A stretch of DNA of 59,934 nucleotides from Acetobacteraceae bacterium (lineage in GTDB: Bacteria > Pseudomonadota > Alphaproteobacteria > Acetobacterales > Acetobacteraceae): the NCBI GenBank assembly GCA_947474705.1, contig CANJJS010000025.1, positions 1-59,934 of the forward strand, written 5' to 3'. Within the stretch, counting starts at the first letter, position 1; each line of letters starts with the position of its first letter. The position numbers and the translations under genes were made by a program. Shown here one piece after another: positions 1-59,934 of the stretch. The notes below the pieces were generated by a model. It was not told where the DNA came from, searched no databases, and saw only the letters and a program-made list of their open reading frames with translations.

Positions 1-6
1 CGCGGA

Positions 7-1263
7 TCACCGCCGCTTTTCGTCGATCTTCGGCAGGAACGCCGCCAGCAGCCCAATCACCGGCAAGTACGAGCAGACCTGATACACATACGCGATCCCC
101 GTTACGTCGGCGATGCGCCCCAGCGCCGCCGCGCCAAGCCCGCCCAACCCGAATGAGAACCCGAACATCATCCCCGCGACCATCCCGACCCGGCCGGGCA
201 TCAGTTCCTGCGCGTAAACAATAATCGCCGGAAACGCCGAGGCCATGATCACCGCGATGATCACCGTCAACACCCCCGTCCACATCAGCCCGGCGTAAGG
301 CAGCATCAACGCGAAAGGCAGCGCGCCCAGAATGGAGAACCAGATCACCGGCTTGCGCCCGAAACGATCCCCGATCGGTCCGCCGATGAAGGTGCCCAAG
401 GCTCCGGCGCCAAGGAAGACAAAGAGATGCAACTGCGCGCTTTGCACGGAGACGTGGAATTTCTCGATCAGATAAAACATGTAGTACGAGCTGAGACTCG
501 CCGTATAAACATTCTTCGAGAACAACAGCGTCAGAATCACCGCCATCGCGAACACCAGCCCCGCCTTGCTCATGGGCGAGACCGCCGCGGACACCGGCGG
601 CGGCGCGCGGCGCCCCCTGCGTGCCGCCATCGCGGGGTGGCGATTGTACCAGAACCCGACATAGGTCAGGATCGCCATCGCCAGCAGCGCGACGAAAGAG
701 AACCAGGCGATGCTGCCTTGTCCCCGCGGCACCACGATGAACGCGGCCAGCAGCGGACCGATGGCCGATCCCGTGGACCCGCCCAATTGAAACAACGACT
801 GCGCCAGCCCGTAACGCCCGCCGGACGCCATGCGCGCGACTCGCGAGGCTTCGGGGTGAAACACCGACGAGCCAATCCCCACCAGTGCCGCCGACAGCAA
901 AATCATCGGATAGGAATCCGCCACCGACAACATCAACAACCCCACCAGGCTGCATGTCATCGCGATCGGCAGGGAGAATGGCTGCGGCCGCTTGTCGGTC
1001 ACGAACCCAACGACCGGCTGTAACATCGACGCCGTCAACTGGAACGCCAGCGTGATCAGGCCGATCTGGGCGAAGTCCAGCCGGTAAGAGTCTTTCAGGA
1101 TCGGATACAGCGCCGGCACCAGCGACTGATTGAGGTCGTTCAGCATGTGGCAAAAGCTGAGCGACACGAGAATCGCGAATGTTGTTCCACTGCCCGCCGC
1201 CGGTGTCTGGGCCTGTGGCTGGGCGATCGGGGCGGCGTTCGCGGGCAGGGTATTTTCGCTCAT
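7..1263 (-). CDS. MFS transporter, fosmidomycin-resistance (Fsr)-like
   Basis: This is a 418-residue inner-membrane major facilitator protein. After a Pro/Ala-rich N-terminus of about 28 residues comes a hydrophobic run with CHMLNDLNQS (about 38-47) and QPVVGFVTDKRP (about 82-93), both typical of the Fsr subfamily of drug and small-molecule exporters. A second loop motif, GDRFGRK, lies in the C-terminal half. I chose the internal ATG at 1261-1263 because GGAAGA precedes it; the longer open frame adds 28 residues that do not look membrane-related. It is transcribed alone at the window edge. The substrate cannot be read from sequence, and Fsr-like proteins export varied compounds. I am confident of the family and not of the drug-resistance role. 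Confidence 0.88.
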   Translation of the reverse strand: MSENTLPANAAPIAQPQAQTPAAGSGTTFAILVSLSFCHMLNDLNQSLVPALYPILKDSYRLDFAQIGLITLAFQLTASMLQPVVGFVTDKRPQPFSLPIAMTCSLVGLLMLSVADSYPMILLSAALVGIGSSVFHPEASRVARMASGGRYGLAQSLFQLGGSTGSAIGPLLAAFIVVPRGQGSIAWFSFVALLAMAILTYVGFWYNRHPAMAARRGRRAPPPVSAAVSPMSKAGLVFAMAVILTLLFSKNVYTASLSSYYMFYLIEKFHVSVQSAQLHLFVFLGAGALGTFIGGPIGDRFGRKPVIWFSILGALPFALMLPYAGLMWTGVLTVIIAVIMASAFPAIIVYAQELMPGRVGMVAGMMFGFSFGLGGLGAAALGRIADVTGIAYVYQVCSYLPVIGLLAAFLPKIDEKRR

Positions 1264-1480
1264 TGTCGTCTTCCGGGCTGGCCCCGCCCAAATGGCATGG
1301 CTGGGGCCGCATAGCACGGCGTGGCGCCGTGCCAGCCATGCATCCATGGCCTGGCAGATACCCGCGCTCTGGCCTTTCCCGATCGCATCGCGCTAAGATT
1401 TGCCACAAAGAGAGGCGAAAGTCTTTTCGCGTTGGGTCTGCCGGCTTCCGGTGGCGTAACGTCCGCTGGAGAGTGCCTGG

Positions 1481-1630
1481 ATGCCGAATACGAGAAAAGA
1501 TGGCAACGGAAACCACGGTTACGTGGCCCCCGTCGCCGGAATCGCGATACTGATAATTGGCTATTGGCTGATCATGGAATGGAAAACCTTGCCCGCGATG
1601 ATCGGATCCGCGATCGCCACGTTTCACTGA
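1481..1630 (+). CDS. Small single-span membrane protein, hypothetical
   Basis: This 49-codon open frame starts at ATG 1481 with GGAGAG about eight bases upstream and stops at 1630, just before the convergent DUF1223 gene. The peptide has a charged, polar N-terminus (about 14 residues), then a hydrophobic stretch VAPVAGIAILIIGYWLIM, then a short tail. That is the shape of a single-span membrane peptide. It lies in an otherwise empty gap between divergent and convergent neighbours. I do not recognise a family. The ribosome binding site and the clean hydrophobic segment argue for a real gene, but chance cannot be excluded for so short a frame. Confidence 0.5.
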   Translation: MPNTRKDGNGNHGYVAPVAGIAILIIGYWLIMEWKTLPAMIGSAIATFH

Positions 1631-1637
1631 CCCGCCG

Positions 1638-2330
1638 TCAGGATGGTTTCGCCGGCGGTAAATCCGCCGCGCCCATGATCCGGCCGCTGGCATCGCGGAG
1701 CAACAACGCCGCCCCGGAGGTGTCTGGGACCGGCGGAAGCGCGAGTCGCCCGCCCGAGATTTCCACGGGGATCGCCTGACGCGCCACGCGATATTCGACG
1801 AGGCGCCGTCCGTGGTTTTCGCCCGCGCCGACTCGCGTGGTTTGTTCCGGATCGTAAACCACCAACAAACCGCTCGCCGCACCTGGCAGCGGACCGATCT
1901 CCGCGGACAACCCGGACGCCTCCCGCCGCAAACCCACCGCCACCATCGGCGCGGGCGCTCCCCCGATCGCCCGCTCCACCTGGGCGCGATCCGATCCAAC
2001 GACCATCGCGGCGCCGTTGACGACCAGCGCCGGCGTGTAAACCTCCTCGCCCAAGGCCCGTGCATAGGAATGTTGCCGCTCCGTCCAGGCGGCTTGCGCG
2101 AACGGATCCCGCCACCCCAGCCGGTTCCAGTAATCGATGTGCCAGGACAGGCAGATCGTGCCGGGCCGCCGCGCCAGCTCGCCCAGCAGCGCGTCCGCGG
2201 GCGGGCAGGACGAACAGCCCTGCGAGGTGAACAATTCCAGCACCGTCACCCCCGCGCCGGCACGGGCACTGGCCCAGACCGGCGGTAAGGTCATTGACAG
2301 CGCGGCGAACGCGAAATGGCGGCGGCGCAT
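1638..2330 (-). CDS. DUF1223 family secreted thioredoxin-like protein
   Basis: This is a 230-residue exported protein. The N-terminus MRRRHF plus a hydrophobic stretch ending near ASARA (about residue 24) looks like a Sec signal peptide. The mature start VTVLELFTSQGCSSCPPAD, with C39-S-S-C42, is the hallmark of DUF1223, a thioredoxin-fold family whose members keep a CxxC-like motif. Later come LSWHIDYWNRLGW and the YTPALVVNG region, also conserved in the family. The start at 2330 is backed by AGGAGA eight bases upstream; the longer frame adds 16 residues without support. The role is probably periplasmic redox or folding, but the biochemistry of DUF1223 is not settled. It is divergent from the hydrolase gene beginning at 2413. 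Confidence 0.85.
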   Translation of the reverse strand: MRRRHFAFAALSMTLPPVWASARAGAGVTVLELFTSQGCSSCPPADALLGELARRPGTICLSWHIDYWNRLGWRDPFAQAAWTERQHSYARALGEEVYTPALVVNGAAMVVGSDRAQVERAIGGAPAPMVAVGLRREASGLSAEIGPLPGAASGLLVVYDPEQTTRVGAGENHGRRLVEYRVARQAIPVEISGGRLALPPVPDTSGAALLLRDASGRIMGAADLPPAKPS

Positions 2331-2412
2331 GCGATTTCTCCTGAGTTGGGTTACAACACCTCGGACTCGTGGCGCCACGAAGCGTTACACCGCCCGCCGG
2401 AAAGGAAACCGC

Positions 2413-3213
2413 ATGCCTTACGCCGACATCGGACCCGTCTCCCTGTCCTACCAGGACACCGGACCCGTGTCGTCCGCGGACGGACCGCCGCTTTTGCTGT
2501 TGCACGAGCTTGGCGGAAGTTCCGAAAGCTGGGCTGGCGTCATTCCGCTCTTGTCGTCCCGCCGCCGGGTCGTCGCGATGGACTGCCGCTGCGCCGGTGG
2601 GTCGGAAAAACCCACGTCTTTCTTCGCGTTCGACGCCCTGGCGGACGATGCCGCCGCGCTGCTGCGCCACCTCGACATCGCCACCGCCGACATCGCCGGC
2701 GCGGCCATGGGCTCGCTTATTGGCATACTGCTGGCGGGCAGGCACCCCGGCCTTGTCCGCCGCCTCGCCATGTTCGCGGTCGCGCCCGACATGAGCGGCC
2801 CCACGGCGGACTACCTGACGGCGCGCGCCGGGCGGGTGCGTCAGGATGGCATGCGCGCGGTCATGGACGCCTCGCTGCGCAACGCCTTTCCCGATGGCTT
2901 CGAGGCGGAGCGCGCCGCGTACCGCCCGATCTATCTGGGCAACGATCCCGCCGCCTATGCGTCTCTGTCGCTCGCTTTGGCCCAGACATCGTTCGGGCCG
3001 GACATCTGGGCCGCCGTCCGCTGTCCGGCGCTGGTTGTCTCCGGCGCGCGCGATTTCATCTGGCCGCCGGAGCTGGGCCGCGAGACCGCGGCGCGCATCG
3101 CCGGAGCCTGCTTTGAAATCCTGCGCGACGCCGGACATTTTCCGCATATGCAGACACAAGCCGCGCTGGCGGAGGCCGCCGGGAGGTTTTTCTCCGGGCC
3201 GGGCGTGCTATGA
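2413..3213 (+). CDS. Alpha/beta hydrolase-fold protein lacking the serine nucleophile
   Basis: This is a 266-residue cytoplasmic protein of the alpha/beta hydrolase fold, closest in layout to enol-lactonase or RutD-like members. The oxyanion region HELGG is at 31-35. The nucleophile elbow reads GAAMG at 96-100, so the expected Ser is Ala98. The acid Asp214 (ARDFIWPP) and the base His242 (DAGHFPHM) are present. The start ATG 2413 follows AAAGGAAACC; upstream in-frame codons would run into the divergent DUF1223 gene. The ppiC-like gene begins 36 bases downstream, possibly co-transcribed. Loss of the nucleophile suggests a non-hydrolytic role, such as a lyase, decarboxylase or binding protein, or an inactive enzyme. 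Confidence 0.85.
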   Translation: MPYADIGPVSLSYQDTGPVSSADGPPLLLLHELGGSSESWAGVIPLLSSRRRVVAMDCRCAGGSEKPTSFFAFDALADDAAALLRHLDIATADIAGAAMGSLIGILLAGRHPGLVRRLAMFAVAPDMSGPTADYLTARAGRVRQDGMRAVMDASLRNAFPDGFEAERAAYRPIYLGNDPAAYASLSLALAQTSFGPDIWAAVRCPALVVSGARDFIWPPELGRETAARIAGACFEILRDAGHFPHMQTQAALAEAAGRFFSGPGVL

Positions 3214-3249
3214 TTTCCGCCGCGAGACCTTAACGAGAAGCGACCGACC

Positions 3250-4149
3250 ATGACCTTATTCTCACGCGCCGTCCCTTGCATGATCGCGGCCATGCTCGTC
3301 ATGGGGGCTGGCGAGCCACCGGGCGGCGAGGTGGTGGCCCAGCGCGGCGATGTCCGCATGACCGCGGCCGATCTGAAGGATGCGTTGACTCTGCTGGATC
3401 CCGCCGCGCGGGCGCAGGTGCTGGCCGCGCCGCAAGGGCTCGCGAACTTCGTCCGCGACCGGCTGGCGAATCTTTCCGTCCTCGCGGAGGCGAAAGCGAA
3501 GGGCTGGGACGCCCAGCCCGAGGTCGTGCGCCGTGCCAACGAGGCCCGCGAGGCGGTGGTGTTGCAAACCTTCCTCGCGTCCGTGGTGCCGCCAGATCCG
3601 ATGTTTCCGACGGAAGCCGAGGTGACGTCCGCCTACGAGAACAATAAGGCGCGTTTGATGGTGCCGAAACAATTGCGGGTGGCGCAGATTGTTTTGACCG
3701 TGAAACCGGGGGCGACGGCGCAGGAGGATGAGGAGACGAAGAGGAAGATCGCGGATTTGCGAGCCCAGGCGCTGAAGCCGAAGGGGGATTTCGCGGAGTT
3801 GGCGAAGAAACATTCGCAGGAACAACCCACCGCGGAGAATGGGGGCGAGGTTGGCTGGCTCCGGGAGCCGGACATGCAGCCGCCGGTGCGGGAGGCGATG
3901 GCGAATGTGCAGGAAGGCGGGATTTCGCAACCGGTGCGGATTCAGGATGGCTGGCACATTGTTAAACTTTTGGGTGTGAAGCCCGCCGGCCCCGTCCCGC
4001 TGGCGGAAGCCAGGCCGCAAATCGTCCAGGCACTGCGCCAGGCCCGGACGCAGCGGCTGATGCGGGCTTATGTGGAAGATATGATCAAAGCCCAGCCGGT
4101 GCAGGTCAACGAAATCGAGTTGAACAAGGCCGCCGCTGGCCTGAAGTAA
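3250..4149 (+). CDS. PpiC-type peptidyl-prolyl cis-trans isomerase (SurA/PrsA-like)
   Basis: This is a 299-residue exported foldase. A signal peptide covers about the first 20-25 residues (LFSRAVPCMIAAMLVMGAG). A helical chaperone-like segment follows to about 130, then one parvulin domain (about 140-250) with LRVAQIVL, GDFAELAKKHS, GGEVGWL and DGWHIVKLLG, the usual rotamase landmarks. The C-terminal helix returns to the chaperone core, as in single-domain SurA or PrsA relatives. It would assist outer-membrane or periplasmic protein folding. It lies 36 bases after the hydrolase gene and is followed by a palindromic repeat that may end transcription. The family is certain; the client proteins are unknown. 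Confidence 0.92.
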   Translation: MTLFSRAVPCMIAAMLVMGAGEPPGGEVVAQRGDVRMTAADLKDALTLLDPAARAQVLAAPQGLANFVRDRLANLSVLAEAKAKGWDAQPEVVRRANEAREAVVLQTFLASVVPPDPMFPTEAEVTSAYENNKARLMVPKQLRVAQIVLTVKPGATAQEDEETKRKIADLRAQALKPKGDFAELAKKHSQEQPTAENGGEVGWLREPDMQPPVREAMANVQEGGISQPVRIQDGWHIVKLLGVKPAGPVPLAEARPQIVQALRQARTQRLMRAYVEDMIKAQPVQVNEIELNKAAAGLK

Positions 4150-4163
4150 TCGCGCGCCGCCTG

Positions 4164-4332
4164 ATACCAACCGGCTTAAAGATTGACTCTCCGCCGGTTC
4201 GTCATCCCCCGACCCGTTCGGGGGACCGGGGGCGGCATGAACCCGCTTTTCTGGCACTCCCGGTGGCCCGATCGTGTCGGGTCATGACGAGCAGAGGGTG
4301 TGCCATGGGTCGATCTTTCGGGCGGCTGGTAT
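4164..4332. repeat. Nested palindromic repeat, type 2, copy 1
   Basis: A core of about 95 bases (roughly 4199-4293) begins GTCATCCCCCGAC and ends GTCGGGTCATGAC, and is about 85% alike by eye to the core at 28761-28857. The core is enclosed by outer arms that pair with each other: ATACCAACCG at 4164-4173 with CGGCTGGTAT at 4323-4332, and AAAGATTGAC with GTCGATCTTT further in. These arms do not match those of the 28.7 kb copy. The element begins 14 bases after the ppiC-like stop codon. It encodes no plausible protein. Confidence 0.8.
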
Positions 4333-4380
4333 AAGCGCCGATCTTTCACGCCCCAGGCCGTCCCCCCGCGCGTGGCCGCG

Positions 4381-4415
4381 AAAAACGCCACGGCCCGGAT
4401 CCCCGGACCGTGGCG
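4381..4415 (-). terminator. Rho-independent terminator of the amidohydrolase/Rieske operon
   Basis: On the minus strand a 13-bp stem (4403-4415 with 4386-4398, one G-U pair) with a four-base loop is followed by TTTTT (4381-4385). It starts eight bases after the stop codon of the carboxymuconolactone-decarboxylase-like gene, which is the expected geometry. Confidence 0.85.
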
Positions 4416-4422
4416 AACAGCC

Positions 4423-4815
4423 TCACGCTTCCGCGCGCAGTTCCTTGAACACTTCCACCGCGACCAGCATCGCGCCGCGCACCAGCGGCGCGCCGATATA
4501 GCCGGACAAATGCACCAGCGCCTCGGCCAGTTCGTCCTCGGTCCAGCCTTGATTCCGCGCGAAACGCAGATGCAGCTTCAACTCTTCCTCGCGGCCGGTT
4601 GAGACATCGGAAATTACCGTGACCAGCGCGCGGGTTTTCAGGTCCAGGCCCGCGCGGGTCCAGAGATTTCCGAAGACGTTTTCCTGTGTGACTTCGGCGA
4701 ATTTTTCCATGATCGGATCGCTGTAAACCGCGCCGTCGAGTTTGGTGGCGAAGGCCTCGCCCATGAGTTTCCGCCGCATCGCGCGGCCCTTGGCGCGCAG
4801 TTCGCTGTCAGCCAT
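4423..4815 (-). CDS. Carboxymuconolactone decarboxylase family protein
   Basis: This is a 130-residue, all-helical CMD-family protein. The segments VTQENVFGNLWTRAGLDLK, RALVTVISDVSTGREEELK and GWTEDELAEALVHLSGYIG match the PcaC-like layout of 4-carboxymuconolactone decarboxylase, including the helical hairpin used in trimer assembly. It lacks the CxxC pair of the AhpD branch, so a peroxidase role is unlikely. The ATG at 4813-4815 follows GGAAAGGAAA; the longer frame adds 20 unsupported residues. It is the last gene of a four-gene minus-strand operon and ends at a strong terminator. A role in ring-cleavage-product metabolism is inferred from the neighbours; the true substrate is unknown. Confidence 0.87.
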   Translation of the reverse strand: MADSELRAKGRAMRRKLMGEAFATKLDGAVYSDPIMEKFAEVTQENVFGNLWTRAGLDLKTRALVTVISDVSTGREEELKLHLRFARNQGWTEDELAEALVHLSGYIGAPLVRGAMLVAVEVFKELRAEA

Positions 4816-4846
4816 GATTCGTTTCCTTTCCCGTTGTGAAACCGTG

Positions 4847-5260
4847 TCAGACCTCGACGACGATATACTCGCCATCGACGGTCACCTGCACGGTTTCCGC
4901 CACGAAGGGGCCTTTGGCAAGGTGCGACCCGGCGACGACCTCGACCTTATAGGTGCGGGCTTTGACGCTTTCCGGATGGCACCAGGACTGGCCGGTCTTG
5001 ATATCGAATTCCCAGCCATGCCAGGGGCAGCGCAGCATTTCGCCATGGCGGGTCAGGGCGTATTCGCCGGGCCGTTTCGACTCGAAACATCCGACCACCG
5101 GCCCGTAACTCAGCGCGGCGCCTTCGTGCGGACAGCGGTTGATCAACGCGTAATGTTCGCCATTGACGTTGAAAACGCAGATCTCCCGCCCCGCCGGGTT
5201 GACGACTTTCTTGCCACCCACCGGAATTTCGCCGGCGGTGGCGACGACATGCCGCGCCAT
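4847..5260 (-). CDS. Rieske [2Fe-2S] ferredoxin
   Basis: This is a 137-residue cytoplasmic Rieske protein. The cluster ligands are visible as CPH (Cys43, His45) and CPWH (Cys78, His81), separated by a slightly long loop (GCFESKRPGEYAL) seen in some stand-alone Rieske proteins of amidohydrolase clusters. There is no oxygenase domain and no membrane anchor, so it should act as an electron carrier or a regulatory subunit rather than as an oxygenase. It starts 9 bases after the stop of the upstream amidohydrolase and ends 31 bases before the next start, so it is co-transcribed. Its partner oxygenase or reductase is not in this window. Confidence 0.92.
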   Translation of the reverse strand: MARHVVATAGEIPVGGKKVVNPAGREICVFNVNGEHYALINRCPHEGAALSYGPVVGCFESKRPGEYALTRHGEMLRCPWHGWEFDIKTGQSWCHPESVKARTYKVEVVAGSHLAKGPFVAETVQVTVDGEYIVVEV

Positions 5261-5269
5261 CGCCGGACC

Positions 5270-6385
5270 TCAGACCGTCAGATTGTAGAAGGAAAGGGCG
5301 TTTTCGCGGAACAACATGCGCTTCTCCTTCTCGGGAATCCGGACTTTCAGGGCATAGCGCGGATCGTCCTGATCCCAGTGCGGATAATCGGTGGAGAACA
5401 TGATGCGGTCCCAGCCGATCCACTCGCATGTCGCGAGGATATCGTCCGGCTGCTCCGGTTCCTCCATCGGCTGCGTCGTGACCCAGATGTTGCGCCGGAT
5501 ATACTCGGACGGCAGCATCTTCAAATGCGGGACTTCCGCGCGCAGCCGCTTATAATGCTTGTCCAAACGCCAGCTTAACGACGGCAGCCAGGCGAACCCG
5601 CCTTCGACCAGCGCGACCCGGAGATTGGGAATGTGCTCGAACACTCCCTCCGTCACCAGGCTGGTGACCAGCGCCTCCTTCGACTGCGGATAGGAGGGAT
5701 GCTCCTCGTGGTAAAACGACGGCCAGCCGCCGCCCGTCGAGGCATGACCGCTGGTGCCGCCCAGATGCAGCGCGATCGGGAAATTATTGGCGGCGCAGGC
5801 CTCCAGGATTTTCCAGTAGCGACGCCGGCCCAAGGGTTCCAGCCCGCGCGGGGGGATCATGACATGGGTGAAACGCCGGTCGCCCGCGCGCAGCTCGATC
5901 TCCTTGATCGCCGCCTCGGTATACTCCGTCGTAATCTGCACCGCCGCCTTCAGCCGCGGTTCCGGATCGCACCAGGTCTGGGCTTCCCATTCGTTCGCCG
6001 CCGTGCACAGCGCCGCGCCGAATTCGACATCGCGTGAATCGCCGCCACGCCCCAATAACGGCATCATCATGCCGAACGACACATCGAACGCGTCGAGCAA
6101 CTGCTCTCGCATCATGTTGAGATTGGAACCGGGATGCCCGCCATCCTCGGGCCAGGCGTCCATCCGCATGCCGGTGCCCGGCGACATCCGCGGATAATTC
6201 GGCGCCGCCACGAACGGCGAGCGCGACCGCGCCCCGATCGTCTGGCGCAGCTCCCGCCACCGCTTCGGCAAAAACGCGTCGAGATCGGCGGGCGATTTCG
6301 TGTAGGGATGCACGTCGCAATCGACAAACCCGAGTATGGCCGGGTCGTTTGTCTGAACCTTCGGAGACTGGGCTGTCGCGCTCAT
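5270..6385 (-). CDS. Amidohydrolase-2 family metal-dependent hydrolase/decarboxylase (A)
   Basis: This is a 371-residue TIM-barrel enzyme of the amidohydrolase-2 group, which includes ACMSD and gamma-resorcylate decarboxylase. The first metal site is Asp24-x-His26 in VDCDVHP. The barrel His is in ALHLGGTSGH and the late Asp in FSTDYPHWDQDDP. The start at 6385 has AGGAGC upstream. It is 16 bases downstream of a second paralogous amidohydrolase and just upstream of the Rieske gene. The pair shares the DYPHW signature but little elsewhere, so they are probably sequential or heteromeric enzymes. The substrate is likely an aromatic or cyclic carboxylate, which is inference from the family. Confidence 0.88.
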   Translation of the reverse strand: MSATAQSPKVQTNDPAILGFVDCDVHPYTKSPADLDAFLPKRWRELRQTIGARSRSPFVAAPNYPRMSPGTGMRMDAWPEDGGHPGSNLNMMREQLLDAFDVSFGMMMPLLGRGGDSRDVEFGAALCTAANEWEAQTWCDPEPRLKAAVQITTEYTEAAIKEIELRAGDRRFTHVMIPPRGLEPLGRRRYWKILEACAANNFPIALHLGGTSGHASTGGGWPSFYHEEHPSYPQSKEALVTSLVTEGVFEHIPNLRVALVEGGFAWLPSLSWRLDKHYKRLRAEVPHLKMLPSEYIRRNIWVTTQPMEEPEQPDDILATCEWIGWDRIMFSTDYPHWDQDDPRYALKVRIPEKEKRMLFRENALSFYNLTV

Positions 6386-6401
6386 GGATCTGGCTCCTGT
6401 G

Positions 6402-7475
6402 TTATGCTCGGTCTTTCAGGCGCGGGTAGGTTTTCATCGCGTTATCGACCAGAATTTTCTGGATCAGATGGTCAGGCAATCCATCCGGCAAGGCGTCGCC
6501 GCCATCGTAGTGCCAGTGCGGATAATCCGTCGAGAACAACAACATGTCCTCGCAATCGATTTGCTCGACGATCTTGCGCGTCATCGCCGCGTTGGGCGGA
6601 GAGTCGAAGGGCTGCGCGGTCAGCCGGACATGCTCGCGCGCATAGTCGGCCGGCGATTTCTCAAGCCAGGGCACCTCGGCGCGGACACCGCGCCAGGTCT
6701 TGTTGGCGCGCCACATCCAGGCGGGCAGCCAGGTCACGCCCGACTCCATCAACACCACCTTCAACCGCGGGAACTCGACGAACACGCCTTCGGAAATCAG
6801 GCTGTTCAAGACACCCGCGAAGCCGGTGGACCATGACGCATAATCCTCCAGATAATACGACGGCCAGCCGAGATTGGTCGGCGGATGCCGGTACGAACTG
6901 CCGGCGTGAATGCCGATCGGCAAATCCAACTGCTCCGCGACCCGGTAAATCGGCCAGTGCTGCCGCCGGCCCAAGGGAATTTCCTGCATTTCCCAGACCA
7001 GCACCTGCACGAACCGAGCATCGACGGCACACCGCTCGATCTCCCGCGCCGCGAGCTCCGGACTGTGCATGGGCACTACGATCGAGGCGCGCAACCTCGG
7101 ATCGCGATCCAGCCACTCCTTCGCCACCCAGTCGTTGATCGCGCGGCAAAACGCGGCCGACAAATCCTCGCTGAAAATCGCCTGCGCGCCGTGCAGAACA
7201 TTGCAAATCGCGTATTTCAGGCCGAACCCGTCCAGAGCCTGCGTCTTCAACATCTGAAAATCGGCGCCGGCCTTGCCCTTGGCGGGCTTCCAGTCGGGAC
7301 GCGCGTTGATCGGCGCATTCGCCGGGAACGCGGCGGCGTCGTAATTGTCGCGATCCAACCCACGCATCTGAAAATGCGCCCGCCAATAATCGTCGAGATA
7401 CGGCATCAACGTCCGCGTATCGGGCAAAGCCGGATGAATGTCGCAGTCGATCGCCCCGGGCATGGGTATGGTCAC
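6402..7475 (-). CDS. Amidohydrolase-2 family metal-dependent hydrolase/decarboxylase (B)
   Basis: This 357-residue enzyme is the first gene of the operon. It has Asp12-x-His14 (IDCDIHP), LPIGIHAGSSYRHPP in mid-barrel and LLFSTDYPHWHYDGG near the end, matching the amidohydrolase-2 fold of its downstream neighbour. The start is GTG at 7473-7475, chosen because AGGGAGG sits six to seven bases upstream and no better ATG exists. It is followed after 16 bases by the second amidohydrolase. A large palindromic repeat begins about 70 bases upstream of it, so its promoter must lie in the short space between the two or beyond the palindrome. Confidence 0.88.
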   Translation of the reverse strand: MTIPMPGAIDCDIHPALPDTRTLMPYLDDYWRAHFQMRGLDRDNYDAAAFPANAPINARPDWKPAKGKAGADFQMLKTQALDGFGLKYAICNVLHGAQAIFSEDLSAAFCRAINDWVAKEWLDRDPRLRASIVVPMHSPELAAREIERCAVDARFVQVLVWEMQEIPLGRRQHWPIYRVAEQLDLPIGIHAGSSYRHPPTNLGWPSYYLEDYASWSTGFAGVLNSLISEGVFVEFPRLKVVLMESGVTWLPAWMWRANKTWRGVRAEVPWLEKSPADYAREHVRLTAQPFDSPPNAAMTRKIVEQIDCEDMLLFSTDYPHWHYDGGDALPDGLPDHLIQKILVDNAMKTYPRLKDRA

Positions 7476-7547
7476 GGACAGCCTCCCTTATGCCCCGACG
7501 ATACGGCGATCCCACCCGCGCGGCAATCGCCGGGCTGGAGCCGCTCT

Positions 7548-7826
7548 GGGCGAGTGAGTGCGGGCGGATGGTCCCGGGGCTTCGCCCCGGACCCCACGGG
7601 GGCGCTGCCCCTCGACCCCGCCAAGGCAGGGCCTTGGATGCCGTCTGTTTGGGGAGTTTGAAGAAGGGGGGCCTACTCGGACGTTGCAACATCACCGATG
7701 GCCCCCCTTCTTCAAACTCCCCAATGAAATGGGTCCAGGGCCCCCGCCCTGGTGGGTTCGAAGGGCAAAGCCCTCGCGGGGTTTGGGGCGGAGCCCCAAG
7801 ACCTATCCGCCCGCCCGCACTCGCCC
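7548..7826. repeat. Large composite palindrome, type 1, copy A
   Basis: About 279 bases fold on themselves at every scale. The outer arms GGGCGAGTG (7548-7556) and CACTCGCCC (7818-7826) pair, conserved 'ggggcttcgcccc'-like modules lie inside, and the centre is a perfect 25-bp stem (7649-7673 with 7700-7724). The 26-base loop contains CGGACGTTGCAAC. The same modules and loop core recur at 10.1 and 28.6 kb, but the central stem sequence is different in each. It fills the gap between the amidohydrolase operon and ppk2, ending 31 bases from the ppk2 stop codon. No protein is encoded. Confidence 0.85.
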
Positions 7827-7856
7827 CGAGGCGCACCCGGCCGGGTGTTTGGCGCG

Positions 7857-8927
7857 TCAGGGGCTGGGATCGCGGCCGCGTTTCAGGGCCGGGTGCACGG
7901 TTTTGTCGATGATGTGCATATCGGTCCCGATCACGTGGGAGCTGGCGCCGACGATCAGCGGGTCCGGTCCGGTGACGATGCTTCGGTCTTTGCCGTCGTA
8001 CGGCAATTGCGACAGAAAGTGCTGCAGCGCGTTCAGTCGCGCCCGTTTTTTATCGTCGGATTTGACGATCGTCCAGGGCGCGTCGGCGGTGTCCGTGTAA
8101 AAGAACATCGCCTCCTTCGCTTCGGTATAATCGTCCCATTTGTCCAGCGACGCCCGGTCGATCGGCGACAGCTTCCATTGCTTCAACGGGTCCGTCTCCC
8201 GCTCCGCGAAGCGCTGACGCTGCACCTCCCGGCTGACCGAAAACCAGAATTTCATCATGATGATCCCAGAGCGCGCGAACATCCGCTCCATTTCCGGGCA
8301 TTGCCGCATGAATTCCAGATATTCGTTCGGCGAGCAAAACCCCATCACACGCTCGACGCCCGCCCGATTATACCAGGACCGGTCGAACAGCACGATTTCC
8401 CCGGCGGCCGGCAAATGCGCGATATAGCGCTGGAAATACCACTGCGTCCGTTCCCGCTCCGTCGGTTTCGGCAGCGCCACGACGCGCGCCGTCCGCGGGT
8501 TCATGTGCTCGGTGAACCGCTTGATCGTTCCGCCTTTGCCCGCCGCGTCGCGCCCCTCGAACAGCACGATCAGCCGTTGTCCCGTCTGTTCGACCCAGCG
8601 CTGCGCCTTAAGAAGCTCCCGCTGCAACTCCAGCATATGGGCTTCGTAGGCGGCGTTCCGCATCGAGGTCTTGTACGGATACTCACCCGATTCGAACAAA
8701 CGGCGTATCGCCGCCGGATCGTGCCGCATCGCCGCGAGCGTATGCGCCGCCGAGGCTTCCACGCCGCCCTCGCGCGCCACCGGTTGAGCGGCCACCGGCG
8801 CCGCGGTCAGTGCTTCCGCCATCGCCGGAGCCACTTCGACGCCAGACCCGGCCTCCGCGGAAACGGGGGACGCATCCGTTTCGGCGGGTGCCGCGCCGTT
8901 CGTTCGACTGTGTGTTTGTCGTGCCAT
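7857..8927 (-). CDS. ppk2: Polyphosphate kinase 2 family protein
   Basis: This 356-residue enzyme makes or uses inorganic polyphosphate to phosphorylate nucleotides. A disordered Ala/Pro/Glu-rich N-terminus of about 70 residues precedes one PPK2 domain. Landmarks are Walker A GRDAAGKGG (125-133), the lid region PKPTERERTQWYFQRY (about 153-168) and Walker B FDRSWYNRAG (181-190). The domain is complete. GGGAGG lies about 11 bases before the ATG. A terminator hairpin separates it from the HicA-like gene upstream, so it probably has its own promoter in the short gap. Whether it prefers ADP, GDP or AMP is not clear from these motifs. Confidence 0.93.
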   Translation of the reverse strand: MARQTHSRTNGAAPAETDASPVSAEAGSGVEVAPAMAEALTAAPVAAQPVAREGGVEASAAHTLAAMRHDPAAIRRLFESGEYPYKTSMRNAAYEAHMLELQRELLKAQRWVEQTGQRLIVLFEGRDAAGKGGTIKRFTEHMNPRTARVVALPKPTERERTQWYFQRYIAHLPAAGEIVLFDRSWYNRAGVERVMGFCSPNEYLEFMRQCPEMERMFARSGIIMMKFWFSVSREVQRQRFAERETDPLKQWKLSPIDRASLDKWDDYTEAKEAMFFYTDTADAPWTIVKSDDKKRARLNALQHFLSQLPYDGKDRSIVTGPDPLIVGASSHVIGTDMHIIDKTVHPALKRGRDPSP

Positions 8928-8962
8928 CTTAAACCATGCCTCCCGTTACGCCGAACGATACG

Positions 8963-8990
8963 AAAACGCCGGCTCGCGCGGAGCCGGCGT
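8963..8990 (-). terminator. Rho-independent terminator after the HicA-like gene
   Basis: On the minus strand a 10-bp stem GAGCCGGCGT/ACGCCGGCTC-type (8981-8990 with 8966-8975) with a five-base loop is followed by TTTT (8963-8966). It lies about 20 bases after the stop codon of the HicA-like gene and before ppk2. Confidence 0.75.
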
Positions 8991-9009
8991 CGCGGAAAAG
9001 CCCAGAGTT

Positions 9010-9294
9010 TCAGGTCGCGGCGTGCGTGTCCAACGGATAATCTCGCACCGGGTCGATCCCGGCGGTCTCCAGAAACTTCCGGATCGCGGCCACCTCGTCT
9101 TTGGAGAACGCATGTCGAGAATCGTGAAATCCATGCGTGTGCTTGTTCAACTTCACCACGATCTGGCCGTGCCCGCCATGGGACACCTCGCCACCCAGTT
9201 CCTCGATCACCGAATAAACCGCCTTCGGATCGATGTTCGCGCTGACGGGATGGGCGAACAACGCATGCAGCGTAACGCGATGCTTGTGATTCAT
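9010..9294 (-). CDS. HicA/YcfA-like small protein, no HicB partner
   Basis: This 94-residue protein has the layout MNHKHRVTLHALFAHPVS, then ELGGEVSHGGHGQIVVKL, then a C-terminal helix DEVAAIRKFLETAGI. It resembles stand-alone HicA-like proteins (a small double-stranded-RNA-binding fold) found outside toxin-antitoxin loci. The conserved His of toxic HicA may correspond to the His in GGHGQ. No HicB antitoxin gene lies beside it. An alternative GTG start six bases upstream (9300) lies closer to GAGGAG; I prefer ATG 9294 by family alignment. An FNR-type box is centred about 64 bases upstream, with CAATAT placed as a -10, and a terminator follows. Function is unknown. Confidence 0.7.
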   Translation of the reverse strand: MNHKHRVTLHALFAHPVSANIDPKAVYSVIEELGGEVSHGGHGQIVVKLNKHTHGFHDSRHAFSKDEVAAIRKFLETAGIDPVRDYPLDTHAAT

Positions 9295-9351
9295 TTGCAC
9301 CAGTACTCCTCGGTTAACGAGGATATTGAAACCCTTCCCGCGCGGCGGGCG

Positions 9352-9365
9352 TTGACACAGATCAA
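9352..9365. promoter_or_regulatory. FNR/FixK-type box upstream of the HicA-like gene
   Basis: TTGACACAGATCAA matches the FNR consensus TTGAT-N4-ATCAA with one change. Its centre is 64.5 bases from ATG 9294. A -10-like CAATAT lies 23 bases past the box on the minus strand, the spacing expected when the box is centred at -41.5. Confidence 0.7.
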
Positions 9366-9372
9366 TCGCCGC

Positions 9373-10083
9373 TCACGCCGCCTCCACCCGCACCAGCCGC
9401 CGCCGCGTCGCGGGCCGCAACGGCAGACCCGCGTAAACATCCTTCACCGCCTCCGTGATCGTCACGCCCGCGAGACCCGGCATCAGCCGCCGTCCCACAC
9501 GCTCGAACAACGGTGCCGATCGCGAAATCAGCCGCGACCGCCACGGCGGCATCCATAACGCGGGATCGTGCCGCTCAACCCGGAACAAGGCGCCCGACAG
9601 CAGCCGCCCCAACTGACCCGCCGTATAAGGCTGGCCATGCCCAAACGGCGTGCTGTCCCAATAAGCCCACATCCCCGTGCGGTTCGGCGTCACGATCAGC
9701 AACCGCCCATCGTCCTTTAACACCCGCCACAACTCCCGGATCAGCCGCCGCGCGTTCTCCGCCATCTCCAACCCATGCACCACCAAGATGCGGTCGAACA
9801 CCAGATCGGGAAACGGCAACGCATCCTCTTCCGCCACACAGGACAAATTCGGCGCATCCGGCGGCCACCGAATCGCCCCCATCTGCGCGGGAGTCACCGC
9901 GATCCGCCGATACGCCCGACCCTCCCACGCCCGCAAATAGGGCACCGCATACCCAAGCCCCAAAACCTCGCACCCCGAAACATCGGGCCACACAGCCGAA
10001 ATCCCCGCACGCAACAACCGCGCCGTCACCACCCCCCGCGAGGTCCGATAAAACTCCGCCGCCCCATGCGCATCGGCGGTCAT
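9373..10083 (-). CDS. Class I SAM-dependent methyltransferase
   Basis: This 236-residue protein has a Rossmann methyltransferase core. Motif I is degenerate (VLGLGYAVPYL, about 40-50), followed by a motif II/III region and DRILVVHGLE as the family's helper segment. ELWRVLKDDGRLLIVTPNR is the typical motif after strand 5. The pattern fits the methyltransferase often found next to glyoxalase II in alphaproteobacteria, though that partner is not here. The start ATG 10081-10083 is chosen because the longer frame runs back through the palindromic repeat and reads as its translation. The palindrome's outer arm overlaps the first few bases of this gene, so its promoter must be within or beyond the repeat. 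Confidence 0.85.
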   Translation of the reverse strand: MTADAHGAAEFYRTSRGVVTARLLRAGISAVWPDVSGCEVLGLGYAVPYLRAWEGRAYRRIAVTPAQMGAIRWPPDAPNLSCVAEEDALPFPDLVFDRILVVHGLEMAENARRLIRELWRVLKDDGRLLIVTPNRTGMWAYWDSTPFGHGQPYTAGQLGRLLSGALFRVERHDPALWMPPWRSRLISRSAPLFERVGRRLMPGLAGVTITEAVKDVYAGLPLRPATRRRLVRVEAA

Positions 10084-10392
10084 GGGGCTCGGGGCGATCG
10101 GACGGAGGGCGGCGAGCGCCGGGGCTTTGCCCCGGACCCCACGAGGGGCTTTGCCCCTTCGAACCCCACCAAGGGCTCGCCCTTGGAACCCCGGGGTTGG
10201 GAGGTGGGTAAGGGAGGGCCTTCCACGGACGTTGCAACCGCCTCGCATGGCCCTCCCTTACCCACCTCCCAAAATCGATCGCGGTCCAGGGGACGTTCCC
10301 CTGGCGGGGTCGAGGGGCGGAGCCCTCGCGGGGTTTGGGGCGGAGCCCCAACGCTTACGTCCGCCCGTCCAATAACCCCGAGCCCCATGACC
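10078..10392. repeat. Large composite palindrome, type 1, copy B
   Basis: The element is bounded by a perfect 17-bp inverted repeat, GGTCATGGGGCTCGGGG at 10078-10094 and its complement at 10376-10392. Inside are modules shared with the 7.5 and 28.6 kb copies. The centre is a perfect 24-bp stem (10197-10220 with 10249-10272) and a 28-base loop holding CGGACGTTGCAAC. The right boundary lies three bases from the stop codon of the binding-protein gene, and the left boundary overlaps the start codon of the methyltransferase gene. No real coding content. Confidence 0.85.
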
Positions 10393-10395
10393 AGC

Positions 10396-11976
10396 TCAAT
10401 GCGCCGGGTGGACGAAGTGTATGGTGGTGGCTTCGCCGCGGTTGGCGTCGACGGTGAAGCCTTTGCGGGCGGCCCAGTAAAGGCGTTGCCAGTAGAGGGG
10501 CAGGATGCCCGCGTCTTCCATCGCGATCCTCGTGGCCGTCGCCAGCAGCGCGCCGCGCTTCGCCGGATCGAATTCGGCCGAGGCCGGCCGCAGCGCGTCG
10601 TCGAACGCGGTGTTCGAGTATCGGGCCCGGTTCAACGACCCCGTGCCTTTCGCCGCGTCGTAGGTCGCCAGCACGCCGGTCAGCCCGTTCAGCGAGGAGC
10701 TCGCGACGCTGCCGTAACTGAAAATGAACATGCTGTATTTTCGTTGCGTCGCGGCGGGCGCGTAGACGTTATAGGGCACGACCTCGACCCCGTTCACCTT
10801 GATCCCGCCGCGGGTGAACATTTGGCCCAGAGCCTGCGCCAACTGGGAATCGTTGGGGAAGCGGTTGTTAGAGCTGTGGAACGTCAGCCCGAATCCGTCG
10901 GGATACCCCGCCTCCGCCAGCAGCTTTTTCGCCCCCGCGGGATCGAACGCCATCGGCTTCAGCGCGGGGTCGTGACCGCCCATGCCCTCCGGCACGATCT
11001 GCCCCGTCGGTTCGCCCGCGCCGGAGAGCACCCGCTCCACGATGGCCTGCCGGTTGATCGTCTTCGACAAGGCCAAACGCACCCGCCGGTCCCGCAATGG
11101 ATTGACCGTCATCGGCTTGCCGTCCTTGTCCGTGATGAATGGACTCTCGTCCCGGCCCTGGTCCATCGCGATATAAATCACCCGCGTGGAGACCATGTCG
11201 AACAGCTTCACATCCTGACGGTTTTGAAAAACCCCAATATCGGCGGGCGGAATCTGCTCGATCACATCCACCGATCCCGACAGCAGCGCCGCCCCGCGCG
11301 AGGCCGGATTGGACAGGAATTTCGCCGTGACCGTCTCGAACGCGGGCTTTTCGCCCCAATAGGCCGGGTTGGCGGTCCAGACCACGTTGTCGCCCGGCGC
11401 GCTGGATTTGAACCGGTACGCCCCCGTTCCGATCATGGCGCGGCCCGCGTTGAAATCCTCGTTCGCGACGGTGGCGCCCAGCTTCGCGGGGATAACGAAA
11501 ATGCGGCCGATCATGTCCATCAACAGCGGCGTCGGATTGACCGTATGAATCCGCAACGTCGTCGGCCCGACCACCTCCGCCTGCTTCACCGGCCGGACAA
11601 AACTCGACAGCGGGCCCGGACTGTTCGGAATATCGCGCGCCCGGTTCAGCGAATACGCCACATCCGCCGCCGTCATCGGCGAGCCGTCGTGGAATTTCAC
11701 CCCCGCCCGCAACTCGATATCCCAGGTCAGCGGATCGATCGATTTCCACGACACGGCGAGCGACGGTTTCAGAGTCAACTTCGCGTCGTAATGAATCATG
11801 CTCTCGAACATGTTCTCGGCCGTCGCGACATCGCTGCCAAGATCGGAATAATGCGGATCGAGCGACCCGTGCTCCGTCGCCCGCCCCATCCGAAGATCGC
11901 CCGCCTGGGCGGTGCCAGTGCCAGTGACAACGGCGGTTGCGGACAGCAAAGTCAGTAACGCGAACAGGCGGCGCAT
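10396..11976 (-). CDS. Peptide/nickel-type ABC transporter substrate-binding protein (SBP_bac_5)
   Basis: This 526-residue periplasmic binding protein has a signal peptide of about 23-24 residues (MRRLFALLTLL to TAQAG). Family-5 landmarks follow: GSLDPHYSDLGSDVATAENM, FESMIHYD, LAVSWKSIDPLTWDIELR, GVKFHDGSPMTAADVAYSLN and LRDRRVRLALSKTINRQAIV. It would deliver peptides or other small solutes to an Opp/Dpp-type permease, yet no permease lies next to it, so it is an orphan or works with a distant complex. The start at 11976 is chosen from the signal peptide, and GGGAGA is about 11 bases upstream. Its stop abuts the 10.1 kb palindrome. Confidence 0.9.
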   Translation of the reverse strand: MRRLFALLTLLSATAVVTGTGTAQAGDLRMGRATEHGSLDPHYSDLGSDVATAENMFESMIHYDAKLTLKPSLAVSWKSIDPLTWDIELRAGVKFHDGSPMTAADVAYSLNRARDIPNSPGPLSSFVRPVKQAEVVGPTTLRIHTVNPTPLLMDMIGRIFVIPAKLGATVANEDFNAGRAMIGTGAYRFKSSAPGDNVVWTANPAYWGEKPAFETVTAKFLSNPASRGAALLSGSVDVIEQIPPADIGVFQNRQDVKLFDMVSTRVIYIAMDQGRDESPFITDKDGKPMTVNPLRDRRVRLALSKTINRQAIVERVLSGAGEPTGQIVPEGMGGHDPALKPMAFDPAGAKKLLAEAGYPDGFGLTFHSSNNRFPNDSQLAQALGQMFTRGGIKVNGVEVVPYNVYAPAATQRKYSMFIFSYGSVASSSLNGLTGVLATYDAAKGTGSLNRARYSNTAFDDALRPASAEFDPAKRGALLATATRIAMEDAGILPLYWQRLYWAARKGFTVDANRGEATTIHFVHPAH

Positions 11977-12103
11977 GATGGATCGTCTCTCCCGTGGGAA
12001 TTGGCGTGGAAACCGGACGAAGGTAACGTGCCCGGCGGCGGCGGGACAGAGGGGCCAAATGGGCAACCCAGACGCGAAACCCAGAGTGGCCGGAGCACAC
12101 ACC

Positions 12104-12667
12104 ATGCGCGAGGACCCGCGTTACGCGTTCCGTCACAGCATATTGACCAACGAAACCCATTGGTCGATCGCCGATGGCGCGCTGATCGAGCGCGACGGCG
12201 CGGCCGAAACACGCATTCCCCTGACCGATGTGACATCCCTGCGCCTGGATTTCGACCCGTCTCGCGTCGAGACCAATCGCTACCGCTGCGTCCTGCGATG
12301 CGCCAACGGCCGCGAAATCCCGTTGCTGAGCGTCTCCTACACCGGTTTCGCCGACTTCGAGGATCGCGGCGCGGCCTACAGCGCCTTCGTCGCCGCCCTG
12401 ATCGCCGCCCTCGCGCGCCATAACCCCGCGTGCCGCTTTCTCGCCGGCAAGGCCAAAGCCACCTACATCCCCGAGATCCTGCTGTTGGCGGTCAGCGCGG
12501 TCATGCTGTTGTTCATCCTGCTGCTGATGGGCATCCCACTCATCGGCATCGCCCTCCTGAAACTGGGCCTGGTCGCCGCGCTGTTCCCCGCCGCCCGCGA
12601 CTATATCGCCCGCAACCGTCCCAGGACCTTCGCCCCGGACGCGCCGCCCGCCGATTTGTTACCCTGA
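12104..12667 (+). CDS. Conserved hypothetical membrane protein
   Basis: This is a 187-residue protein with a soluble N-terminal part (about 1-120) of beta-rich character, including RIPLTDVTSLRLDFDPSRV and NRYRCVLRCANGREIPLLS. A long hydrophobic segment follows (about 130-170) that could span the membrane once or twice, then a basic tail. The layout resembles a bacterial PH-like domain next to a membrane hairpin, but this is only a resemblance. The start is uncertain: ATG 12104 has CGGAGC nine bases upstream, while ATG 12060 follows AGAGGGG. It is divergent from the binding-protein gene and 51 bases upstream of pgpA, perhaps co-transcribed. Confidence 0.7.
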   Translation: MREDPRYAFRHSILTNETHWSIADGALIERDGAAETRIPLTDVTSLRLDFDPSRVETNRYRCVLRCANGREIPLLSVSYTGFADFEDRGAAYSAFVAALIAALARHNPACRFLAGKAKATYIPEILLLAVSAVMLLFILLLMGIPLIGIALLKLGLVAALFPAARDYIARNRPRTFAPDAPPADLLP

Positions 12668-12718
12668 CACCGGCGCCCATCCGTGCCATTCTTCCGGCCT
12701 TCCAGGGAGACCAACATC

Positions 12719-13198
12719 ATGCATCCCGCGATATGGATCGCGAGCGGCGGCGGCATCGGCCGGGTCCGTTTCATTCCCGGCACCACCGCCACGGCGATCG
12801 GCGCGCTGATCGGCGCCTTCGCGCTGTGGATCGACCTTCGTGCCATGATCTTTCTCGCCATCGCCGCCTGCCTGATCGGCGCGATCGCGATCCGCCTGAC
12901 CGGCGAGCAGAAAAGCCCGGAATGGATCGTCGTCGACGAACTCGCGGGCATCTGGGTCGCGATGATCGGGCTGACGAAATTCTCGATCACCGGCACCATC
13001 GGCGCCTTCATCGTCTTCCGCCTCCTCAGCCTGACCAGGCCGGGCCCGATCGGATGGGCCGACAAGCGAGAGGGCGCGATCGCGACGATGGCCGACGATA
13101 TCGCCGCAGGGCTGATCGCCGCCGCGCTGCTCTACCTTATGCGCTTCTTGCCGCCGGTGCTGCTGTGGGGCTGGCTGCCGCTCGACCTGTTCCCCTGA
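12719..13198 (+). CDS. pgpA: Phosphatidylglycerophosphatase A
   Basis: This 159-residue inner-membrane protein matches PgpA, which removes the phosphate of phosphatidylglycerol phosphate in phospholipid synthesis. The family blocks are present: GGIGRVRFIPGTTAT near the N-terminus, SPEWIVVDELAGIW (the acidic block, about 61-74), FRLLSLTRPGPIGWAD and MADDIAAG near the C-terminus. The first block departs from the common PAPGTWG form. Three to four hydrophobic segments are seen. ATG 12719 follows CCAGGGAG at good spacing; the longer frame adds 12 unsupported residues. It converges on the hbd gene across a terminator. Confidence 0.88.
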   Translation: MHPAIWIASGGGIGRVRFIPGTTATAIGALIGAFALWIDLRAMIFLAIAACLIGAIAIRLTGEQKSPEWIVVDELAGIWVAMIGLTKFSITGTIGAFIVFRLLSLTRPGPIGWADKREGAIATMADDIAAGLIAAALLYLMRFLPPVLLWGWLPLDLFP

Positions 13199-13203
13199 AC
13201 ACG

Positions 13204-13234
13204 AAAAAGGCCGGAGGGAGCTCCCATCCGGCCT
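13204..13234 (-). terminator. Rho-independent terminator of the etf/hbd operon
   Basis: On the minus strand the stem AGGCCGGA/TCCGGCCT (13227-13234 with 13208-13215) with a self-complementary GGGAGCTCCC loop is followed by TTTTT (13204-13208). It is about 20 bases past the stop of the 3-hydroxyacyl-CoA dehydrogenase gene. Confidence 0.85.
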
Positions 13235-13254
13235 GTTCGAAATCCGTGCTTGCG

Positions 13255-14181
13255 TTACCGCGTCGGACGCGGCGGCGTCTGCGAATAATCGTAAAATCCG
13301 CGCCCGGTCTTGCGTCCCAGCCACCCGGCCTCGACATATTTCACCAGCAACGGACACGGCCGGTATTTGCTGTCCGACAACCCGTCGTACAACACCTGCA
13401 TGATCGACAAACACGTATCCAGCCCGATGAAATCCGCCAGTTCCAGCGGCCCCATTGGGTGGTTCGCGCCCAGACGCATGGAGGTATCGATCGCCGAGAC
13501 CGATCCCACGCCTTCGTAAAGCGCGTAAACCGCCTCGTTGATCATCGGCACCAGGATACGGTTGACGATGAAGGCCGGAAAATCCTCGGACACCGCCGTG
13601 ATTTTTCCCAGCTTCCGCGCCAGCGCCTGAACCGACAGGAACGTCGGTTCGTCGGTCGCGATGCCTCGGATCACTTCCACCAGCTTCATGACCGGAACCG
13701 GGTTCATGAAGTGCATGCCGATGAATTTTTCCGGACGATCGGTGGAGGCGCCCAACCGCGTGATCGAGATCGACGAAGTGTTCGACGCCACCATGCAGGA
13801 GGCTTTCAGGTGCGGCATCATCGTCTGATAGACGATGCGCTTCACCTCTTCCTTTTCCGTCGCCGCTTCCAGCACCAAATCCGCCTCGCCCAGCGCGGCG
13901 TATTCGGTGGAGGTGTTAATGCGCGCCAAAGCCGCGTCCCGGTCGTCGGAGGAGATGACCGTCCGGTTCACCTGCCGGTCCATGTTGCGGGCCATCGTGG
14001 CCATGGCCTTGGTCAAGGCCTCGGCCTTGATATCCACGATGGTCACCGTCAACCCCGCGAGGGCGCAGACATGGGCGATTCCGTTGCCCATCTGGCCCGC
14101 GCCCACGATACCGATCCGGCGGATGTCCACCGGTTCGGCCATCGCGATGTGATCGGGACTCGCTTTGACGTCGACATTCAT
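13255..14181 (-). CDS. 3-hydroxybutyryl-CoA / 3-hydroxyacyl-CoA dehydrogenase
   Basis: This 308-residue cytoplasmic enzyme oxidises 3-hydroxyacyl-CoA with NAD(P). The Rossmann signature IGIVGAGQMGNGIA begins near residue 23. The family block HFMNPVPVMKLVEVI carries the catalytic His of the His-Glu pair, and PAFIVNRILVPMINEAVYAL and GANHPMGPLELADFIGLD match the C-terminal dimerisation domain. The length is usual for the short, single-function form (HbdA/PaaH). Its ATG directly abuts the etfA stop codon, giving the etfB-etfA-hbd operon order common in alphaproteobacteria. This couples beta-oxidation-type steps to ETF. A terminator follows. Confidence 0.93.
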   Translation of the reverse strand: MNVDVKASPDHIAMAEPVDIRRIGIVGAGQMGNGIAHVCALAGLTVTIVDIKAEALTKAMATMARNMDRQVNRTVISSDDRDAALARINTSTEYAALGEADLVLEAATEKEEVKRIVYQTMMPHLKASCMVASNTSSISITRLGASTDRPEKFIGMHFMNPVPVMKLVEVIRGIATDEPTFLSVQALARKLGKITAVSEDFPAFIVNRILVPMINEAVYALYEGVGSVSAIDTSMRLGANHPMGPLELADFIGLDTCLSIMQVLYDGLSDSKYRPCPLLVKYVEAGWLGRKTGRGFYDYSQTPPRPTR

Positions 14182-15117
14182 TCAGGAGCGCTCCAATTCC
14201 GCGGCCAGTTCCGGCAACGCGGCGAAAAGATCGGCGACCAGGCCGTAATCGGCGACCTGGAAGATCGGCGCTTCCTCATCCTTATTGATCGCCACGATGA
14301 CCTTGCTGTCTTTCATGCCGGCGAGGTGCTGGATGGCCCCCGAAATTCCGACCGCGATATACAGCTCTGGCGCGACGATCTTGCCCGTTTGCCCGACCTG
14401 GAATTCGTTGGGAACGAATCCAGCATCGACCGCGGCACGCGAGGCGCCGACGGCGGCACCCAGTTTGTCGGCGATCGGTTCGAGGAGTTTGAAGTTATCG
14501 CCGTTCTGCATCCCGCGTCCACCGGAAATCACCACGCGAGCGGCGGTCAGTTCCGGACGTTCGCTTTTCGACAGCTCGGCGGAGATGAATTTCGACAGGC
14601 CCGGCAGGTCTCCGATGGCGACGGCCTCGATCGACGCGGAACCACCCTCGGCCGCGGCCGGGTCGAAGCTGGCGGCGCGAACCGTGATCACCTTCTTCGT
14701 GTCGGAGGATTTCACCGTCGCCATGCCGTTGCCGGCATAGATCGGGCGGACAAACGTGTCGGCGTCCACCACGGCGGCGATGTCGCTGATCGGCTGCACA
14801 TCCAGCAGCGCGGCGGCGCGCGGCAGGATGTTTTTACCGACCGCGGTCGTCGCGGCCAGGATATGCGAATACCCCGGCGCCAGCGCGACCAGCAGCGCGG
14901 CCGTGGTTTCCGCCATGCCGTGATCCAGCGCGGGTGATTCGGCGGTGAGCACCTTGGTCACGCCCGCGATCTTCGCGGCGGCGGCGGCGGCGGCACCCAG
15001 ATCGACACCGGCGACCAGCCCATGGATCTCGCCAAGCGCCGAGGCGGCGGCGACGGCGGACCGCGACGGCTGCTTGATGCCGGCGGCGTCGAATTCGAGC
15101 AGAACGAGAACGGCCAT
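14182..15117 (-). CDS. etfA: Electron transfer flavoprotein, alpha subunit
   Basis: This 311-residue protein is the FAD-binding subunit of ETF, which takes electrons from acyl-CoA dehydrogenases and passes them to ETF-ubiquinone oxidoreductase. The C-terminal FAD domain shows VVISGGRGM, FVPNEFQVGQTGKIVAPELY and the EtfA signature LYIAVGISGAIQHLAGM. The N-terminal half is the pseudo-symmetric Rossmann-like domain. It begins two bases after the etfB stop codon and is followed directly by hbd. All expected regions are intact. Confidence 0.97.
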   Translation of the reverse strand: MAVLVLLEFDAAGIKQPSRSAVAAASALGEIHGLVAGVDLGAAAAAAAKIAGVTKVLTAESPALDHGMAETTAALLVALAPGYSHILAATTAVGKNILPRAAALLDVQPISDIAAVVDADTFVRPIYAGNGMATVKSSDTKKVITVRAASFDPAAAEGGSASIEAVAIGDLPGLSKFISAELSKSERPELTAARVVISGGRGMQNGDNFKLLEPIADKLGAAVGASRAAVDAGFVPNEFQVGQTGKIVAPELYIAVGISGAIQHLAGMKDSKVIVAINKDEEAPIFQVADYGLVADLFAALPELAAELERS

Positions 15118-15119
15118 GA

Positions 15120-15869
15120 TCAGATCACCTTCGCTTCGGTGCGGAGTTTGGCGACAAGCTCGGCGACCGAGCCGACTTTCTGGCCCGCCTTGCGGCTCGC
15201 GGGCTCATCGACGCGCAGCGTCACCAGGCGCGGCGTGGGATCGACGCCGTAATCGGCGGGTTTCTTGTTGTCGATCGGCTTTTTCCGCGCCTTCATGATG
15301 TTCGGCAGCGAGGCATAGCGCGGCTCGTTCAACCGCAGATCGGTGGTCACGATCGAGGGCAGGTTCAGCGCCACGGTTTCGAGACCGCCGTCCACTTCCC
15401 GCGTGACGGTCAGGGTCTGGCCCTCGACGGTCAATTTCGACGCGAAGGTGCCCTGCGACCAGCCCAACAAAGCGGCCAACATCGGGCCCGTGGCTGACAT
15501 GTCGTCGTCGATCGCCTGCTTGCCAAGGATGATCAGACCGGGCTGCTCCGCGTCGGCAATGGCTTTAAGAAGCTTGGCCACGGCGAGCGGCTGGAGATCG
15601 GCGTCGGTCTCCACCAGAATGCCGCGGTCGGCGCCCATGGCCAAAGCGGTACGGATGGTCTCCGCGCATTGCGCCACGCCCATGGAAATCGCGACGATCT
15701 CCGTCGCCACGCCCTTTTCCTTCAGGCGCACGGCCTCCTCGACGGCGATTTCGTCGAAGGGGTTCATCGACATTTTGACACCGGCGGTCTCGATGCCGGT
15801 TTTGTCGGTCTTCACGCGGACCTTGACGTTGTAGTCAACCACCCGCTTGACGGGGACCAGAACTTTCAT
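15120..15869 (-). CDS. etfB: Electron transfer flavoprotein, beta subunit
   Basis: This 249-residue protein is the AMP-binding ETF partner. It has [19 protein letters not shown] at the N-terminus, [29 protein letters not shown] and the signature region [19 protein letters not shown], then the recognition loop [17 protein letters not shown] that docks dehydrogenases. The start at 15869 is the conserved MKVLVPVKR; the longer frame adds 24 residues without homology. It is the first gene of the etf operon. The 267-base gap upstream holds its promoter and that of the divergent toxin-antitoxin pair, with no other recognisable signal. Confidence 0.97.
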
Positions 15870-16136
15870 GGGGCTATCCTGCCGCTTCCTGGAACGAGAA
15901 AATGAGACGTACGGACATGTCTGCTCCGGGCCGATGGCCACGCGGCCCCGTCCCTTCGCAGTTGCGATATAGGCGGCGGACCATATGCGGGGGGTGCCTG
16001 GCTGTCAAATTATCGTCATGAGGGGCTGGTGTGCGTTTTTTTGGGTGAGGGTTTGGCCGTCGCGCGGCGGGCGGGCGGCTTTTCCTTCCAGGCCGACCGG
16101 TTTCGTGCTTCAATCCCGGGCGAGAGGTCACCCATT

Positions 16137-16325
16137 ATGGATAACATCGAGATCGAGCCGCTTTTCGACTCCCCGGCCGATGAAACCGCCGAACGCGCGG
16201 CCGATGCCGCCGCGCGCGCCGATGTCGCCGCGGGACAGTTCGTCCGCAACGCGGATGTCGTGAAGTGGTTGAACTCCTGGGGGAAGCCGGATGAGCTTCC
16301 TTGCCCTCTGCCGCCCTGCCCGTGA
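16137..16325 (+). CDS. Antitoxin of a ParE-type toxin-antitoxin pair
   Basis: This 62-residue acidic protein is very Ala-rich: ADETAERAADAAARADVAAG, then FVRNADVVKWLNSWGKPDELP. The AxAxxDVAAGxxVxxxxVxxWL pattern is common in small antitoxins encoded before ParE/RelE-family toxins; it wraps the toxin and represses the operon. The ATG at 16137 opens after a short gap from the divergent etf operon. Its TGA overlaps the GTG start of the toxin by four bases, which implies translational coupling. It is too short to name a subfamily with certainty. Confidence 0.75.
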   Translation: MDNIEIEPLFDSPADETAERAADAAARADVAAGQFVRNADVVKWLNSWGKPDELPCPLPPCP

Positions 16326-16597
16326 CGGCGGTCGTCTGGTCGAAAACGGCCATCGCCCAGTTACAGGCCATTCGGGCGTATATCGCGCGGTTCAACGCCG
16401 CGGAGGCGCTGGCGGCGAAGCTGTCGACGGCGGCCAATAGCCTGGCCAACTTTCCGCATCGGGGCCGCCCGGTGCCTGGGACGGACTTGCGGGAACTGGT
16501 GAGTGTCCTGCCCTATATCATCCGGCCCGAGATCGAGGGGGACGACGTGTTTGTGTTGCGAGTTCGGCATGGTTCGCGAAGGCCGACGCGGCCGTGA
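16322..16597 (+). CDS. ParE/RelE-superfamily toxin
   Basis: This 91-residue protein contains VWSKTAIAQLQAIRAYI, FPHRGRPVPGTDLRELV and PYIIRPEIEGDDVFVLRVRHGSRRP, which follow the ParE fold: two N-terminal helices, then a beta sheet with an Arg-rich GxRxxxG-like segment and the closing RVxHGxR strand. ParE proteins act on DNA gyrase; RelE relatives cut mRNA, and here the ParE reading is preferred. I start at GTG 16322 because it shares GTGA with the antitoxin stop codon. A TTG at 16301 would add seven residues. Confidence 0.82.
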   Translation: MTAVVWSKTAIAQLQAIRAYIARFNAAEALAAKLSTAANSLANFPHRGRPVPGTDLRELVSVLPYIIRPEIEGDDVFVLRVRHGSRRPTRP

Positions 16598-16664
16598 TTT
16601 GCAAAGATCGTCATTCGGAAATTCATGGTCATCGCATCCATGACTCCACTGCGGCGTAATTCCG

Positions 16665-18008
16665 ATGCCTCGCATTGTGCCGATATGGATGAAGGACGCC
16701 CAATACCGCTTGGCGCGTCTCATCGATTCCGCCATGTCCATTGGACAATTCAAGGACTCCGATCCCCTTGGTTACAGACTGCCATGGACCAACCAAGGAC
16801 TTGCGAACCGGGTCGGCGTCTCGGCCCGCACGGTAGCAAACTGGCGACGCGACACAGTCTCGATTACCCCTGAAAACGTAGTGCCGTTATTGGAGATTTT
16901 CTACGGAGACAACACTCGGTTCGCGTCAGATCGTCAGCAAATGCTCGACACCTGGCACCTTGCCGTGGGCAAGTCCATCAATTCTCAAGAACCGATCCTG
17001 CCCGCGGCCCAACAGCACGGTCCACACTTTCAAACGGGCAACACGGGGAATGTTGAATTCGTACCGCCGAGCTTACTGAACTCAAACGATGATAATGTCC
17101 CCAGGTTGCGCCAATTGCATCCAGTTCTACAGGACCTCGCCCGCGACCTCGTCGCACTTCTCTCGATCGGCAATACTCCACACGCCCATCTCCGCGCCCG
17201 TGCCAAGGCTTACCGCGAACTCATCGACACGGCTTTGGACAACATCGATTCCGCCCGCCTGTTCGTCGAAGGCATTCGCCTCGCCAACGCCCACCAAACA
17301 ACCAACACCGAAATATCAACCGGCGATCTCCCATCTCTCAATGGTGACGCAGCGGAAACAATCGCCTCACTCCTCCAAATCCACGGCCCCTTCATGCTGG
17401 CCACCCAGGAAGGCGTGGAAATCATCGCCGCCGAGGAACGCCACCGCCGCCGCCCCAACCAAGAACGCGAATACCGCGCCGCCGCCACCGACTTCGCCGC
17501 CAGCCTCCAGGACCGCCCGGACATCGCCCAACCCGACGCCGCCGACACCATCCTCGGCGCCGCCGAGCAAGCCGGACTGGGCCCCTACCCCGAGCGCAGC
17601 GCCGTCATCGGCATGGGCACCGTCCGCAACGCCACCATCGCCTTGACCGCCTCCGCCATGACCGCCCTCTTCCCCATCCTGGGCCAGGCCGCCCTGTTGG
17701 CGGGTGGCGCCGCCACGGGCATCGCCGGCTGGTTCGCGTTGCTCGCCGCCAACGAAACCGTGAAGCACTCCGCCTATTTCAAAGCCATCGTGTCCCGCGC
17801 CGCGAAACACATCGACGAAAAAATACCGCTCCCCGAGCCCGACGCCGCCACGGCCCGCCTCCTCGCGGGCACATCTCGCGTGCTGGCCTTCGTCCTCTCC
17901 ATTGAGCCCAAACTCCGCCGCCTGGAGAAGGCAAGCGGCGACCAATCCTGGCTTGGCAAGACCCTCGATTGGATGAAGGACAACGCCGCGAGACCCGAAA
18001 AGCGCTGA
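16665..18008 (+). CDS. HTH domain protein with C-terminal membrane hairpin, function unknown
   Basis: This 447-residue protein joins an XRE-like helix-turn-helix (about 42-80, TNQGLANRVGVSARTVANW) to a helical middle and a hydrophobic Gly/Ala-rich pair of segments (about 322-362, with ALFPILGQAALLAGGAATG), then a charged helical tail. I do not recognise the whole architecture. A DNA-binding domain tethered to the membrane could be a sensor, but a membrane-acting effector with an autoregulatory HTH is also possible. The first half is visibly less GC-rich than the second, suggesting fusion or transfer. TCATGG and CCATGA, nine bases apart, sit at 16623-16643 as a weak operator candidate. It follows the toxin-antitoxin pair by 67 bases. 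Confidence 0.8.
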   Translation: MPRIVPIWMKDAQYRLARLIDSAMSIGQFKDSDPLGYRLPWTNQGLANRVGVSARTVANWRRDTVSITPENVVPLLEIFYGDNTRFASDRQQMLDTWHLAVGKSINSQEPILPAAQQHGPHFQTGNTGNVEFVPPSLLNSNDDNVPRLRQLHPVLQDLARDLVALLSIGNTPHAHLRARAKAYRELIDTALDNIDSARLFVEGIRLANAHQTTNTEISTGDLPSLNGDAAETIASLLQIHGPFMLATQEGVEIIAAEERHRRRPNQEREYRAAATDFAASLQDRPDIAQPDAADTILGAAEQAGLGPYPERSAVIGMGTVRNATIALTASAMTALFPILGQAALLAGGAATGIAGWFALLAANETVKHSAYFKAIVSRAAKHIDEKIPLPEPDAATARLLAGTSRVLAFVLSIEPKLRRLEKASGDQSWLGKTLDWMKDNAARPEKR

Positions 18009-18035
18009 CCTCGTCCCACGTAACCCGCCATCGCC

Positions 18036-19217
18036 TCAAAACGTGAACATCGGCCGCTCCGGCTCCCGCCCCAGCAAAATCTGCCCGACCGTTTCGAAAT
18101 GCGCCGGATGCCCCTGAATCTGCTGCGTCACCGTGTGCATATCGCGGAACCTCCGCTCAAAGGGCTTGCTGTTGAAAATCGCCAGCGACCCCGCCGCCCC
18201 GTACAACTGTGCCACCGCCTCTCGCGCGTTTTGGATGGCCCATGTGGAAGCAAGGCGAATGGAAACAAGCTGCTCCGGCGTGACGGATCGGGTTTTCTGG
18301 ACGTGCGCCCATGTCTCCGCCACGGAATTCAACAAAAACGCACGGGCCGAGCGCAGCCGCGCCTCGTTCTGCGCCACCAGCGACTGCATCGTATGACTGT
18401 CGCCCCGCGCGCGGCTGGCGCCCCGCGGCACCGTTTCCTTCACGTCCCGAACAAACGAATCCATCACGCTCCGCGCGATCCCCAGCGCGATCCCCGCGAA
18501 GGACGACGCGTACAGCATGCTCGGCGAGAACACATAAAGATCGCCTTTCGCCCGCGGCGTTACCACCGGGTCGCGCGCCAGGGAATACGACTCCGGAACG
18601 AACAAATCCTCGACATCGTAACTGTCGCTGCCCGTCCCGCGCAGGCCCATGACCTGCCATGTGTCGCGCACCTTCACGCTGCTTTTCGGCATGAACATCG
18701 TGTACGTCACGGGTTTCCCATTGGAGCCCAATCGTTTCGACCCATCGCGTTCGATCGCCGGCACATGCGCGCCCAGCCAGCTCGCGAGCCGGCTGCCGCT
18801 GGCGAAATCGAATTTGCCATCGACCCGAAACCCCCCATCCACCACCCGCGCGGTTCCTGGTCCGGGCCCCCAGGCCAAAATCCCCGTCTCCGGACCGAAA
18901 ATATCCTTCACGACGGCCGGCTCCAGAAACGCCGAGGTAATGCCGCAAATATTCGTCTGCCCCACGCACCAGGCGGTGCTGGCATCGTGCTTCGCCACCT
19001 CCTCGATACACTGCACCAACGATGGCGGATCCAGTTCCACCCCGCCGTACTCCACCGGCTGCACCAGCCGGAACAACCCTTTCTCGCGGATCGCCGCGAA
19101 CAACGATTTCGGCAGATCGCGTTCTTCCTCGATCCGGTCCGCCGCCTCGTCAATCGCCGGTCCAAGGGCGCGGATACGGCCCAAATAATCGGCGCCTTTT
19201 TCGCTGAGGTAATTCAT
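18036..19217 (-). CDS. Acyl-CoA dehydrogenase-family flavoprotein (DszC/HsaA-like)
   Basis: This 393-residue flavoprotein has the acyl-CoA dehydrogenase fold: helical N-terminus, a middle domain with RVDGKFDFASGSRLASWLGA and VRDTWQVMGLRGTGSDSYDV, and a helical C-terminus with GAAGSLAIFNSKPFERRFRD and QQIQGHPAHFETVG. The GLRGTGS and DMHTVTQQIQGH patterns point to the group of flavin-dependent oxidoreductases and monooxygenases related to DszC and HsaA rather than to true dehydrogenases; the usual catalytic Glu is not evident. It may act on an imported substrate of the ABC operon upstream. An FNR-like box lies about 73 bases upstream, just after the ABC operon's last gene. Confidence 0.87.
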   Translation of the reverse strand: MNYLSEKGADYLGRIRALGPAIDEAADRIEEERDLPKSLFAAIREKGLFRLVQPVEYGGVELDPPSLVQCIEEVAKHDASTAWCVGQTNICGITSAFLEPAVVKDIFGPETGILAWGPGPGTARVVDGGFRVDGKFDFASGSRLASWLGAHVPAIERDGSKRLGSNGKPVTYTMFMPKSSVKVRDTWQVMGLRGTGSDSYDVEDLFVPESYSLARDPVVTPRAKGDLYVFSPSMLYASSFAGIALGIARSVMDSFVRDVKETVPRGASRARGDSHTMQSLVAQNEARLRSARAFLLNSVAETWAHVQKTRSVTPEQLVSIRLASTWAIQNAREAVAQLYGAAGSLAIFNSKPFERRFRDMHTVTQQIQGHPAHFETVGQILLGREPERPMFTF

Positions 19218-19283
19218 GACGCTCTCGCTTTCGTTGGAAGTTTCCCGATGTTTCCGCCGTGCCCGCCGGCGCCGTCCAGGTCA

Positions 19284-19297
19284 TTGACCTGCGTCAA
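19284..19297. promoter_or_regulatory. FNR/FixK-like box upstream of the flavoprotein gene
   Basis: TTGACCTGCGTCAA is a perfect palindrome of the CRP/FNR type, differing from the FNR consensus at one symmetric position in each half. Its centre is 73.5 bases from the ATG at 19217. No convincing -10 was seen. Confidence 0.45.
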
Positions 19298-19300
19298 GGG

Positions 19301-19618
19301 TCAGGGCGCCTTCTCGATCCGCGCGACCCAGACCAGCCGGGACAACGCGGTCAGATTTTCCGCCGTGACCTGCCGCAAACGGACCCGGTTCACCGTCTTG
19401 TCCCGTCCCGCGAAAACGCCGTAGCGCCGCAACCGCTCATTATGAAAATTCTCCGGCGTGAAATCCAGCACGACGATGACATTCGCCGGCGCCGTAACCG
19501 CCCGTAACGCCGGATCGATCCGGCCCGCCGCCGTCGCGATCCCCACCAGATCCTGCCCGAACAAAATCAATGCGATCAGCAATGCCCCAATCGCCATGCG
19601 TATCCGCGCGCCCCGCAT
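19301..19618 (-). CDS. Small signal-anchored protein at the end of an ABC operon
   Basis: This 105-residue protein starts two bases after the stop codon of the permease gene upstream, so it is almost certainly co-translated. Residues 7-30 form a hydrophobic signal anchor (MAIGALLIALILFGQDLVGI), followed by a soluble domain with VIVVLDFTPENFHNERLRRY and VRLRQVTAENLTALSRLVWV. I do not recognise a family. The position after an SsuBC-type permease pair suggests a periplasmic accessory role in the same transport system, which is inference only. Confidence 0.65.
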   Translation of the reverse strand: MRGARIRMAIGALLIALILFGQDLVGIATAAGRIDPALRAVTAPANVIVVLDFTPENFHNERLRRYGVFAGRDKTVNRVRLRQVTAENLTALSRLVWVARIEKAP

Positions 19619-19621
19619 CGC

Positions 19622-20413
19622 TCAGTTCCCTCGCGCTTCGGTGACGAGGCCCCAGCGTCGCACCGTCCGCCGTTCCACTGGCACCAACAGCCACCGGTCC
19701 ATCGCCAGGGCGATGACGCCAATCGCGAGGCAGCCCGCGACGATGATGTCGGCCCGATGGTATTCCGCGCCACTGAAAATCATGTGGCCCAGCCCGGTGT
19801 TCGCGCCCACCAGCTCCGCCGCGATCAGCGCCCGCCAGCCAAACCCGAGCCCCGACCGAATCCCAGTCAGAATATACGGCAGCGCCCCCGGCAACGTGAC
19901 ACTTTTCAACGTCTCCCACCGGCTCGCGCCCAGCGTGCGCACACTCAGTTCCAGCACCTCCGGCACCAGTTGCACGCCCAAAACGGTATTCTGGAACACG
20001 ATGAAGAACACCGTATTCCAGATCAGAAACGTCGCCAGCGCCGTGCCCACGCCCAGCCAGCCAATCACCAGCGGCAGCCACACAATCCCCGAGATCGCGT
20101 TGAAGAACGTCACCAACGGATTGAAAAACTCCGCCGTCGGCCGGTGCAGACCGGCGACAAACCCGGCCGCGATCCCCGTGACGATTCCCAGCGCCGCGCC
20201 GCCGAGCAGCCGCGCGAGGCTCGCCGCGATATCGGCCACGAGCAGTCCGTTCAGAAGCTGTTCGCCATAAATCCAGACCACCGCGGCAATGGACGGGATC
20301 GTCGAGGGCGGCGGCCGCTCGATCCACCAGTAGATAGCCCAGACCGCCAACAACACCGCCGCCGGCGCCGCTGGCAGAACCCGCCATACCAGCCTCTCCG
20401 GGACCCAGGTCAT
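19622..20413 (-). CDS. SsuC/TauC-type ABC transporter permease (1)
   Basis: This 263-residue inner-membrane protein has five to six hydrophobic segments. The BPD_transp_1 coupling motif for the ATPase is seen as LGASRWETLKSVTLPGALPYILTG in the last third; key residues are the EAA-like Gly-Ala-Ser and the LPGALP turn. It belongs to the sulfonate/nitrate/taurine importer family. It overlaps the preceding permease by four bases (ATGA). Two permease genes in one operon suggest a heterodimeric channel. The transported compound cannot be read from sequence. Confidence 0.92.
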   Translation of the reverse strand: MTWVPERLVWRVLPAAPAAVLLAVWAIYWWIERPPPSTIPSIAAVVWIYGEQLLNGLLVADIAASLARLLGGAALGIVTGIAAGFVAGLHRPTAEFFNPLVTFFNAISGIVWLPLVIGWLGVGTALATFLIWNTVFFIVFQNTVLGVQLVPEVLELSVRTLGASRWETLKSVTLPGALPYILTGIRSGLGFGWRALIAAELVGANTGLGHMIFSGAEYHRADIIVAGCLAIGVIALAMDRWLLVPVERRTVRRWGLVTEARGN

Positions 20414-21183
20414 CGCCGCAGCACTCCCCAGCGCGCGAGCGTCATCGATTCAATCGGCTGCACCAGCAACCGGTCGACGACAATGTATAAGATTCCGATC
20501 GCGATCATTCCGACCATGATCCGATCGATCTGATTGAAAGTCCGAGCCCCAAAAATCAGATCGCCCAACCCGCCTTGCCGCACCAGCATCTCCGCCGCGA
20601 TCAACGCCCGCCAGCCGTACCCCATGCCCAGCCGGAGCCCCACCACGATGCTCGGCAGAGCCCCCGGAAAATAAACATCCACCACGATCCGCAACCGGCT
20701 GGCCCCCAAAGACCGCAAAGCCAGCACGTAATTTTCCGGAATGGCCCGCACCCCGGTCATCGTGTTGAACACGATCGGCACGATCAGCGTATAAATCACG
20801 ACAATCAACGTCGTCGTGTGCGTGAACCCGCACCATAAAATCGCCAGCGGCAGCCACGCGATCCCCGAGATCCCCTGGAGGAACCGCAACGTCCCCTCCA
20901 GCGCCCGCGCCGCGTAACGATTGGTCCCCACCGCGAAGCCCAGCGGCACCCCGAGAGCAAAGGAGATCGCCGCCGCCACGCCGATCATCTGTAAGCTGGT
21001 GGCCGCGTATTCCGCCAACACGCCATGCGTCGCCAAATACACAAACGCCGTCCACACCTGCGCCGGCGAGGCCAGCAGCGTGTTCGACACGCCGATCCCG
21101 TCCTTGATCCCCCACCACAGCGCGATCGCCGCCGCGAAGGGGATCAGAATTCTCAGCTCCCGGAACGCACGCGCCGCCATCAT
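20410..21183 (-). CDS. SsuC/TauC-type ABC transporter permease (2)
   Basis: This 257-residue permease is paralogous to its downstream neighbour, with ALRSLGASRLRIVVDVYFPGA as the ATPase-coupling loop, GYGWRALIAAEML and FNQIDRIMVGMIAIGI. The start ATG 21181-21183 shares ATGA with the stop of the ATPase gene, so translation is coupled. The much longer open frame upstream is a shadow of the ATPase gene. With the second permease it would form a heterodimeric channel of an SsuABC-like importer. The substrate is unknown. Confidence 0.92.
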   Translation of the reverse strand: MMAARAFRELRILIPFAAAIALWWGIKDGIGVSNTLLASPAQVWTAFVYLATHGVLAEYAATSLQMIGVAAAISFALGVPLGFAVGTNRYAARALEGTLRFLQGISGIAWLPLAILWCGFTHTTTLIVVIYTLIVPIVFNTMTGVRAIPENYVLALRSLGASRLRIVVDVYFPGALPSIVVGLRLGMGYGWRALIAAEMLVRQGGLGDLIFGARTFNQIDRIMVGMIAIGILYIVVDRLLVQPIESMTLARWGVLRR

Positions 21184-21962
21184 CGCGCGCCGCGCTCCGC
21201 GTGCACCAAATGCATGACCTGTTCGGAAATATTCCGCATCTCCGGATCGGCGGTGAAACTGTCCCAGTCGCGGCCGCCGCTGCCATGCCGAGGCACCTCC
21301 AGCACCGCCTTGATCGTGCCGGGACGCTTCGTCATCACCAGCACCCGATCGGCGAGAAACACCGCCTCGTCCACGCTGTGCGTGATGAAAAACACCGTCT
21401 TTCCCGTGGTGGCGCACAAACGCCCGAGTTCCTCCTGCAACGTCAACCGCGTCATCGCGTCCACCGCGGCGAAAGGTTCGTCCATCAAAATGATCTCCGG
21501 ATCGGCCGCCCATGTCCGGGCGACCGCGACCCGCTGCCGCATCCCGCCGGATAATTCGTGCGGATACCGGTCCTCGAACCCGGCGAGGCCCATCAGATCC
21601 ACCAGACGCGCCACCGTGCTCTCGCGCACCGCTTTCGACGCGCCCGCGATCTCCAGCCCATGCGCGATATTCCGCCGCACCGTGCGCCACGGCAAAATCG
21701 CGAGTTCCTGAAACACGACTCCACGCTCCCGTCCCGGCCCCTTCACCGGCTTGCCATCGCATAATATCGTGCCTTCAGACGGCGCGATGAACCCCGCGAT
21801 CGCCTTCAGCAACGTCGTTTTGCCGCACCCGCTGGGTCCCACCAGCGTCACGAACTCGCCCTCGCGGATCGCCAGATCGATCGTGCCCGTGGCCTGCACC
21901 GGCCCATCTTCCGTCGGGAAGAAATGCCGGAACCCGGAAACCGAGATTTTGTCCGATGCCAT
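21180..21962 (-). CDS. SsuB/TauB-type ABC transporter ATP-binding protein
   Basis: This 260-residue nucleotide-binding subunit has Walker A GPSGCGKT at 42-49, a Q-loop in VVFQELAILPWRTV, the signature LSGGMRQRVAVART, Walker B IILMDEPFAAVD and the switch His in FFITHSVDEAV. The PWRTV and DAMTR elements are typical of nitrate/sulfonate/taurine importers. The start is MASDKIS at 21962, five bases after the stop of the binding-protein gene; the longer frame is translation of that gene in another register. It energises the two permeases downstream. Confidence 0.94.
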   Translation of the reverse strand: MASDKISVSGFRHFFPTEDGPVQATGTIDLAIREGEFVTLVGPSGCGKTTLLKAIAGFIAPSEGTILCDGKPVKGPGRERGVVFQELAILPWRTVRRNIAHGLEIAGASKAVRESTVARLVDLMGLAGFEDRYPHELSGGMRQRVAVARTWAADPEIILMDEPFAAVDAMTRLTLQEELGRLCATTGKTVFFITHSVDEAVFLADRVLVMTKRPGTIKAVLEVPRHGSGGRDWDSFTADPEMRNISEQVMHLVHAERGAR

Positions 21963-21967
21963 GCCGG

Positions 21968-23039
21968 TCAGTCCAACTTGCCCTTGCAATCGTCGATCTT
22001 CGCTGGCAACGGCGGCAGCCCCGCGAACAAATCCGCGTGCTTCGCCAGGATTTTCTCGTAAACACTCAGATCGTAATAATCCGAGGCCACGAAGGGCCGG
22101 TCCATCTTGATCTGCCCGGCCCGCGCCATGCCGTTGCCACTTCGAATACTCCCCTCGATCGCGCACACCGACACCCGAGGGTCCCAGATCAACTGCCGCA
22201 ACCCCTCGGCGGCGTCCGCCAAATTCAATCCATCCAAATACCGCGCGTCGATCTCCGCCGTTTCCTTCGGGTTTTCCCGAATGAACTTCGCCGCCATCGC
22301 GATCCCCACGGCGAATTTTTCAACGGTCGCCGCATTGGCTTTCAGATAATCCTCGCGCACGACAACGCCGACATTGTCCGACATCAGCCCTTCCTCGCCG
22401 CGGCTGACCACCGCCACATTGGCGCCCAACTCCCGAATCAACTGCGATCCATACGGCTCCCATGCCACCGTCGCGTCCACCAGCCCTTGTTTCAAAGCGA
22501 CCGGCATGTCTTCCACCAGCATGCTCACAAGCTGAGTTTTCGAAATATCGACCTTATATTTGCGGAACCATTGCCGCATGTAATACTCGTTGGTGCCGGC
22601 CGTGAACCCCAGCTTCTTGCCCTCCAGCGACGCCCGGTTCGCGGGATCGATGCCCTTGTCGCGGCGCCCGATGATGGAATACGCGGTCGCCTTTCCCATG
22701 TAATCGGAGGCTGTAATAAGGCAGCACCGCGATCAGCTTATCCCCGCCCGCGCGCGCCACCGACAAAGTTCCGCTGATCGCGACATGACCGAACTGAGTC
22801 TCGCCCGCCTGCAAGGCCTGCACGACGTTACGCCCGCCACTCGTCAGCTTGATCTGAACATTCAACCCTTGTTCGGCCCAATATCCGTTTTCCAGCGCGA
22901 CGAAATGCGGCGACGACAATATATTCTTCACCACATAGACCGTCACATCCGTCATCTTTTGCGCCCGAGCCTCGCCCGCCGCGACCAAACCCGCCAGCAT
23001 CGCGCCCATCGCCCAAACAACCCGCCGATATCTCGCCAC
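21968..23039 (-). pseudogene. SsuA/NMT1-type substrate-binding protein, frameshifted
   Basis: The first gene of the importer operon is split. The N-terminal part starts at GTG 23039 (GGAGG seven bases upstream) with a signal peptide ending in GEARAQ, then VYVVKNILSSPHFVALENGY and GGRNVVQALQAGETQFGHVA. It runs normally to KLIAVLPYYS near 22715. The remainder, from YMGKATAYSIIGRRDKG near 22700 to LPAKIDDCKGKLD, is in a frame one base away. One extra base in the CCTCC stretch, or loss of two bases, restores a full protein of about 355 residues. Either the importer has lost its binding protein or this is a sequencing error. The reading frames are otherwise clean, so any loss is recent. Confidence 0.8.
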
Positions 23040-23223
23040 TGGACGTCCTCCCTGTTCCCCGCCGGTTCGCCCGGCCGTCCTGTCCAATGGTATCGCACGC
23101 CGGCACCGGGGGGTGGCAAGACCACCCATGGCCCGACGATTTGCCATGCGCCAAAAATCCGGCATGCTTCCTGGCAATGCACGGGCACCGCCAAACAGCC
23201 CGCGCCAAAAAGGGGAAACATCC

Positions 23224-24609
23224 ATGAGCGGCGCGGCAGCTTACGCCCAAAACGGACTACCCGCCTTGACCGTCGGAGAACGGCTGGACCGGCTCCCGAT
23301 CGGGCCCGTCCATTATCGCCTGATCGCCCTGATCGCGGGTGGATTGTTCGTCGATGTCTACGACCAAACCCTCGCGGGCGCGGTGCTGGCCACGATGGTC
23401 AAAAGCGGCGAATCCAACCTGGCCCTCAACGGCTGGTTCCTCTCCTCCACCTTCCTTGGGCTGATGGTCGGCGCCTGGGTTGCCGGCATCATGTCCGACC
23501 GTCTGGGCCGCAGAGTTTCGTTTCAAATCAACCTTCTTATCTTCGGCGTCTTCTCCCTCGCCGCCGTCGCCGCGCCCTCCATGCAATGGCTGATCGGCCT
23601 CCGCTTCCTCATGAGCATCGGCCTTGGCGCCGAAGTCGTTGTCGCCGCCGCCACGCTGATGGAATTCGTTCCGGCGGCCAAACGCGGCCGCATGGTCGCG
23701 GCGCTGTCTCTGTGCAGCCCGGTCTCGACACTGTTCGCGAATCTCGTGGGTTCCTGGCTGATCCCGATCGCCGGCTGGCAGGTCATGTTTCTCATTGCCG
23801 GTGTCGGCGCCATGATCGTCTGGGTCATGCGCAAGAACATGCCGGAATCTCCGCGCTGGCTGGAATCGCAGGGGCGTTACGACGAAGCTGAGGCGATTAC
23901 CCGCATGGTCGAGGGCGCCTCCTACCAGCCCGCCGCCAAAATCGGCGCGGCCATCGCTTCCGTTCCGCCGTCAATCCCGACCTCGGTCCTGTTCTCTTCC
24001 GGCGTCCTGAAACTCTCGATTTTGGCGATCTGCCTGAACATCGCGGTGCAGAGCACGGTCTGGATCCTGAACGGCTGGCTGCCGAGTTTCCTGGTTAAAC
24101 AGGGTCTCACGGTGTCTTCGTCGCTGGCTTTCGCGGCGTTGTTGTCGATCGGCTCCATCGGCGGCACTTTGCTGGCGATCGCCACGGTCGATCGGATCGG
24201 CCGCAAACCGGGCATTATCGGCGCCAGCCTGCTGGGCATCGCCGCGTCGGGATGGTTTCCCTATGCCAACGGTCCGGCACAGGCGGTGCTGATCGGCATG
24301 GTCATGAGCGCCTGCATCTATTACCTGTTGTCGGTGATTTTCTATGTCTATGTCGGCGAGATCTTCCCCACCGAGTTCCGCCAGCGCGGGGTTGGGCTGG
24401 GCATTGCCTCCGGCCGGATTATTTTGGTTTTGTCGCCCTATCTGATCGTGCCCATGTTCGGATGGGGTGGCACGCAGGCGGTGTTTGGACTGGTGGTTGG
24501 GATGCTGGTTTTTACGATTGTCGTTATCGCCGCGATTGGCATCGAAACGCGGGGGCGGTCCCTGGAGGCCATTTCCCGTGGGGTTGGGGGCACCAACCCC
24601 ACGGGCTGA
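23224..24609 (+). CDS. MFS transporter, sugar/organic-acid porter type
   Basis: This 461-residue inner-membrane protein has about 12 hydrophobic spans. It shows the loop motif SDRLGRRVSFQ after span 2, the mid-protein MPESPRWLESQGRYDEA characteristic of sugar-porter and metabolite:H+ symporter branches, and DRIGRKPGIIG in the second half. The start ATG 23224 follows AAGGGG; the longer frame crosses the divergent promoter region. Its last codons form a perfect 13-bp inverted repeat (24575-24587 with 24593-24605), three bases from the convergent gene. It is divergent from the SsuABC-like operon. The substrate is probably a small organic acid or sugar. Confidence 0.9.
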   Translation: MSGAAAYAQNGLPALTVGERLDRLPIGPVHYRLIALIAGGLFVDVYDQTLAGAVLATMVKSGESNLALNGWFLSSTFLGLMVGAWVAGIMSDRLGRRVSFQINLLIFGVFSLAAVAAPSMQWLIGLRFLMSIGLGAEVVVAAATLMEFVPAAKRGRMVAALSLCSPVSTLFANLVGSWLIPIAGWQVMFLIAGVGAMIVWVMRKNMPESPRWLESQGRYDEAEAITRMVEGASYQPAAKIGAAIASVPPSIPTSVLFSSGVLKLSILAICLNIAVQSTVWILNGWLPSFLVKQGLTVSSSLAFAALLSIGSIGGTLLAIATVDRIGRKPGIIGASLLGIAASGWFPYANGPAQAVLIGMVMSACIYYLLSVIFYVYVGEIFPTEFRQRGVGLGIASGRIILVLSPYLIVPMFGWGGTQAVFGLVVGMLVFTIVVIAAIGIETRGRSLEAISRGVGGTNPTG

Positions 24610-24611
24610 AC

Positions 24612-24983
24612 TCAGGCCACCGCGAAGGCCGGCATCCGCGCCCAGGCGGGGTGGCGGATGGCGGTTTCGGGGTTGTGCTCGGGGGAAAGGGCGTGCGCGA
24701 CGGCCATCCAGGGCATGCCCTTGGCCCGGAACACTTCGGCCAAGGCGGCCAGGGTTTCCGTGTCGCGCCAGGCCCATAACCGTTCCACCAGGGGTTCGAA
24801 CGTGCGGGTCCAGTCCGGTCCGCCGGACCTGGCCGGCGAGAAGGTTTCGATCAGCGCGGTGAGTTCCGCCACGCTGGCGCCGCGGATGGCGCGGCGCATC
24901 TGGTCCTCGGCCAGCGACAGGGTCGTGGCGGCGGCGTTCCGGACCCGCCAGATGTCGTCCAATGCCGAATGGGCGTCCTGCAT
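24612..24983 (-). CDS. Hypothetical protein, second gene of an FNR-box operon
   Basis: This 123-residue, mostly helical soluble protein includes LDDIWRVRNAAATTLSLAED, ALIETFSPARSGGPDW and EVFRAKGMPWMAVAHALSPE. I do not recognise a family. It starts 10 bases after the stop codon of the 534-residue gene, with GAGGAGG placed upstream of ATG 24983, so the two are one operon. Length and composition look like a partner subunit or chaperone, but nothing proves this. It converges on the MFS gene with a two-base gap. Confidence 0.75.
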   Translation of the reverse strand: MQDAHSALDDIWRVRNAAATTLSLAEDQMRRAIRGASVAELTALIETFSPARSGGPDWTRTFEPLVERLWAWRDTETLAALAEVFRAKGMPWMAVAHALSPEHNPETAIRHPAWARMPAFAVA

Positions 24984-24993
24984 GGCGGCCTCC

Positions 24994-26598
24994 TCAACCG
25001 TTCGCGGGGTGGAAGTAATCGGCGTAGACTCTGTAGCAATCGTGGGTCGGTGCCCGTTTCACGTAGCGCGACTGATGTTTGACGTAGCCGCGGACGATGT
25101 CGTCCTTGCGGGAGGTCCGGTTGTGGCGGAATTCCTCCAGCGAGGAGGCGCCGTTGCGCATCACGTGCGGGTCGTTCTGCCAGTGGCAGGCGGCGTATGT
25201 GATGGTGTCCAGAAGATCGTGGCGTTCTTCGGTCCGTTCCAGATACGAATCCACCAGCGCGCACGACCGTGGCGCGTCCTGCGCCAGCACGTATTGCTTG
25301 ATTTCCGGCAGAATCCGGTCGATGGGGATCGCGTCGGCCCAGGCGCGGAAATTTCGGCGGGGTTCGAGCGCCATGGCGGGATCGCGTGGGAAATTGGCGT
25401 TGGACCGGATGGTATCGTTCATGAATCGCGCGCCCATGAAGATGGCTTTGACCTGGTGGGGATTGTCGAAATTCCGCACCCAGAATTGCACGACATTCAT
25501 GTAATCCAGCGCGTGCGTCGGATGCAGGAAGGCGTTCGGGTGTTCCAGTACATCGATCAGGTAGCGTTGGAAACACACGACCACCGCGTCGCCCACGTCC
25601 AGTACGCCCGCGCCGCGTTTGAACAATGCCATGATCGCGGCGTTCACGTCGAATGGTCCGCCCCACAGCAGGGCTTCGGTCAGTCCGTCCAGTTCCCGTT
25701 CCGTCACGGGTTTCGCCGAGCGTTTGGGGATCGCGGCGTGATCCGGAATTTCCATCCGGCAGATATTCGCGATTTCCGTCCACAGGCCGTACAGTCTGGG
25801 CGAGCAGCCGAGATCGGGCACGACCGTGTACATCAGCTCGTGGGCGTCGTCCCAGCCGAGGTAGTCGGCGATATCGACCAGCGCGCGTGCCCGCAGCGCC
25901 TTATGTCCGATGTTCTGATAGCCGCCGCGATTGATAATGGTGTCCTGCAGATCGGTGATTCCCGCGAACAGGATCGCGTCTTTCAAGCGCTTGCGATGTT
26001 CGGGTTCGCCCGCGAGGCCCAAAAACAGGCCGTAGGCTTCGGCTTTGTCGCCCTCGGCGATGGCCCAGTTCATGCGGCCCAGACGATCGTCGACGGAGCC
26101 GCCGAAGATGGGGGCGTGATCCCGGAAGTAGATTTTCGGCGGGTTCCACGCCGGGCCGTCGAAACGATTCACCTCCGCGTCGGGGCCGGGAAATTTGCGG
26201 CCGCATTGTTCGCCGTCTCGGGCGTAATGACCGGGGAACTCGCAGACCACCTGTTCCCAGACGTTCAGGCCTTGTGGGACGTACCACATCGCCTGAATGT
26301 TGGGCAGAATCCCGCGGGAGCCGCCGAGTTCGCCCATCAGGGAGATCGCGCCGCGCCAGCCCAGTATCGTGTGGTCGTAATTGACGCCGCGCATTTCGCC
26401 GGAGGGTAGGCGCATCAAATGCGAGGGCACCTGGACATACGGCGCGGCCGAGGCGATCGCCGCCTTGATCGTGTCCTTAAGAGAACGGTCCTCTTCGGTC
26501 ACCAGGCGGCAGAATGTGTTCGTCGCCTCCCGGTAACGAACGCCCTGAATTTCCTCCCGCAAACGATCGATCGTCGCGGTCCCCTGTATCACGCCCAT
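24994..26598 (-). CDS. Conserved-looking protein of unknown function (534 aa)
   Basis: This 534-residue soluble protein has no signal peptide or membrane span. The N-terminal region has APYVQVPSHLMRLPSGEMRG, then MRGVNYDHTILGWRGAISLM and MWYVPQGLNVWEQVV. The remainder is helical with repeated His-bearing segments (NIGHKALRARALVD, LHPTHALDYMNVVQFWV, DNPHQVKAIF, ACHWQNDPHVM) that could bind metal or cofactor. I do not recognise the family; a redox-related helical-bundle enzyme is only a guess. ATG 26596-26598 is chosen for GGAGGAGG six bases upstream. A perfect FNR box is centred 58.5 bases upstream. It is the first gene of a two-gene operon. Confidence 0.85.
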   Translation of the reverse strand: MGVIQGTATIDRLREEIQGVRYREATNTFCRLVTEEDRSLKDTIKAAIASAAPYVQVPSHLMRLPSGEMRGVNYDHTILGWRGAISLMGELGGSRGILPNIQAMWYVPQGLNVWEQVVCEFPGHYARDGEQCGRKFPGPDAEVNRFDGPAWNPPKIYFRDHAPIFGGSVDDRLGRMNWAIAEGDKAEAYGLFLGLAGEPEHRKRLKDAILFAGITDLQDTIINRGGYQNIGHKALRARALVDIADYLGWDDAHELMYTVVPDLGCSPRLYGLWTEIANICRMEIPDHAAIPKRSAKPVTERELDGLTEALLWGGPFDVNAAIMALFKRGAGVLDVGDAVVVCFQRYLIDVLEHPNAFLHPTHALDYMNVVQFWVRNFDNPHQVKAIFMGARFMNDTIRSNANFPRDPAMALEPRRNFRAWADAIPIDRILPEIKQYVLAQDAPRSCALVDSYLERTEERHDLLDTITYAACHWQNDPHVMRNGASSLEEFRHNRTSRKDDIVRGYVKHQSRYVKRAPTHDCYRVYADYFHPANG

Positions 26599-26649
26599 GA
26601 TCCGCCTCCTCCATCGGCGCGACTGGACGCTCATGGCGCGCGGGCGTCC

Positions 26650-26663
26650 TTGATTCAGATCAA
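26650..26663. promoter_or_regulatory. Perfect FNR-type box upstream of the unknown two-gene operon
   Basis: TTGATTCAGATCAA matches TTGAT-N4-ATCAA at every fixed position. The centre is 58.5 bases from the ATG at 26598, which places the start site about 17 bases before the codon if the box is at -41.5. It is about 170 bases from lepA and therefore unlikely to serve that gene. Confidence 0.75.
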
Positions 26664-26832
26664 GGGGCCGGGCGCGGGTCCCGGGCGGGGCTTTTCGACC
26701 ATTGGCGGCCTGTTCTGGACGGCGGGGTTCAACGGATGGATGACACCGCGACGCGCAACGTCTATCAGGGGGCTGAACCGGAGGGTCACCGTCTGACCCC
26801 TGCCGTCAAGCTCAGGTCCCTGTTTCCCCGCC

Positions 26833-28638
26833 ATGACAGACACGCCGCTCGATCACATCCGAAATTTCTCCATCATCGCCCATATCGACCACGGGAAATC
26901 CACCCTGGCCGACCGGCTGATCCAGTTCACCGGCGCGTTGAGCGAACGGGAAATGACCTCCCAGGTCCTGGACAGCATGGACCTGGAGAAAGAGCGCGGT
27001 ATCACCATCAAGGCGCAGACCGTCCGTCTCTCTTATAAGGCGAAGAACGGGGAGACGTACGAGCTTAACCTGATGGACACGCCCGGCCACGTCGATTTCG
27101 CGTACGAGGTCAGCCGCAGCCTGGCGGCGTGCGAGGGGTCGCTGTTGGTCGTCGATGCCAGCCAGGGGGTGGAGGCGCAGACGCTCGCCAACGTGTACCA
27201 GGCGATCGAGGCGAATCACGAGATCGTGCCGATCCTGAACAAGATCGATCTTCCCGCCGCCGAGCCGGAGCGGGTGAAGCAGCAGATCGAGGATGTGATC
27301 GGGCTCGATACCTCGGATTGCGTGGAGATCAGCGCCAAGACGGGCCTGAATATCGAGGGCGTGCTGGAGGCGCTGGTGCATCGGCTGCCGCCGCCGAAAG
27401 GCGACGCGAACGCGCCGTTGAAGGCGTTGCTGGTGGATAGTTGGTACGATCAGTATCTCGGCGTCGTGATTCTGGTGCGGATCAAGGACGGCCGCATGAA
27501 GCGCGGCATGAAGATCCGGATGATGGCGAAGGGCTCCACCCATGCGATCGAGCAGGTGGGCGTGTTCTCGCCGCGGATGATCCCCACCGACGATCTGGGA
27601 CCAGGGGAGATGGGGTATATCACCGCCGCGATCAAAACCGTGGCGGATTGCAATATCGGCGACACGATCACGGACGACCGGGTGCCGGCGGCGGAAGCTC
27701 TGCCGGGGTTCAAGCCGTCGATCCCCGTGGTGTGGTGCGGGCTGTATCCCGTCGATGCGGACGATTTCGAGAAATTGCGGGAATCGCTGGGGAAGCTGCG
27801 GCTGAACGACGCGAGTTTTCACTACGAGCCGGAGACCTCGGCGGCGCTGGGGTTTGGGTTCCGGTGCGGGTTCCTCGGGTTGTTGCATCTGGAGATCATT
27901 CAGGAGCGGTTGAGCCGGGAATTCGATCTGGATCTGATCGCGACGGCGCCCTCGGTTGTCTATCATATCGTGCGGACCAATGGGCAGACGATGGAGTTGC
28001 ACAATCCGGTCGATATGCCGGATCCGTCGTTGATCGATATCATCGAAGAGCCCTGGATCAAGGCTACGATCATGGTGCCCGACGAGTATCTGGGCTCGAT
28101 CCTGGCGTTGTGCACGGAGCGGCGCGGGGTGCAGATCGATCTGACCTATGTCGGCAATCGCGCGATGGCGGTGTATCGCATTCCGTTGAACGAGGTGGTG
28201 TTCGATTTCTACGACCGGTTGAAGTCGGTCAGCCGCGGTTACGCCAGCTTCGATTACCAGATGGACGGGTATACCGAAGGCGAGCTGGTGCGGATCTCCA
28301 TTCTCGTGAACAACGACCCGGTGGACGCGCTGAGCTTCATCGCGCATCGGGCGGTGGCGGAAACGCGAGGGCGAGCGATCTGCGCGCGGTTGAAGGATCT
28401 GATCCCGCGGCAATTGTTCAAGATCGCGATCCAGGCGGCGATCGGCGGGCGGGTGATCGCGCGCGAAACGATTGGGGCGTTGTCGAAGGACGTGACCGCG
28501 AAGTGTTATGGCGGCGATATCAGCCGCAAGCGCAAGCTGCTGGACAAGCAGAAAGAGGGCAAGAAGCGGATGCGGCAATACGGAAAGGTCGAGATTCCGC
28601 AGTCGGCGTTCCTGGCGGCGTTGAAGATGGACGCCTGA
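26833..28638 (+). CDS. lepA: Elongation factor 4 (LepA)
   Basis: This 601-residue translational GTPase acts on elongating or initiating ribosomes. It has G1 AHIDHGKST (16-24), G2 [12 protein letters not shown]3 [13 protein letters not shown]4 [11 protein letters not shown] and the EF-G-like domains, then the LepA-specific C-terminal domain with [18 protein letters not shown] (ribosome contact). The length is usual. The ATG follows a GC-rich leader without a strong ribosome binding site. Its stop is seven bases from the outer arm of the 28.6 kb palindrome. Confidence 0.98.
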
Positions 28639-28645
28639 GATTTGG

Positions 28646-29135
28646 GGTGGGCGCCGGGGCTCTGCCCCGGACCCCGCGAGGGGCTTTGCCCCCTCGACTC
28701 CCACCCTACGGTGGCCGTACATTCACGGAATGAAAATTCGAAGTCAGGAACAACATCTCCTCGTCATCCCCCGACTCGATCGGGGGACCGGGAGCGGCAC
28801 AATCCCGCCTTTCTGGCACTCCCGGTGGCCCGAACAAGTCGGGCTATGACGAGGAGAGTGCGTGCCAGACGGCGGATTTTCATTCCGCGGATGTACGACC
28901 ACCGTAGCGACCCCCACCAGGGGAACGTCCCCTGGACCGCGATCGATTTTGGCCGGATATGAGAAGGGGCCTACCGGGACGTTTCCACGTCCGTGCAGGC
29001 CCCTTCTCATATCCGGCCAAACCCCGGGTTTCCAAGGGCGAGCCCCAAAGGCCCATTGGGGCGGGATCGAAGGGCGGAGCCCTCGTTGGCGCGATCCGCT
29101 TCGCGGCTCTCGGGGGCAAAGCCCCAGCGTTCACC
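28646..29135. repeat. Large composite palindrome, type 1, copy D, with an inserted repeat
   Basis: This element fills the 492-base gap between lepA and the ABC ATPase gene. Outer modules (GGTGGGCGCCGGGGCT at 28646-28661 and its imperfect complement ending at 29135) pair. The centre is a perfect 24-bp stem (28949-28972 with 28997-29020) and a 24-base loop. On the minus strand the loop reads CGGACGTGGAAAC, close to CGGACGTTGCAAC of the two other copies, so this copy is inverted. The left arm is broken by a 202-base insertion (28706-28907). There is no coding content. Confidence 0.85.
28706..28907. mobile_element. Nested palindromic repeat, type 2, copy 2, MITE-like insertion
   Basis: The arms 28706-28739 and 28874-28907 are a 34-base inverted repeat with few mismatches, starting CTACGGTGG and ending CCACCGTAG. 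Inside, TCTCCTCGTCAT (28756-28767) pairs with ATGACGAGGAGA (28846-28857) around the same core as at 4.2 kb. The insertion splits the left arm of the type-1 palindrome. CGACTCCCACC (28695-28705) and CGACCCCCACC (28908-28918) flank it as an 11-base near-identical direct repeat, like a target-site duplication. It has no open reading frame of note, so movement would need an enzyme supplied elsewhere. Confidence 0.7.
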
Positions 29136-30093
29136 GCAAATGGCAGGCCGCCTGATGGCCCGGCGCGATTTCGCGCAGCATCGGTTTTTCCACCTTGCAG
29201 CGGTCCGTCGCGATCGGGCAGCGCGGGTGGAAGTGGCAGCCAGAAGGCGGGTTGATCGGGCTGGGCACGTCGCCGGTGACCCGGTTTTTGGTCCGTTGCA
29301 GCGCCGGATCCGGCAGCGGCACGGCGGCCAGCAGGGCTTCGGTGTAGGGGTGTTGCGGGTTCGCGAACAGCGACACCTTGTCGGCGTATTCGACGATGCG
29401 GCCCAGATACATCACGGCGACGCGATGGCTGATGTGCTCGACGACCGCCAGGTTATGCGAGACGAAGAGGTACGAGAGTTTCATCTCGCTTTGCAGGTCC
29501 ATCAGCAGGTTGATCACCTGCGCCTGGATCGACACGTCCAGCGCGGAGACGGGTTCGTCCGCGACGATGAAATGGGGGTCGAGGGCGAGGGCGCGGGCGA
29601 TGGAAACGCGTTGGCGCTGGCCGCCGGAGAACTGGTGGGGGTAGTTGGACATCTGCTCGGCGCGCAGGCCGACGCGTTTGAACAGGGCGGCGACGCGGTC
29701 TTCGCGTTCGCTGGCATTGCCGACGCCGTGGACTTTCAGCGGCTCGCCGACGATGTCCTTGACCCGGATGCGGGGGTTCAGCGAGGAAAAGGGATCCTGA
29801 AAGACGATTTGCATTTGGCGCCGCAGCGGCCGCATTTCGGTTTTGGTCAGGCCGCCGATTTCCTGGCCGCGGACTTTGATGCTGCCGGAGGTGGGTTCGA
29901 CCAGGCGGAGCACGGTGCGTCCGACGGTGGTTTTGCCGCAGCCGCTTTCGCCGACCAGGCCAAGGGTTTCGCCTTCCTCGATGGCGAAAGAGACGCCGTC
30001 GACGGCGTGGACGTTGCCCACCGTGCGTTGCAGGACGCCTTTCCGGATCGGAAAGTGTTTTTTGAGGTCGGTGACTTCGATCAGGCTTGCCAT
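29131..30093 (-). CDS. Dipeptide/oligopeptide ABC transporter ATP-binding protein (DppF/OppF-type)
   Basis: This 320-residue ATPase has Walker A GESGCGKT at 48-55, [13 protein letters not shown] (Q-loop), [16 protein letters not shown] (signature), [14 protein letters not shown] (Walker B) and the C-terminal oligopeptide-type extension with [12 protein letters not shown] and the Cys cluster [14 protein letters not shown], which in this family can carry an iron-sulfur cluster. It is the last gene of a five-gene importer operon and ends next to the 28.6 kb palindrome. Confidence 0.94.
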
Positions 30094-30103
30094 GTCGTTC
30101 GCC

Positions 30104-31090
30104 TCAGGCTCGCCAGCAGGCGGCGAGATGGTCGGGGGCTTTGAGTTCCAGCTCCGGCAATGTCGTGGTGCATTGCGCTTCGCTGCGTGTGCAACGCGGG
30201 CTGAAGGCGCAGCCGGGGGGGAGGTTGATCAAAGGTGGCACGATGCCGGGGATTTCGGTCAGGCGCGCCGTGGCATCGACGCCCGTGAGGCCGCGGGCGC
30301 TGGCGACGCGGGGGATCGAGGACATGAGGCCGGTCATATAGGGGTGTTTGGGGTTGGCGAAGACTTCGCCGACCGGCGCTTCCTCGACCTTGCGGCCGGC
30401 GTACATGACCACGACGCGGTTGGCGGTTTCGGCGACGACGCCGAGATCGTGGGTGATGAGGACGACGGCGGTGCCGAATTCGCGGCGGAGGTCGCCGATC
30501 AGATCCAGAATCTGGGCCTGGATGGTGACGTCGAGCGCGGTGGTGGGTTCGTCGGCGACGAGGACCTTGGGTTTGCAGGCCAGCGCCATGGCGATCATGG
30601 CGCGTTGGCGCATGCCGCCTGACATTTGGTGCGGGTATTCGCGGGCGCGGCGTTCGGGTTCCGGGATTTTCACGTGGTTGAGCATTTCCACGGCCCGGTC
30701 GCGGGCGGCTTTGCGTCCGAGGCCGTCGTGCAGCGTGACCATTTCCGCGATCTGGCGGCCGATGGTCAGCAGCGGGTTCAGCGCTGTCATCGGTTCCTGG
30801 AAGATCATCGCGATTTGCTTGCCTCGGGCGCGGCGCATTTCGGCGTCGCTGAGTTTCAGCAGATCGGTGCCGTCGACCTTGACGCTGCCGGAGACGATTT
30901 CTCCGGGTGGCATCGGGATCAGGCGCAGCAGCGACAGCGCGGTGATGGTTTTGCCGCAGCCGGATTCGCCGACGATGGCGAGGGTTTCGCCGGCGTTGAC
31001 CGAGAACGACACGTTTTGCACGGCGCGGACCAGGCCGCGGCGGGTGTGGAAGACCGTGCTGAGGTTGGAGACTTCGAGAACGGGGGCCAT
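30104..31090 (-). CDS. Dipeptide/oligopeptide ABC transporter ATP-binding protein (DppD/OppD-type)
   Basis: This 328-residue ATPase has Walker A GESGCGKT at 41-48, [13 protein letters not shown] (Q-loop), [16 protein letters not shown] (signature), [14 protein letters not shown] (Walker B) and [12 protein letters not shown] with a terminal Cys-containing extension ([15 protein letters not shown]). It pairs with the DppF-type subunit downstream to power the importer. Its ATG shares one base with the stop of the permease gene (TGATG), so expression is coupled. Confidence 0.94.
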
Positions 31091-31938
31091 CAGTCGCGCT
31101 GCCTCGGGTCGAGGGCGTCGCGCAGGGCGTCGCCCAGAAGATTGGTGCCGAAAACGATCAGGCTGATGGCGAGGCCCGGGAAGATGACCAGCCAGGGGGC
31201 GGTGCGGACATATTCCGCGGCCGACTCGGACAGCATGCGGCCCCAGGACGGCCAGGGTTCGGGCACGCCCAGACCGAGGAAGGAGAGCGAGGCCTCGGTC
31301 AGGATGGTGGAGCCGAGCTGCGCCGTCGCCAGCACGATCAGGGGGGCGAGGGTGTTGGGCAGGACGTGGACCACGGCGATGCGGAACTCGCTCATGCCCG
31401 TGGCTTTGGCGGCCTCGACGAAGGGCATTTCGCGCAGCGACAGCACGTTGGACCGGATGACGCGGGCCACGTTCGGGATCAGCGGGATGGCGATGGCGAT
31501 GATGGTGTTCGGCAAAGACGGGCCGAGGGAGGCGGTGATCACCAGGGCCATGACCAGCAGCGGCAGCGACTGCATGATTTCGGCGACGCGTTGCACCAGC
31601 AGGTCGAACATCCCGCCGATGTAACCCGAGGCGAGGCCGAGGGCGGCGCCGAGGCCGGAGCCGAGGAAGGTCGCGCCGATCGACACCGCGAGCGAGATGC
31701 GCGCGCCGTGGATCATGCGGCTGAACACGTCGCGGCCCATCATGTCGGCGCCCATCAGATAGGTGCCGCCGGGTTTGGCCAGCGAGGCTTTGGGGTTGGT
31801 GGTGAAGGGATCGAGCGGCGCGACCGTGCCGGCGAAGATCGCCGCCAGCACGAACACGGTCATGATGATCGCCCCCGCGACACCCAAGGGGTATCGCCGC
31901 GCGAGGTAGGCGACATCGTTCCAGAATCCTGTTTTCAT
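31090..31938 (-). CDS. Dipeptide/oligopeptide ABC transporter permease (DppC/OppC-type)
   Basis: This 282-residue inner-membrane protein has an N-terminal cytoplasmic stretch, a first span followed by a periplasmic loop, and the DppC landmarks YLMGADMMGRDVFSRMIHGA and VEAAKATGMSEFRIAVVHVL (ATPase coupling helix). The C-terminus ends in LLGDALRDALDPRQRD, the usual OppC ending. It overlaps the DppB-type gene by four bases. Confidence 0.94.
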   Translation of the reverse strand: MKTGFWNDVAYLARRYPLGVAGAIIMTVFVLAAIFAGTVAPLDPFTTNPKASLAKPGGTYLMGADMMGRDVFSRMIHGARISLAVSIGATFLGSGLGAALGLASGYIGGMFDLLVQRVAEIMQSLPLLVMALVITASLGPSLPNTIIAIAIPLIPNVARVIRSNVLSLREMPFVEAAKATGMSEFRIAVVHVLPNTLAPLIVLATAQLGSTILTEASLSFLGLGVPEPWPSWGRMLSESAAEYVRTAPWLVIFPGLAISLIVFGTNLLGDALRDALDPRQRD

Positions 31939-32879
31939 GAGCCGTACCGGATGCGGGGATCGACGAGCATATAGGCGAGATCGACGAGCAGGTTCACCGT
32001 GACCACCACGAAGGCGATGAACATCACGAGGTTTTGCACCATCGGGTAATCGCGCCAGCGGATCGCTTCCACGAGGAAGCGGGCGACGCCGGGGATATTG
32101 AAGACGGTTTCGGTCACGATCAGGCCGCCCATGAGGAACGCGGCCTCGACGCCGATGACGGTGATGACCGGCAGCACGGCGTTACGGAGAGCGTGATCGT
32201 AGGTGACGGCGCCGTCGGAGAGGCCTTTCGACCGCGCCGTGCGGACGTAATCCTGGCGCAGGACTTCCAGCATGGACGATCGGGTCAGGCGCATGATCAG
32301 GGCCGCGCTGCGGAAGCCGACGGCGGCGGCGGGGATCAGTTGCAGCATCCACCAGTTCCATCCGCTGGCATTGCGGTCGTAGATCGGGATGGTGCCGGAG
32401 TAGTGGACGAAGGCCATCAGGATCAGCAGGCCGAGCCAGAAGGATGGCAGGGACAGGCCGCTGAGGCTGAGGATGCGGAGGCCGTAGTCCGTGCCGGAGT
32501 TTTGCCGCACCGCGCTGATCACGCCCAGGGGCACGCCCATGGTGATGGAGAAGAGCATGGCGAAGCCGGCGAGGCGCGCGGTGATGGGGATGCGCGGCAG
32601 GATTTCGTCGATGACGGGTTTTTCCGAGACGTAGGAAAAGCCCAGGTCGCCGCGGAGCAGGCCGCCGATCCATTGCGCGTATTGCATGGGAAGTGGGAGG
32701 TCGAGGCCCAGGTCGGCGACGATTTTCTTTTTCTCGGCGGGGTCGATGAGACCGGCGGAGTCAAAGAGGATATCGGCGATGTTCCCGGGGACGATGCGCA
32801 GCAACAGGAAGATGGCGATCGACACCCCGAACAGGGTGACCACCATCAGAAGCAGGCGCCGGATGATATATGACAGCAT
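31935..32879 (-). CDS. Dipeptide/oligopeptide ABC transporter permease (DppB/OppB-type)
   Basis: This 314-residue inner-membrane protein shows the DppB layout: MLSYIIRRLLLMVVTLFGVS start, a long periplasmic loop, GVISAVRQNSGTDY, RSSMLEVLRQDYVRTARSKG (coupling region) and the end LLVDLAYMLVDPRIRYGS. Six hydrophobic spans are expected and seen. It begins six bases after the binding-protein stop codon. Confidence 0.94.
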   Translation of the reverse strand: MLSYIIRRLLLMVVTLFGVSIAIFLLLRIVPGNIADILFDSAGLIDPAEKKKIVADLGLDLPLPMQYAQWIGGLLRGDLGFSYVSEKPVIDEILPRIPITARLAGFAMLFSITMGVPLGVISAVRQNSGTDYGLRILSLSGLSLPSFWLGLLILMAFVHYSGTIPIYDRNASGWNWWMLQLIPAAAVGFRSAALIMRLTRSSMLEVLRQDYVRTARSKGLSDGAVTYDHALRNAVLPVITVIGVEAAFLMGGLIVTETVFNIPGVARFLVEAIRWRDYPMVQNLVMFIAFVVVTVNLLVDLAYMLVDPRIRYGS

Positions 32880-32885
32880 GTTGCC

Positions 32886-34481
32886 TCAGCGATCCAGCCA
32901 GACGTCTTCGAAACGCCAATGATTGTAGATACTGTTCACGGCCAGTTTCAGGCCCTTGACCTGGGGCCACCAGCAGGTGCCGCCCTGGGATTGGAAGACC
33001 ACGGGCCGCGCGCCGTCTTCTTGCAGTCTCCGGTCGATTTCCCAGACGATTTTCCGCCTCGCGTCCTGGTCCTTCATCTGGGACTGTTGGTGGAACAGTT
33101 TTTCCAGTTCGGGGTTGCAGTAGGAGGTGTAGTTGCGTTCGGAACCGCACAGATAGTTTTCGAAGAACATGACGTCGGGGTCGTCGATGCCCGTGCCCTG
33201 CACGTTCATGCCGACCGAGTAGTCTTTTTTCAGCAGCCGCGCGTACCAGACCGAGGAGTCCAACGGCTCCAGCTCGGCCTGAATGAACACCGTTTTCAGG
33301 TGGTCGATCAGGATCACGGAGGCGTCGCGATAGCTGGCGACGTTGCGGGTCGAGACCTTGAGCGGCATCATCTTGTCGGGACCGTAGCCGAGTTCCCGCA
33401 TGATTTTGCGGCCTTCCTCGCGGCTTTTCTCGACGTCGGCGCCGTAGCCAGGGATTGCCGCCATATATTCGGGCGACCAGCCCCAGAGGCCTTCGGGCGG
33501 CGCGAGCATGGCGCCGCCGATATTATAGACGCCGCGGCTGAGGATATCGGAGAAGGCTTTGCGGTCGATCGCCAGGGCCATGGCGCGGCGGACGCGGGCG
33601 TCGTCGAAGGGGGGGCGTTCGCGGTTGACCAGCAGGTTGCCCTGGGTGTTCGACGGTTGAACGAGGCACTGCATTTCCGGCACGGCGGCCTGGATTTCCT
33701 TCACCAGTTCCGGCGGGATTTCGCCGGTCAGCGACAGGTCGAATTTGCCGGCCTGCTGGGCCAGGATCGCCGTCGAGCGGTTCGGGATGATCGTGTATTC
33801 GATGCCGTCGAGGTAGGGGCGGCCGGGTTTCCAGTAGTCGGGGTTGCGGACGAGTTTGATGGATTCGTTCTGCTTGAACTCGGCGAATTTGAACGGACCG
33901 GTGCCGATGGGCGCGGTCCGCATTTGGGCCGCGGTCACGTGGCAGGGGTAGACCGGGGAGAAGCCGCCGGCGAGCATCACGAGCAGAGAGGGTTGCGGTT
34001 CCTTCAGGTGGAACACGACCTCGCGCGGGCCGTTGACGGTGATTTCCTTGATGTTGAACCACCAGGTCTTATGCGGGTTTTTCCGCATTTTGCCGTCGAC
34101 TTTGCCGGTGACCGTATCCCAGGTGCATTTCACGTCGGCGGAGGTGAAGGGCTTGCCGTCGTGCCATTTCACGCCGTCGCGGAGTTGGAAGGTCAGGGTG
34201 CGGTCTTCGTTGGAGAGAGCCCAGGAGGTCGCGAGGTCGGGGGCGATTTGTTCGAGGCGGTTTTGGCGGGCGCCGTATTCGAAGACGACGAGATTGTTGA
34301 ACACCGCCATGAAGGGCATGTCGGTGGAGATCGTCGCTTCCTCGTGGATCGAGGCGCTGGGTGGGTTGTCGCGATGGGTCACGCGCAGCAGGCCGCCGCT
34401 TTTTTGCGCGAAGGCGCCTGTCGCGGCCGTGGAAATTGCCAAAAGGCAGGCAATCGCGATCGATGTGGCGCGGCGGCCCAT
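32886..34481 (-). CDS. ABC transporter substrate-binding protein, family 5
   Basis: This 531-residue periplasmic protein has a signal peptide MGRRATSIAIACLLA to GAFAQ (about 26 residues). Family-5 landmarks are FNNLVVFEYGA, LRDGVKWHDGKPFTSADVK, PIGTGPFKFAEFKQNESIKL and RRAMALAIDRKAFS. The start ATG 34481 has a run of Gs just upstream; the longer frame adds 20 unsupported residues. It is the first transporter gene after an MmgE/PrpD gene, 69 bases away, and would feed the Dpp/Opp-type permease. The ligand could be an organic acid or a peptide. Confidence 0.92.
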   Translation of the reverse strand: MGRRATSIAIACLLAISTAATGAFAQKSGGLLRVTHRDNPPSASIHEEATISTDMPFMAVFNNLVVFEYGARQNRLEQIAPDLATSWALSNEDRTLTFQLRDGVKWHDGKPFTSADVKCTWDTVTGKVDGKMRKNPHKTWWFNIKEITVNGPREVVFHLKEPQPSLLVMLAGGFSPVYPCHVTAAQMRTAPIGTGPFKFAEFKQNESIKLVRNPDYWKPGRPYLDGIEYTIIPNRSTAILAQQAGKFDLSLTGEIPPELVKEIQAAVPEMQCLVQPSNTQGNLLVNRERPPFDDARVRRAMALAIDRKAFSDILSRGVYNIGGAMLAPPEGLWGWSPEYMAAIPGYGADVEKSREEGRKIMRELGYGPDKMMPLKVSTRNVASYRDASVILIDHLKTVFIQAELEPLDSSVWYARLLKKDYSVGMNVQGTGIDDPDVMFFENYLCGSERNYTSYCNPELEKLFHQQSQMKDQDARRKIVWEIDRRLQEDGARPVVFQSQGGTCWWPQVKGLKLAVNSIYNHWRFEDVWLDR

Positions 34482-34550
34482 TATCCCCCCTGTTGAAGCC
34501 CTGTTGTCCCTACTCTGACCACGCCCCGGGGTCCTTGGCAATAACCTTTG

Positions 34551-35936
34551 CTACTCCGCCGCGAGGGCGGATCTGGGGATGGTCGCCTCGGTCAGCGTCG
34601 TCATGCGGTTCACGGTTTCCAGTGTGTCGAGCATTCCGTGCAGGCGGTTCGAGGCTTCCTGGTTCAGGACGCGTTGGGCGCAGTCGATGAATTTGCCGCG
34701 CAGGAGGCCGGGGGGAAGGGGGATGGTGGGGCCGCGGCCCAGCGGGCGGGGGACGGATTGGGTGAGGACGCGGCCGTCGGCGAGGGTGACCTGGACGTCG
34801 GCGCCGAAATGTTCGGACAGGTCCATCGGGCGGTCGGGCCAGGCGGTGGAGACGACGCGGGTCAGGACGTCGCGGACTTCGGGTTCGTCGTAGCTTCCGT
34901 CTTCGAAATGGCCGATCAGGACCTCGCCGCTGACGAGGGCGCGGGCGAGGCAGTATTGGACGCTGAATTTGGCGTCGAGGGCGCCGCGCGGGTCGGGGCG
35001 GTTGGTGTGGGACAGGCGGCGGGGGTGGGTCTGCGACTCGATTTTTTTCACCATCGCGGGGGTGAGGTTGTTGTCGCGGACCAGCATCAGCATGGCGTCG
35101 ATGGCGGGGTGGGTGCTGCCGCAGCAGGGGTATTGTTTGATGGCGAGGCCGGGATCGACGATATCCCAGGGTTTGCCCCATTCGGCGGCGATCGGCTCGG
35201 GGTTGAAATTGCCTTCGCCGTTGAAGACACGCAGGAACCCCTGGCGGTGTTCGAGCGCGTCGGGCGATGAGGAAAAGCCTTCGGAGGCGAGGAGCGCGGC
35301 GTAGAGGCCGTTACGGGCGGAATGGCCGACATGGAGCGGTTTCGTCATCGTGCCGAAATTGGCTTTGATGCCGGCGGAGAAGCTGGCGGCGAGGGCGAGG
35401 GCCTTGGCGGTTTGGTCCACGGACAGGTTCATCAGCCGCGCGCAGGCGGCGGCGGCGCCGAAAACGCCCAGGGTGGCGGTGGGGTGCCAGCCTTTTTCGT
35501 AGTGGTGAAAATTCACGCCGCGGGCGATGCGGGTTTCGGTTTCCCAGCCCGCCACGTAAGCGGCGATGAAGTCGCGGCCGTTGGTGCCTTTGGTCTCCGC
35601 GAGGGCGAAGAGCGCGGGCAGGATCGGGGCCGAGGGGTGGCCGCCCAAGGTGTCGCTGCAATCGTCGTAGTCGAGGGCATGGGCGGCGGTGCCGTTGATG
35701 GCGGCGGCGTCGAGCGGGCCGACGCGGTGTTGGGTGCCGAAAACGACGCAGGGGCCGGTGGCGCCGCCGATGGTGGCGACCTTGGCGGCGATCTGGGCGC
35801 AGGGTTCCTCCGCGCCCGCCAGGATGCAGCCGACGGTGTCGAGGATGGCGACCTTGGCCCAATGGCGGGCCTCGTCCGGCAGGATGTCGAATGTCGTGGC
35901 GGCGATGCGCGTGGCCAGTGTTTCGGCGAGGGTCAT
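34551..35936 (-). CDS. MmgE/PrpD family protein (1), upstream of a Dpp-type importer
   Basis: This 461-residue cytoplasmic protein belongs to the superfamily of 2-methylcitrate dehydratase PrpD and cis-aconitate decarboxylase. Putative active-site elements by comparison with decarboxylase ACOD1 are present: HALDYDD and GGHPS (Asp and His), ARGVNFHHY (His), TMTKPLHVGH (Lys) and KQYPCCGSTHPA (His). The ATG at 35936 has AGGAGG six bases upstream. It is the first gene of a minus-strand unit that continues into the importer, so it likely acts on the imported solute. It is closely alike to the third paralog (41131-42525). The exact reaction is unknown; dehydration, decarboxylation or isomerisation are all possible. 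Confidence 0.9.
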   Translation of the reverse strand: MTLAETLATRIAATTFDILPDEARHWAKVAILDTVGCILAGAEEPCAQIAAKVATIGGATGPCVVFGTQHRVGPLDAAAINGTAAHALDYDDCSDTLGGHPSAPILPALFALAETKGTNGRDFIAAYVAGWETETRIARGVNFHHYEKGWHPTATLGVFGAAAACARLMNLSVDQTAKALALAASFSAGIKANFGTMTKPLHVGHSARNGLYAALLASEGFSSSPDALEHRQGFLRVFNGEGNFNPEPIAAEWGKPWDIVDPGLAIKQYPCCGSTHPAIDAMLMLVRDNNLTPAMVKKIESQTHPRRLSHTNRPDPRGALDAKFSVQYCLARALVSGEVLIGHFEDGSYDEPEVRDVLTRVVSTAWPDRPMDLSEHFGADVQVTLADGRVLTQSVPRPLGRGPTIPLPPGLLRGKFIDCAQRVLNQEASNRLHGMLDTLETVNRMTTLTEATIPRSALAAE

Positions 35937-36029
35937 GCGCGTCCTCCTGTTGTTTTGCATGTGGGCGGGCACTGTAACCCGATCCGCGGCCCTGATAGAA
36001 GGCGGGCGGGAAAGAGGGAGGAGACCGCC

Positions 36030-37055
36030 GTGACATTGGCTCGACGGGCCGTGCTGGCCGCGCCGTTCATCGCTGTTGGGGCGCGCGCCCATGGGCAGGC
36101 GGGCGAGTGGGAGCGCGTGGTGGAGACGGCCAATAAGCAGGGGCATCTCAACCTGGTGCATAATCTGCCGCCGCCTTTGGGGGATTACTGGATCGCGGAG
36201 TTTTCCAAGGCGTTCCCAAAAATCTCGGTGGAGGCGACCCGTCTGGGCAGTTCGGAACTGGCGCAGCGGTTCAACACGGAATATCCGGCGGGGGCGTCCA
36301 CGGCGGATTATTTCGTCACGCTGTGGGACGACATGGTTCTGAATTGGTCGGACAAAGGCTGGCTGCGGACCTTCCGCCCGCCGGAGGCCGCCGCGTTCGA
36401 TCCGAAATTCGTCGTGCGCGACCAGTTGTTCGTGACGCAGGTGATCCGTTCCACTCTGATGTCGAGCAAGACGAAGGTGAAAGAGGCTGACGCGCCTAAG
36501 GAATGGACCGATGTGTTCGACCCCAAATGGAAGGGCAGGGTGGGCATGGACCCGCCCTGGCGCTCCGTGGCGGTGCAGCAAATGCTGGCGGTGTGGGACG
36601 ATCTGGGGATCAAGGATGTCGCGCGCCGCCTGAAGGAAAACGGCGTCCGCTTCTTCAATGGCAGCGCCGGCGTGGTGCAGGCGCTGATTCGCGGCGACAT
36701 CTGGGTCGCGGCGGTGATCGAGCCGCCGGGGATCAATGCGATCGCCGACGGCGCGGCGGTGCGGATTTCCTACCCGGCCTCGCGCATTCCCGCCGTGGGG
36801 ACGCCGAGTTTCGTGCCTGCCAAATGCCCGCACCCCGAAGCCGGTATGGTGTTTTTGAACTGGTCTTTGAGCGCGGCGGGTCAGGCGAGTTTGCAGGACA
36901 AGATGGGCTCGCCCGTGACCCGGCCGAAGGTGGGCGATCCGAAGCTGGTGCCGGGTCTGGGCGGGCAGAAAATTGTTCTGAGTTCCGATCTGCTGACGCC
37001 GGCGAAGCAGAAGGCGTTCATCGATGAATGGCGTCAGGTCTTTGGCCTCCAGTGA
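36030..37055 (+). CDS. Fe3+/polyamine-type ABC transporter substrate-binding protein
   Basis: This 341-residue exported protein starts at GTG 36030 with AGAGGGAGGAG upstream. It has a short signal peptide (TLARRAVLAAPFIAVGARAH). The fold is type-II periplasmic binding: GHLNLVHNLPPPLGDYW, AFPKISVEATRLGSSELAQR, WKGRVGMDPPW and GMVFLNWSLSAAGQASLQDK, as in AfuA/FbpA and 2-aminoethylphosphonate binding proteins. No clear iron ligands (paired Tyr) are seen, so an organic ligand is more likely. It is the first gene of a plus-strand importer and enzyme cluster. Confidence 0.9.
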   Translation: MTLARRAVLAAPFIAVGARAHGQAGEWERVVETANKQGHLNLVHNLPPPLGDYWIAEFSKAFPKISVEATRLGSSELAQRFNTEYPAGASTADYFVTLWDDMVLNWSDKGWLRTFRPPEAAAFDPKFVVRDQLFVTQVIRSTLMSSKTKVKEADAPKEWTDVFDPKWKGRVGMDPPWRSVAVQQMLAVWDDLGIKDVARRLKENGVRFFNGSAGVVQALIRGDIWVAAVIEPPGINAIADGAAVRISYPASRIPAVGTPSFVPAKCPHPEAGMVFLNWSLSAAGQASLQDKMGSPVTRPKVGDPKLVPGLGGQKIVLSSDLLTPAKQKAFIDEWRQVFGLQ

Positions 37056-38718
37056 GCGCCGCCGCGGGCCTGGGTGGGCGGTGCGCGCGATTTTCGCGGC
37101 GACGTTTCTCTCGGCCGCGTTTCTGATCCTGACGCCGCTGCTGGCGCTGCTGCACGGGAGTTTTCAGACGGGGAGTCCCGGCGGGGCCAGCGAGTTCACG
37201 CTGCGAAACTGGCGCGATCTGGGCAGCGGGAATATCGTCCATACGTTGTTCGTGACCTGTTATATTTCGGTCGCGACATCGGTTCTCAGTACGATCGGCG
37301 GGGCGGGGTTGACCTGGCTGGTTTATCGTTCGGATTTTCGATTTAAGAAGAGTTTGGTGGGCGCTGTCGGGCTGAGTTTCTTTTTTCCGGGCTTCATTCT
37401 GGCGATGGCGTGGGTGATTTTGGCCTCGCCGGGCGGGATTTTCAACGATTTGCTGGGTCATGTTTTCGGCGGCGACGATCCGGTGTTCGATATTTATTCG
37501 GTTTCCGGAATCATCTGGATTCAGGTGCTGCATATCGTGCCCTTCGCGTTTTTCACGCTGCGCGGGCCGATGATCGCGATGGATTCCTCGCTGGAGGAGG
37601 CGGGATACGCGTCCGGCGGGAATCCATGGGCGGTGATACGGCGAGTGACGCTGCCGCTGATGATTTTCCCGCTGCTGTCTAGCCTGCTGCTGTGCTTCGT
37701 GCTGTCGGTGGAACAATTCGCGATCCCCGCGATGGTGGGGATACCGGGACATGTGAACACGCTCGCGACCGAGCTTTATCTTCTCACTAGCTTCTCGCCG
37801 CCGAACACCGGGCTGGCGGCGGCGGTGGGCCTGGCGATGAGCGCGGTGACCGGCCTGTCGATTTTCGCGCAAAGGCGGGTGATCGCGCGGAACACCGCGC
37901 CCACGGTCACCGGCAAAGGTTATCGCGTGCGGCCGCTGGCTCTCGGCCGCTGGCATTGGGCCGCCAACACGATCTGCCTGGCATATGTCGCGATGAGCTT
38001 TTTCATCCCCACACTGGCGCTGATTTACACCTCCTGCATCAAATTCTTCGTCGCCAATCCCTTCGACGCCGCCTGGACATTTCGTAATTATCAGCAGTTG
38101 TGGGAAAGCCCGGGCACGCTGCGGGCATTCTGGAACACGCTGGTGGTGGCGGGGGGCGGCGCGGTCCTCGGTCTGACGCTGGGAACCCTGGTCGCCTGGT
38201 TCACGCACCGGTTGAAACCGCCGGGCTATCGCGCGTTGGATGTGCTGGCGGCGCTGCCATTCGGCATCCCGGGGATTGTCATAGGTCTTGGGTTCCTGTG
38301 GTCCTACGTGTATCTGCCGATCCATGGGTCGCTGATGGTGTTGGTGTTTTGTTATGTCGCGCGGTTTCTGCCGTACGCGACGGAGACGGTCGGCGCGCAG
38401 GTCGTGCAACTTGACAAGGCGTTGGAAGAGGCGGCCTGGGCGTCCGGCGCCAATCGTCTCGTCAGCTTCCGGCGGATAATCTTGCCGTTGTTGCGCCCGG
38501 CTTTGCAGAGCGGGTATTTTCTGTTGTTCATCGCTTATTTCCGGGAAATCGCGGCGGCGGCGTTGATCTACACGGCTTCGACGCAGGTCCTGTCCATCTC
38601 GATCTGGGCTTTTTTTGAAAACGCCAACTGGGGCGTGGCGAGCGCCCTGTCCATTGTCGCGACAATCGTCACCGTGGCCCTGATGGCCGCCGTGATGCGC
38701 GCGCCGTTGAAAGTCTGA
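37024..38718 (+). CDS. Fe3+-type ABC transporter permease, fused double-domain
   Basis: This 564-residue inner-membrane protein carries two BPD_transp_1 domains in tandem, as in FbpB/AfuB permeases. Coupling loops are EEAGYASGGNPWAVIRRVTL in the first half and EEAAWASGANRLVSFRRIIL in the second. About 12 hydrophobic segments are seen. The start is ATG 37024, which overlaps the binding-protein gene by 32 bases; a TTG at 37042 is an alternative. The ATPase gene begins three bases after its stop. No frameshift is seen. Confidence 0.92.
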   Translation: MNGVRSLASSERRRGPGWAVRAIFAATFLSAAFLILTPLLALLHGSFQTGSPGGASEFTLRNWRDLGSGNIVHTLFVTCYISVATSVLSTIGGAGLTWLVYRSDFRFKKSLVGAVGLSFFFPGFILAMAWVILASPGGIFNDLLGHVFGGDDPVFDIYSVSGIIWIQVLHIVPFAFFTLRGPMIAMDSSLEEAGYASGGNPWAVIRRVTLPLMIFPLLSSLLLCFVLSVEQFAIPAMVGIPGHVNTLATELYLLTSFSPPNTGLAAAVGLAMSAVTGLSIFAQRRVIARNTAPTVTGKGYRVRPLALGRWHWAANTICLAYVAMSFFIPTLALIYTSCIKFFVANPFDAAWTFRNYQQLWESPGTLRAFWNTLVVAGGGAVLGLTLGTLVAWFTHRLKPPGYRALDVLAALPFGIPGIVIGLGFLWSYVYLPIHGSLMVLVFCYVARFLPYATETVGAQVVQLDKALEEAAWASGANRLVSFRRIILPLLRPALQSGYFLLFIAYFREIAAAALIYTASTQVLSISIWAFFENANWGVASALSIVATIVTVALMAAVMRAPLKV

Positions 38719-38720
38719 AC

Positions 38721-39779
38721 ATGGGTATCGGTGTCGAATCCCTGGTGAAAAAATACGGCGGCAAGACCATCGTCGACAATGTCGGTTTCCACATCGCGGA
38801 TGGCGAGCTGGTGTCGCTGCTGGGCCCCTCCGGCTGCGGCAAGACCACGACGCTACGCTGCATCGCCGGCCTGGAAACGCCGGAAGGCGGGCGGATCGCG
38901 ATCGGAGACGAAGTTGTGTTCGACGCGGCGTCGGGTGTGACGGTGGAACCCTACCACCGGAACATCGGCATGGTGTTCCAGTCCTATGCGATCTGGCCGC
39001 ATATGACGGTGTTTGAAAATGTCGCGTTTCCGTTGCGGGTGCGCGGGGCGAGCCAAACCGAGGTGGAGCGGCGGGTTGTCCGCGCCCTGGACCGGGTGGG
39101 GCTGGGCGCCTTCCGCGACCGGTCCTCGCAACAACTGTCCGGCGGACAACAACAGCGCGTGGCGGTGGCGCGGGCGATCGTGCATGAACCGGCGGTGCTG
39201 TTGTTCGACGAGCCGCTTTCCAATCTGGACGCGCGGCTGCGGGACCAGACGCGGGCGGAAATCCGGGCGTTGCAGCGGGAACTGAACATCGCGACGATCT
39301 ATGTCACGCACGACCAGACCGAGGCGTTGTCGTTGTCGGATCGGATTTTGGTGATGCGCGATGGGCGTATCGAACAATTCGGGACGCCGGAGGAGATATA
39401 CGCGCGCCCCTCCGATATGTTCGTGGCGGAAGTCGTGGGGACCGCGAATTTTTTCGACATTGTCGTGGACGACGCCGGTCTGGGCCGGGACTCCGGCGGG
39501 ACCGTGTTCCGGACGGCGTTTCCGGGTGCGGCGCCGGGGAAAGCGCGGGCGATGGTGCGTCCGGACCGGTTGCGGATCGGCGCGGACGATGGCGCCGGTG
39601 GTCCGAATCGTCTCCGCGGCACGGTGCGGCAACGCCTGTTCATGGGCGGATACTACGAATACGTGGTCGAAACGGCCTCCGCCCGTCCACGTGTGCTGTC
39701 CGCGGAGGCCTTCGCGGAAGGCACGCCGGTGGTGCTGAGTTTCAATGACGAAAACTGTATCTTTCTGGCGAGAGACTGA
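38721..39779 (+). CDS. Fe3+/spermidine-type ABC transporter ATP-binding protein
   Basis: This 352-residue ATPase has Walker A GPSGCGKT at 35-42, GMVFQSYAIWPHMTV (Q-loop), QQLSGGQQQRVAVARAI (signature), LLFDEPLSNLDARLRDQ (Walker B) and THDQTEALSLSDRI (switch His). The C-terminal TOBE-like domain includes RPDRLRIGADDG and VRQRLFMGGYYEYVV. The arrangement matches FbpC/PotA-type ATPases. It lies between the permease and the MmgE/PrpD genes with two- to three-base gaps, so all are co-transcribed. Confidence 0.94.
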   Translation: MGIGVESLVKKYGGKTIVDNVGFHIADGELVSLLGPSGCGKTTTLRCIAGLETPEGGRIAIGDEVVFDAASGVTVEPYHRNIGMVFQSYAIWPHMTVFENVAFPLRVRGASQTEVERRVVRALDRVGLGAFRDRSSQQLSGGQQQRVAVARAIVHEPAVLLFDEPLSNLDARLRDQTRAEIRALQRELNIATIYVTHDQTEALSLSDRILVMRDGRIEQFGTPEEIYARPSDMFVAEVVGTANFFDIVVDDAGLGRDSGGTVFRTAFPGAAPGKARAMVRPDRLRIGADDGAGGPNRLRGTVRQRLFMGGYYEYVVETASARPRVLSAEAFAEGTPVVLSFNDENCIFLARD

Positions 39780-39781
39780 AA

Positions 39782-41134
39782 ATGGGTGTCACGGCCGACC
39801 TCTGCGAAAAGATCGTCGCCACGACGTATGACTCGCTGACCCCCGAGGCGATCGCCGCCGCGCGCCGCCTGGTGCTGGACGGCCTCGCGATCGCTGTCGC
39901 GGGGACGGAGGAGGAAGCGATCCAGCTTCTGGCCGCGCACTACGAGAATTTCGGCGCGCGCGGCGATTCCACTGTCATTGGGTTCCCGTTTCGCACGGCG
40001 CCAACTCTGGCCGCGGCGCTGAACGGGGCATCCATGCATGTGCTGGATTTCGAGCCGATGTGGACACCCTCCAATCACGCGTTGTCCACGACTCTGCCCG
40101 CGATTTTGGCCTTGGCCGAGATTCGCGAAATCGACGGAAAAAACCTGATCGCGGCACTGGTGAAAGGGATCGAACTGCAAGGCTGGATCCGGCACGCGGG
40201 CCGCGTTTACGAGCATGGCGGCGTGAAATTCCATCCGCCGGGACTCGTCGGGCCAATGGGCTCGGCTGTCGCGGCGGGACATGTGCTCGGACTGACTTCG
40301 GAACAGATGGCGCATGCGCTCGGGATCGCCTCGTCGCGCTGCGGCACGGTGCACGCCAATATCGGCACCATGACCAAATCCACCCATTGCGGACACGCGG
40401 CGATGCACGGGCTGGAATCGGCCCTGCTGGCGGCGAAAGGTTTCACCGCCAACCCGGAACCCTTCGAATCCCACAACGGCTACGCCCGCCAAATGTTCGG
40501 CGAAACCTTCGAGGCGAAGGACCTTCTCAATTTCGGCGCGCCCTTCCGGATCGTCTCGCCGGGCTACGCGATGAAAATGTTCCCCTCCCAATACGGCACC
40601 CATTTCGCCATTACCGCGGGCATGTCCCTGCGCGAGCAAATTTCCGACCCATCGCAAATCCAGGCGGTGACGCTGAACACACCGGTCATGCAATATGTGA
40701 ACCGGCCCATGCCGGACACCGGCCTCGCCGGGAAATTCAGCCTGCAATACACGTTTGCCAGTGGCCTGCTGCGCGGCGGCGCGAAAATCGACACCTTCAC
40801 GGACGAGATGGTGGCGCTGCCCGACATGCAGGCCCTGCTTGGCAAAATAACCATGAACATGTCGCCCGATATTCCCGCGCGCTTCGACAAGATGTGGCTG
40901 GAGGCGATCGTGACGATGAAGGACGGGCGCGTCCTCCAGGCCCGCTGCGACGGCCCGCGCGGCATCTGGGGCTCGCCGCCGATCCCGGAAGAGGATCACC
41001 TGATCAAAGTGCGCGACTGCCTGTCGCGCCGCTTGCCCTCGGACCGCGCGGAGCGTTTGATCGCTTTCGCCCGCCGCGCCGAAACCCTGACCGCCGCGGA
41101 AGTGCGCGCTTTGTTGAAGGAGACCGTGGCATGA
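39782..41134 (+). CDS. MmgE/PrpD family protein (2), divergent active site
   Basis: This 450-residue protein has the two-domain MmgE/PrpD fold but departs from its neighbours at catalytic motifs. HALDYDD is replaced by HVLDFEP, GGHPS by SNHALS, and TKPLHVGH by TKSTHCGH; the loop KxYPCCGSTH reads KMFPSQYGTH. The conserved TMTK Lys and the GTH His remain. It is therefore a related but functionally distinct member, perhaps acting on a different substrate or as a partner subunit. It begins two bases after the ATPase stop and overlaps the next gene by four bases. Confidence 0.9.
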   Translation: MGVTADLCEKIVATTYDSLTPEAIAAARRLVLDGLAIAVAGTEEEAIQLLAAHYENFGARGDSTVIGFPFRTAPTLAAALNGASMHVLDFEPMWTPSNHALSTTLPAILALAEIREIDGKNLIAALVKGIELQGWIRHAGRVYEHGGVKFHPPGLVGPMGSAVAAGHVLGLTSEQMAHALGIASSRCGTVHANIGTMTKSTHCGHAAMHGLESALLAAKGFTANPEPFESHNGYARQMFGETFEAKDLLNFGAPFRIVSPGYAMKMFPSQYGTHFAITAGMSLREQISDPSQIQAVTLNTPVMQYVNRPMPDTGLAGKFSLQYTFASGLLRGGAKIDTFTDEMVALPDMQALLGKITMNMSPDIPARFDKMWLEAIVTMKDGRVLQARCDGPRGIWGSPPIPEEDHLIKVRDCLSRRLPSDRAERLIAFARRAETLTAAEVRALLKETVA

Positions 41135-42525
41135 CACTGGCCCATGAAATCGCCGAACGAATCCACGCGCTGAAGGCGGAGGACCTCTCGCCGCTGGCGC
41201 TGGAATGGACCAACCACGCCTTCATCGACACGATCGGTTGCTCCCTCGCCGGCATGGCGGAAGACGCGCCGCACATCGTCATGTCGGTCCCCGGTGTCGC
41301 CGACGCCCCCGGACCCGCCACGATCTGGGCTTCCGACCGCACCGCGAGCGTGCTCGACGCGACGCTGATCAACGGCACCGCCTCCCACGCGCTGGATTAC
41401 GACGATGTCGCGGGCGCCATGGGTGGGCATCCCTCGGCGATGCTGGTGCCCTCGATGATCGCGCTTGGCGAGAGCATCGGCGCCACCGGGCGCGACCTGG
41501 CGCTGGCCTATGTCGTGGGGTACGAGGCGGAATGCCGGATCGCCCGCGGCGTGCATTTTCACCATTACGACAAAGGCTGGCATCCCACCGCGACACTGGG
41601 AATCTTTGGGACGGTCGCTGGCGCGGCACGGATGCTGAAGCTGACGGTGGAACAAACCGCGGTCGCTCTGGGTATGGCCTCCTCCTTCGCCGCCGGCCTG
41701 AAAGCCAACTTTGGGACGATGACCAAACCGCTCCACGTCGGCCATGCCTCCCGCAACGGGTTGTTCGCGGCCTATATGGCGCGCGGCGGCTACACCGCGA
41801 ATCCCGGCGCTTTCGAGCACAAGCAAGGGTTCCTGGAAGTGTTCAACGGCGCGGGGACCTACGACACGAGCAAAATGCTCGCGAACTGGTACGCGCCGCT
41901 GGAATGCGAGGGGCCCGGCGAACCCGGCCTGAAACCCTACCCCTGCTGCGGCAGCACCCACGCCGCCGTTAGCCGGATGCTGTATCTGGCGAAAACCCAC
42001 GACATACAGCCGGGCGACGTCGAATCGATCGACGCGATGCCGCATCTCCGGCGTCTGCCGCACACCGACAACCCCAATCCCACCACGCCGCTCGAAGCCA
42101 AATTCAGTATTCAATACTGCGTGGCCCGCGCGCTGAACGACCGCGCGGTGAAACTCGATCACTTCGAAAACGGCGCGGAGAACGATCCGGACGTGCGCGC
42201 GCTGCTGCCGCGGGTAAAAGCGTTCGGGCATCCGGACCTCGCCGCCGACGGGCCGCATCAATGGGGGGCGGAGGTCGTGGTCCACATGAAGGACGGCCAC
42301 CGTTTCGCCTCCCGCGTCGACGATTACGAACGTTGCGGACCCGGCGGGCAGATGATGACGCGCGAGGAACTCTGGACCAAATTTTCGGACTGCGCCGCAC
42401 GGGTGCTGCCGAAAGCCGCCATCGCGCCGCTGTTCGAGAAATTGTCGGATGTCGCGGGCGCCGAAACCGTCGCGGCGTTTACTAATCCGATGCGTTGCCC
42501 GAATCCCCGCGCCAAGGCCGCCTGA
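41131..42525 (+). CDS. MmgE/PrpD family protein (3)
   Basis: This 464-residue protein has all active-site elements also seen in paralog 1: HALDYDD, GGHPS, HFHHYDKGWHPTATLG, TMTKPLHVGH and KPYPCCGSTH. It is clearly more like paralog 1 (34551-35936) than its direct neighbour. The ATG 41131 shares ATGA with the stop of paralog 2. The long open frame upstream is a shadow of paralog 2. It likely processes the organic acid brought in by the importer just upstream. RidA follows after 22 bases. Confidence 0.91.
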   Translation: MTLAHEIAERIHALKAEDLSPLALEWTNHAFIDTIGCSLAGMAEDAPHIVMSVPGVADAPGPATIWASDRTASVLDATLINGTASHALDYDDVAGAMGGHPSAMLVPSMIALGESIGATGRDLALAYVVGYEAECRIARGVHFHHYDKGWHPTATLGIFGTVAGAARMLKLTVEQTAVALGMASSFAAGLKANFGTMTKPLHVGHASRNGLFAAYMARGGYTANPGAFEHKQGFLEVFNGAGTYDTSKMLANWYAPLECEGPGEPGLKPYPCCGSTHAAVSRMLYLAKTHDIQPGDVESIDAMPHLRRLPHTDNPNPTTPLEAKFSIQYCVARALNDRAVKLDHFENGAENDPDVRALLPRVKAFGHPDLAADGPHQWGAEVVVHMKDGHRFASRVDDYERCGPGGQMMTREELWTKFSDCAARVLPKAAIAPLFEKLSDVAGAETVAAFTNPMRCPNPRAKAA

Positions 42526-42547
42526 GCCAGCGGAAAGGAGACCCAAC

Positions 42548-43006
42548 ATGAGCGCCGAAGCCCGTATCGCCCAACTCGGTCTGATCCTGCCGCCGCCCCC
42601 CACGCCCGTGGGCAATTACGTGCCCTGGCGTATCGGGGGGAACATGCTGTTTCTATCGGGTGTCGGGCCGCGGGATGCGCGCGGCGTCTCCACGGTGGGA
42701 AAAGTCGGGCAGGCGCTGACGGTGGACGAGGGTTACCAGGCCGCGCGGCTCTGCGGCCTCAACCTCATCGCCAATATTCGGTCGGCGTTGGGCTCGCTGG
42801 ATCGCGTGGACACGATCCTGAAAGTGTTCGGTATGGTGAACGCCGCGCCGAATTTCATCGAACACCCGAAAGTCATCAACGGCTGCACCGACCTGTTCGT
42901 GGAAGTGTTCGGCGATAACGGCCGGCCCGCGCGATCGGCGGTCGGGATGGGCAGCCTGCCCGGAAACATCTCGGTCGAGGTCGAGGCCGTCGTGCTGGTG
43001 CGATAA
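42548..43006 (+). CDS. RidA/YjgF/UK114 family protein
   Basis: This 152-residue protein has the RidA layout: NYVPWRIGGNMLFLSGVGPR, GQALTVDEGYQAARLCGLNL, LGSLDRVDTILKVFGMVNAA and ARSAVGMGSLPGNISVEVEA. It keeps the Arg of the ARSAVG motif, which in true RidA binds the ligand carboxylate and helps remove reactive enamines. The N-terminal form is that of the longer, less studied Rid branch, so deaminase activity is not assured. It follows the MmgE/PrpD gene by 22 bases with GGAAAGG upstream, and probably deals with an unstable product of that pathway. Confidence 0.9.
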   Translation: MSAEARIAQLGLILPPPPTPVGNYVPWRIGGNMLFLSGVGPRDARGVSTVGKVGQALTVDEGYQAARLCGLNLIANIRSALGSLDRVDTILKVFGMVNAAPNFIEHPKVINGCTDLFVEVFGDNGRPARSAVGMGSLPGNISVEVEAVVLVR

Positions 43007-43093
43007 AAACCGGCCGTTAACCGGATCTTAAGGTTTGGGCGGTAGAGACAGGCGCGGCGTCGATGGGGCGCCGCGTTTGGGTCGATAACCGTC

Positions 43094-43408
43094 ATGCCGA
43101 ACGATCTGTCCATCCAGGCTGTCTCTCCGCTCCGTGGCGCCGGCGATGCCGCCGTGCCGCGGCAGGAGGCCGCGTCCGCGCCGAAACCCGCGCCGGAAGC
43201 AGCGAAGCCCGCGAAACTCTATGCCAATCCGGATTTCCATTTCGACGCGGCGGCCGGTCTGGTCGTGATCGAATTCCGCAACGATACGGGAACGGTGACG
43301 GATACGATTCCGACACAACGTCAACTCGACGCTTACCGGTCGCATCAGGATACGCCGGGCGAATCAACCCCACCGAAATCCCCGGATGGCACGCCTTCTG
43401 CTGGCTGA
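43094..43408 (+). CDS. FlaG-like / hypothetical protein
   Basis: This 104-residue protein has a disordered Ala/Pro-rich N-terminus (about 1-42), then LYANPDFHFDAAAGLVVIEF, RNDTGTVTDTIPTQRQLDAY and a Pro-rich tail. The core resembles the FlaG-like pattern in which a short beta segment is followed by GxVxxxIPxxxxL. A role in flagella is possible, but no flagellar genes lie nearby. It overlaps the next gene by 23 bases in another frame. Confidence is moderate for a real gene and low for the function. Confidence 0.6.
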   Translation: MPNDLSIQAVSPLRGAGDAAVPRQEAASAPKPAPEAAKPAKLYANPDFHFDAAAGLVVIEFRNDTGTVTDTIPTQRQLDAYRSHQDTPGESTPPKSPDGTPSAG

Positions 43409-44315
43409 CCGGATCAAGGGGCGGCGGGACACGTTCCTCGCCCCTTTGATCCCGGTGCTGGAACGCCACCACGAGGTGCGTTTCATCTCCGCCGGACCGG
43501 GCCCCGATCTGGCGGAGGCCATCGCATGGGCGGAAATCGTCTGGCTGGAATGGTGCTGGGACCACGCGGTGTGGGCCACGCGTGGGGATTATCTCGACGG
43601 CAAAAAATGCGTCCTGCGGCTCCATTCCATCGAGGCGCTGCAATCCGATTTCCCCGCGAAAGTGGACTGGTCGCGCGTGGACCGGCTGATCGCCGTGGGC
43701 GAGGATATCGCGGATGTGCTGATGACCGCCCATCCCGGCATCGCGGCGCATGCGCGGGCGGAGATCGTATCGAACGGGATCGACCTGGACCGCTTCGCTG
43801 CCGGGGACGGCGACCGCCGCAAGATCGGCTGGGTGGGCCACCTGGAGCCGAAGAAAAACCCCATGCTGCTGTTGCAGATCGCCCATGCGCTGCATCGCGC
43901 CGATCCGTGCTTCGTCTTTCATGTCGCGGGCGGGTTCACCGATCTGCGGACGGCGCGGTATATCAGGCGGTTCATGGGCTCGCTCGGGCTGGCCGGGGTG
44001 GTGCGGTTCGAGGGGCATGTCGCCGATATGCCGGCGTGGTACGCCGACAAGGGGGTCCTTCTCTCGACATCCATGTACGAAAGTTTCGGACTCAACATCG
44101 GCGAGGCCATGGCCGTCGGCGCCTTTCCGGTCGTGCACGATTTCCCCGGCGCGGATCTGTTGTGGCCACGGGATTGCCTGTTCGCCTCCATCGACGAGGC
44201 CGTGGCCTTGATCCGATCCGCCCGTCCTGGCCTTTATCGGGACTGGGTGGCGGAGCGATACGGAATGGAACGGCAGGCGGACGCGGTGTTGAGGATTTTG
44301 GACGGCCTGACCTGA
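43386..44315 (+). CDS. Glycosyltransferase, GT4-like (GT-B fold)
   Basis: This 309-residue cytoplasmic or membrane-associated protein has a GT-B layout. The acceptor domain carries LRLHSIEALQ and DRLIAVGEDIADVLM, the donor domain IVSNGIDLDRFA, GWVGHLEPKKNPMLLLQIAH, FEGHVADMPAWYADKGVLLS and YESFGLNIGEAMAVGAFPVV, with the E-x7-E pair typical of GT4 enzymes. It is shorter than usual, with a reduced N-terminal domain. The nucleotide-sugar donor is unknown. It overlaps the FlaG-like gene and the rlmH start. Confidence 0.88.
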   Translation: MARLLLADRIKGRRDTFLAPLIPVLERHHEVRFISAGPGPDLAEAIAWAEIVWLEWCWDHAVWATRGDYLDGKKCVLRLHSIEALQSDFPAKVDWSRVDRLIAVGEDIADVLMTAHPGIAAHARAEIVSNGIDLDRFAAGDGDRRKIGWVGHLEPKKNPMLLLQIAHALHRADPCFVFHVAGGFTDLRTARYIRRFMGSLGLAGVVRFEGHVADMPAWYADKGVLLSTSMYESFGLNIGEAMAVGAFPVVHDFPGADLLWPRDCLFASIDEAVALIRSARPGLYRDWVAERYGMERQADAVLRILDGLT

Positions 44316-44773
44316 TGCGCATCGTCGCCATCGGGAAGGCCCGCGCCGGGCCGGAAGCGGATTTGTTCGCGCGCTACGCCGAACGCATCCGGCCGTCGTT
44401 GACATTGACCGAACTGCCGGACGGAAAAGGCGCGCCCGCCGAAATCAAACGGCGGGAAGGCGAGTCCTTGCTGGCCGCGCTCCCCGCGCAGGCCTTTGTC
44501 GTCGCTTTGGATCTGGGTGGCGAGATGCTCGACAGCCCGTCCTTCGCCGCGCGCCTGGAGGGATGGCTGACATTGGGCCGTCCCGTGCGGTTTCTGATCG
44601 GCGGCGCGGAGGGGCTCGACAAGCCAGTGGTCGCGCGCGCCGATTTTTTGTTGTCGCTGGGACGCATGACCTGGCCGCATTTGCTGGCGCGGGCGATGCT
44701 GGTGGAACAGATTTACCGGGCCCGCGCGATCGCCGCGGGCCACCCGTACCATCGATCCGGGCGGCCGGAGTAA
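44315..44773 (+). CDS. rlmH: 23S rRNA (pseudouridine1915-N3)-methyltransferase RlmH
   Basis: This 152-residue SPOUT-fold enzyme methylates pseudouridine 1915 in helix 69 of 23S rRNA. It shows MRIVAIGKARAGPEADLF, LDLGGEMLDSPSFAARLEGW, VRFLIGGAEGLDKPVVARAD and LSLGRMTWPHLLARAMLVEQ with YRARAIAAGHPYHR at the end, all standard RlmH blocks. The start ATG 44315 shares one base with the stop of the glycosyltransferase gene. The length is usual. Confidence 0.96.
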   Translation: MRIVAIGKARAGPEADLFARYAERIRPSLTLTELPDGKGAPAEIKRREGESLLAALPAQAFVVALDLGGEMLDSPSFAARLEGWLTLGRPVRFLIGGAEGLDKPVVARADFLLSLGRMTWPHLLARAMLVEQIYRARAIAAGHPYHRSGRPE

Positions 44774-44774
44774 C

Positions 44775-45173
44775 TCAGGGCCGGCGGAACGAGATGTCGT
44801 CCATGGTCTCCGCGTTGACGCAGAATTCGTGCGCGCGAACCTCGGCGGAGCCATCGCGCAGGGCACGGCGACAGGTTTTGGCTTCCCGGCAGTGGCCGCA
44901 GGCGGCTTCCATGTCATGTGCCAAAGCGGGGAAGGCGGAGCGGACGGCGGCGGGGTCGAGGCCGCGGGCGCGCATCATCTGGTCCATCAGCACGGAATTG
45001 TCGGTCATGGAAGGAAGGATGCCGCACAGGTCGCTTTCCGCGACGCCGATATCCGCCGCCAGATAACGCAGATCGTCTTTCGACATGGCGGCGAGTTCGT
45101 GGTCGCGGATCGCGCGGGCCTTGATCCAGTCGAAGGCTTTTCCAAGTAGGCTGCTGTCGGCGGTGGCGGACAT
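44775..45173 (-). CDS. DUF6455-like protein with Cys cluster
   Basis: This 132-residue protein has two parts. The N-terminal part (LLGKAFDWIKARAIRDHELA, MSKDDLRYLAADIGV) resembles short DUF1127-like helical regulators. The C-terminal part has four Cys (CGHCREAKTC and EFCVNA), the hallmark of DUF6455 proteins, and may bind a metal. The start ATG 45173 has CGGAG upstream. An FNR-type box is centred 64.5 bases upstream. The gene converges on rlmH with a one-base gap. The function is unknown; the Cys set and the FNR box hint at a redox or low-oxygen role. Confidence 0.8.
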   Translation of the reverse strand: MSATADSSLLGKAFDWIKARAIRDHELAAMSKDDLRYLAADIGVAESDLCGILPSMTDNSVLMDQMMRARGLDPAAVRSAFPALAHDMEAACGHCREAKTCRRALRDGSAEVRAHEFCVNAETMDDISFRRP

Positions 45174-45230
45174 GGCGGAGTCTCCGAGATTGATTTCTTC
45201 GCAGACTGTCCGAATGTCGTGCCGGGGGCC

Positions 45231-45244
45231 TTGACCTGTATCAA
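45231..45244. promoter_or_regulatory. FNR/FixK-type box upstream of the DUF6455 gene
   Basis: TTGACCTGTATCAA matches TTGAT-N4-ATCAA with one change. Its centre is 64.5 bases from ATG 45173, the same distance as the box before the HicA-like gene. No strong -10 was seen. Confidence 0.65.
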
Positions 45245-45333
45245 AGGGAGCCGGAATCGAACACGGCGCGAACCGATGGTCCGCGCCGTGTTTTCCGGGT
45301 ATTGGCCGTCCGAACGAATGACGCCTCTTCTTG

Positions 45334-45374
45334 CCGCTCGTCATGGCCAGGCCGTGCCGGGCCATGACGAGCGG
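45334..45374. repeat. Short palindrome, type-2-like end
   Basis: CCGCTCGTCATGGCC (45334-45348) pairs perfectly with 45360-45374 around an 11-base loop. The CTCGTCAT/ATGACGAG ends recall the type-2 core at 28.7 kb, but the middle is missing. It lies about 20 bases after the stop codon of the cupin gene. A second hairpin (45260-45292, stem of 11) lies nearby, with TTTT on the plus strand. Confidence 0.6.
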
Positions 45375-45394
45375 AGACGGAGAGGCGGCCGGTC

Positions 45395-45745
45395 TTACTC
45401 GACGGGAACGAAGATGGAGTGGCGCATCTTGCCGCCGATGGCCTGCGACAAATGGCCTTTGCCGCTGATGTCCTCGACCAGGATCACCTCGCCCGCGCCG
45501 ATTTCGCGCGCTTCGCCGGAGCTGGCGGTGATCTTCACGCCGCCGTCGAGGTTGATGATGTACTGCCGCCGCGGCGCGGGATGCCAGGACAGATCGTAAT
45601 CGCCGGAGGTCTCGCGGAAGATGATGCCGGTGGCGGGGAGACGCGCCGAAAGCTTGCTGCCGTTCCGTTCCTCGACCCATTGCACTTCGACATCGCGCCA
45701 ATGGGTTTCGCCGGCCGCGTCGACATAGATGTTGTGGATACGCAT
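45395..45745 (-). CDS. Cupin-like protein (1 of a tandem pair)
   Basis: This 116-residue protein has a small cupin-like beta fold: MRIHNIYVDAAGETHWRDVE, SWHPAPRRQYIINLDGGVKI and REIGAGEVILVEDISGKGHL. The WHPAPRRQY and GKGHL His residues could hold a metal. It is a clear duplicate of its upstream neighbour, with about two thirds of residues shared by eye. It begins 15 bases after the neighbour's stop. It is the last gene of a CoA-transferase/hydratase/cupin operon. Proteins of this type could isomerise or cleave a small acid, but the reaction is not known. Confidence 0.8.
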   Translation of the reverse strand: MRIHNIYVDAAGETHWRDVEVQWVEERNGSKLSARLPATGIIFRETSGDYDLSWHPAPRRQYIINLDGGVKITASSGEAREIGAGEVILVEDISGKGHLSQAIGGKMRHSIFVPVE

Positions 45746-45760
45746 TTTTCCGGGTTTCCT

Positions 45761-46117
45761 TTATTCGATGGGGATGAAGATGGAGTGGCGCATTTCATTG
45801 TTGATGGATTTCGACAAATGGCCTTTGCCTTTGACATCCTCCACCAGAATGATTTCGCCCTTGCCGATTTTTCGCGATTCGCCGTCGCTGGCGGTCAGTT
45901 CGACGCCCGCGTCGAGATTGATGATGTACTGACGCCGTGGCGCGGGATGCCAGGGCCGGTCGTGCTCAGCCTGCGTTTGACGGAAAATGATGCCATTGGC
46001 GAACTGAAGGTCGGAGGTTTTGCCCTCCGGACCCTCGTTCTTCCACTCGACCTCGATATCCCGCCAATGCGACTCGCCGTTGTCGTCGCAGTAGAGATTG
46101 TGGATGTGGATACCCAT
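45761..46117 (-). CDS. Cupin-like protein (2 of a tandem pair)
   Basis: This 118-residue protein is paralogous to the next gene, with HNLYCDDNGESHWRDIEVEW, RPWHPAPRRQYIINLDAGVE and SRKIGKGEIILVEDVKGKGH. The conserved His of WHPAPRRQY and GKGHL are kept in both copies. It starts 14 bases after the stop of the enoyl-CoA hydratase gene. The retained motifs suggest both copies are functional, perhaps as a heterodimer or on different substrates. Confidence 0.8.
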   Translation of the reverse strand: MGIHIHNLYCDDNGESHWRDIEVEWKNEGPEGKTSDLQFANGIIFRQTQAEHDRPWHPAPRRQYIINLDAGVELTASDGESRKIGKGEIILVEDVKGKGHLSKSINNEMRHSIFIPIE

Positions 46118-46131
46118 GATTTCCAAAAATC

Positions 46132-46908
46132 CTATTTGTTTTGCCAGTTGGGTTTGCGCTTTTCGGCGAACGCCTTCGGGCCCTCGACATAATCGTCGCT
46201 GACGATGTTTTCCTGCTGCGCCGGGTAGACGGTACGCATCGCCGCTTCCAGCGAGGCTTCGTCCATGCCGCGATACGACGCCTGTTTCGACGCGCGAACG
46301 GCCTTGGGCGAACATTCCAGAATCGTATTGGCCCAGCGTTTGGCCGCTTCCAGCGCCAGGCCCTCCGGCACGACCTCGGTGACGAAGCCGAGGTCGAAGC
46401 CTTCCTTCGCCCCCACCCGGCGTCCCGTCAGGATCATGCTCATCGCCCGCTTCATGCCGATGATCCTGGGCAGGCGATGCACGCCGCCCGCACCGGCGAT
46501 CAGGCCGACGCGCGGTTCTGGCAGCGCGAACAACGCGTTCTCCGCGGCGATAATGATGTCGCAGGCGAGCGCGGTTTCGAAGCCGCCGCCCATGGCCCAT
46601 CCGTTCACGGCGGCGATCAGGGGTTTGTCCAGATCGAAGCGCGACGCGATGCCCGCGAAACCGCGGGGGCCGTTCGGGCGGCGCTTACCGGACGCCTGAA
46701 CCTTCAGGTCGTTGCCGGCGGAGAAGGCTTTGCCACCCGCGCCGGTGATGATTCCGACCCAAAGGTCATCGCGCGCCGCGAACTCGTCCCACACTTCCGC
46801 CAGTTCGTCGTTGGCGTCGGCGTGGAGCGCGTTCAGAACCTCGGGACGGTTCAGCGTGACGATGCGAAGGCGGCCCTCGTCCTGGACCGTGCAAAACTGG
46901 CGGGTCAT
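46132..46908 (-). CDS. Enoyl-CoA hydratase/isomerase family protein
   Basis: This 258-residue crotonase-fold enzyme has KAFSAGNDLKVQASG (oxyanion-hole loop), NGWAMGGGFETALACDIIIA (second loop and first Glu) and FALPEPRVGLIAGAGGVHRL (second acidic region). The C-terminus GMDEASLEAAMRTV and GPKAFAEKRKPNWQNK is typical. It would hydrate or otherwise handle an acyl-CoA made by the CoA-transferase just upstream, with which it overlaps by four bases. Hydratase versus isomerase or decarboxylase cannot be told from sequence. Confidence 0.9.
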   Translation of the reverse strand: MTRQFCTVQDEGRLRIVTLNRPEVLNALHADANDELAEVWDEFAARDDLWVGIITGAGGKAFSAGNDLKVQASGKRRPNGPRGFAGIASRFDLDKPLIAAVNGWAMGGGFETALACDIIIAAENALFALPEPRVGLIAGAGGVHRLPRIIGMKRAMSMILTGRRVGAKEGFDLGFVTEVVPEGLALEAAKRWANTILECSPKAVRASKQASYRGMDEASLEAAMRTVYPAQQENIVSDDYVEGPKAFAEKRKPNWQNK

Positions 46909-48131
46909 TCCACGATCACCTTTTCGGCTTTCAGGGTTCCGATGGAAGCGCCGTCCATTTTCAGCCAGTCGGCGAGAACGTTACTGCTATGCTGCCCCAG
47001 CAGCGGCGCCGGTCCGACTTTTGGCGGTTCGCCGCCGAAACGGACGGGCCAGCCGCTCATGACATACTCGCCGACCTCTGGGTGCTGCATGGTCTGACGA
47101 ATCTTACGCTCCTGGAAGCTTTTGTCGTCGGCCAGTTCGCGCGTGTCGAGCACGGCGCCGGAAGGTATGGTCGCGCCGCTGACCATGTTCATCGCGGTGT
47201 GTTTGTCGTGCTTCAGCGTCCATTCGGTGACGATGGCATCGACTTCCTCGCGCCGGTCGGTGCGGGCGGCGGGGGTGTCGTAACGCTTGTCGCCGATCAG
47301 GTCCTCGCGGCCCATGACTTTCAGCAGGCGGGTCCAATGCTCCGGGTTCGCGGCGGATGTGTAGATATAGACATAATCGTTCGGCCCGCCGCCTTTACAG
47401 GGGTAAACGCCGATCGGCGGGTTGCCGCCGCCGACGGTCTTCGAACCGGCGCGCGGCGCGGCCTTACCGTCGGTGCGTTCCATGAAGCAGAACGCGTTGC
47501 GGATATAATGCATAATGGAGTCCTGCATCGCGAGTTGCAGGTGCTCGCCCTGGCCGGTGCGCTGTCGCCGGATATAGGCACCGAGAATCGAGATCGCCAT
47601 GATCATGCCGGTGCCGGTGTCGCCGATGGTGGCGCCAGGCTTGCACGGCGGGCCATCTTCCTCGCCGGTGACCGACATCAGCCCGCCGCAGGCCTGCGCG
47701 ATCATGTCGAAGGCCAACCCTTTCTCAAACGGGCTGCCGGTGCCAAAACCCTTGATCTGGCAGAAGATGATCGACGGATTAATGGTCTTGACGACGTCGT
47801 AGCCCAAACCAAGACGCTCGATGGCGCCGGGGGCGAAGTTCTCGATCATGACGTCGGCGTTTTTGACGAGGTCCTTGACGATCTGAAGCCCGCGCGGGTC
47901 CTTCAGGTTCACCGCGACCGAGCGTTTGTTGGAGTTATACTGGAGGAAATACAGGGCATCGACGCCGGGCGCGGTGCGGCCGGACGATCGGCCGGGGTCG
48001 CCCGCGCCGGGGTTTTCGACTTTCACGACATCCGCGCCCATCCATGCCAAAGCTTCCGTGCAGGATGGTCCGGCCTCGAACTGGGTCAGATCTAAGACCT
48101 TCAATCCGGTCAGGCAGTTTTCTCCACTCAT
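46905..48131 (-). CDS. CaiB/BaiF-type (family III) CoA-transferase
   Basis: This 408-residue enzyme moves CoA between carboxylates. It has GLKVLDLTQFEAGPSCTEAL, ADVVKVENPGAGD, QYNSNKRSVAVNLKDPRG, ADVMIENFAPGAIERLGLGY and CQIKGFGTGSPF, then GLAFDMIAQACGGLMSVTG, where the family's catalytic Asp is likely the Asp of AFD. The start ATG 48131 opens MSGENCLTGLK; longer frames add no homology. It is the first gene of the four-gene operon. A strong 30-base palindrome (48213-48242) about 80 bases upstream may be its operator. Confidence 0.92.
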   Translation of the reverse strand: MSGENCLTGLKVLDLTQFEAGPSCTEALAWMGADVVKVENPGAGDPGRSSGRTAPGVDALYFLQYNSNKRSVAVNLKDPRGLQIVKDLVKNADVMIENFAPGAIERLGLGYDVVKTINPSIIFCQIKGFGTGSPFEKGLAFDMIAQACGGLMSVTGEEDGPPCKPGATIGDTGTGMIMAISILGAYIRRQRTGQGEHLQLAMQDSIMHYIRNAFCFMERTDGKAAPRAGSKTVGGGNPPIGVYPCKGGGPNDYVYIYTSAANPEHWTRLLKVMGREDLIGDKRYDTPAARTDRREEVDAIVTEWTLKHDKHTAMNMVSGATIPSGAVLDTRELADDKSFQERKIRQTMQHPEVGEYVMSGWPVRFGGEPPKVGPAPLLGQHSSNVLADWLKMDGASIGTLKAEKVIVE

Positions 48132-48212
48132 GTCCTGGGCTCCTCTGGTGCTTTCCGGCCAGCTTACGCCCGGTACGCGGGGTTCGTCGAGGTGGCCCGC
48201 CACCACCACCGG

Positions 48213-48242
48213 TTTCTGACAATTCGGATGAATTGTGTGAAA
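48213..48242. promoter_or_regulatory. Palindromic operator candidate upstream of the CoA-transferase operon
   Basis: ACAATTC and GAATTGT, four bases apart (48219-48236), are flanked symmetrically by TTTC and GAAA, so 11 of 13 positions per half pair. It lies 88-105 bases before the CaiB-type start codon and about 50 bases after the DHA2 transporter stop. The length suits a dimeric repressor. No regulator gene is adjacent. Confidence 0.5.
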
Positions 48243-48294
48243 TCGAAACGGCCGCGGCGGCGAAGGCCGCCACGCGTCCCGGCCGATCTGGCGG

Positions 48295-49668
48295 TTATCC
48301 CACGGGACGGCGGCCGGGCAGGCGCGACGCGGCGAGGAGGCCGGCCGCGGCGAGGCCGGCGAGGCCCCATAATGTCCAGCGATACGCCTGGTCTGGTGTC
48401 ATCGCGTGGGTCAGTCCGAATTGTAACAGGATCGCGAGGCCCGCCGCGCCGGCGGGTCCGCCGAAGCGCTGGCAAATATTGATCGCCGTCGTGGCGTGGC
48501 CCAGCGATTCGCGGGGGACGGAGGCGTAGGCGGCGGCGGCCGAGGGAATGGTGATGGAGCCGCCGCCGAAACCGCGGACGAACAGCGCGATGCCGAGAAT
48601 AAAATAGGGTGTGTCGGGGGTGGCGAAGACAAAGGGCAATGTGCCGGTGAAGGACAGGGCGGCGCCGGTGCCGGAGATGGCGCGGGCGCCGTAACGTTCG
48701 CTCAGGCGGCCCATGATGGGCAGGGCGAAGAAAATGCCCAGGCCGAGGGGGGCGAGCATGGCGCCGGTGGTGGCGGGGGATTCGTGGCGGATATTGAGGA
48801 ACCAGAGGGGCAGGAGCAGTTGGCCGCCGAAATTGATGGCATTCGATAAGAACTGGGTGCTGGCGGCGGCTCGAAAGATTGGACCGCGGAATAAGCGGAG
48901 GTCGATCAGGGCGGTTGTGGGGCGGCGCAGCGCGTGGCGGGCGAAGGCGGCCAGCAGTCCGGCGCTGGCGATCAGGCTGATGGGGGCTGTTGCCTCGCCG
49001 TGCGCGAGTGAGACGAGGCCTTGGAGGAGAAGCGCGAGGCCGGGGGAGATCATGGCGAAGCCCGCGAGGTCGAGGCGGCGGGTGCTGGTTTGTTCGTCGC
49101 GGGGCAGGGCGAACCAGGCGAAGCAGATGGCGAGGAGGCCGACGGGGACGTTCACGAAGAAAATCGCGCGCCAGCCGAGGTGGCCCAGCAGGAGGCCGCC
49201 AAGGGTGGGGCCGAGCATTTGGCCGACCATGACGGGCATGGCGGCGACGCCGATAACTCTTGCCATGTGGCGGCCGGCGTGGCGGGCCATCATCATTTGC
49301 ATCATGGGCGCCAACAGGCCGCCGGCCATGCCTTGCAGGACGCGGCAGAGGATCAGCATTTCGATGGACACCGCGAGGCCGCTGAGGACGGAGAAGGCCA
49401 TGAAGCCGCAGAAGCAGCCAAGAAAGATGCGGCGAGCGCCGGCGCGGTCGACCAGCCAGCCGCTGAGGGGGAGGGCGAGGGCCAAAGCGAGGAGGTAGCC
49501 GGTGGTCACCCATTGGATGGTGCCGAGCGTGGCGCCGAAGGTCGCGCCGAGTGTGTCGAGGGAGACGTTGACCATCGTCGAGTCAAGGCCCGACATCAGT
49601 GGCCCGCAGGAGCAGGCGGCGGCGATGATCCAGACGCGGCGGTCCGGGCGGTCGGTGTTTTGGCTCAA
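48295..49668 (-). CDS. MFS transporter, DHA2 (EmrB/QacA)-type
   Basis: This 457-residue inner-membrane exporter has SGLDSTMVNVSLDTLG in the first span region, the motif specific to the DHA2 family, then SGWLVDRAGARRIFLG (loop 2-3) and LQGMAGGLLAPMMQMMMARH. About 12 to 14 hydrophobic spans are expected; the protein is at the short end. Family members export drugs or metabolites by proton antiport. It is transcribed toward the CoA-transferase operon and divergently from the LLM oxidoreductase gene. Confidence 0.9.
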   Translation of the reverse strand: MSQNTDRPDRRVWIIAAACSCGPLMSGLDSTMVNVSLDTLGATFGATLGTIQWVTTGYLLALALALPLSGWLVDRAGARRIFLGCFCGFMAFSVLSGLAVSIEMLILCRVLQGMAGGLLAPMMQMMMARHAGRHMARVIGVAAMPVMVGQMLGPTLGGLLLGHLGWRAIFFVNVPVGLLAICFAWFALPRDEQTSTRRLDLAGFAMISPGLALLLQGLVSLAHGEATAPISLIASAGLLAAFARHALRRPTTALIDLRLFRGPIFRAAASTQFLSNAINFGGQLLLPLWFLNIRHESPATTGAMLAPLGLGIFFALPIMGRLSERYGARAISGTGAALSFTGTLPFVFATPDTPYFILGIALFVRGFGGGSITIPSAAAAYASVPRESLGHATTAINICQRFGGPAGAAGLAILLQFGLTHAMTPDQAYRWTLWGLAGLAAAGLLAASRLPGRRPVG

Positions 49669-49735
49669 TGGTTCCTCTTCCGGCGAACCCTGTTAACATC
49701 GGTTCAACCCAATGTCCCCTCAGGAGGAAGCACAT

Positions 49736-50929
49736 ATGCCCGGTATCCCGTTACGTCATGGCGCGTTTTTGCCGCCGTTTCATCCCATGGACGAGAATCC
49801 CGCCGCCTGTATCGAGCGCGATCTGGAGCTGATGCAGTGGCTGGATAAGCTCGGGTTTCACGAGGCCTGGATTGGGGAGCATCATTCCGCCGGCTGGGAG
49901 CTGATCAGTTCGCCGGAGTTGTTCATCGCGGTGGCGGCGGAGCGCACGAAATGGATTAAATTCGGCACCGGGGTGATCTCGCTGCCGTATCATAATCCGT
50001 TGATGACGGCGAACCGGATCATTCAGCTCGATCACCACACGCGGGGCCGGGTGATGTTCGGTGCCGGTCCGGGCCTGCTGGCGTCGGATGCGTTGATGAT
50101 GGGGATCGACCCGGAGACGCAGCGCGACCGGATGGCGGAGGCGCTGGACGTTATTCTGCGGTTCTTCAAGGGCGAATATGTCACCGAGAAGACGGATTGG
50201 TACACTTACGTTAACGCGCGGGCGCATATTCTGCCGTATACGAAGCCTTATCCGGAGGTGGCGGTGGTCAGCGCCGTCACGCCGTCGGGCGGACGTCTGG
50301 CCGGGAAATACGGGCTGAGCATGATCTGTGTCGCGGCGACGAATCCGTTCGGCTACGACGCGCTGGGCGCGAACTGGAAGATCGCCAACGATATCGCGGC
50401 GGAGCAGGGGAAAACGATGAACCCCGCCGGTCTGCGCCTGGTCGGGCCCATGCATATCGCGGAGACGCGTGAAAAAGCCCGCGAAAACGTGAAGTATGGG
50501 TTCGAGCGGTATCTGGGATATCTGAACAACAACCAGCCGCGGTTCAATGTGCCGGCCGGCAAGGACGCGGCTGACTGGTTCGTGGAGAACAATTACGGCG
50601 TCATCGGCACGCCGGACGACGCCATCGCGATGATCCAGCGCCTCTACGACAAACAAGGCGATTTCGGCGCCTTCCTGCAACAGGTGCATAACTGGGCCGA
50701 TTTCGAGGAAACGAAGCGGTCTTACGAATTATACCAGCGTTACGTGATGCCGCATTTCGATGGCACCAACGGCCCGCGGATCGATTCGTTCAACTGGTGC
50801 ACGGATAATCGCGATCTGCTGACGGAGAAGCGCACCACCGCGGCGCGGAAAATGTTCGATAAGCACGAGGCCGAACAGAAGGCCCGGGTGGAGATGGTTC
50901 GGCCCACGACCGGTAAGGAAGCGTGGTGA
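49736..50929 (+). CDS. LLM class flavin-dependent oxidoreductase (luciferase-like)
   Basis: This 397-residue TIM-barrel enzyme uses reduced flavin. It has GFHEAWIGEHHSAGWELISS, IKFGTGVISLPYHNPLMTAN, RVMFGAGPGLLASDALMMGI and GRLAGKYGLSMICVA, which follow the bacterial-luciferase-like monooxygenase pattern (as in limonene or alkane-type LLM enzymes). The start at ATG 49736 has AGGAGGAA upstream; the longer frame adds eight residues. The next gene overlaps it by four bases (GTGA). The substrate is unknown, and a partner flavin reductase is not adjacent. Confidence 0.9.
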   Translation: MPGIPLRHGAFLPPFHPMDENPAACIERDLELMQWLDKLGFHEAWIGEHHSAGWELISSPELFIAVAAERTKWIKFGTGVISLPYHNPLMTANRIIQLDHHTRGRVMFGAGPGLLASDALMMGIDPETQRDRMAEALDVILRFFKGEYVTEKTDWYTYVNARAHILPYTKPYPEVAVVSAVTPSGGRLAGKYGLSMICVAATNPFGYDALGANWKIANDIAAEQGKTMNPAGLRLVGPMHIAETREKARENVKYGFERYLGYLNNNQPRFNVPAGKDAADWFVENNYGVIGTPDDAIAMIQRLYDKQGDFGAFLQQVHNWADFEETKRSYELYQRYVMPHFDGTNGPRIDSFNWCTDNRDLLTEKRTTAARKMFDKHEAEQKARVEMVRPTTGKEAW

Positions 50930-52722
50930 GACCGTTCCGGACGCTTTTCGCCGCCGCGGCGTTTGCTTTATTGGGGGGCGCGGCGGAGGCCGCCGTGTCC
51001 TTCGACGGCGTGGCGGCGGGGGATATGACGGAGCACGACGCGGTGCTCTGGACCCGCTGTAACGACGACGGCGCGCCGGTCTGGGCGGTCGCGCGAATCG
51101 CCACCGATCCGGCGTTTCGGAACATCGTGTGGTCCGGCGCGGGATCGACGGTGCCGGACAACGATTTCACGTTGAAGCTGTATCCGTCGGGGCTGAAAAG
51201 CGGCACGGCGTATTTTTACCGGTTCGAGGCGGGCGGCAAAAGCGCGTCCGGCCGGTTCAAAACCGCGCCCGCGGCAAGTCAGAACGTTCCGGTGACGTTC
51301 GGAATCAGCGGCGACGCGGATGGGCGGTTCCGGCCCTATCCGTCGATCGCCGGGATCGCGCGGCATAATCTCGATTTTTTCGTGTTCAACGGGGACACGA
51401 TGTACGAAACGGAGAGCGGGGTCGCACCCACGATTTCGCGCCGGGTGCCCAATCTGACGCCCGCCAGTACGGCGGAGGACGCACGGCGGGCGCTGGCGGC
51501 GTATAACGTCAAATATCTCGAAAATATTTCCGGCGTGTCGGCGACCGGCGCGATCGCGAGCAGCGGGCAGCCTGGGCTTCGGCCGTTGTTCGAGGCCACG
51601 GGACATTACACGCTGCTGGACAATCACGAGTTGGGAAACTCGTCGTTGCAGGCGGGGGGCGCGCCGGTCGCGCTGAACGCGGCCCGTAGCACGCCGGCGA
51701 CGGAAACATTCGACGCCAATGCGACGGGAACGTTCCATAACCGGACGCTCGGGTTTCTGACACTGGAAAAATCGTTTTTCAATTACCATCCGACGCGGGT
51801 GGATATTTTGGGAACGCCGGTTTCCGGTCTTTCGATTTCAGGGCCGAAGGTGGAGGCACCGAACGATCCGCGGCTGCATGGCGCGGCGAAAAATTATTTC
51901 GCGCAACGCTGGGGGCGGCAGGCGATTTATATCCAGACCGACGACCGGTCGTTTCGCGACGCGCGTCTTGGCGCGGCGACGGGCGGAGATGCGCCGGCCT
52001 CCGATCCGCGCGGCGACAATCCGGCGCGGACGATGCTGGGCGCGGCGCAGCTCGCGTGGTTGAAGGAGACGCTGCTGGCGGCGCAAAAATCCGGCGCGAC
52101 GTGGAAATTCGTGGCGATCTCGACGCCGATGGACATGACCGGCGAGGTCAAGGGCGTGGCCTGGCAGGACCAGAAATCCTGGTATGGCGGGTATCGCGCC
52201 GAGCGGAACGCGCTACTGAAATTCATCGCCGATAACAAGATCGAGCATGTCGTGTTCATGGCGACGGACGATCACACGACCCGGGTCAACCGTTTGCGGT
52301 ACGAGACCGGGGACGGAACCAAGGCGCTGGTGCCCGGCGCGTTCCATATGGTGACGGGTCCGATCGGCGCGAGTGGACCGGACAAGTTAACAACACACGA
52401 TCTCGATACGATCGCCGCGATGACCGCGCTTCGCACGGCGTCGCAGGCGGCTTTGGGGCAGCCGGTCGATGGGCTCGCGGGGCTGCCGGGGCTGATGCAT
52501 GTGTGGCGGGAATTCGATCCGGCGGCGGACGCGAAACGCCAGCCGGTGGATTTTATCTCCCCGGATACGTTCAGTTACGCGGTGCTGGCGGTGGATCGGG
52601 TGGGGACGCTGACGGTGACGGTGTATGGGATCGCGTCGTATCAGCCGAACAAGGGTTTTGTCGCGCCGGCGGAACCGGCGCGACGGATCCTGTCGTTTCA
52701 GGTGCGGGCGGGCGCGCGTTGA
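50926..52722 (+). CDS. PhoD-like alkaline phosphatase/phosphodiesterase
   Basis: This 598-residue exported protein starts at GTG 50926, sharing GTGA with the previous gene; GTG 50923 is an alternative. A signal peptide (about 20 residues, to GGAAEA) is followed by a fibronectin-like PhoD N-domain (EHDAVLWTRCNDDG, YFYRFEAGGKSASGRFKTAP). The metal-binding core shows FFVFNGDTMYE, TGHYTLLDNHELGNS and FMATDDHTTRVNRL, corresponding to the Asp, Asn-His and DxH ligand sites of PhoD. It would hydrolyse phosphate esters in the periplasm. Some ligand motifs are altered from the Bacillus type, so substrate range is uncertain. Confidence 0.85.
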   Translation: MRPFRTLFAAAAFALLGGAAEAAVSFDGVAAGDMTEHDAVLWTRCNDDGAPVWAVARIATDPAFRNIVWSGAGSTVPDNDFTLKLYPSGLKSGTAYFYRFEAGGKSASGRFKTAPAASQNVPVTFGISGDADGRFRPYPSIAGIARHNLDFFVFNGDTMYETESGVAPTISRRVPNLTPASTAEDARRALAAYNVKYLENISGVSATGAIASSGQPGLRPLFEATGHYTLLDNHELGNSSLQAGGAPVALNAARSTPATETFDANATGTFHNRTLGFLTLEKSFFNYHPTRVDILGTPVSGLSISGPKVEAPNDPRLHGAAKNYFAQRWGRQAIYIQTDDRSFRDARLGAATGGDAPASDPRGDNPARTMLGAAQLAWLKETLLAAQKSGATWKFVAISTPMDMTGEVKGVAWQDQKSWYGGYRAERNALLKFIADNKIEHVVFMATDDHTTRVNRLRYETGDGTKALVPGAFHMVTGPIGASGPDKLTTHDLDTIAAMTALRTASQAALGQPVDGLAGLPGLMHVWREFDPAADAKRQPVDFISPDTFSYAVLAVDRVGTLTVTVYGIASYQPNKGFVAPAEPARRILSFQVRAGAR

Positions 52723-52729
52723 GCCGCGG

Positions 52730-53572
52730 TCAGTCCTTCCGCGCCCGGAACGCCGCCGCCGGATAAACGCCCAACACCCGGACTTCCGAGGAGAAAAACC
52801 GCAATTCCTCCAGCGCCAGCCGCAAACCGGGCTGTTCCGGATGCCCATCGACGTCGCACATGAACTGGGTCGCGGCGAACTCGCCGTTGATCATGTAGCT
52901 TTCCAGCTTGGTCATGTTGACGCCGTTGGTGGCGAAACCGCCGAGGGCTTTGTAAAGCGCCGCCGGGACGTTGCGGACGCGGAACACGAAGGTCGTCATC
53001 AGGCCGGGCGTGGCCGGGGCGGGCGCGATCGGTTTTGGCGCCATGACGTAGAAGCGGGTGGTGTTATGCGCCGCGTCCTCCACGTTTTCCTTGAGGATTT
53101 TCAGTCCGTAGATTTCGGCGGCCAAGGACGACGCGATCGCCGCGTCCTCGATGCTGCCCATCTGGGCGATCATTTCCGCCGAGCCCGCCGTGTCCGCCTG
53201 CACGACCGGCGTAAGACCCATTTGTCGAAGAATGCGGCGGACCTGGCCAAGCGCGACGGGATGGGAATGGGCGCGTTTGATTGAGGACAATGTGGCGCCC
53301 TCGATACCCAGCAGACAATGCTCGACTCGTTGGAAATGCTCGCCGATCACGAACAGGCCGGAGCCCGGCAGCATGTGGTGGATGTCCGGCACGCGGCCCG
53401 CCAGGCTGTTTTCGCAGGGCAGCATCGCGAGCGCCGCCTGTCCCTCCTTCACCGCGGCGATCGCCGACTCGAAGCTTTCGCGGGGCAGCGTTTCCATGCC
53501 GGGGTAGGCGGCACGGCAGGCGAGGTCGGAATAGGCGCCAGGTACGCCCTGGAAGGCGATTTTCCCGGTCAT
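52730..53572 (-). CDS. pheA: Prephenate dehydratase
   Basis: This 280-residue enzyme converts prephenate to phenylpyruvate in phenylalanine synthesis. The catalytic domain has GVPGAYSDLACRAAYPG, CENSLAGRVPDIHHML and NTTRFYVMAP (the TRF motif with the catalytic Thr). A C-terminal ACT domain includes RVRNVPAALYKALGGFATNG and MTKLESYMINGEFAATQFMC, which normally senses phenylalanine; the usual ESRP is ESYM here. It overlaps kdsB by four bases (ATGA) and is the second gene of that operon. Confidence 0.95.
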   Translation of the reverse strand: MTGKIAFQGVPGAYSDLACRAAYPGMETLPRESFESAIAAVKEGQAALAMLPCENSLAGRVPDIHHMLPGSGLFVIGEHFQRVEHCLLGIEGATLSSIKRAHSHPVALGQVRRILRQMGLTPVVQADTAGSAEMIAQMGSIEDAAIASSLAAEIYGLKILKENVEDAAHNTTRFYVMAPKPIAPAPATPGLMTTFVFRVRNVPAALYKALGGFATNGVNMTKLESYMINGEFAATQFMCDVDGHPEQPGLRLALEELRFFSSEVRVLGVYPAAAFRARKD

Positions 53573-54318
53573 CGGCGTGCCAAAGGGACTGGGGCCAAAA
53601 TCGCGCGGGCGCGGTCCAGGTCTTCCGGCGTATCGACCCCGAAGGGCCCGTGTTCCATGCGCACGCAGGCGATTCGCATCCCGTCCTCCAGCGCCCGCAA
53701 TTGTTCCAGACTCTCGCGCTGCTCCAGCGGGCTTGGCGGCAGCGAGACGAACCGTTCCAGGGCGGCGCGGCGGTAGGCGTAGATTCCGACATGGTGCCAG
53801 CGCGGCCCATCCCCCCAGGGGATGGGCTGGCGGGAAAAATACAGCGCCGGCGCGATGGTTTCGCCGGGCCGGAACGCGCAGGCGGCCTTCACGAACGACG
53901 AGGTGTTGGCCTCCGCCTCGTCGCGGATGGGCACGACCAAAGTTCCGATATCGACCCGTGGATCGGCCAGCGGGGTCACGACCAGGCGCAGGCCTTCGGG
54001 GTCCAGCGTCGGAAAATCGCCCTGCAGGTTCACGACCACGTCGTGGCGGCCCTCTGGGTCGAGTTCCGCCAACGCGGCCTGGACCCGGTCGGAGCCGGAG
54101 GGCAGCGCGGGATCGGTCAGCACGGCGCGGCCGCCGGCGGCGCGCACGGCGGCCGCGATCTCCGGATCGCCGCAGGCCACGGCGACGGGGCCGATTCCGG
54201 CTTCGGCGCCGCGATCCAGCATGTGCAGGATCATGGCGCGGCCCGCGATATCGGCCAGCGGCTTACCCGGCAGGCGGGTCGAGGCCATGCGGGCCGGGAT
54301 GACGACAATTGGATTCAT
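53569..54318 (-). CDS. kdsB: 3-deoxy-manno-octulosonate cytidylyltransferase (CMP-KDO synthetase)
   Basis: This 249-residue enzyme activates KDO with CTP for lipopolysaccharide core synthesis. It has IVVIPARMASTRLPGKPLAD at the start, VACGDPEIAAAVRAAGG, DPALPSGSDRVQAALAELD, VVVNLQGDFPTLDPEG and HHVGIYAYRRAALERFVSLP, the standard nucleotidyltransferase blocks. The length is usual. It is the first gene of the kdsB-pheA pair, a common alphaproteobacterial order, and is divergent from the cytochrome c gene across a 154-base gap. Confidence 0.95.
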   Translation of the reverse strand: MNPIVVIPARMASTRLPGKPLADIAGRAMILHMLDRGAEAGIGPVAVACGDPEIAAAVRAAGGRAVLTDPALPSGSDRVQAALAELDPEGRHDVVVNLQGDFPTLDPEGLRLVVTPLADPRVDIGTLVVPIRDEAEANTSSFVKAACAFRPGETIAPALYFSRQPIPWGDGPRWHHVGIYAYRRAALERFVSLPPSPLEQRESLEQLRALEDGMRIACVRMEHGPFGVDTPEDLDRARAILAPVPLARR

Positions 54319-54472
54319 CTGACGGTGTTTCAGTGGGTTGAAGGGGCGAGGCCATATCCCTATGGTGACGCCAACTTATGGACCCGCGGCACCGGGCGCA
54401 ATGTGGACCCCGCGTCAGCCGGCGCGAGACCGCGAGCCACCCGTGCCTGAGATGACGAGGACGCGACGCCTT

Positions 54473-55012
54473 ATGGACAGTATGGAAATCACGAAGATGT
54501 CGACCGCGGCGTTGATCGCGGGCATCGCCTTCTTTCTCACTGGCATGATCGGCGCGAACCTCGTGCATCCGGAAAGGCCGCATAAGGCGGCCATCGAGAT
54601 CAAGGGCGCCGTCGCCGAAGGGCCCGCCGCCGCGCATGCCGCGCCGCTGACCCCCATCGAACCGCTGCTGGCCACCGCCGACGCGGCGGCGGGCGAGGCG
54701 TCCTATAAGAAGCTTTGCATCGCCTGCCACACGGTCGCGGAGGGCGGGAAAGCCGGTGTCGGCCCGAACCTGTATGGCGTTCTGGGGTCCGCGCACGGCA
54801 ACATGGCCGGGTTCAACTACAGCGCCGGGCTGAAGGAAAAAGCCGGTAAGTGGACCTATGAAGAACTGAACCAGTGGCTGAAAAAGCCCGGCGACTTCGC
54901 CAAGGGCACGCGCATGGCCTTCGCCGGCATCTCCGACGACAAGGCGCGCGCCAACCTGATCGTCTATTTGCGTAGCCTGGCCAAAGACCCGGTCCCGCTG
55001 CCCGCGAAGTGA
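54473..55012 (+). CDS. Membrane-anchored class I cytochrome c (CycM/c552-like)
   Basis: This 179-residue protein has an N-terminal hydrophobic anchor (about 12-30, ALIAGIAFFLTGMIGANLV), a Pro/Ala-rich linker and a cytochrome c domain. Heme attachment is CIACH (Cys82, Cys85, His86) and the axial Met is Met148 in GTRMAFAGI. Membrane-bound cytochromes of this form pass electrons from the bc1 complex to terminal oxidases. The start ATG 54473 is chosen from the anchor; the longer frame lacks support. The next gene overlaps by four bases. Confidence 0.93.
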   Translation: MDSMEITKMSTAALIAGIAFFLTGMIGANLVHPERPHKAAIEIKGAVAEGPAAAHAAPLTPIEPLLATADAAAGEASYKKLCIACHTVAEGGKAGVGPNLYGVLGSAHGNMAGFNYSAGLKEKAGKWTYEELNQWLKKPGDFAKGTRMAFAGISDDKARANLIVYLRSLAKDPVPLPAK

Positions 55013-55794
55013 GCGGCTCAACCGCCGACTGGATCGCCGCGGCCGAGGCCGCGGTCGATGTCGCCGGCGCCGCGATCCGGCCCTTCTTCCGGGCCGGAGT
55101 CGCCGCCGACCAGAAATCCGACCGATCCCCCGTCACCATCGCCGATCGCACGGCGGAACTGGCCATGCGCGCCGTTCTGTCGCAACGCTTTCCGGAACAC
55201 GGCATTCTTGGCGAGGAATTCGGCCTCGACCGGCCAGACGCGCGGTTGCGCTGGGTGCTCGATCCCGTCGATGGCACGCGTGCTTTCATCTCGGGGCGGC
55301 CGACTTTTGGGACACTGATCGCGCTGTTCGACGGCGATCTGCCCATCGTGGGGATCATCGACCAGCCCGTGACCGGAGAACGCTGGATCGGCGCCAGAGG
55401 CCGGAACACTGTCTTTCGCGGTCCCTACGGCGGCACCGTGGGATGTCGGCCCTGCCCGGATCTGTCCCTTGCCGAATTGTCCTGCACCAGCCCGGAAATG
55501 CTGGAAGGCCCGGACATGGCGCGCTGGGAGCGGCTGCGCGGCTCCGTGCGCCGCAACTACTGGGGCGGCGACTGCTACGCCTACGGACTCCTCGCGCTTG
55601 GTCAGATCGATATCGTGGCCGAACGCGACATGAAAGTCTGGGACTGGGGACCCCTTGCCCCGATTATCGAGGGCGCCGGCGGATCGGTCACGGACTGGGA
55701 CGGCCAACCGCTGCGTTCGGACGGCGACGGACGCGTGCTGGCGCTGGGCGATCCCGGATTGCTCGCGCCGGTTCGGGCGGCACTCCGCGAATAA
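55009..55794 (+). CDS. Inositol-monophosphatase family phosphatase, HisN candidate
   Basis: This 261-residue enzyme has the metal-dependent phosphatase signature: LGEEFG (Glu ligand), LDPVDGTRAF (Asp ligands, the motif 2 loop) and VWDWGPLAPIIEGAGG (motif 3 Asp). The hisN branch supplies histidinol-phosphate phosphatase in many alphaproteobacteria, and the arrangement after cytochrome c and kdsB/pheA is commonly seen there. GTG 55009 shares GTGA with the cytochrome gene. Distinguishing HisN from other members would need a full alignment. Confidence 0.85.
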   Translation: MSGSTADWIAAAEAAVDVAGAAIRPFFRAGVAADQKSDRSPVTIADRTAELAMRAVLSQRFPEHGILGEEFGLDRPDARLRWVLDPVDGTRAFISGRPTFGTLIALFDGDLPIVGIIDQPVTGERWIGARGRNTVFRGPYGGTVGCRPCPDLSLAELSCTSPEMLEGPDMARWERLRGSVRRNYWGGDCYAYGLLALGQIDIVAERDMKVWDWGPLAPIIEGAGGSVTDWDGQPLRSDGDGRVLALGDPGLLAPVRAALRE

Positions 55795-55859
55795 GACAGT
55801 TGCCTCCGGCCGGTCCCGCTGCCACCCTCGGTCACCCAAACCAACCCGGGGGCCGCCGC

Positions 55860-57716
55860 GTGCGCCTGTTCGCGTTTTTCATCTTTGCTCTTTTCGTTCC
55901 CTCTTTCAGCCAGGCTCAGACCGGGCCGCGGCACGCCTACACGGTCCTGGGGGAACCGGCCCTACCGGCGGGATTTCCCCATTTTCCTTACGTTAACCCA
56001 ACCGCGCCGAAGGGCGGCGAGGTCGCCCTCGCCTCGGTCGGGACCTTCGACAATTTCAACCCGTTCATCCTCCGCGGCAGCGCCGACGGGCACGGCATTT
56101 CGAGCTGGGTCGGACTCGCGGGTGTCGGATCCGGCACCTCCTCCGGCCATGTCTGGGAAAGCCTGCTCACCGGCTCGGCCGACGAGGCCTCCACGGGCTA
56201 CGGCCACCTCGCCGAATCGATCGAAGTGGCCGCCGACAAAACCTGGACCGCCTTCACCCTGCGGCCGGAGGCGAAATTCTCCGACGGCACGCCGGTGACG
56301 GCGGAAGACGCCGCCTGGACGTTTCGAACCCTGATCGAAAAGGGGCGGCCCGCTTACCGGATCCAATACACCGACGTGAAAGACGTCGTCGTCGAGGGCC
56401 CGCGCCGCATGCGCTTCAATTTCAACACGGGACGCAACCGCGATTTGCCGCTGATGGTCGGCGGCCTCCCCGTTCTGCCCAAACATTTTTTCGAGACCCG
56501 CGATTTTTCGAAGCCGCTGACCGAGGCGCCCGTCGGCTCCGGCCCCTACCGCGTCAGCGCCTTCGAACTCGGCCGCTCCATCGTCTACAGCCGCGATCCA
56601 AAATGGTGGGCGGCGAACATGCCGACGGGGATCGGAACGAACAATTTCGACCGCGTCCGCATCGAATATTTCCGCGATTCCACGGTCGCGATGGAAGCCT
56701 TCAAAGCCGGCAAATCCGACATCCGCGGCGAGAACATTTCTAAAAACTGGGCCACCGCCTACGATTTTCCCGCCGTGAAAACCGGACTCGTCCTTCGCCG
56801 CGATTTCCCGCACCAATTGCCGCAGGGCATGCAGGGTTGGGCCATGAACACGCGCCGGGCGGTGTTCGCCGATCCTCGCGTGCGTCAGGCGATCGGACTC
56901 GCCTTCGATTTCGAGTGGACCAACAAAAACCTGTTCTATTCCGCCTACACGCGCACAGGCAGCTATTTCACCAACACCGATAACGCCGCGGCCGGTCTCC
57001 CTTCGCCGGCCGAGCGGGCGTTGTTGGAACCCTATCGCGCCAGCCTGCCCATGGGCTTGTTCGACCGCCCCTTCGCGCTTCCGGTCACCGATGGGTCCGG
57101 CACCAATCGCGACCAACTGAAACAGGCACTAGAGCTGCTGCGCGAAGCCGGATGGACGGTCAAAGACCGCAAACTGGTCGACGCCAATGGCCGCCAACTG
57201 AGTTTCACCATCCTGGTCTACGATCCCAGCTTCGAACGAATCGCGTTGCCTTATGTCCAGAGCCTCCTGAAACTCGGCCTGGACGCGAAGGTACGCAGCG
57301 TCGATGCCGCGCAATACCAGCGCCTCACCGACGATTACGACTACGACATGATCCTGACCAGCTACGGCACCAGCGAACTGCCGGGCAATGAAACGCGAGA
57401 TTATTGGTCGTGCGCGTCGCGCGATCCCAAGGGCGGCAACAACGTCAGCGGTATCTGCGACAAGGCGATCGACGCGCTGATCGAGAAGATCGTCGCCGCG
57501 GATGCGCGCGAACCGTTGCGCGACGCCGCGCGCGCGTTGGATCGGGTGCTGTTGTGGAACTGGTACATGGTGCCGAACTGGCACGGCGGCGCCTTCCACA
57601 TCGCGCACTGGGACCGGTTTTCCTTCCCAGGCAAACCGATGCGGGAAGGCGTGAATTTCGACACATGGTGGGTGGACGAAGCCAAAGCCGCCCGACTCGC
57701 CGAGGCCCGGAAATAG
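55860..57716 (+). CDS. yejA: YejA-type ABC transporter substrate-binding protein
   Basis: This 618-residue periplasmic protein starts at GTG 55860 (a G-rich site precedes it). It has a signal peptide (RLFAFFIFALFVPSFSQAQ), then YVNPTAPKGGEVALASVGTF, TFDNFNPFILRGSADG (YejA hallmark), LRPEAKFSDGTPVTAEDAAW and VFADPRVRQAIGLAFDFEWT. The D-NxFNPF block and length separate YejA from other family-5 proteins. YejABEF imports peptides such as microcin C in Escherichia coli; the ligand here is unknown. It is followed after one base by yejB. Confidence 0.9.
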   Translation: MRLFAFFIFALFVPSFSQAQTGPRHAYTVLGEPALPAGFPHFPYVNPTAPKGGEVALASVGTFDNFNPFILRGSADGHGISSWVGLAGVGSGTSSGHVWESLLTGSADEASTGYGHLAESIEVAADKTWTAFTLRPEAKFSDGTPVTAEDAAWTFRTLIEKGRPAYRIQYTDVKDVVVEGPRRMRFNFNTGRNRDLPLMVGGLPVLPKHFFETRDFSKPLTEAPVGSGPYRVSAFELGRSIVYSRDPKWWAANMPTGIGTNNFDRVRIEYFRDSTVAMEAFKAGKSDIRGENISKNWATAYDFPAVKTGLVLRRDFPHQLPQGMQGWAMNTRRAVFADPRVRQAIGLAFDFEWTNKNLFYSAYTRTGSYFTNTDNAAAGLPSPAERALLEPYRASLPMGLFDRPFALPVTDGSGTNRDQLKQALELLREAGWTVKDRKLVDANGRQLSFTILVYDPSFERIALPYVQSLLKLGLDAKVRSVDAAQYQRLTDDYDYDMILTSYGTSELPGNETRDYWSCASRDPKGGNNVSGICDKAIDALIEKIVAADAREPLRDAARALDRVLLWNWYMVPNWHGGAFHIAHWDRFSFPGKPMREGVNFDTWWVDEAKAARLAEARK

Positions 57717-57717
57717 C

Positions 57718-58785
57718 ATGGCCGCCTACCTGATCCGGCGCCTGCTGCTGGTCATTCCCACCTTGTTCGGCATCGTCGCCATCAATTTCGCGATCGTCCA
57801 GTTCGCCCCCGGCGGACCCGTGGAACAAATGGTCGCCGAGTTGAAGGGCAAAGGTGGCGCTTCGACCCGGCTGGGATCGGCGGCCTCGGAAAGCGCGGCG
57901 GCGGGATCGTACCGCGGCTCGCAAGGCCTGGACCCGCAGGTGGTCGCGGACATCAAGGCGATGTTCGGCTTCGACAAGCCGCCGCTGACCCGCTTCGCCG
58001 ACATGGTCTCCGGCTACCTCCGGTTCGATTTCGGCAAAAGCTTCTTCCGCGACAAATCGGTCGTCGCCCTGATGGCCGAGAAGATGCCGGTGTCGCTCTC
58101 GCTGGGCCTCTGGTCGACATTTCTGATTTATATCGTTTCGATCCCACTCGGGATTCACAAGGCGGTGCGCGACGGCAGCCGCTTCGACCTCGCCAGCTCC
58201 GCGGCCATCCTGATCGGCTATGCGCTGCCCGGCTTCCTGCTCGCGATCATGTTGGTCGTGCTGTTCGCCGGCGGCAGTTTCCTTCAAATCTTTCCCTTGG
58301 GCGGCATGACGTCGGAAGGCGCGGCCAACTGGTCCTTCGCGGAACGGGCCACCGATTACGCCTGGCACATGGTGCTGCCGACGATCGCCATGGTCGCGGG
58401 CGGCTTCGCCAGCCTGACCATGCTGACCAAGAACTGCTTCATGGAGGAAATCGGCAAACAATATACCGTCACCGCCCGCGCCAAAGGGGCGAGCGACACC
58501 CGAGTCCTCTACGGCCACATTTTTCGAAATGCGATGCTTCTCATCGTCGCCGGATTTCCGCAGGCCTTCGTCAGCATCCTCTTCACCTCCGCGCTGCTGG
58601 TGGAAATCGTGTTTTCCCTGGACGGACTGGGCTTGCTCGGCTTCCAGGCGGCGATCCAGCGGGATTACCCGATCATGTTCGGAACTTTGTATATCTTCAC
58701 GCTGCTTGGCCTGGTCATGCAGATCGTCGGCGATCTGATGTACACCGTCGTCGACCCCCGCATCGATTTCGAGGCGCGGCATTGA
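57718..58785 (+). CDS. yejB: YejB-type ABC transporter permease
   Basis: This 355-residue inner-membrane protein has [20 protein letters not shown] at the N-terminus, a long periplasmic loop with [16 protein letters not shown], then [40 protein letters not shown] (ATPase coupling) and [14 protein letters not shown] at the end. The extended loop is typical of YejB compared with DppB. It begins one base after yejA and overlaps yejE by four bases. Confidence 0.92.
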
Positions 58786-59813
58786 GCCTCTCCCACGCGA
58801 CAACCCGCCGCCTCGCCACCTTCCGCGCCAACCGCCGCGGCTACTGGTCGCTCTGGCTGTTCGGGGTGCTGTTCGTGCTGTCGCTGTTCGCGGAATTCAT
58901 CGCCAACGACCGGCCCCTGCTGATCCGTTACGACAACGCCTGGTACGTGCCGGTGCTGAAGGACTACAGCGGCGACGCCTTCGGCCCCGATTTCCTGCCC
59001 ACCGAGGCCGACTACACCGACCCCGACCTGCGCAAAGCCATCGACGCCAAAGGCTGGATGGTCTGGCCGCCGCTGCCCTACGCCTACGCCTCCTCCGTGA
59101 AGGACCTGAACCGGCCTTCGCCCGCCCCACCCTCCTTCCGCAACCCCCTGGGCACCGACGACCAGGCGCGCGACGTGCTGGCACGCGTCATCTACGGCTT
59201 CCGCCTCTCCGTCCTGTTCGGCTTCACCCTGACCGTCCTGACCTCGATCGTCGGCGTGATCGCCGGCGCGCTGCAAGGGTTTTACGGCGGGCTGACCGAC
59301 CTGCTGTTCCAGCGCTTCATCGAGATATGGAGCGGCATGCCAGAACTTTACCTTCTCATCATCCTTGGCAGCCTCATCACCCCCGGCTTCTGGGTGCTGC
59401 TCGTCTTCCTCCTGCTGTTCCGCTGGATGAACCTGACGGGAGTCGTGCGCGCCGAATTCCTGCGCGGCCGCAACCTGGAATATGTCCGTGCGGCCAAAGC
59501 CCTCGGAGTCTCCGACGTCGTCGTCATGTGGCGCCACATTCTTCCCAACGCCATGGTCGCGACCCTGACCTATGTCCCGTTCCTCCTGTCGGGCTCGGTC
59601 ACCCTCCTCTCCACCCTCGACTTCCTCGGCTTCGGCCTCCCCCCCGGCTCCCCCTCGCTGGGCGAACTCGTCGCGCAGGCCAAATCGAACCTGCAGGCGC
59701 CCTGGCTCGCCATCACCGCCTTCTGCGTCCTGGGCGGCGTCCTCACCCTTCTCATCTTCATCGGCGAGGCCGTGCGCGACGCCTTCGATCCAAGACGGCT
59801 CCCCACCGCATGA
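58782..59813 (+). CDS. yejE: YejE-type ABC transporter permease
   Basis: This 343-residue permease has [40 protein letters not shown] (the YejE periplasmic loop), [20 protein letters not shown] and [20 protein letters not shown] (coupling), ending [15 protein letters not shown]. The start is TTG 58782, sharing TTGA with the yejB stop; an ATG is not available nearby. All YejE blocks are present. Confidence 0.92.
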
Positions 59814-59934
59814 GCCTCGTCGAAGTCGAAAACCTGTCCGTCGCCTTCGGGCCGAAACGCGTCGTCGACAACGTCTCCTTCACCCTCGATCGCGGCGAGG
59901 CCCTGGCGCTGGTCGGCGAGTCCGGTTCCGGCAA
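59810..59934 (+). CDS. yejF: YejF-type ABC transporter ATP-binding protein, partial
   Basis: Only the first 41 codons lie in the window. The ATG 59810 shares ATGA with the yejE stop. The peptide opens with [13 protein letters not shown], then [15 protein letters not shown] and GESGSG, the start of Walker A. Position after yejE and the fusion-type start fit YejF, which usually carries two ATPase domains. The rest runs off the window edge. Confidence 0.85.

What the first reader, a model, noticed from the sequence alone, without database searches (positions are those of the whole stretch)
7548..29135. Palindromes with a conserved loop core but different self-complementary stems
Three intergenic elements (7548-7826, 10078-10392, 28646-29135) share flanking modules and a central loop containing CGGACGTTGCAAC (twice) or CGGACGTGGAAAC (once, inverted). 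The 24-25 bp stems around that loop have unrelated sequences in the three copies, yet each is perfectly self-complementary. Simple divergence from a common ancestor would leave mismatches. The pattern implies active arm homogenisation, for example by hairpin template switching, stem exchange at copying, or selection for a folded RNA or DNA with a recognised loop. The loop could be a protein-binding or processing site. This is the strongest candidate here for an undescribed element.
Basis: seen in the sequence. Interest (0 to 1): 0.82.

Follow-up and report, generated by a model that had tools for sequence, protein, structure and literature searches.

The report
Self-matching, flipping DNA palindromes
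A bacterium carries about a hundred copies of a non-coding DNA palindrome whose two halves keep matching each other as their sequence changes, and whose middle is turned round at some sites between two related species, which suggests that DNA copying, more than selection, keeps these hairpins perfect.

Summary
The three palindromes are real: perfect stems of 25, 24 and 25 bp; ten simulated windows hold none of 15 bp or more. They belong to a multicopy intergenic family: at least 99 places in this genome, matches in 22 of 32 same-genus relatives, and copies in Acidisphaera sp. S103, Acetobacteraceae. Each copy is a nested palindrome: imperfect outer arms, small hairpins, then a central stem of mostly 20-36 bp.

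Stems form families, so 'unrelated' is too strong. But base pairs change as units: in 57 related copies 105 of 855 pair-cells changed on both arms, 16 differ between arms. Inner G and C runs have equal length in 84 of 89 copies. At six orthologous sites in two relatives the flanks are collinear, yet in four the loop or the interior is inverted; one site is unchanged and one unclear. At one inverted site the outer arms are identical over 57 nt.

Best explanation: arm-to-arm copying (template switching or similar conversion), which equalises arms and flips what lies between. That process is known; my paper searches showed no such repeat family. No function was found. The orthologue evidence rests on two draft assemblies.

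The parts
7548..7826 (.).
   Evidence: arms 7570-7686 and 7687-7803, 74% complementary; outer arms read
7621..7638 (.). Copy 1, W-type flank hairpin (CCAAGG...CCTTGGA)
   Evidence: sequence; 18-nt class, 64 copies
7649..7673 (.). Copy 1, left arm of central stem, 25 nt
7674..7699 (.). Copy 1, loop with CGGACGTTGCAAC at 7678-7690
7700..7724 (.). Copy 1, right arm of central stem, 25 nt
7733..7752 (.). Copy 1, S-type flank hairpin (GTCCAGGG...CCCTGG)
   Evidence: sequence
10078..10392 (.). Copy 2, whole element; outer arms 10078-10094 and 10376-10392 pair perfectly over 17 nt by eye
   Evidence: arms 10078-10147 and 10323-10392, 77% complementary
10169..10187 (.). Copy 2, W-type flank hairpin
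   Evidence: sequence
10197..10220 (.). Copy 2, left arm of central stem, 24 nt
10221..10248 (.). Copy 2, loop with CGGACGTTGCAAC at 10226-10238
10249..10272 (.). Copy 2, right arm of central stem, 24 nt
10284..10304 (.). Copy 2, S-type flank hairpin
   Evidence: sequence
28646..29135 (.). Copy 3, whole element, interrupted by a foreign repeat at 28706-28907
28917..28937 (.). Copy 3, S-type flank hairpin (on the left side here)
   Evidence: sequence
28948..28972 (.). Copy 3, left arm of central stem, 25 nt
28973..28996 (.). Copy 3, loop; CGGACGTGGAAAC on the minus strand at 28981-28993
28997..29021 (.). Copy 3, right arm of central stem, 25 nt
29030..29046 (.). Copy 3, W-type flank hairpin (on the right side here)
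   Evidence: sequence

Best explanation
A multicopy, non-coding, intergenic nested palindrome of about 280-400 nt in a genus of Acetobacteraceae. When its DNA folds back on itself, one arm is now and then copied from the other (short-range template switching between inverted repeats, or an equivalent local conversion). This makes the arms identical again after a mutation, so that a change in one arm becomes a paired change, and it can turn round what lies between the arms: the loop inside the central stem, or the interior inside the outer arms. Copies also exchange stem-loop modules. Shown: the multicopy family, the coupling of the arms, equal length changes, both loop orientations, inversion at orthologous sites in two assemblies, one site with equalised outer arms. 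Inferred: that replication template switching is the agent, that selection on the fold is not needed, and how the family spread.
For: Own arms 97.3% identical against 63.9% between copies. 105 of 855 pair-cells changed on both arms, 16 differ between arms, in 57 copies with one flank type; 126 and 62 of 855 in 57 copies of G032, 52 and 10 of 180 in 12 copies of G016. In the small alignment A3 101 cells changed on both sides against 29.2 in shuffles, 2 unpaired and 1 G-U of 408 outer-stem cells (rows were picked with GGCC on both sides). G and C run lengths agree in 84 of 89 copies: 38 are 5/5, 28 are 6/6, none 5/6. Of 33 mismatches in copies with three or fewer, 13 are G-T or A-C, so wobble-type intermediates do not stand out. 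Loop both ways relative to the flanks. Six orthologous sites in G016 and G032 with flank identity 0.886-0.957: loop inverted in L064/L311 and L275/L276, side modules swapped in L290/L313, both in L296/L322, none in L294/L242, unclear in L378/L360. L313 outer arms identical over 57 nt, L290 not. L294/L242 differ by one coupled base-pair change in the stem with both stems perfect over 22 pairs. The same signature, arm homogenisation with spacer inversion, is described for template switching in yeast (PMC8604942) and in RNA genes (PMC8794818); passages seen.
Against: The yardstick of spacer divergence is uneven: W spacer 13.3% and S spacer 10.9% in the own genome, W spacer 12.0% but S spacer 0.9% in G032, W hairpin 1.1%, so 'pairs change at the rate of one site' is rough, and shared descent inflates all counts. 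13 of 98 left arms match another copy better than their own partner. W and S side hairpins are not equalised within a copy. In three S103 copies with one flank type the loop-flank orientation is the same, so flipping is not shown in the isolate. L378/L360 as a whole match better uninverted (0.838 against 0.763). Outer arms: only 5 of 40 exceed the 99th percentile of mixed pairs. The own genome, G016 and G032 are drafts in many contigs; the last two are metagenome assemblies. Ectopic exchange between copies could cause part of the inversions.
Confidence: 0.66

Rival explanations
1. Selection for a folded RNA or DNA: mismatches are harmful and are repaired by ordinary compensating mutations because the hairpin has a function.
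For: Strong covariation; stable folds; inner GGCC and outer TTGG are widely kept.
Against: About a third of the copies carry mismatches (31 of 98). No 5/6 run-length intermediates. Wobble-type mismatches do not stand out. No preferred gene context: 13 convergent, 46 tandem, 22 divergent of 81 scored copies. Loop both ways relative to flanks. No Rfam match. Transcription was not tested.
Confidence: 0.13
2. Perfect arms arise only when a new copy is made: the element spreads through a hairpin intermediate in which one arm is the template for the other; old copies then decay.
For: Multicopy family with shared modules; some stems shared by many copies (13 of 67); mismatches mostly single (20 of 31 imperfect copies).
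Against: Coupled stem change and inversion between copies resident at the same orthologous site. No transposase found with the family: Y1_Tnp absent in 11 of 15 element-bearing same-genus genomes searched, other transposase families not searched.
Confidence: 0.11
3. Inversion by a site-specific recombinase that acts on the conserved inner stem end, with coupled stem change as a separate matter.
For: GGGGGCC or similar borders many loops in inverted orientation.
Against: Two nested levels flip, bordered by different sequences; a recombinase would not equalise arms. No search for an invertase gene was made.
Confidence: 0.05
4. Assembly artefact: palindromes and repeats joined wrongly in draft assemblies.
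For: Several G032 copies lie within about 260 bases of a contig end; L146 is a 50-bp palindrome without a loop at a contig end.
Against: The window copies lie thousands of bases inside a contig; hairpins of about 75 nt are shorter than usual reads (general knowledge); four S103 elements in 394 kb have perfect, different stems (three of the four were already known matches).
Confidence: 0.05

Closest known systems
Template-switch mutation at short inverted repeats (yeast genes PMC8604942; RNA genes PMC8794818; E. coli quasipalindromes PMC7202029, listing only)
   Same: Homogenised arms, inverted spacers or loops, paired changes.
   Different: There: scattered single sites, spacers of 2-5 substitutions in the yeast passages. 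Here: one dispersed repeat family with about a hundred copies, 24-28-nt loops in the window copies and two nested levels.
REP, BIME and REPIN elements (PMC3733652, PMC3116915, passages)
   Same: Intergenic, multicopy, palindromic, patchy between species; compensating changes are reported for REPINs.
   Different: Stems there 5-13 or 8-9 bp, here mostly 20-36 bp; no GTAG or CGTC tag was recognised by eye; no link to Y1_Tnp genes.
Hairpin-loop flip-flop in chloroplast genomes (listing only)
   Same: Small loops between perfect arms occur both ways.
   Different: Not a dispersed family (recalled); here a bacterium and two nested levels.
Rhizobial RIME and ABC mosaic elements (recalled)
   Same: Alphaproteobacterial intergenic mosaics with palindromes.
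   Different: Not compared by sequence here.
Intrastrand triplex (PIT, BoxC) motif (PMC4666352, abstract and passages)
   Same: Purine-rich hairpin repeats linked to instability.
   Different: No third strand recognised by eye after the stem.

Membership tests
Inverted repeats evolving by template switching | Arms more alike within a copy than between copies | tested here: met
   97.3% against 63.9% in 98 copies
Inverted repeats evolving by template switching | Inversion of the segment between the arms | tested here: met
   4 of 6 orthologous pairs, 1 unclear, 1 unchanged; both loop orientations
Inverted repeats evolving by template switching | Event caught during replication | not testable with these tools
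   needs an experiment
REP/REPIN with RAYT transposase | Y1_Tnp gene in element-bearing genomes | tested here: not met
   4 of 21 same-genus genomes searched have one, among them 2 without element matches; G016, G013 and G004, rich in elements, have none; G032 not in that search. The one in the own genome is not beside a family element in the 2,060 bases read
REP/REPIN with RAYT transposase | Short stem (5-13 bp) with GTAG or CGTC tag | tested here: not met
   central stems mostly 20-36 bp; tag judged by eye
MITE | Target-site duplication and terminal repeats of a transposon | tested here: inconclusive
   outer arms are diverged inverted repeats; no empty site was obtained
Intrinsic terminator | Preference for gene 3' ends | tested here: not met
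   13 convergent, 46 tandem, 22 divergent of 81
Known structured RNA | Match to an Rfam family | tested here: not met
   no match at gathering score in the window
RIME/ABC mosaic elements | Sequence similarity | not tested
   no reference sequence at hand
Integron attC sites | attC core sites and an integron integrase | not tested
   considered only as an analogy from memory

The most novel reading that the evidence does not exclude
A new class of self-correcting, self-inverting genomic element: a dispersed family of nested palindromes in which each arm pair is equalised by copying and each enclosed segment can flip, so that each base pair evolves as one site and each copy is a multi-level orientation switch and a rearrangement point, possibly helped by a dedicated enzyme or by the lack of a hairpin nuclease.
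Probability: 0.2. Interest if true: 0.85.

Novelty: new variant of a known kind. Interest (0 to 1): 0.62.

Why it matters
Covarying stems are usually read as proof of a selected structure. Here about a hundred copies in one genome covary without a sign of function and in a way that copying explains, so covariation alone can mislead searches for structural RNA. The family gives natural replicates, with orthologous sites in related species, for testing compensatory mutation against template switching, a long-standing question in hairpin evolution. If the suspected breakpoints hold up, it also ties small palindromes to genome rearrangement.

Tried and rejected
Rfam on the window: nothing at gathering score. 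Copy 2 against the plasmid collection, distant mode: no match. Link to REP/RAYT: not met. Triplex motif: no third strand seen by eye. Terminator placement: no preference. Fixed protein-binding loop: not supported. Lack of SbcD as the reason for high copy number: 0 of 59 genomes reach the family cut-off and 39 of 59 have weaker matches, among 14 control genomes 13 match and 8 reach it; since rich and poor genomes look alike it explains no difference in copy number. Empty site: a 15-kb G032 stretch against G016; the matching contig did not cross its two family elements. Synteny of 20 kb of the window in 40 genomes: matching blocks lie on different contigs, too diverged (65-85% identity) for a site comparison. 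Alignments A1 and A2 were out of register and not used further; A3 was used for model R1. The match in G046 is weak (E 2.1e-4) and looks different.

An earlier count said 23 of 32 relatives and about 95 places; the right figures are 22 of 32 and 99.
Full report
What is there. The window is contig 25 of a draft genome of 5,484,664 bases in 205 contigs. Its three palindromes have perfect central stems of 25, 24 and 25 bp. A de novo scan finds these and one 15-bp palindrome of another kind; ten Markov-1 simulations hold none of 15 bp or more.

Anatomy. From outside inwards: outer arms of about 30 nt that pair imperfectly; small hairpins such as GGGGCTTCGCCCC; on one side a hairpin of type W (CCAAGG...CCTTGGA), on the other of type S (CCAGGG...CCTGGAC); a spacer; the central stem, often beginning TTGG and ending GGGCC; and a loop with a further short stem. 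The 'core' CGGACGTTG(A/C)AAC is that inner stem; in other copies it is GGCGGTT/AACCGCC and in other species different again.

Family. Model R1 of inner stem and loop gave 149 rows at 99 places in the own genome, with 150 candidates scored, so 99 is a lower bound. Of 32 same-genus relatives 22 have at least one match at E 0.001, some a single weak one; rows (both strands counted, at most 93 candidates scored) run from 1 to 88. The two other genera of the family have none; of 24 more distant genomes one has a weak match. Contig lengths tie G032 to CALQHT02, G016 to CAMBXJ01, G001 to CAITUP01 (uncultured Acetobacteraceae) and G025 to NZ_LMUJ01, Acidisphaera sp. S103 (taxonomy). The labels Nitrosovibrio for CALQHT02 and Asaia for CAMBXJ01 do not fit with the shared genus.

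Arm coupling. Of 98 tabulated copies 67 are perfect over 22 pairs; in the pairing-blind sample 19 of 22. The 67 have 36 different sequences, of which 17 pairs differ by exactly one base pair; left arm against own right arm is 97.3% identical, against other copies 63.9%; 13 of 98 left arms match another copy better than their own partner. Among 64 copies with the 18-nt W module, 57 fall into two run-length classes: 105 of 855 cells changed on both arms, 16 differ between arms. If arms changed independently at about 12% per site, my own arithmetic expects about 180 unmatched and 4 matched changes. The coupled share (12.3%) is close to the divergence of one spacer site (13.3% and 10.9%), as expected if either arm can overwrite the other. 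The yardstick is uneven, though: the W hairpin diverges 1.1%, and in G032 the W spacer 12.0% but the S spacer 0.9%. In G032 126 cells are coupled and 62 differ, of 855 in 57 copies, 35 of the 62 in five copies; in G016 52 and 10 of 180 in 12 copies.

Intermediates. Of 33 mismatches in copies with three or fewer, 13 are G-T or A-C. Inner G and C runs have equal length in 84 of 89 copies; 38 are 5/5, 28 are 6/6, none is 5/6.

Flipping within genomes. Of 42 own-genome copies with core loop and clear flanks, 23 point one way and 19 the other; in G032 23 and 14 of the 37 (of 57) that could be read. Two of 98 loops have become self-complementary.

Orthologous sites. I compared 36 G016 loci with 75 G032 loci; 12 G016 entries had a long match at more than 80% identity. 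Six sites hold a whole element in both, with flank identity 0.886-0.957. L064/L311: side modules in place, hairpin better inverted (0.878 against 0.787). L275/L276: likewise (0.877 against 0.781; in the 27-nt loop alone 21 of 28 against 20 of 30). L290/L313: side modules swapped (51 of 58 and 55 of 59 crosswise against 43 of 60 and 43 of 63), loop not. L296/L322: modules swapped (42 of 63 and 54 of 57 against 37 of 66 and 43 of 60) and hairpin inverted (0.781 against 0.658). L294/L242: unchanged apart from one coupled base-pair change in the stem and some loop and module differences. L378/L360: stems quite different, modules slightly better crosswise (49 of 63 and 47 of 61 against 47 of 65 and 42 of 63), whole element better uninverted (0.838 against 0.763): unclear. 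A seventh site, L370/L355, is cut by a contig end. In L313 the outer arms are identical over 57 nt, in L290 they are not: equalised arms with a swapped interior, as switching between the outer arms would give. The L360 stem belongs to a stem family seen at other places of G032, which suggests exchange between copies.

Breakpoints. The two sides of the element in L288 match two different G032 contigs (L242, L337), those of L292 match L331 and L312, and L302 matches the other side of L331. These are rearrangement points or assembly errors.

Isolate. In 394,042 bases of S103 (one contig whole, parts of two chosen because they held known matches) four family elements have perfect stems of 22-26 bp with different sequences; three of the four were already known matches. 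In the three with one flank type the loop-flank orientation is the same, so flipping is not shown in the isolate.

Function. Of 81 copies (of 99) with clear coding signal on both sides 13 lie between convergent genes, 46 tandem, 22 divergent, near 1:2:1. No Rfam match. Nothing points to a shared role; transcription was not tested.

Literature. Template switching at inverted repeats homogenises arms and inverts spacers in yeast (PMC8604942, abstract and passages), and fits paired changes and loop inversions in RNA genes (PMC8794818, passages). PMC7202029 and chloroplast flip-flop papers were seen as listings. REPINs show compensating changes (PMC3116915, passages). The REP survey gives stems of 5-13 and 8-9 bp and says that CGTC repeats are missing in Acetobacteraceae (PMC3733652, passages). 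PMC4666352: abstract and passages. PMC2267715: outline and abstract. Searches in which I saw no such family; the library holds open-licence papers only.

Verdict. A real, lively repeat family. The mutation process is known; the anatomy and the scale look new. Confidence that arm-to-arm copying is the main keeper of the stems: 0.66.

Noticed in passing
window 28706-28907 (and 4199-4305): A different inverted repeat (arms of 97 nt, 78% complementary) sits inside copy 3 between two nearly identical 11-nt stretches (CGACTCCCACC, CGACCCCCACC), which looks like a target duplication; part of it is 86% identical to 4199-4305.
   Followed up: partly
window 45334-45374; L407, L415, L417, L425: Short palindromes with CGTCATGGC...GCCATGACG, here and in S103, resemble CGTC-type REPs, which a 2013 survey says are missing in Acetobacteraceae (PMC3733652, passage).
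   Followed up: no
L288, L292, L302 (G016) against L242, L337, L331, L312 (G032): The two sides of an element match different contigs of the relative: possible rearrangements at elements, or assembly errors.
   Followed up: partly
window 5000-24900: In 40 genomes the blocks that match this stretch lie mostly on separate contigs and end near the elements; gene order around the copies seems little conserved in the genus.
   Followed up: no
L061, 1501-1857: The only Y1_Tnp gene found in the genome, 174 aa, looks like an IS200-type TnpA by eye.
   Followed up: no
G000-G058: No genome of 59 reaches the cut-off of the SbcD model; 39 have weaker matches.
   Followed up: no
window 45395-45635 and 45761-46001; 35296-35561 with 41506-41771: A 241-nt tandem duplication (76% identical) and a 266-nt inverted repeat (74% complementary) about 6 kb apart, perhaps gene duplications.
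   Followed up: no
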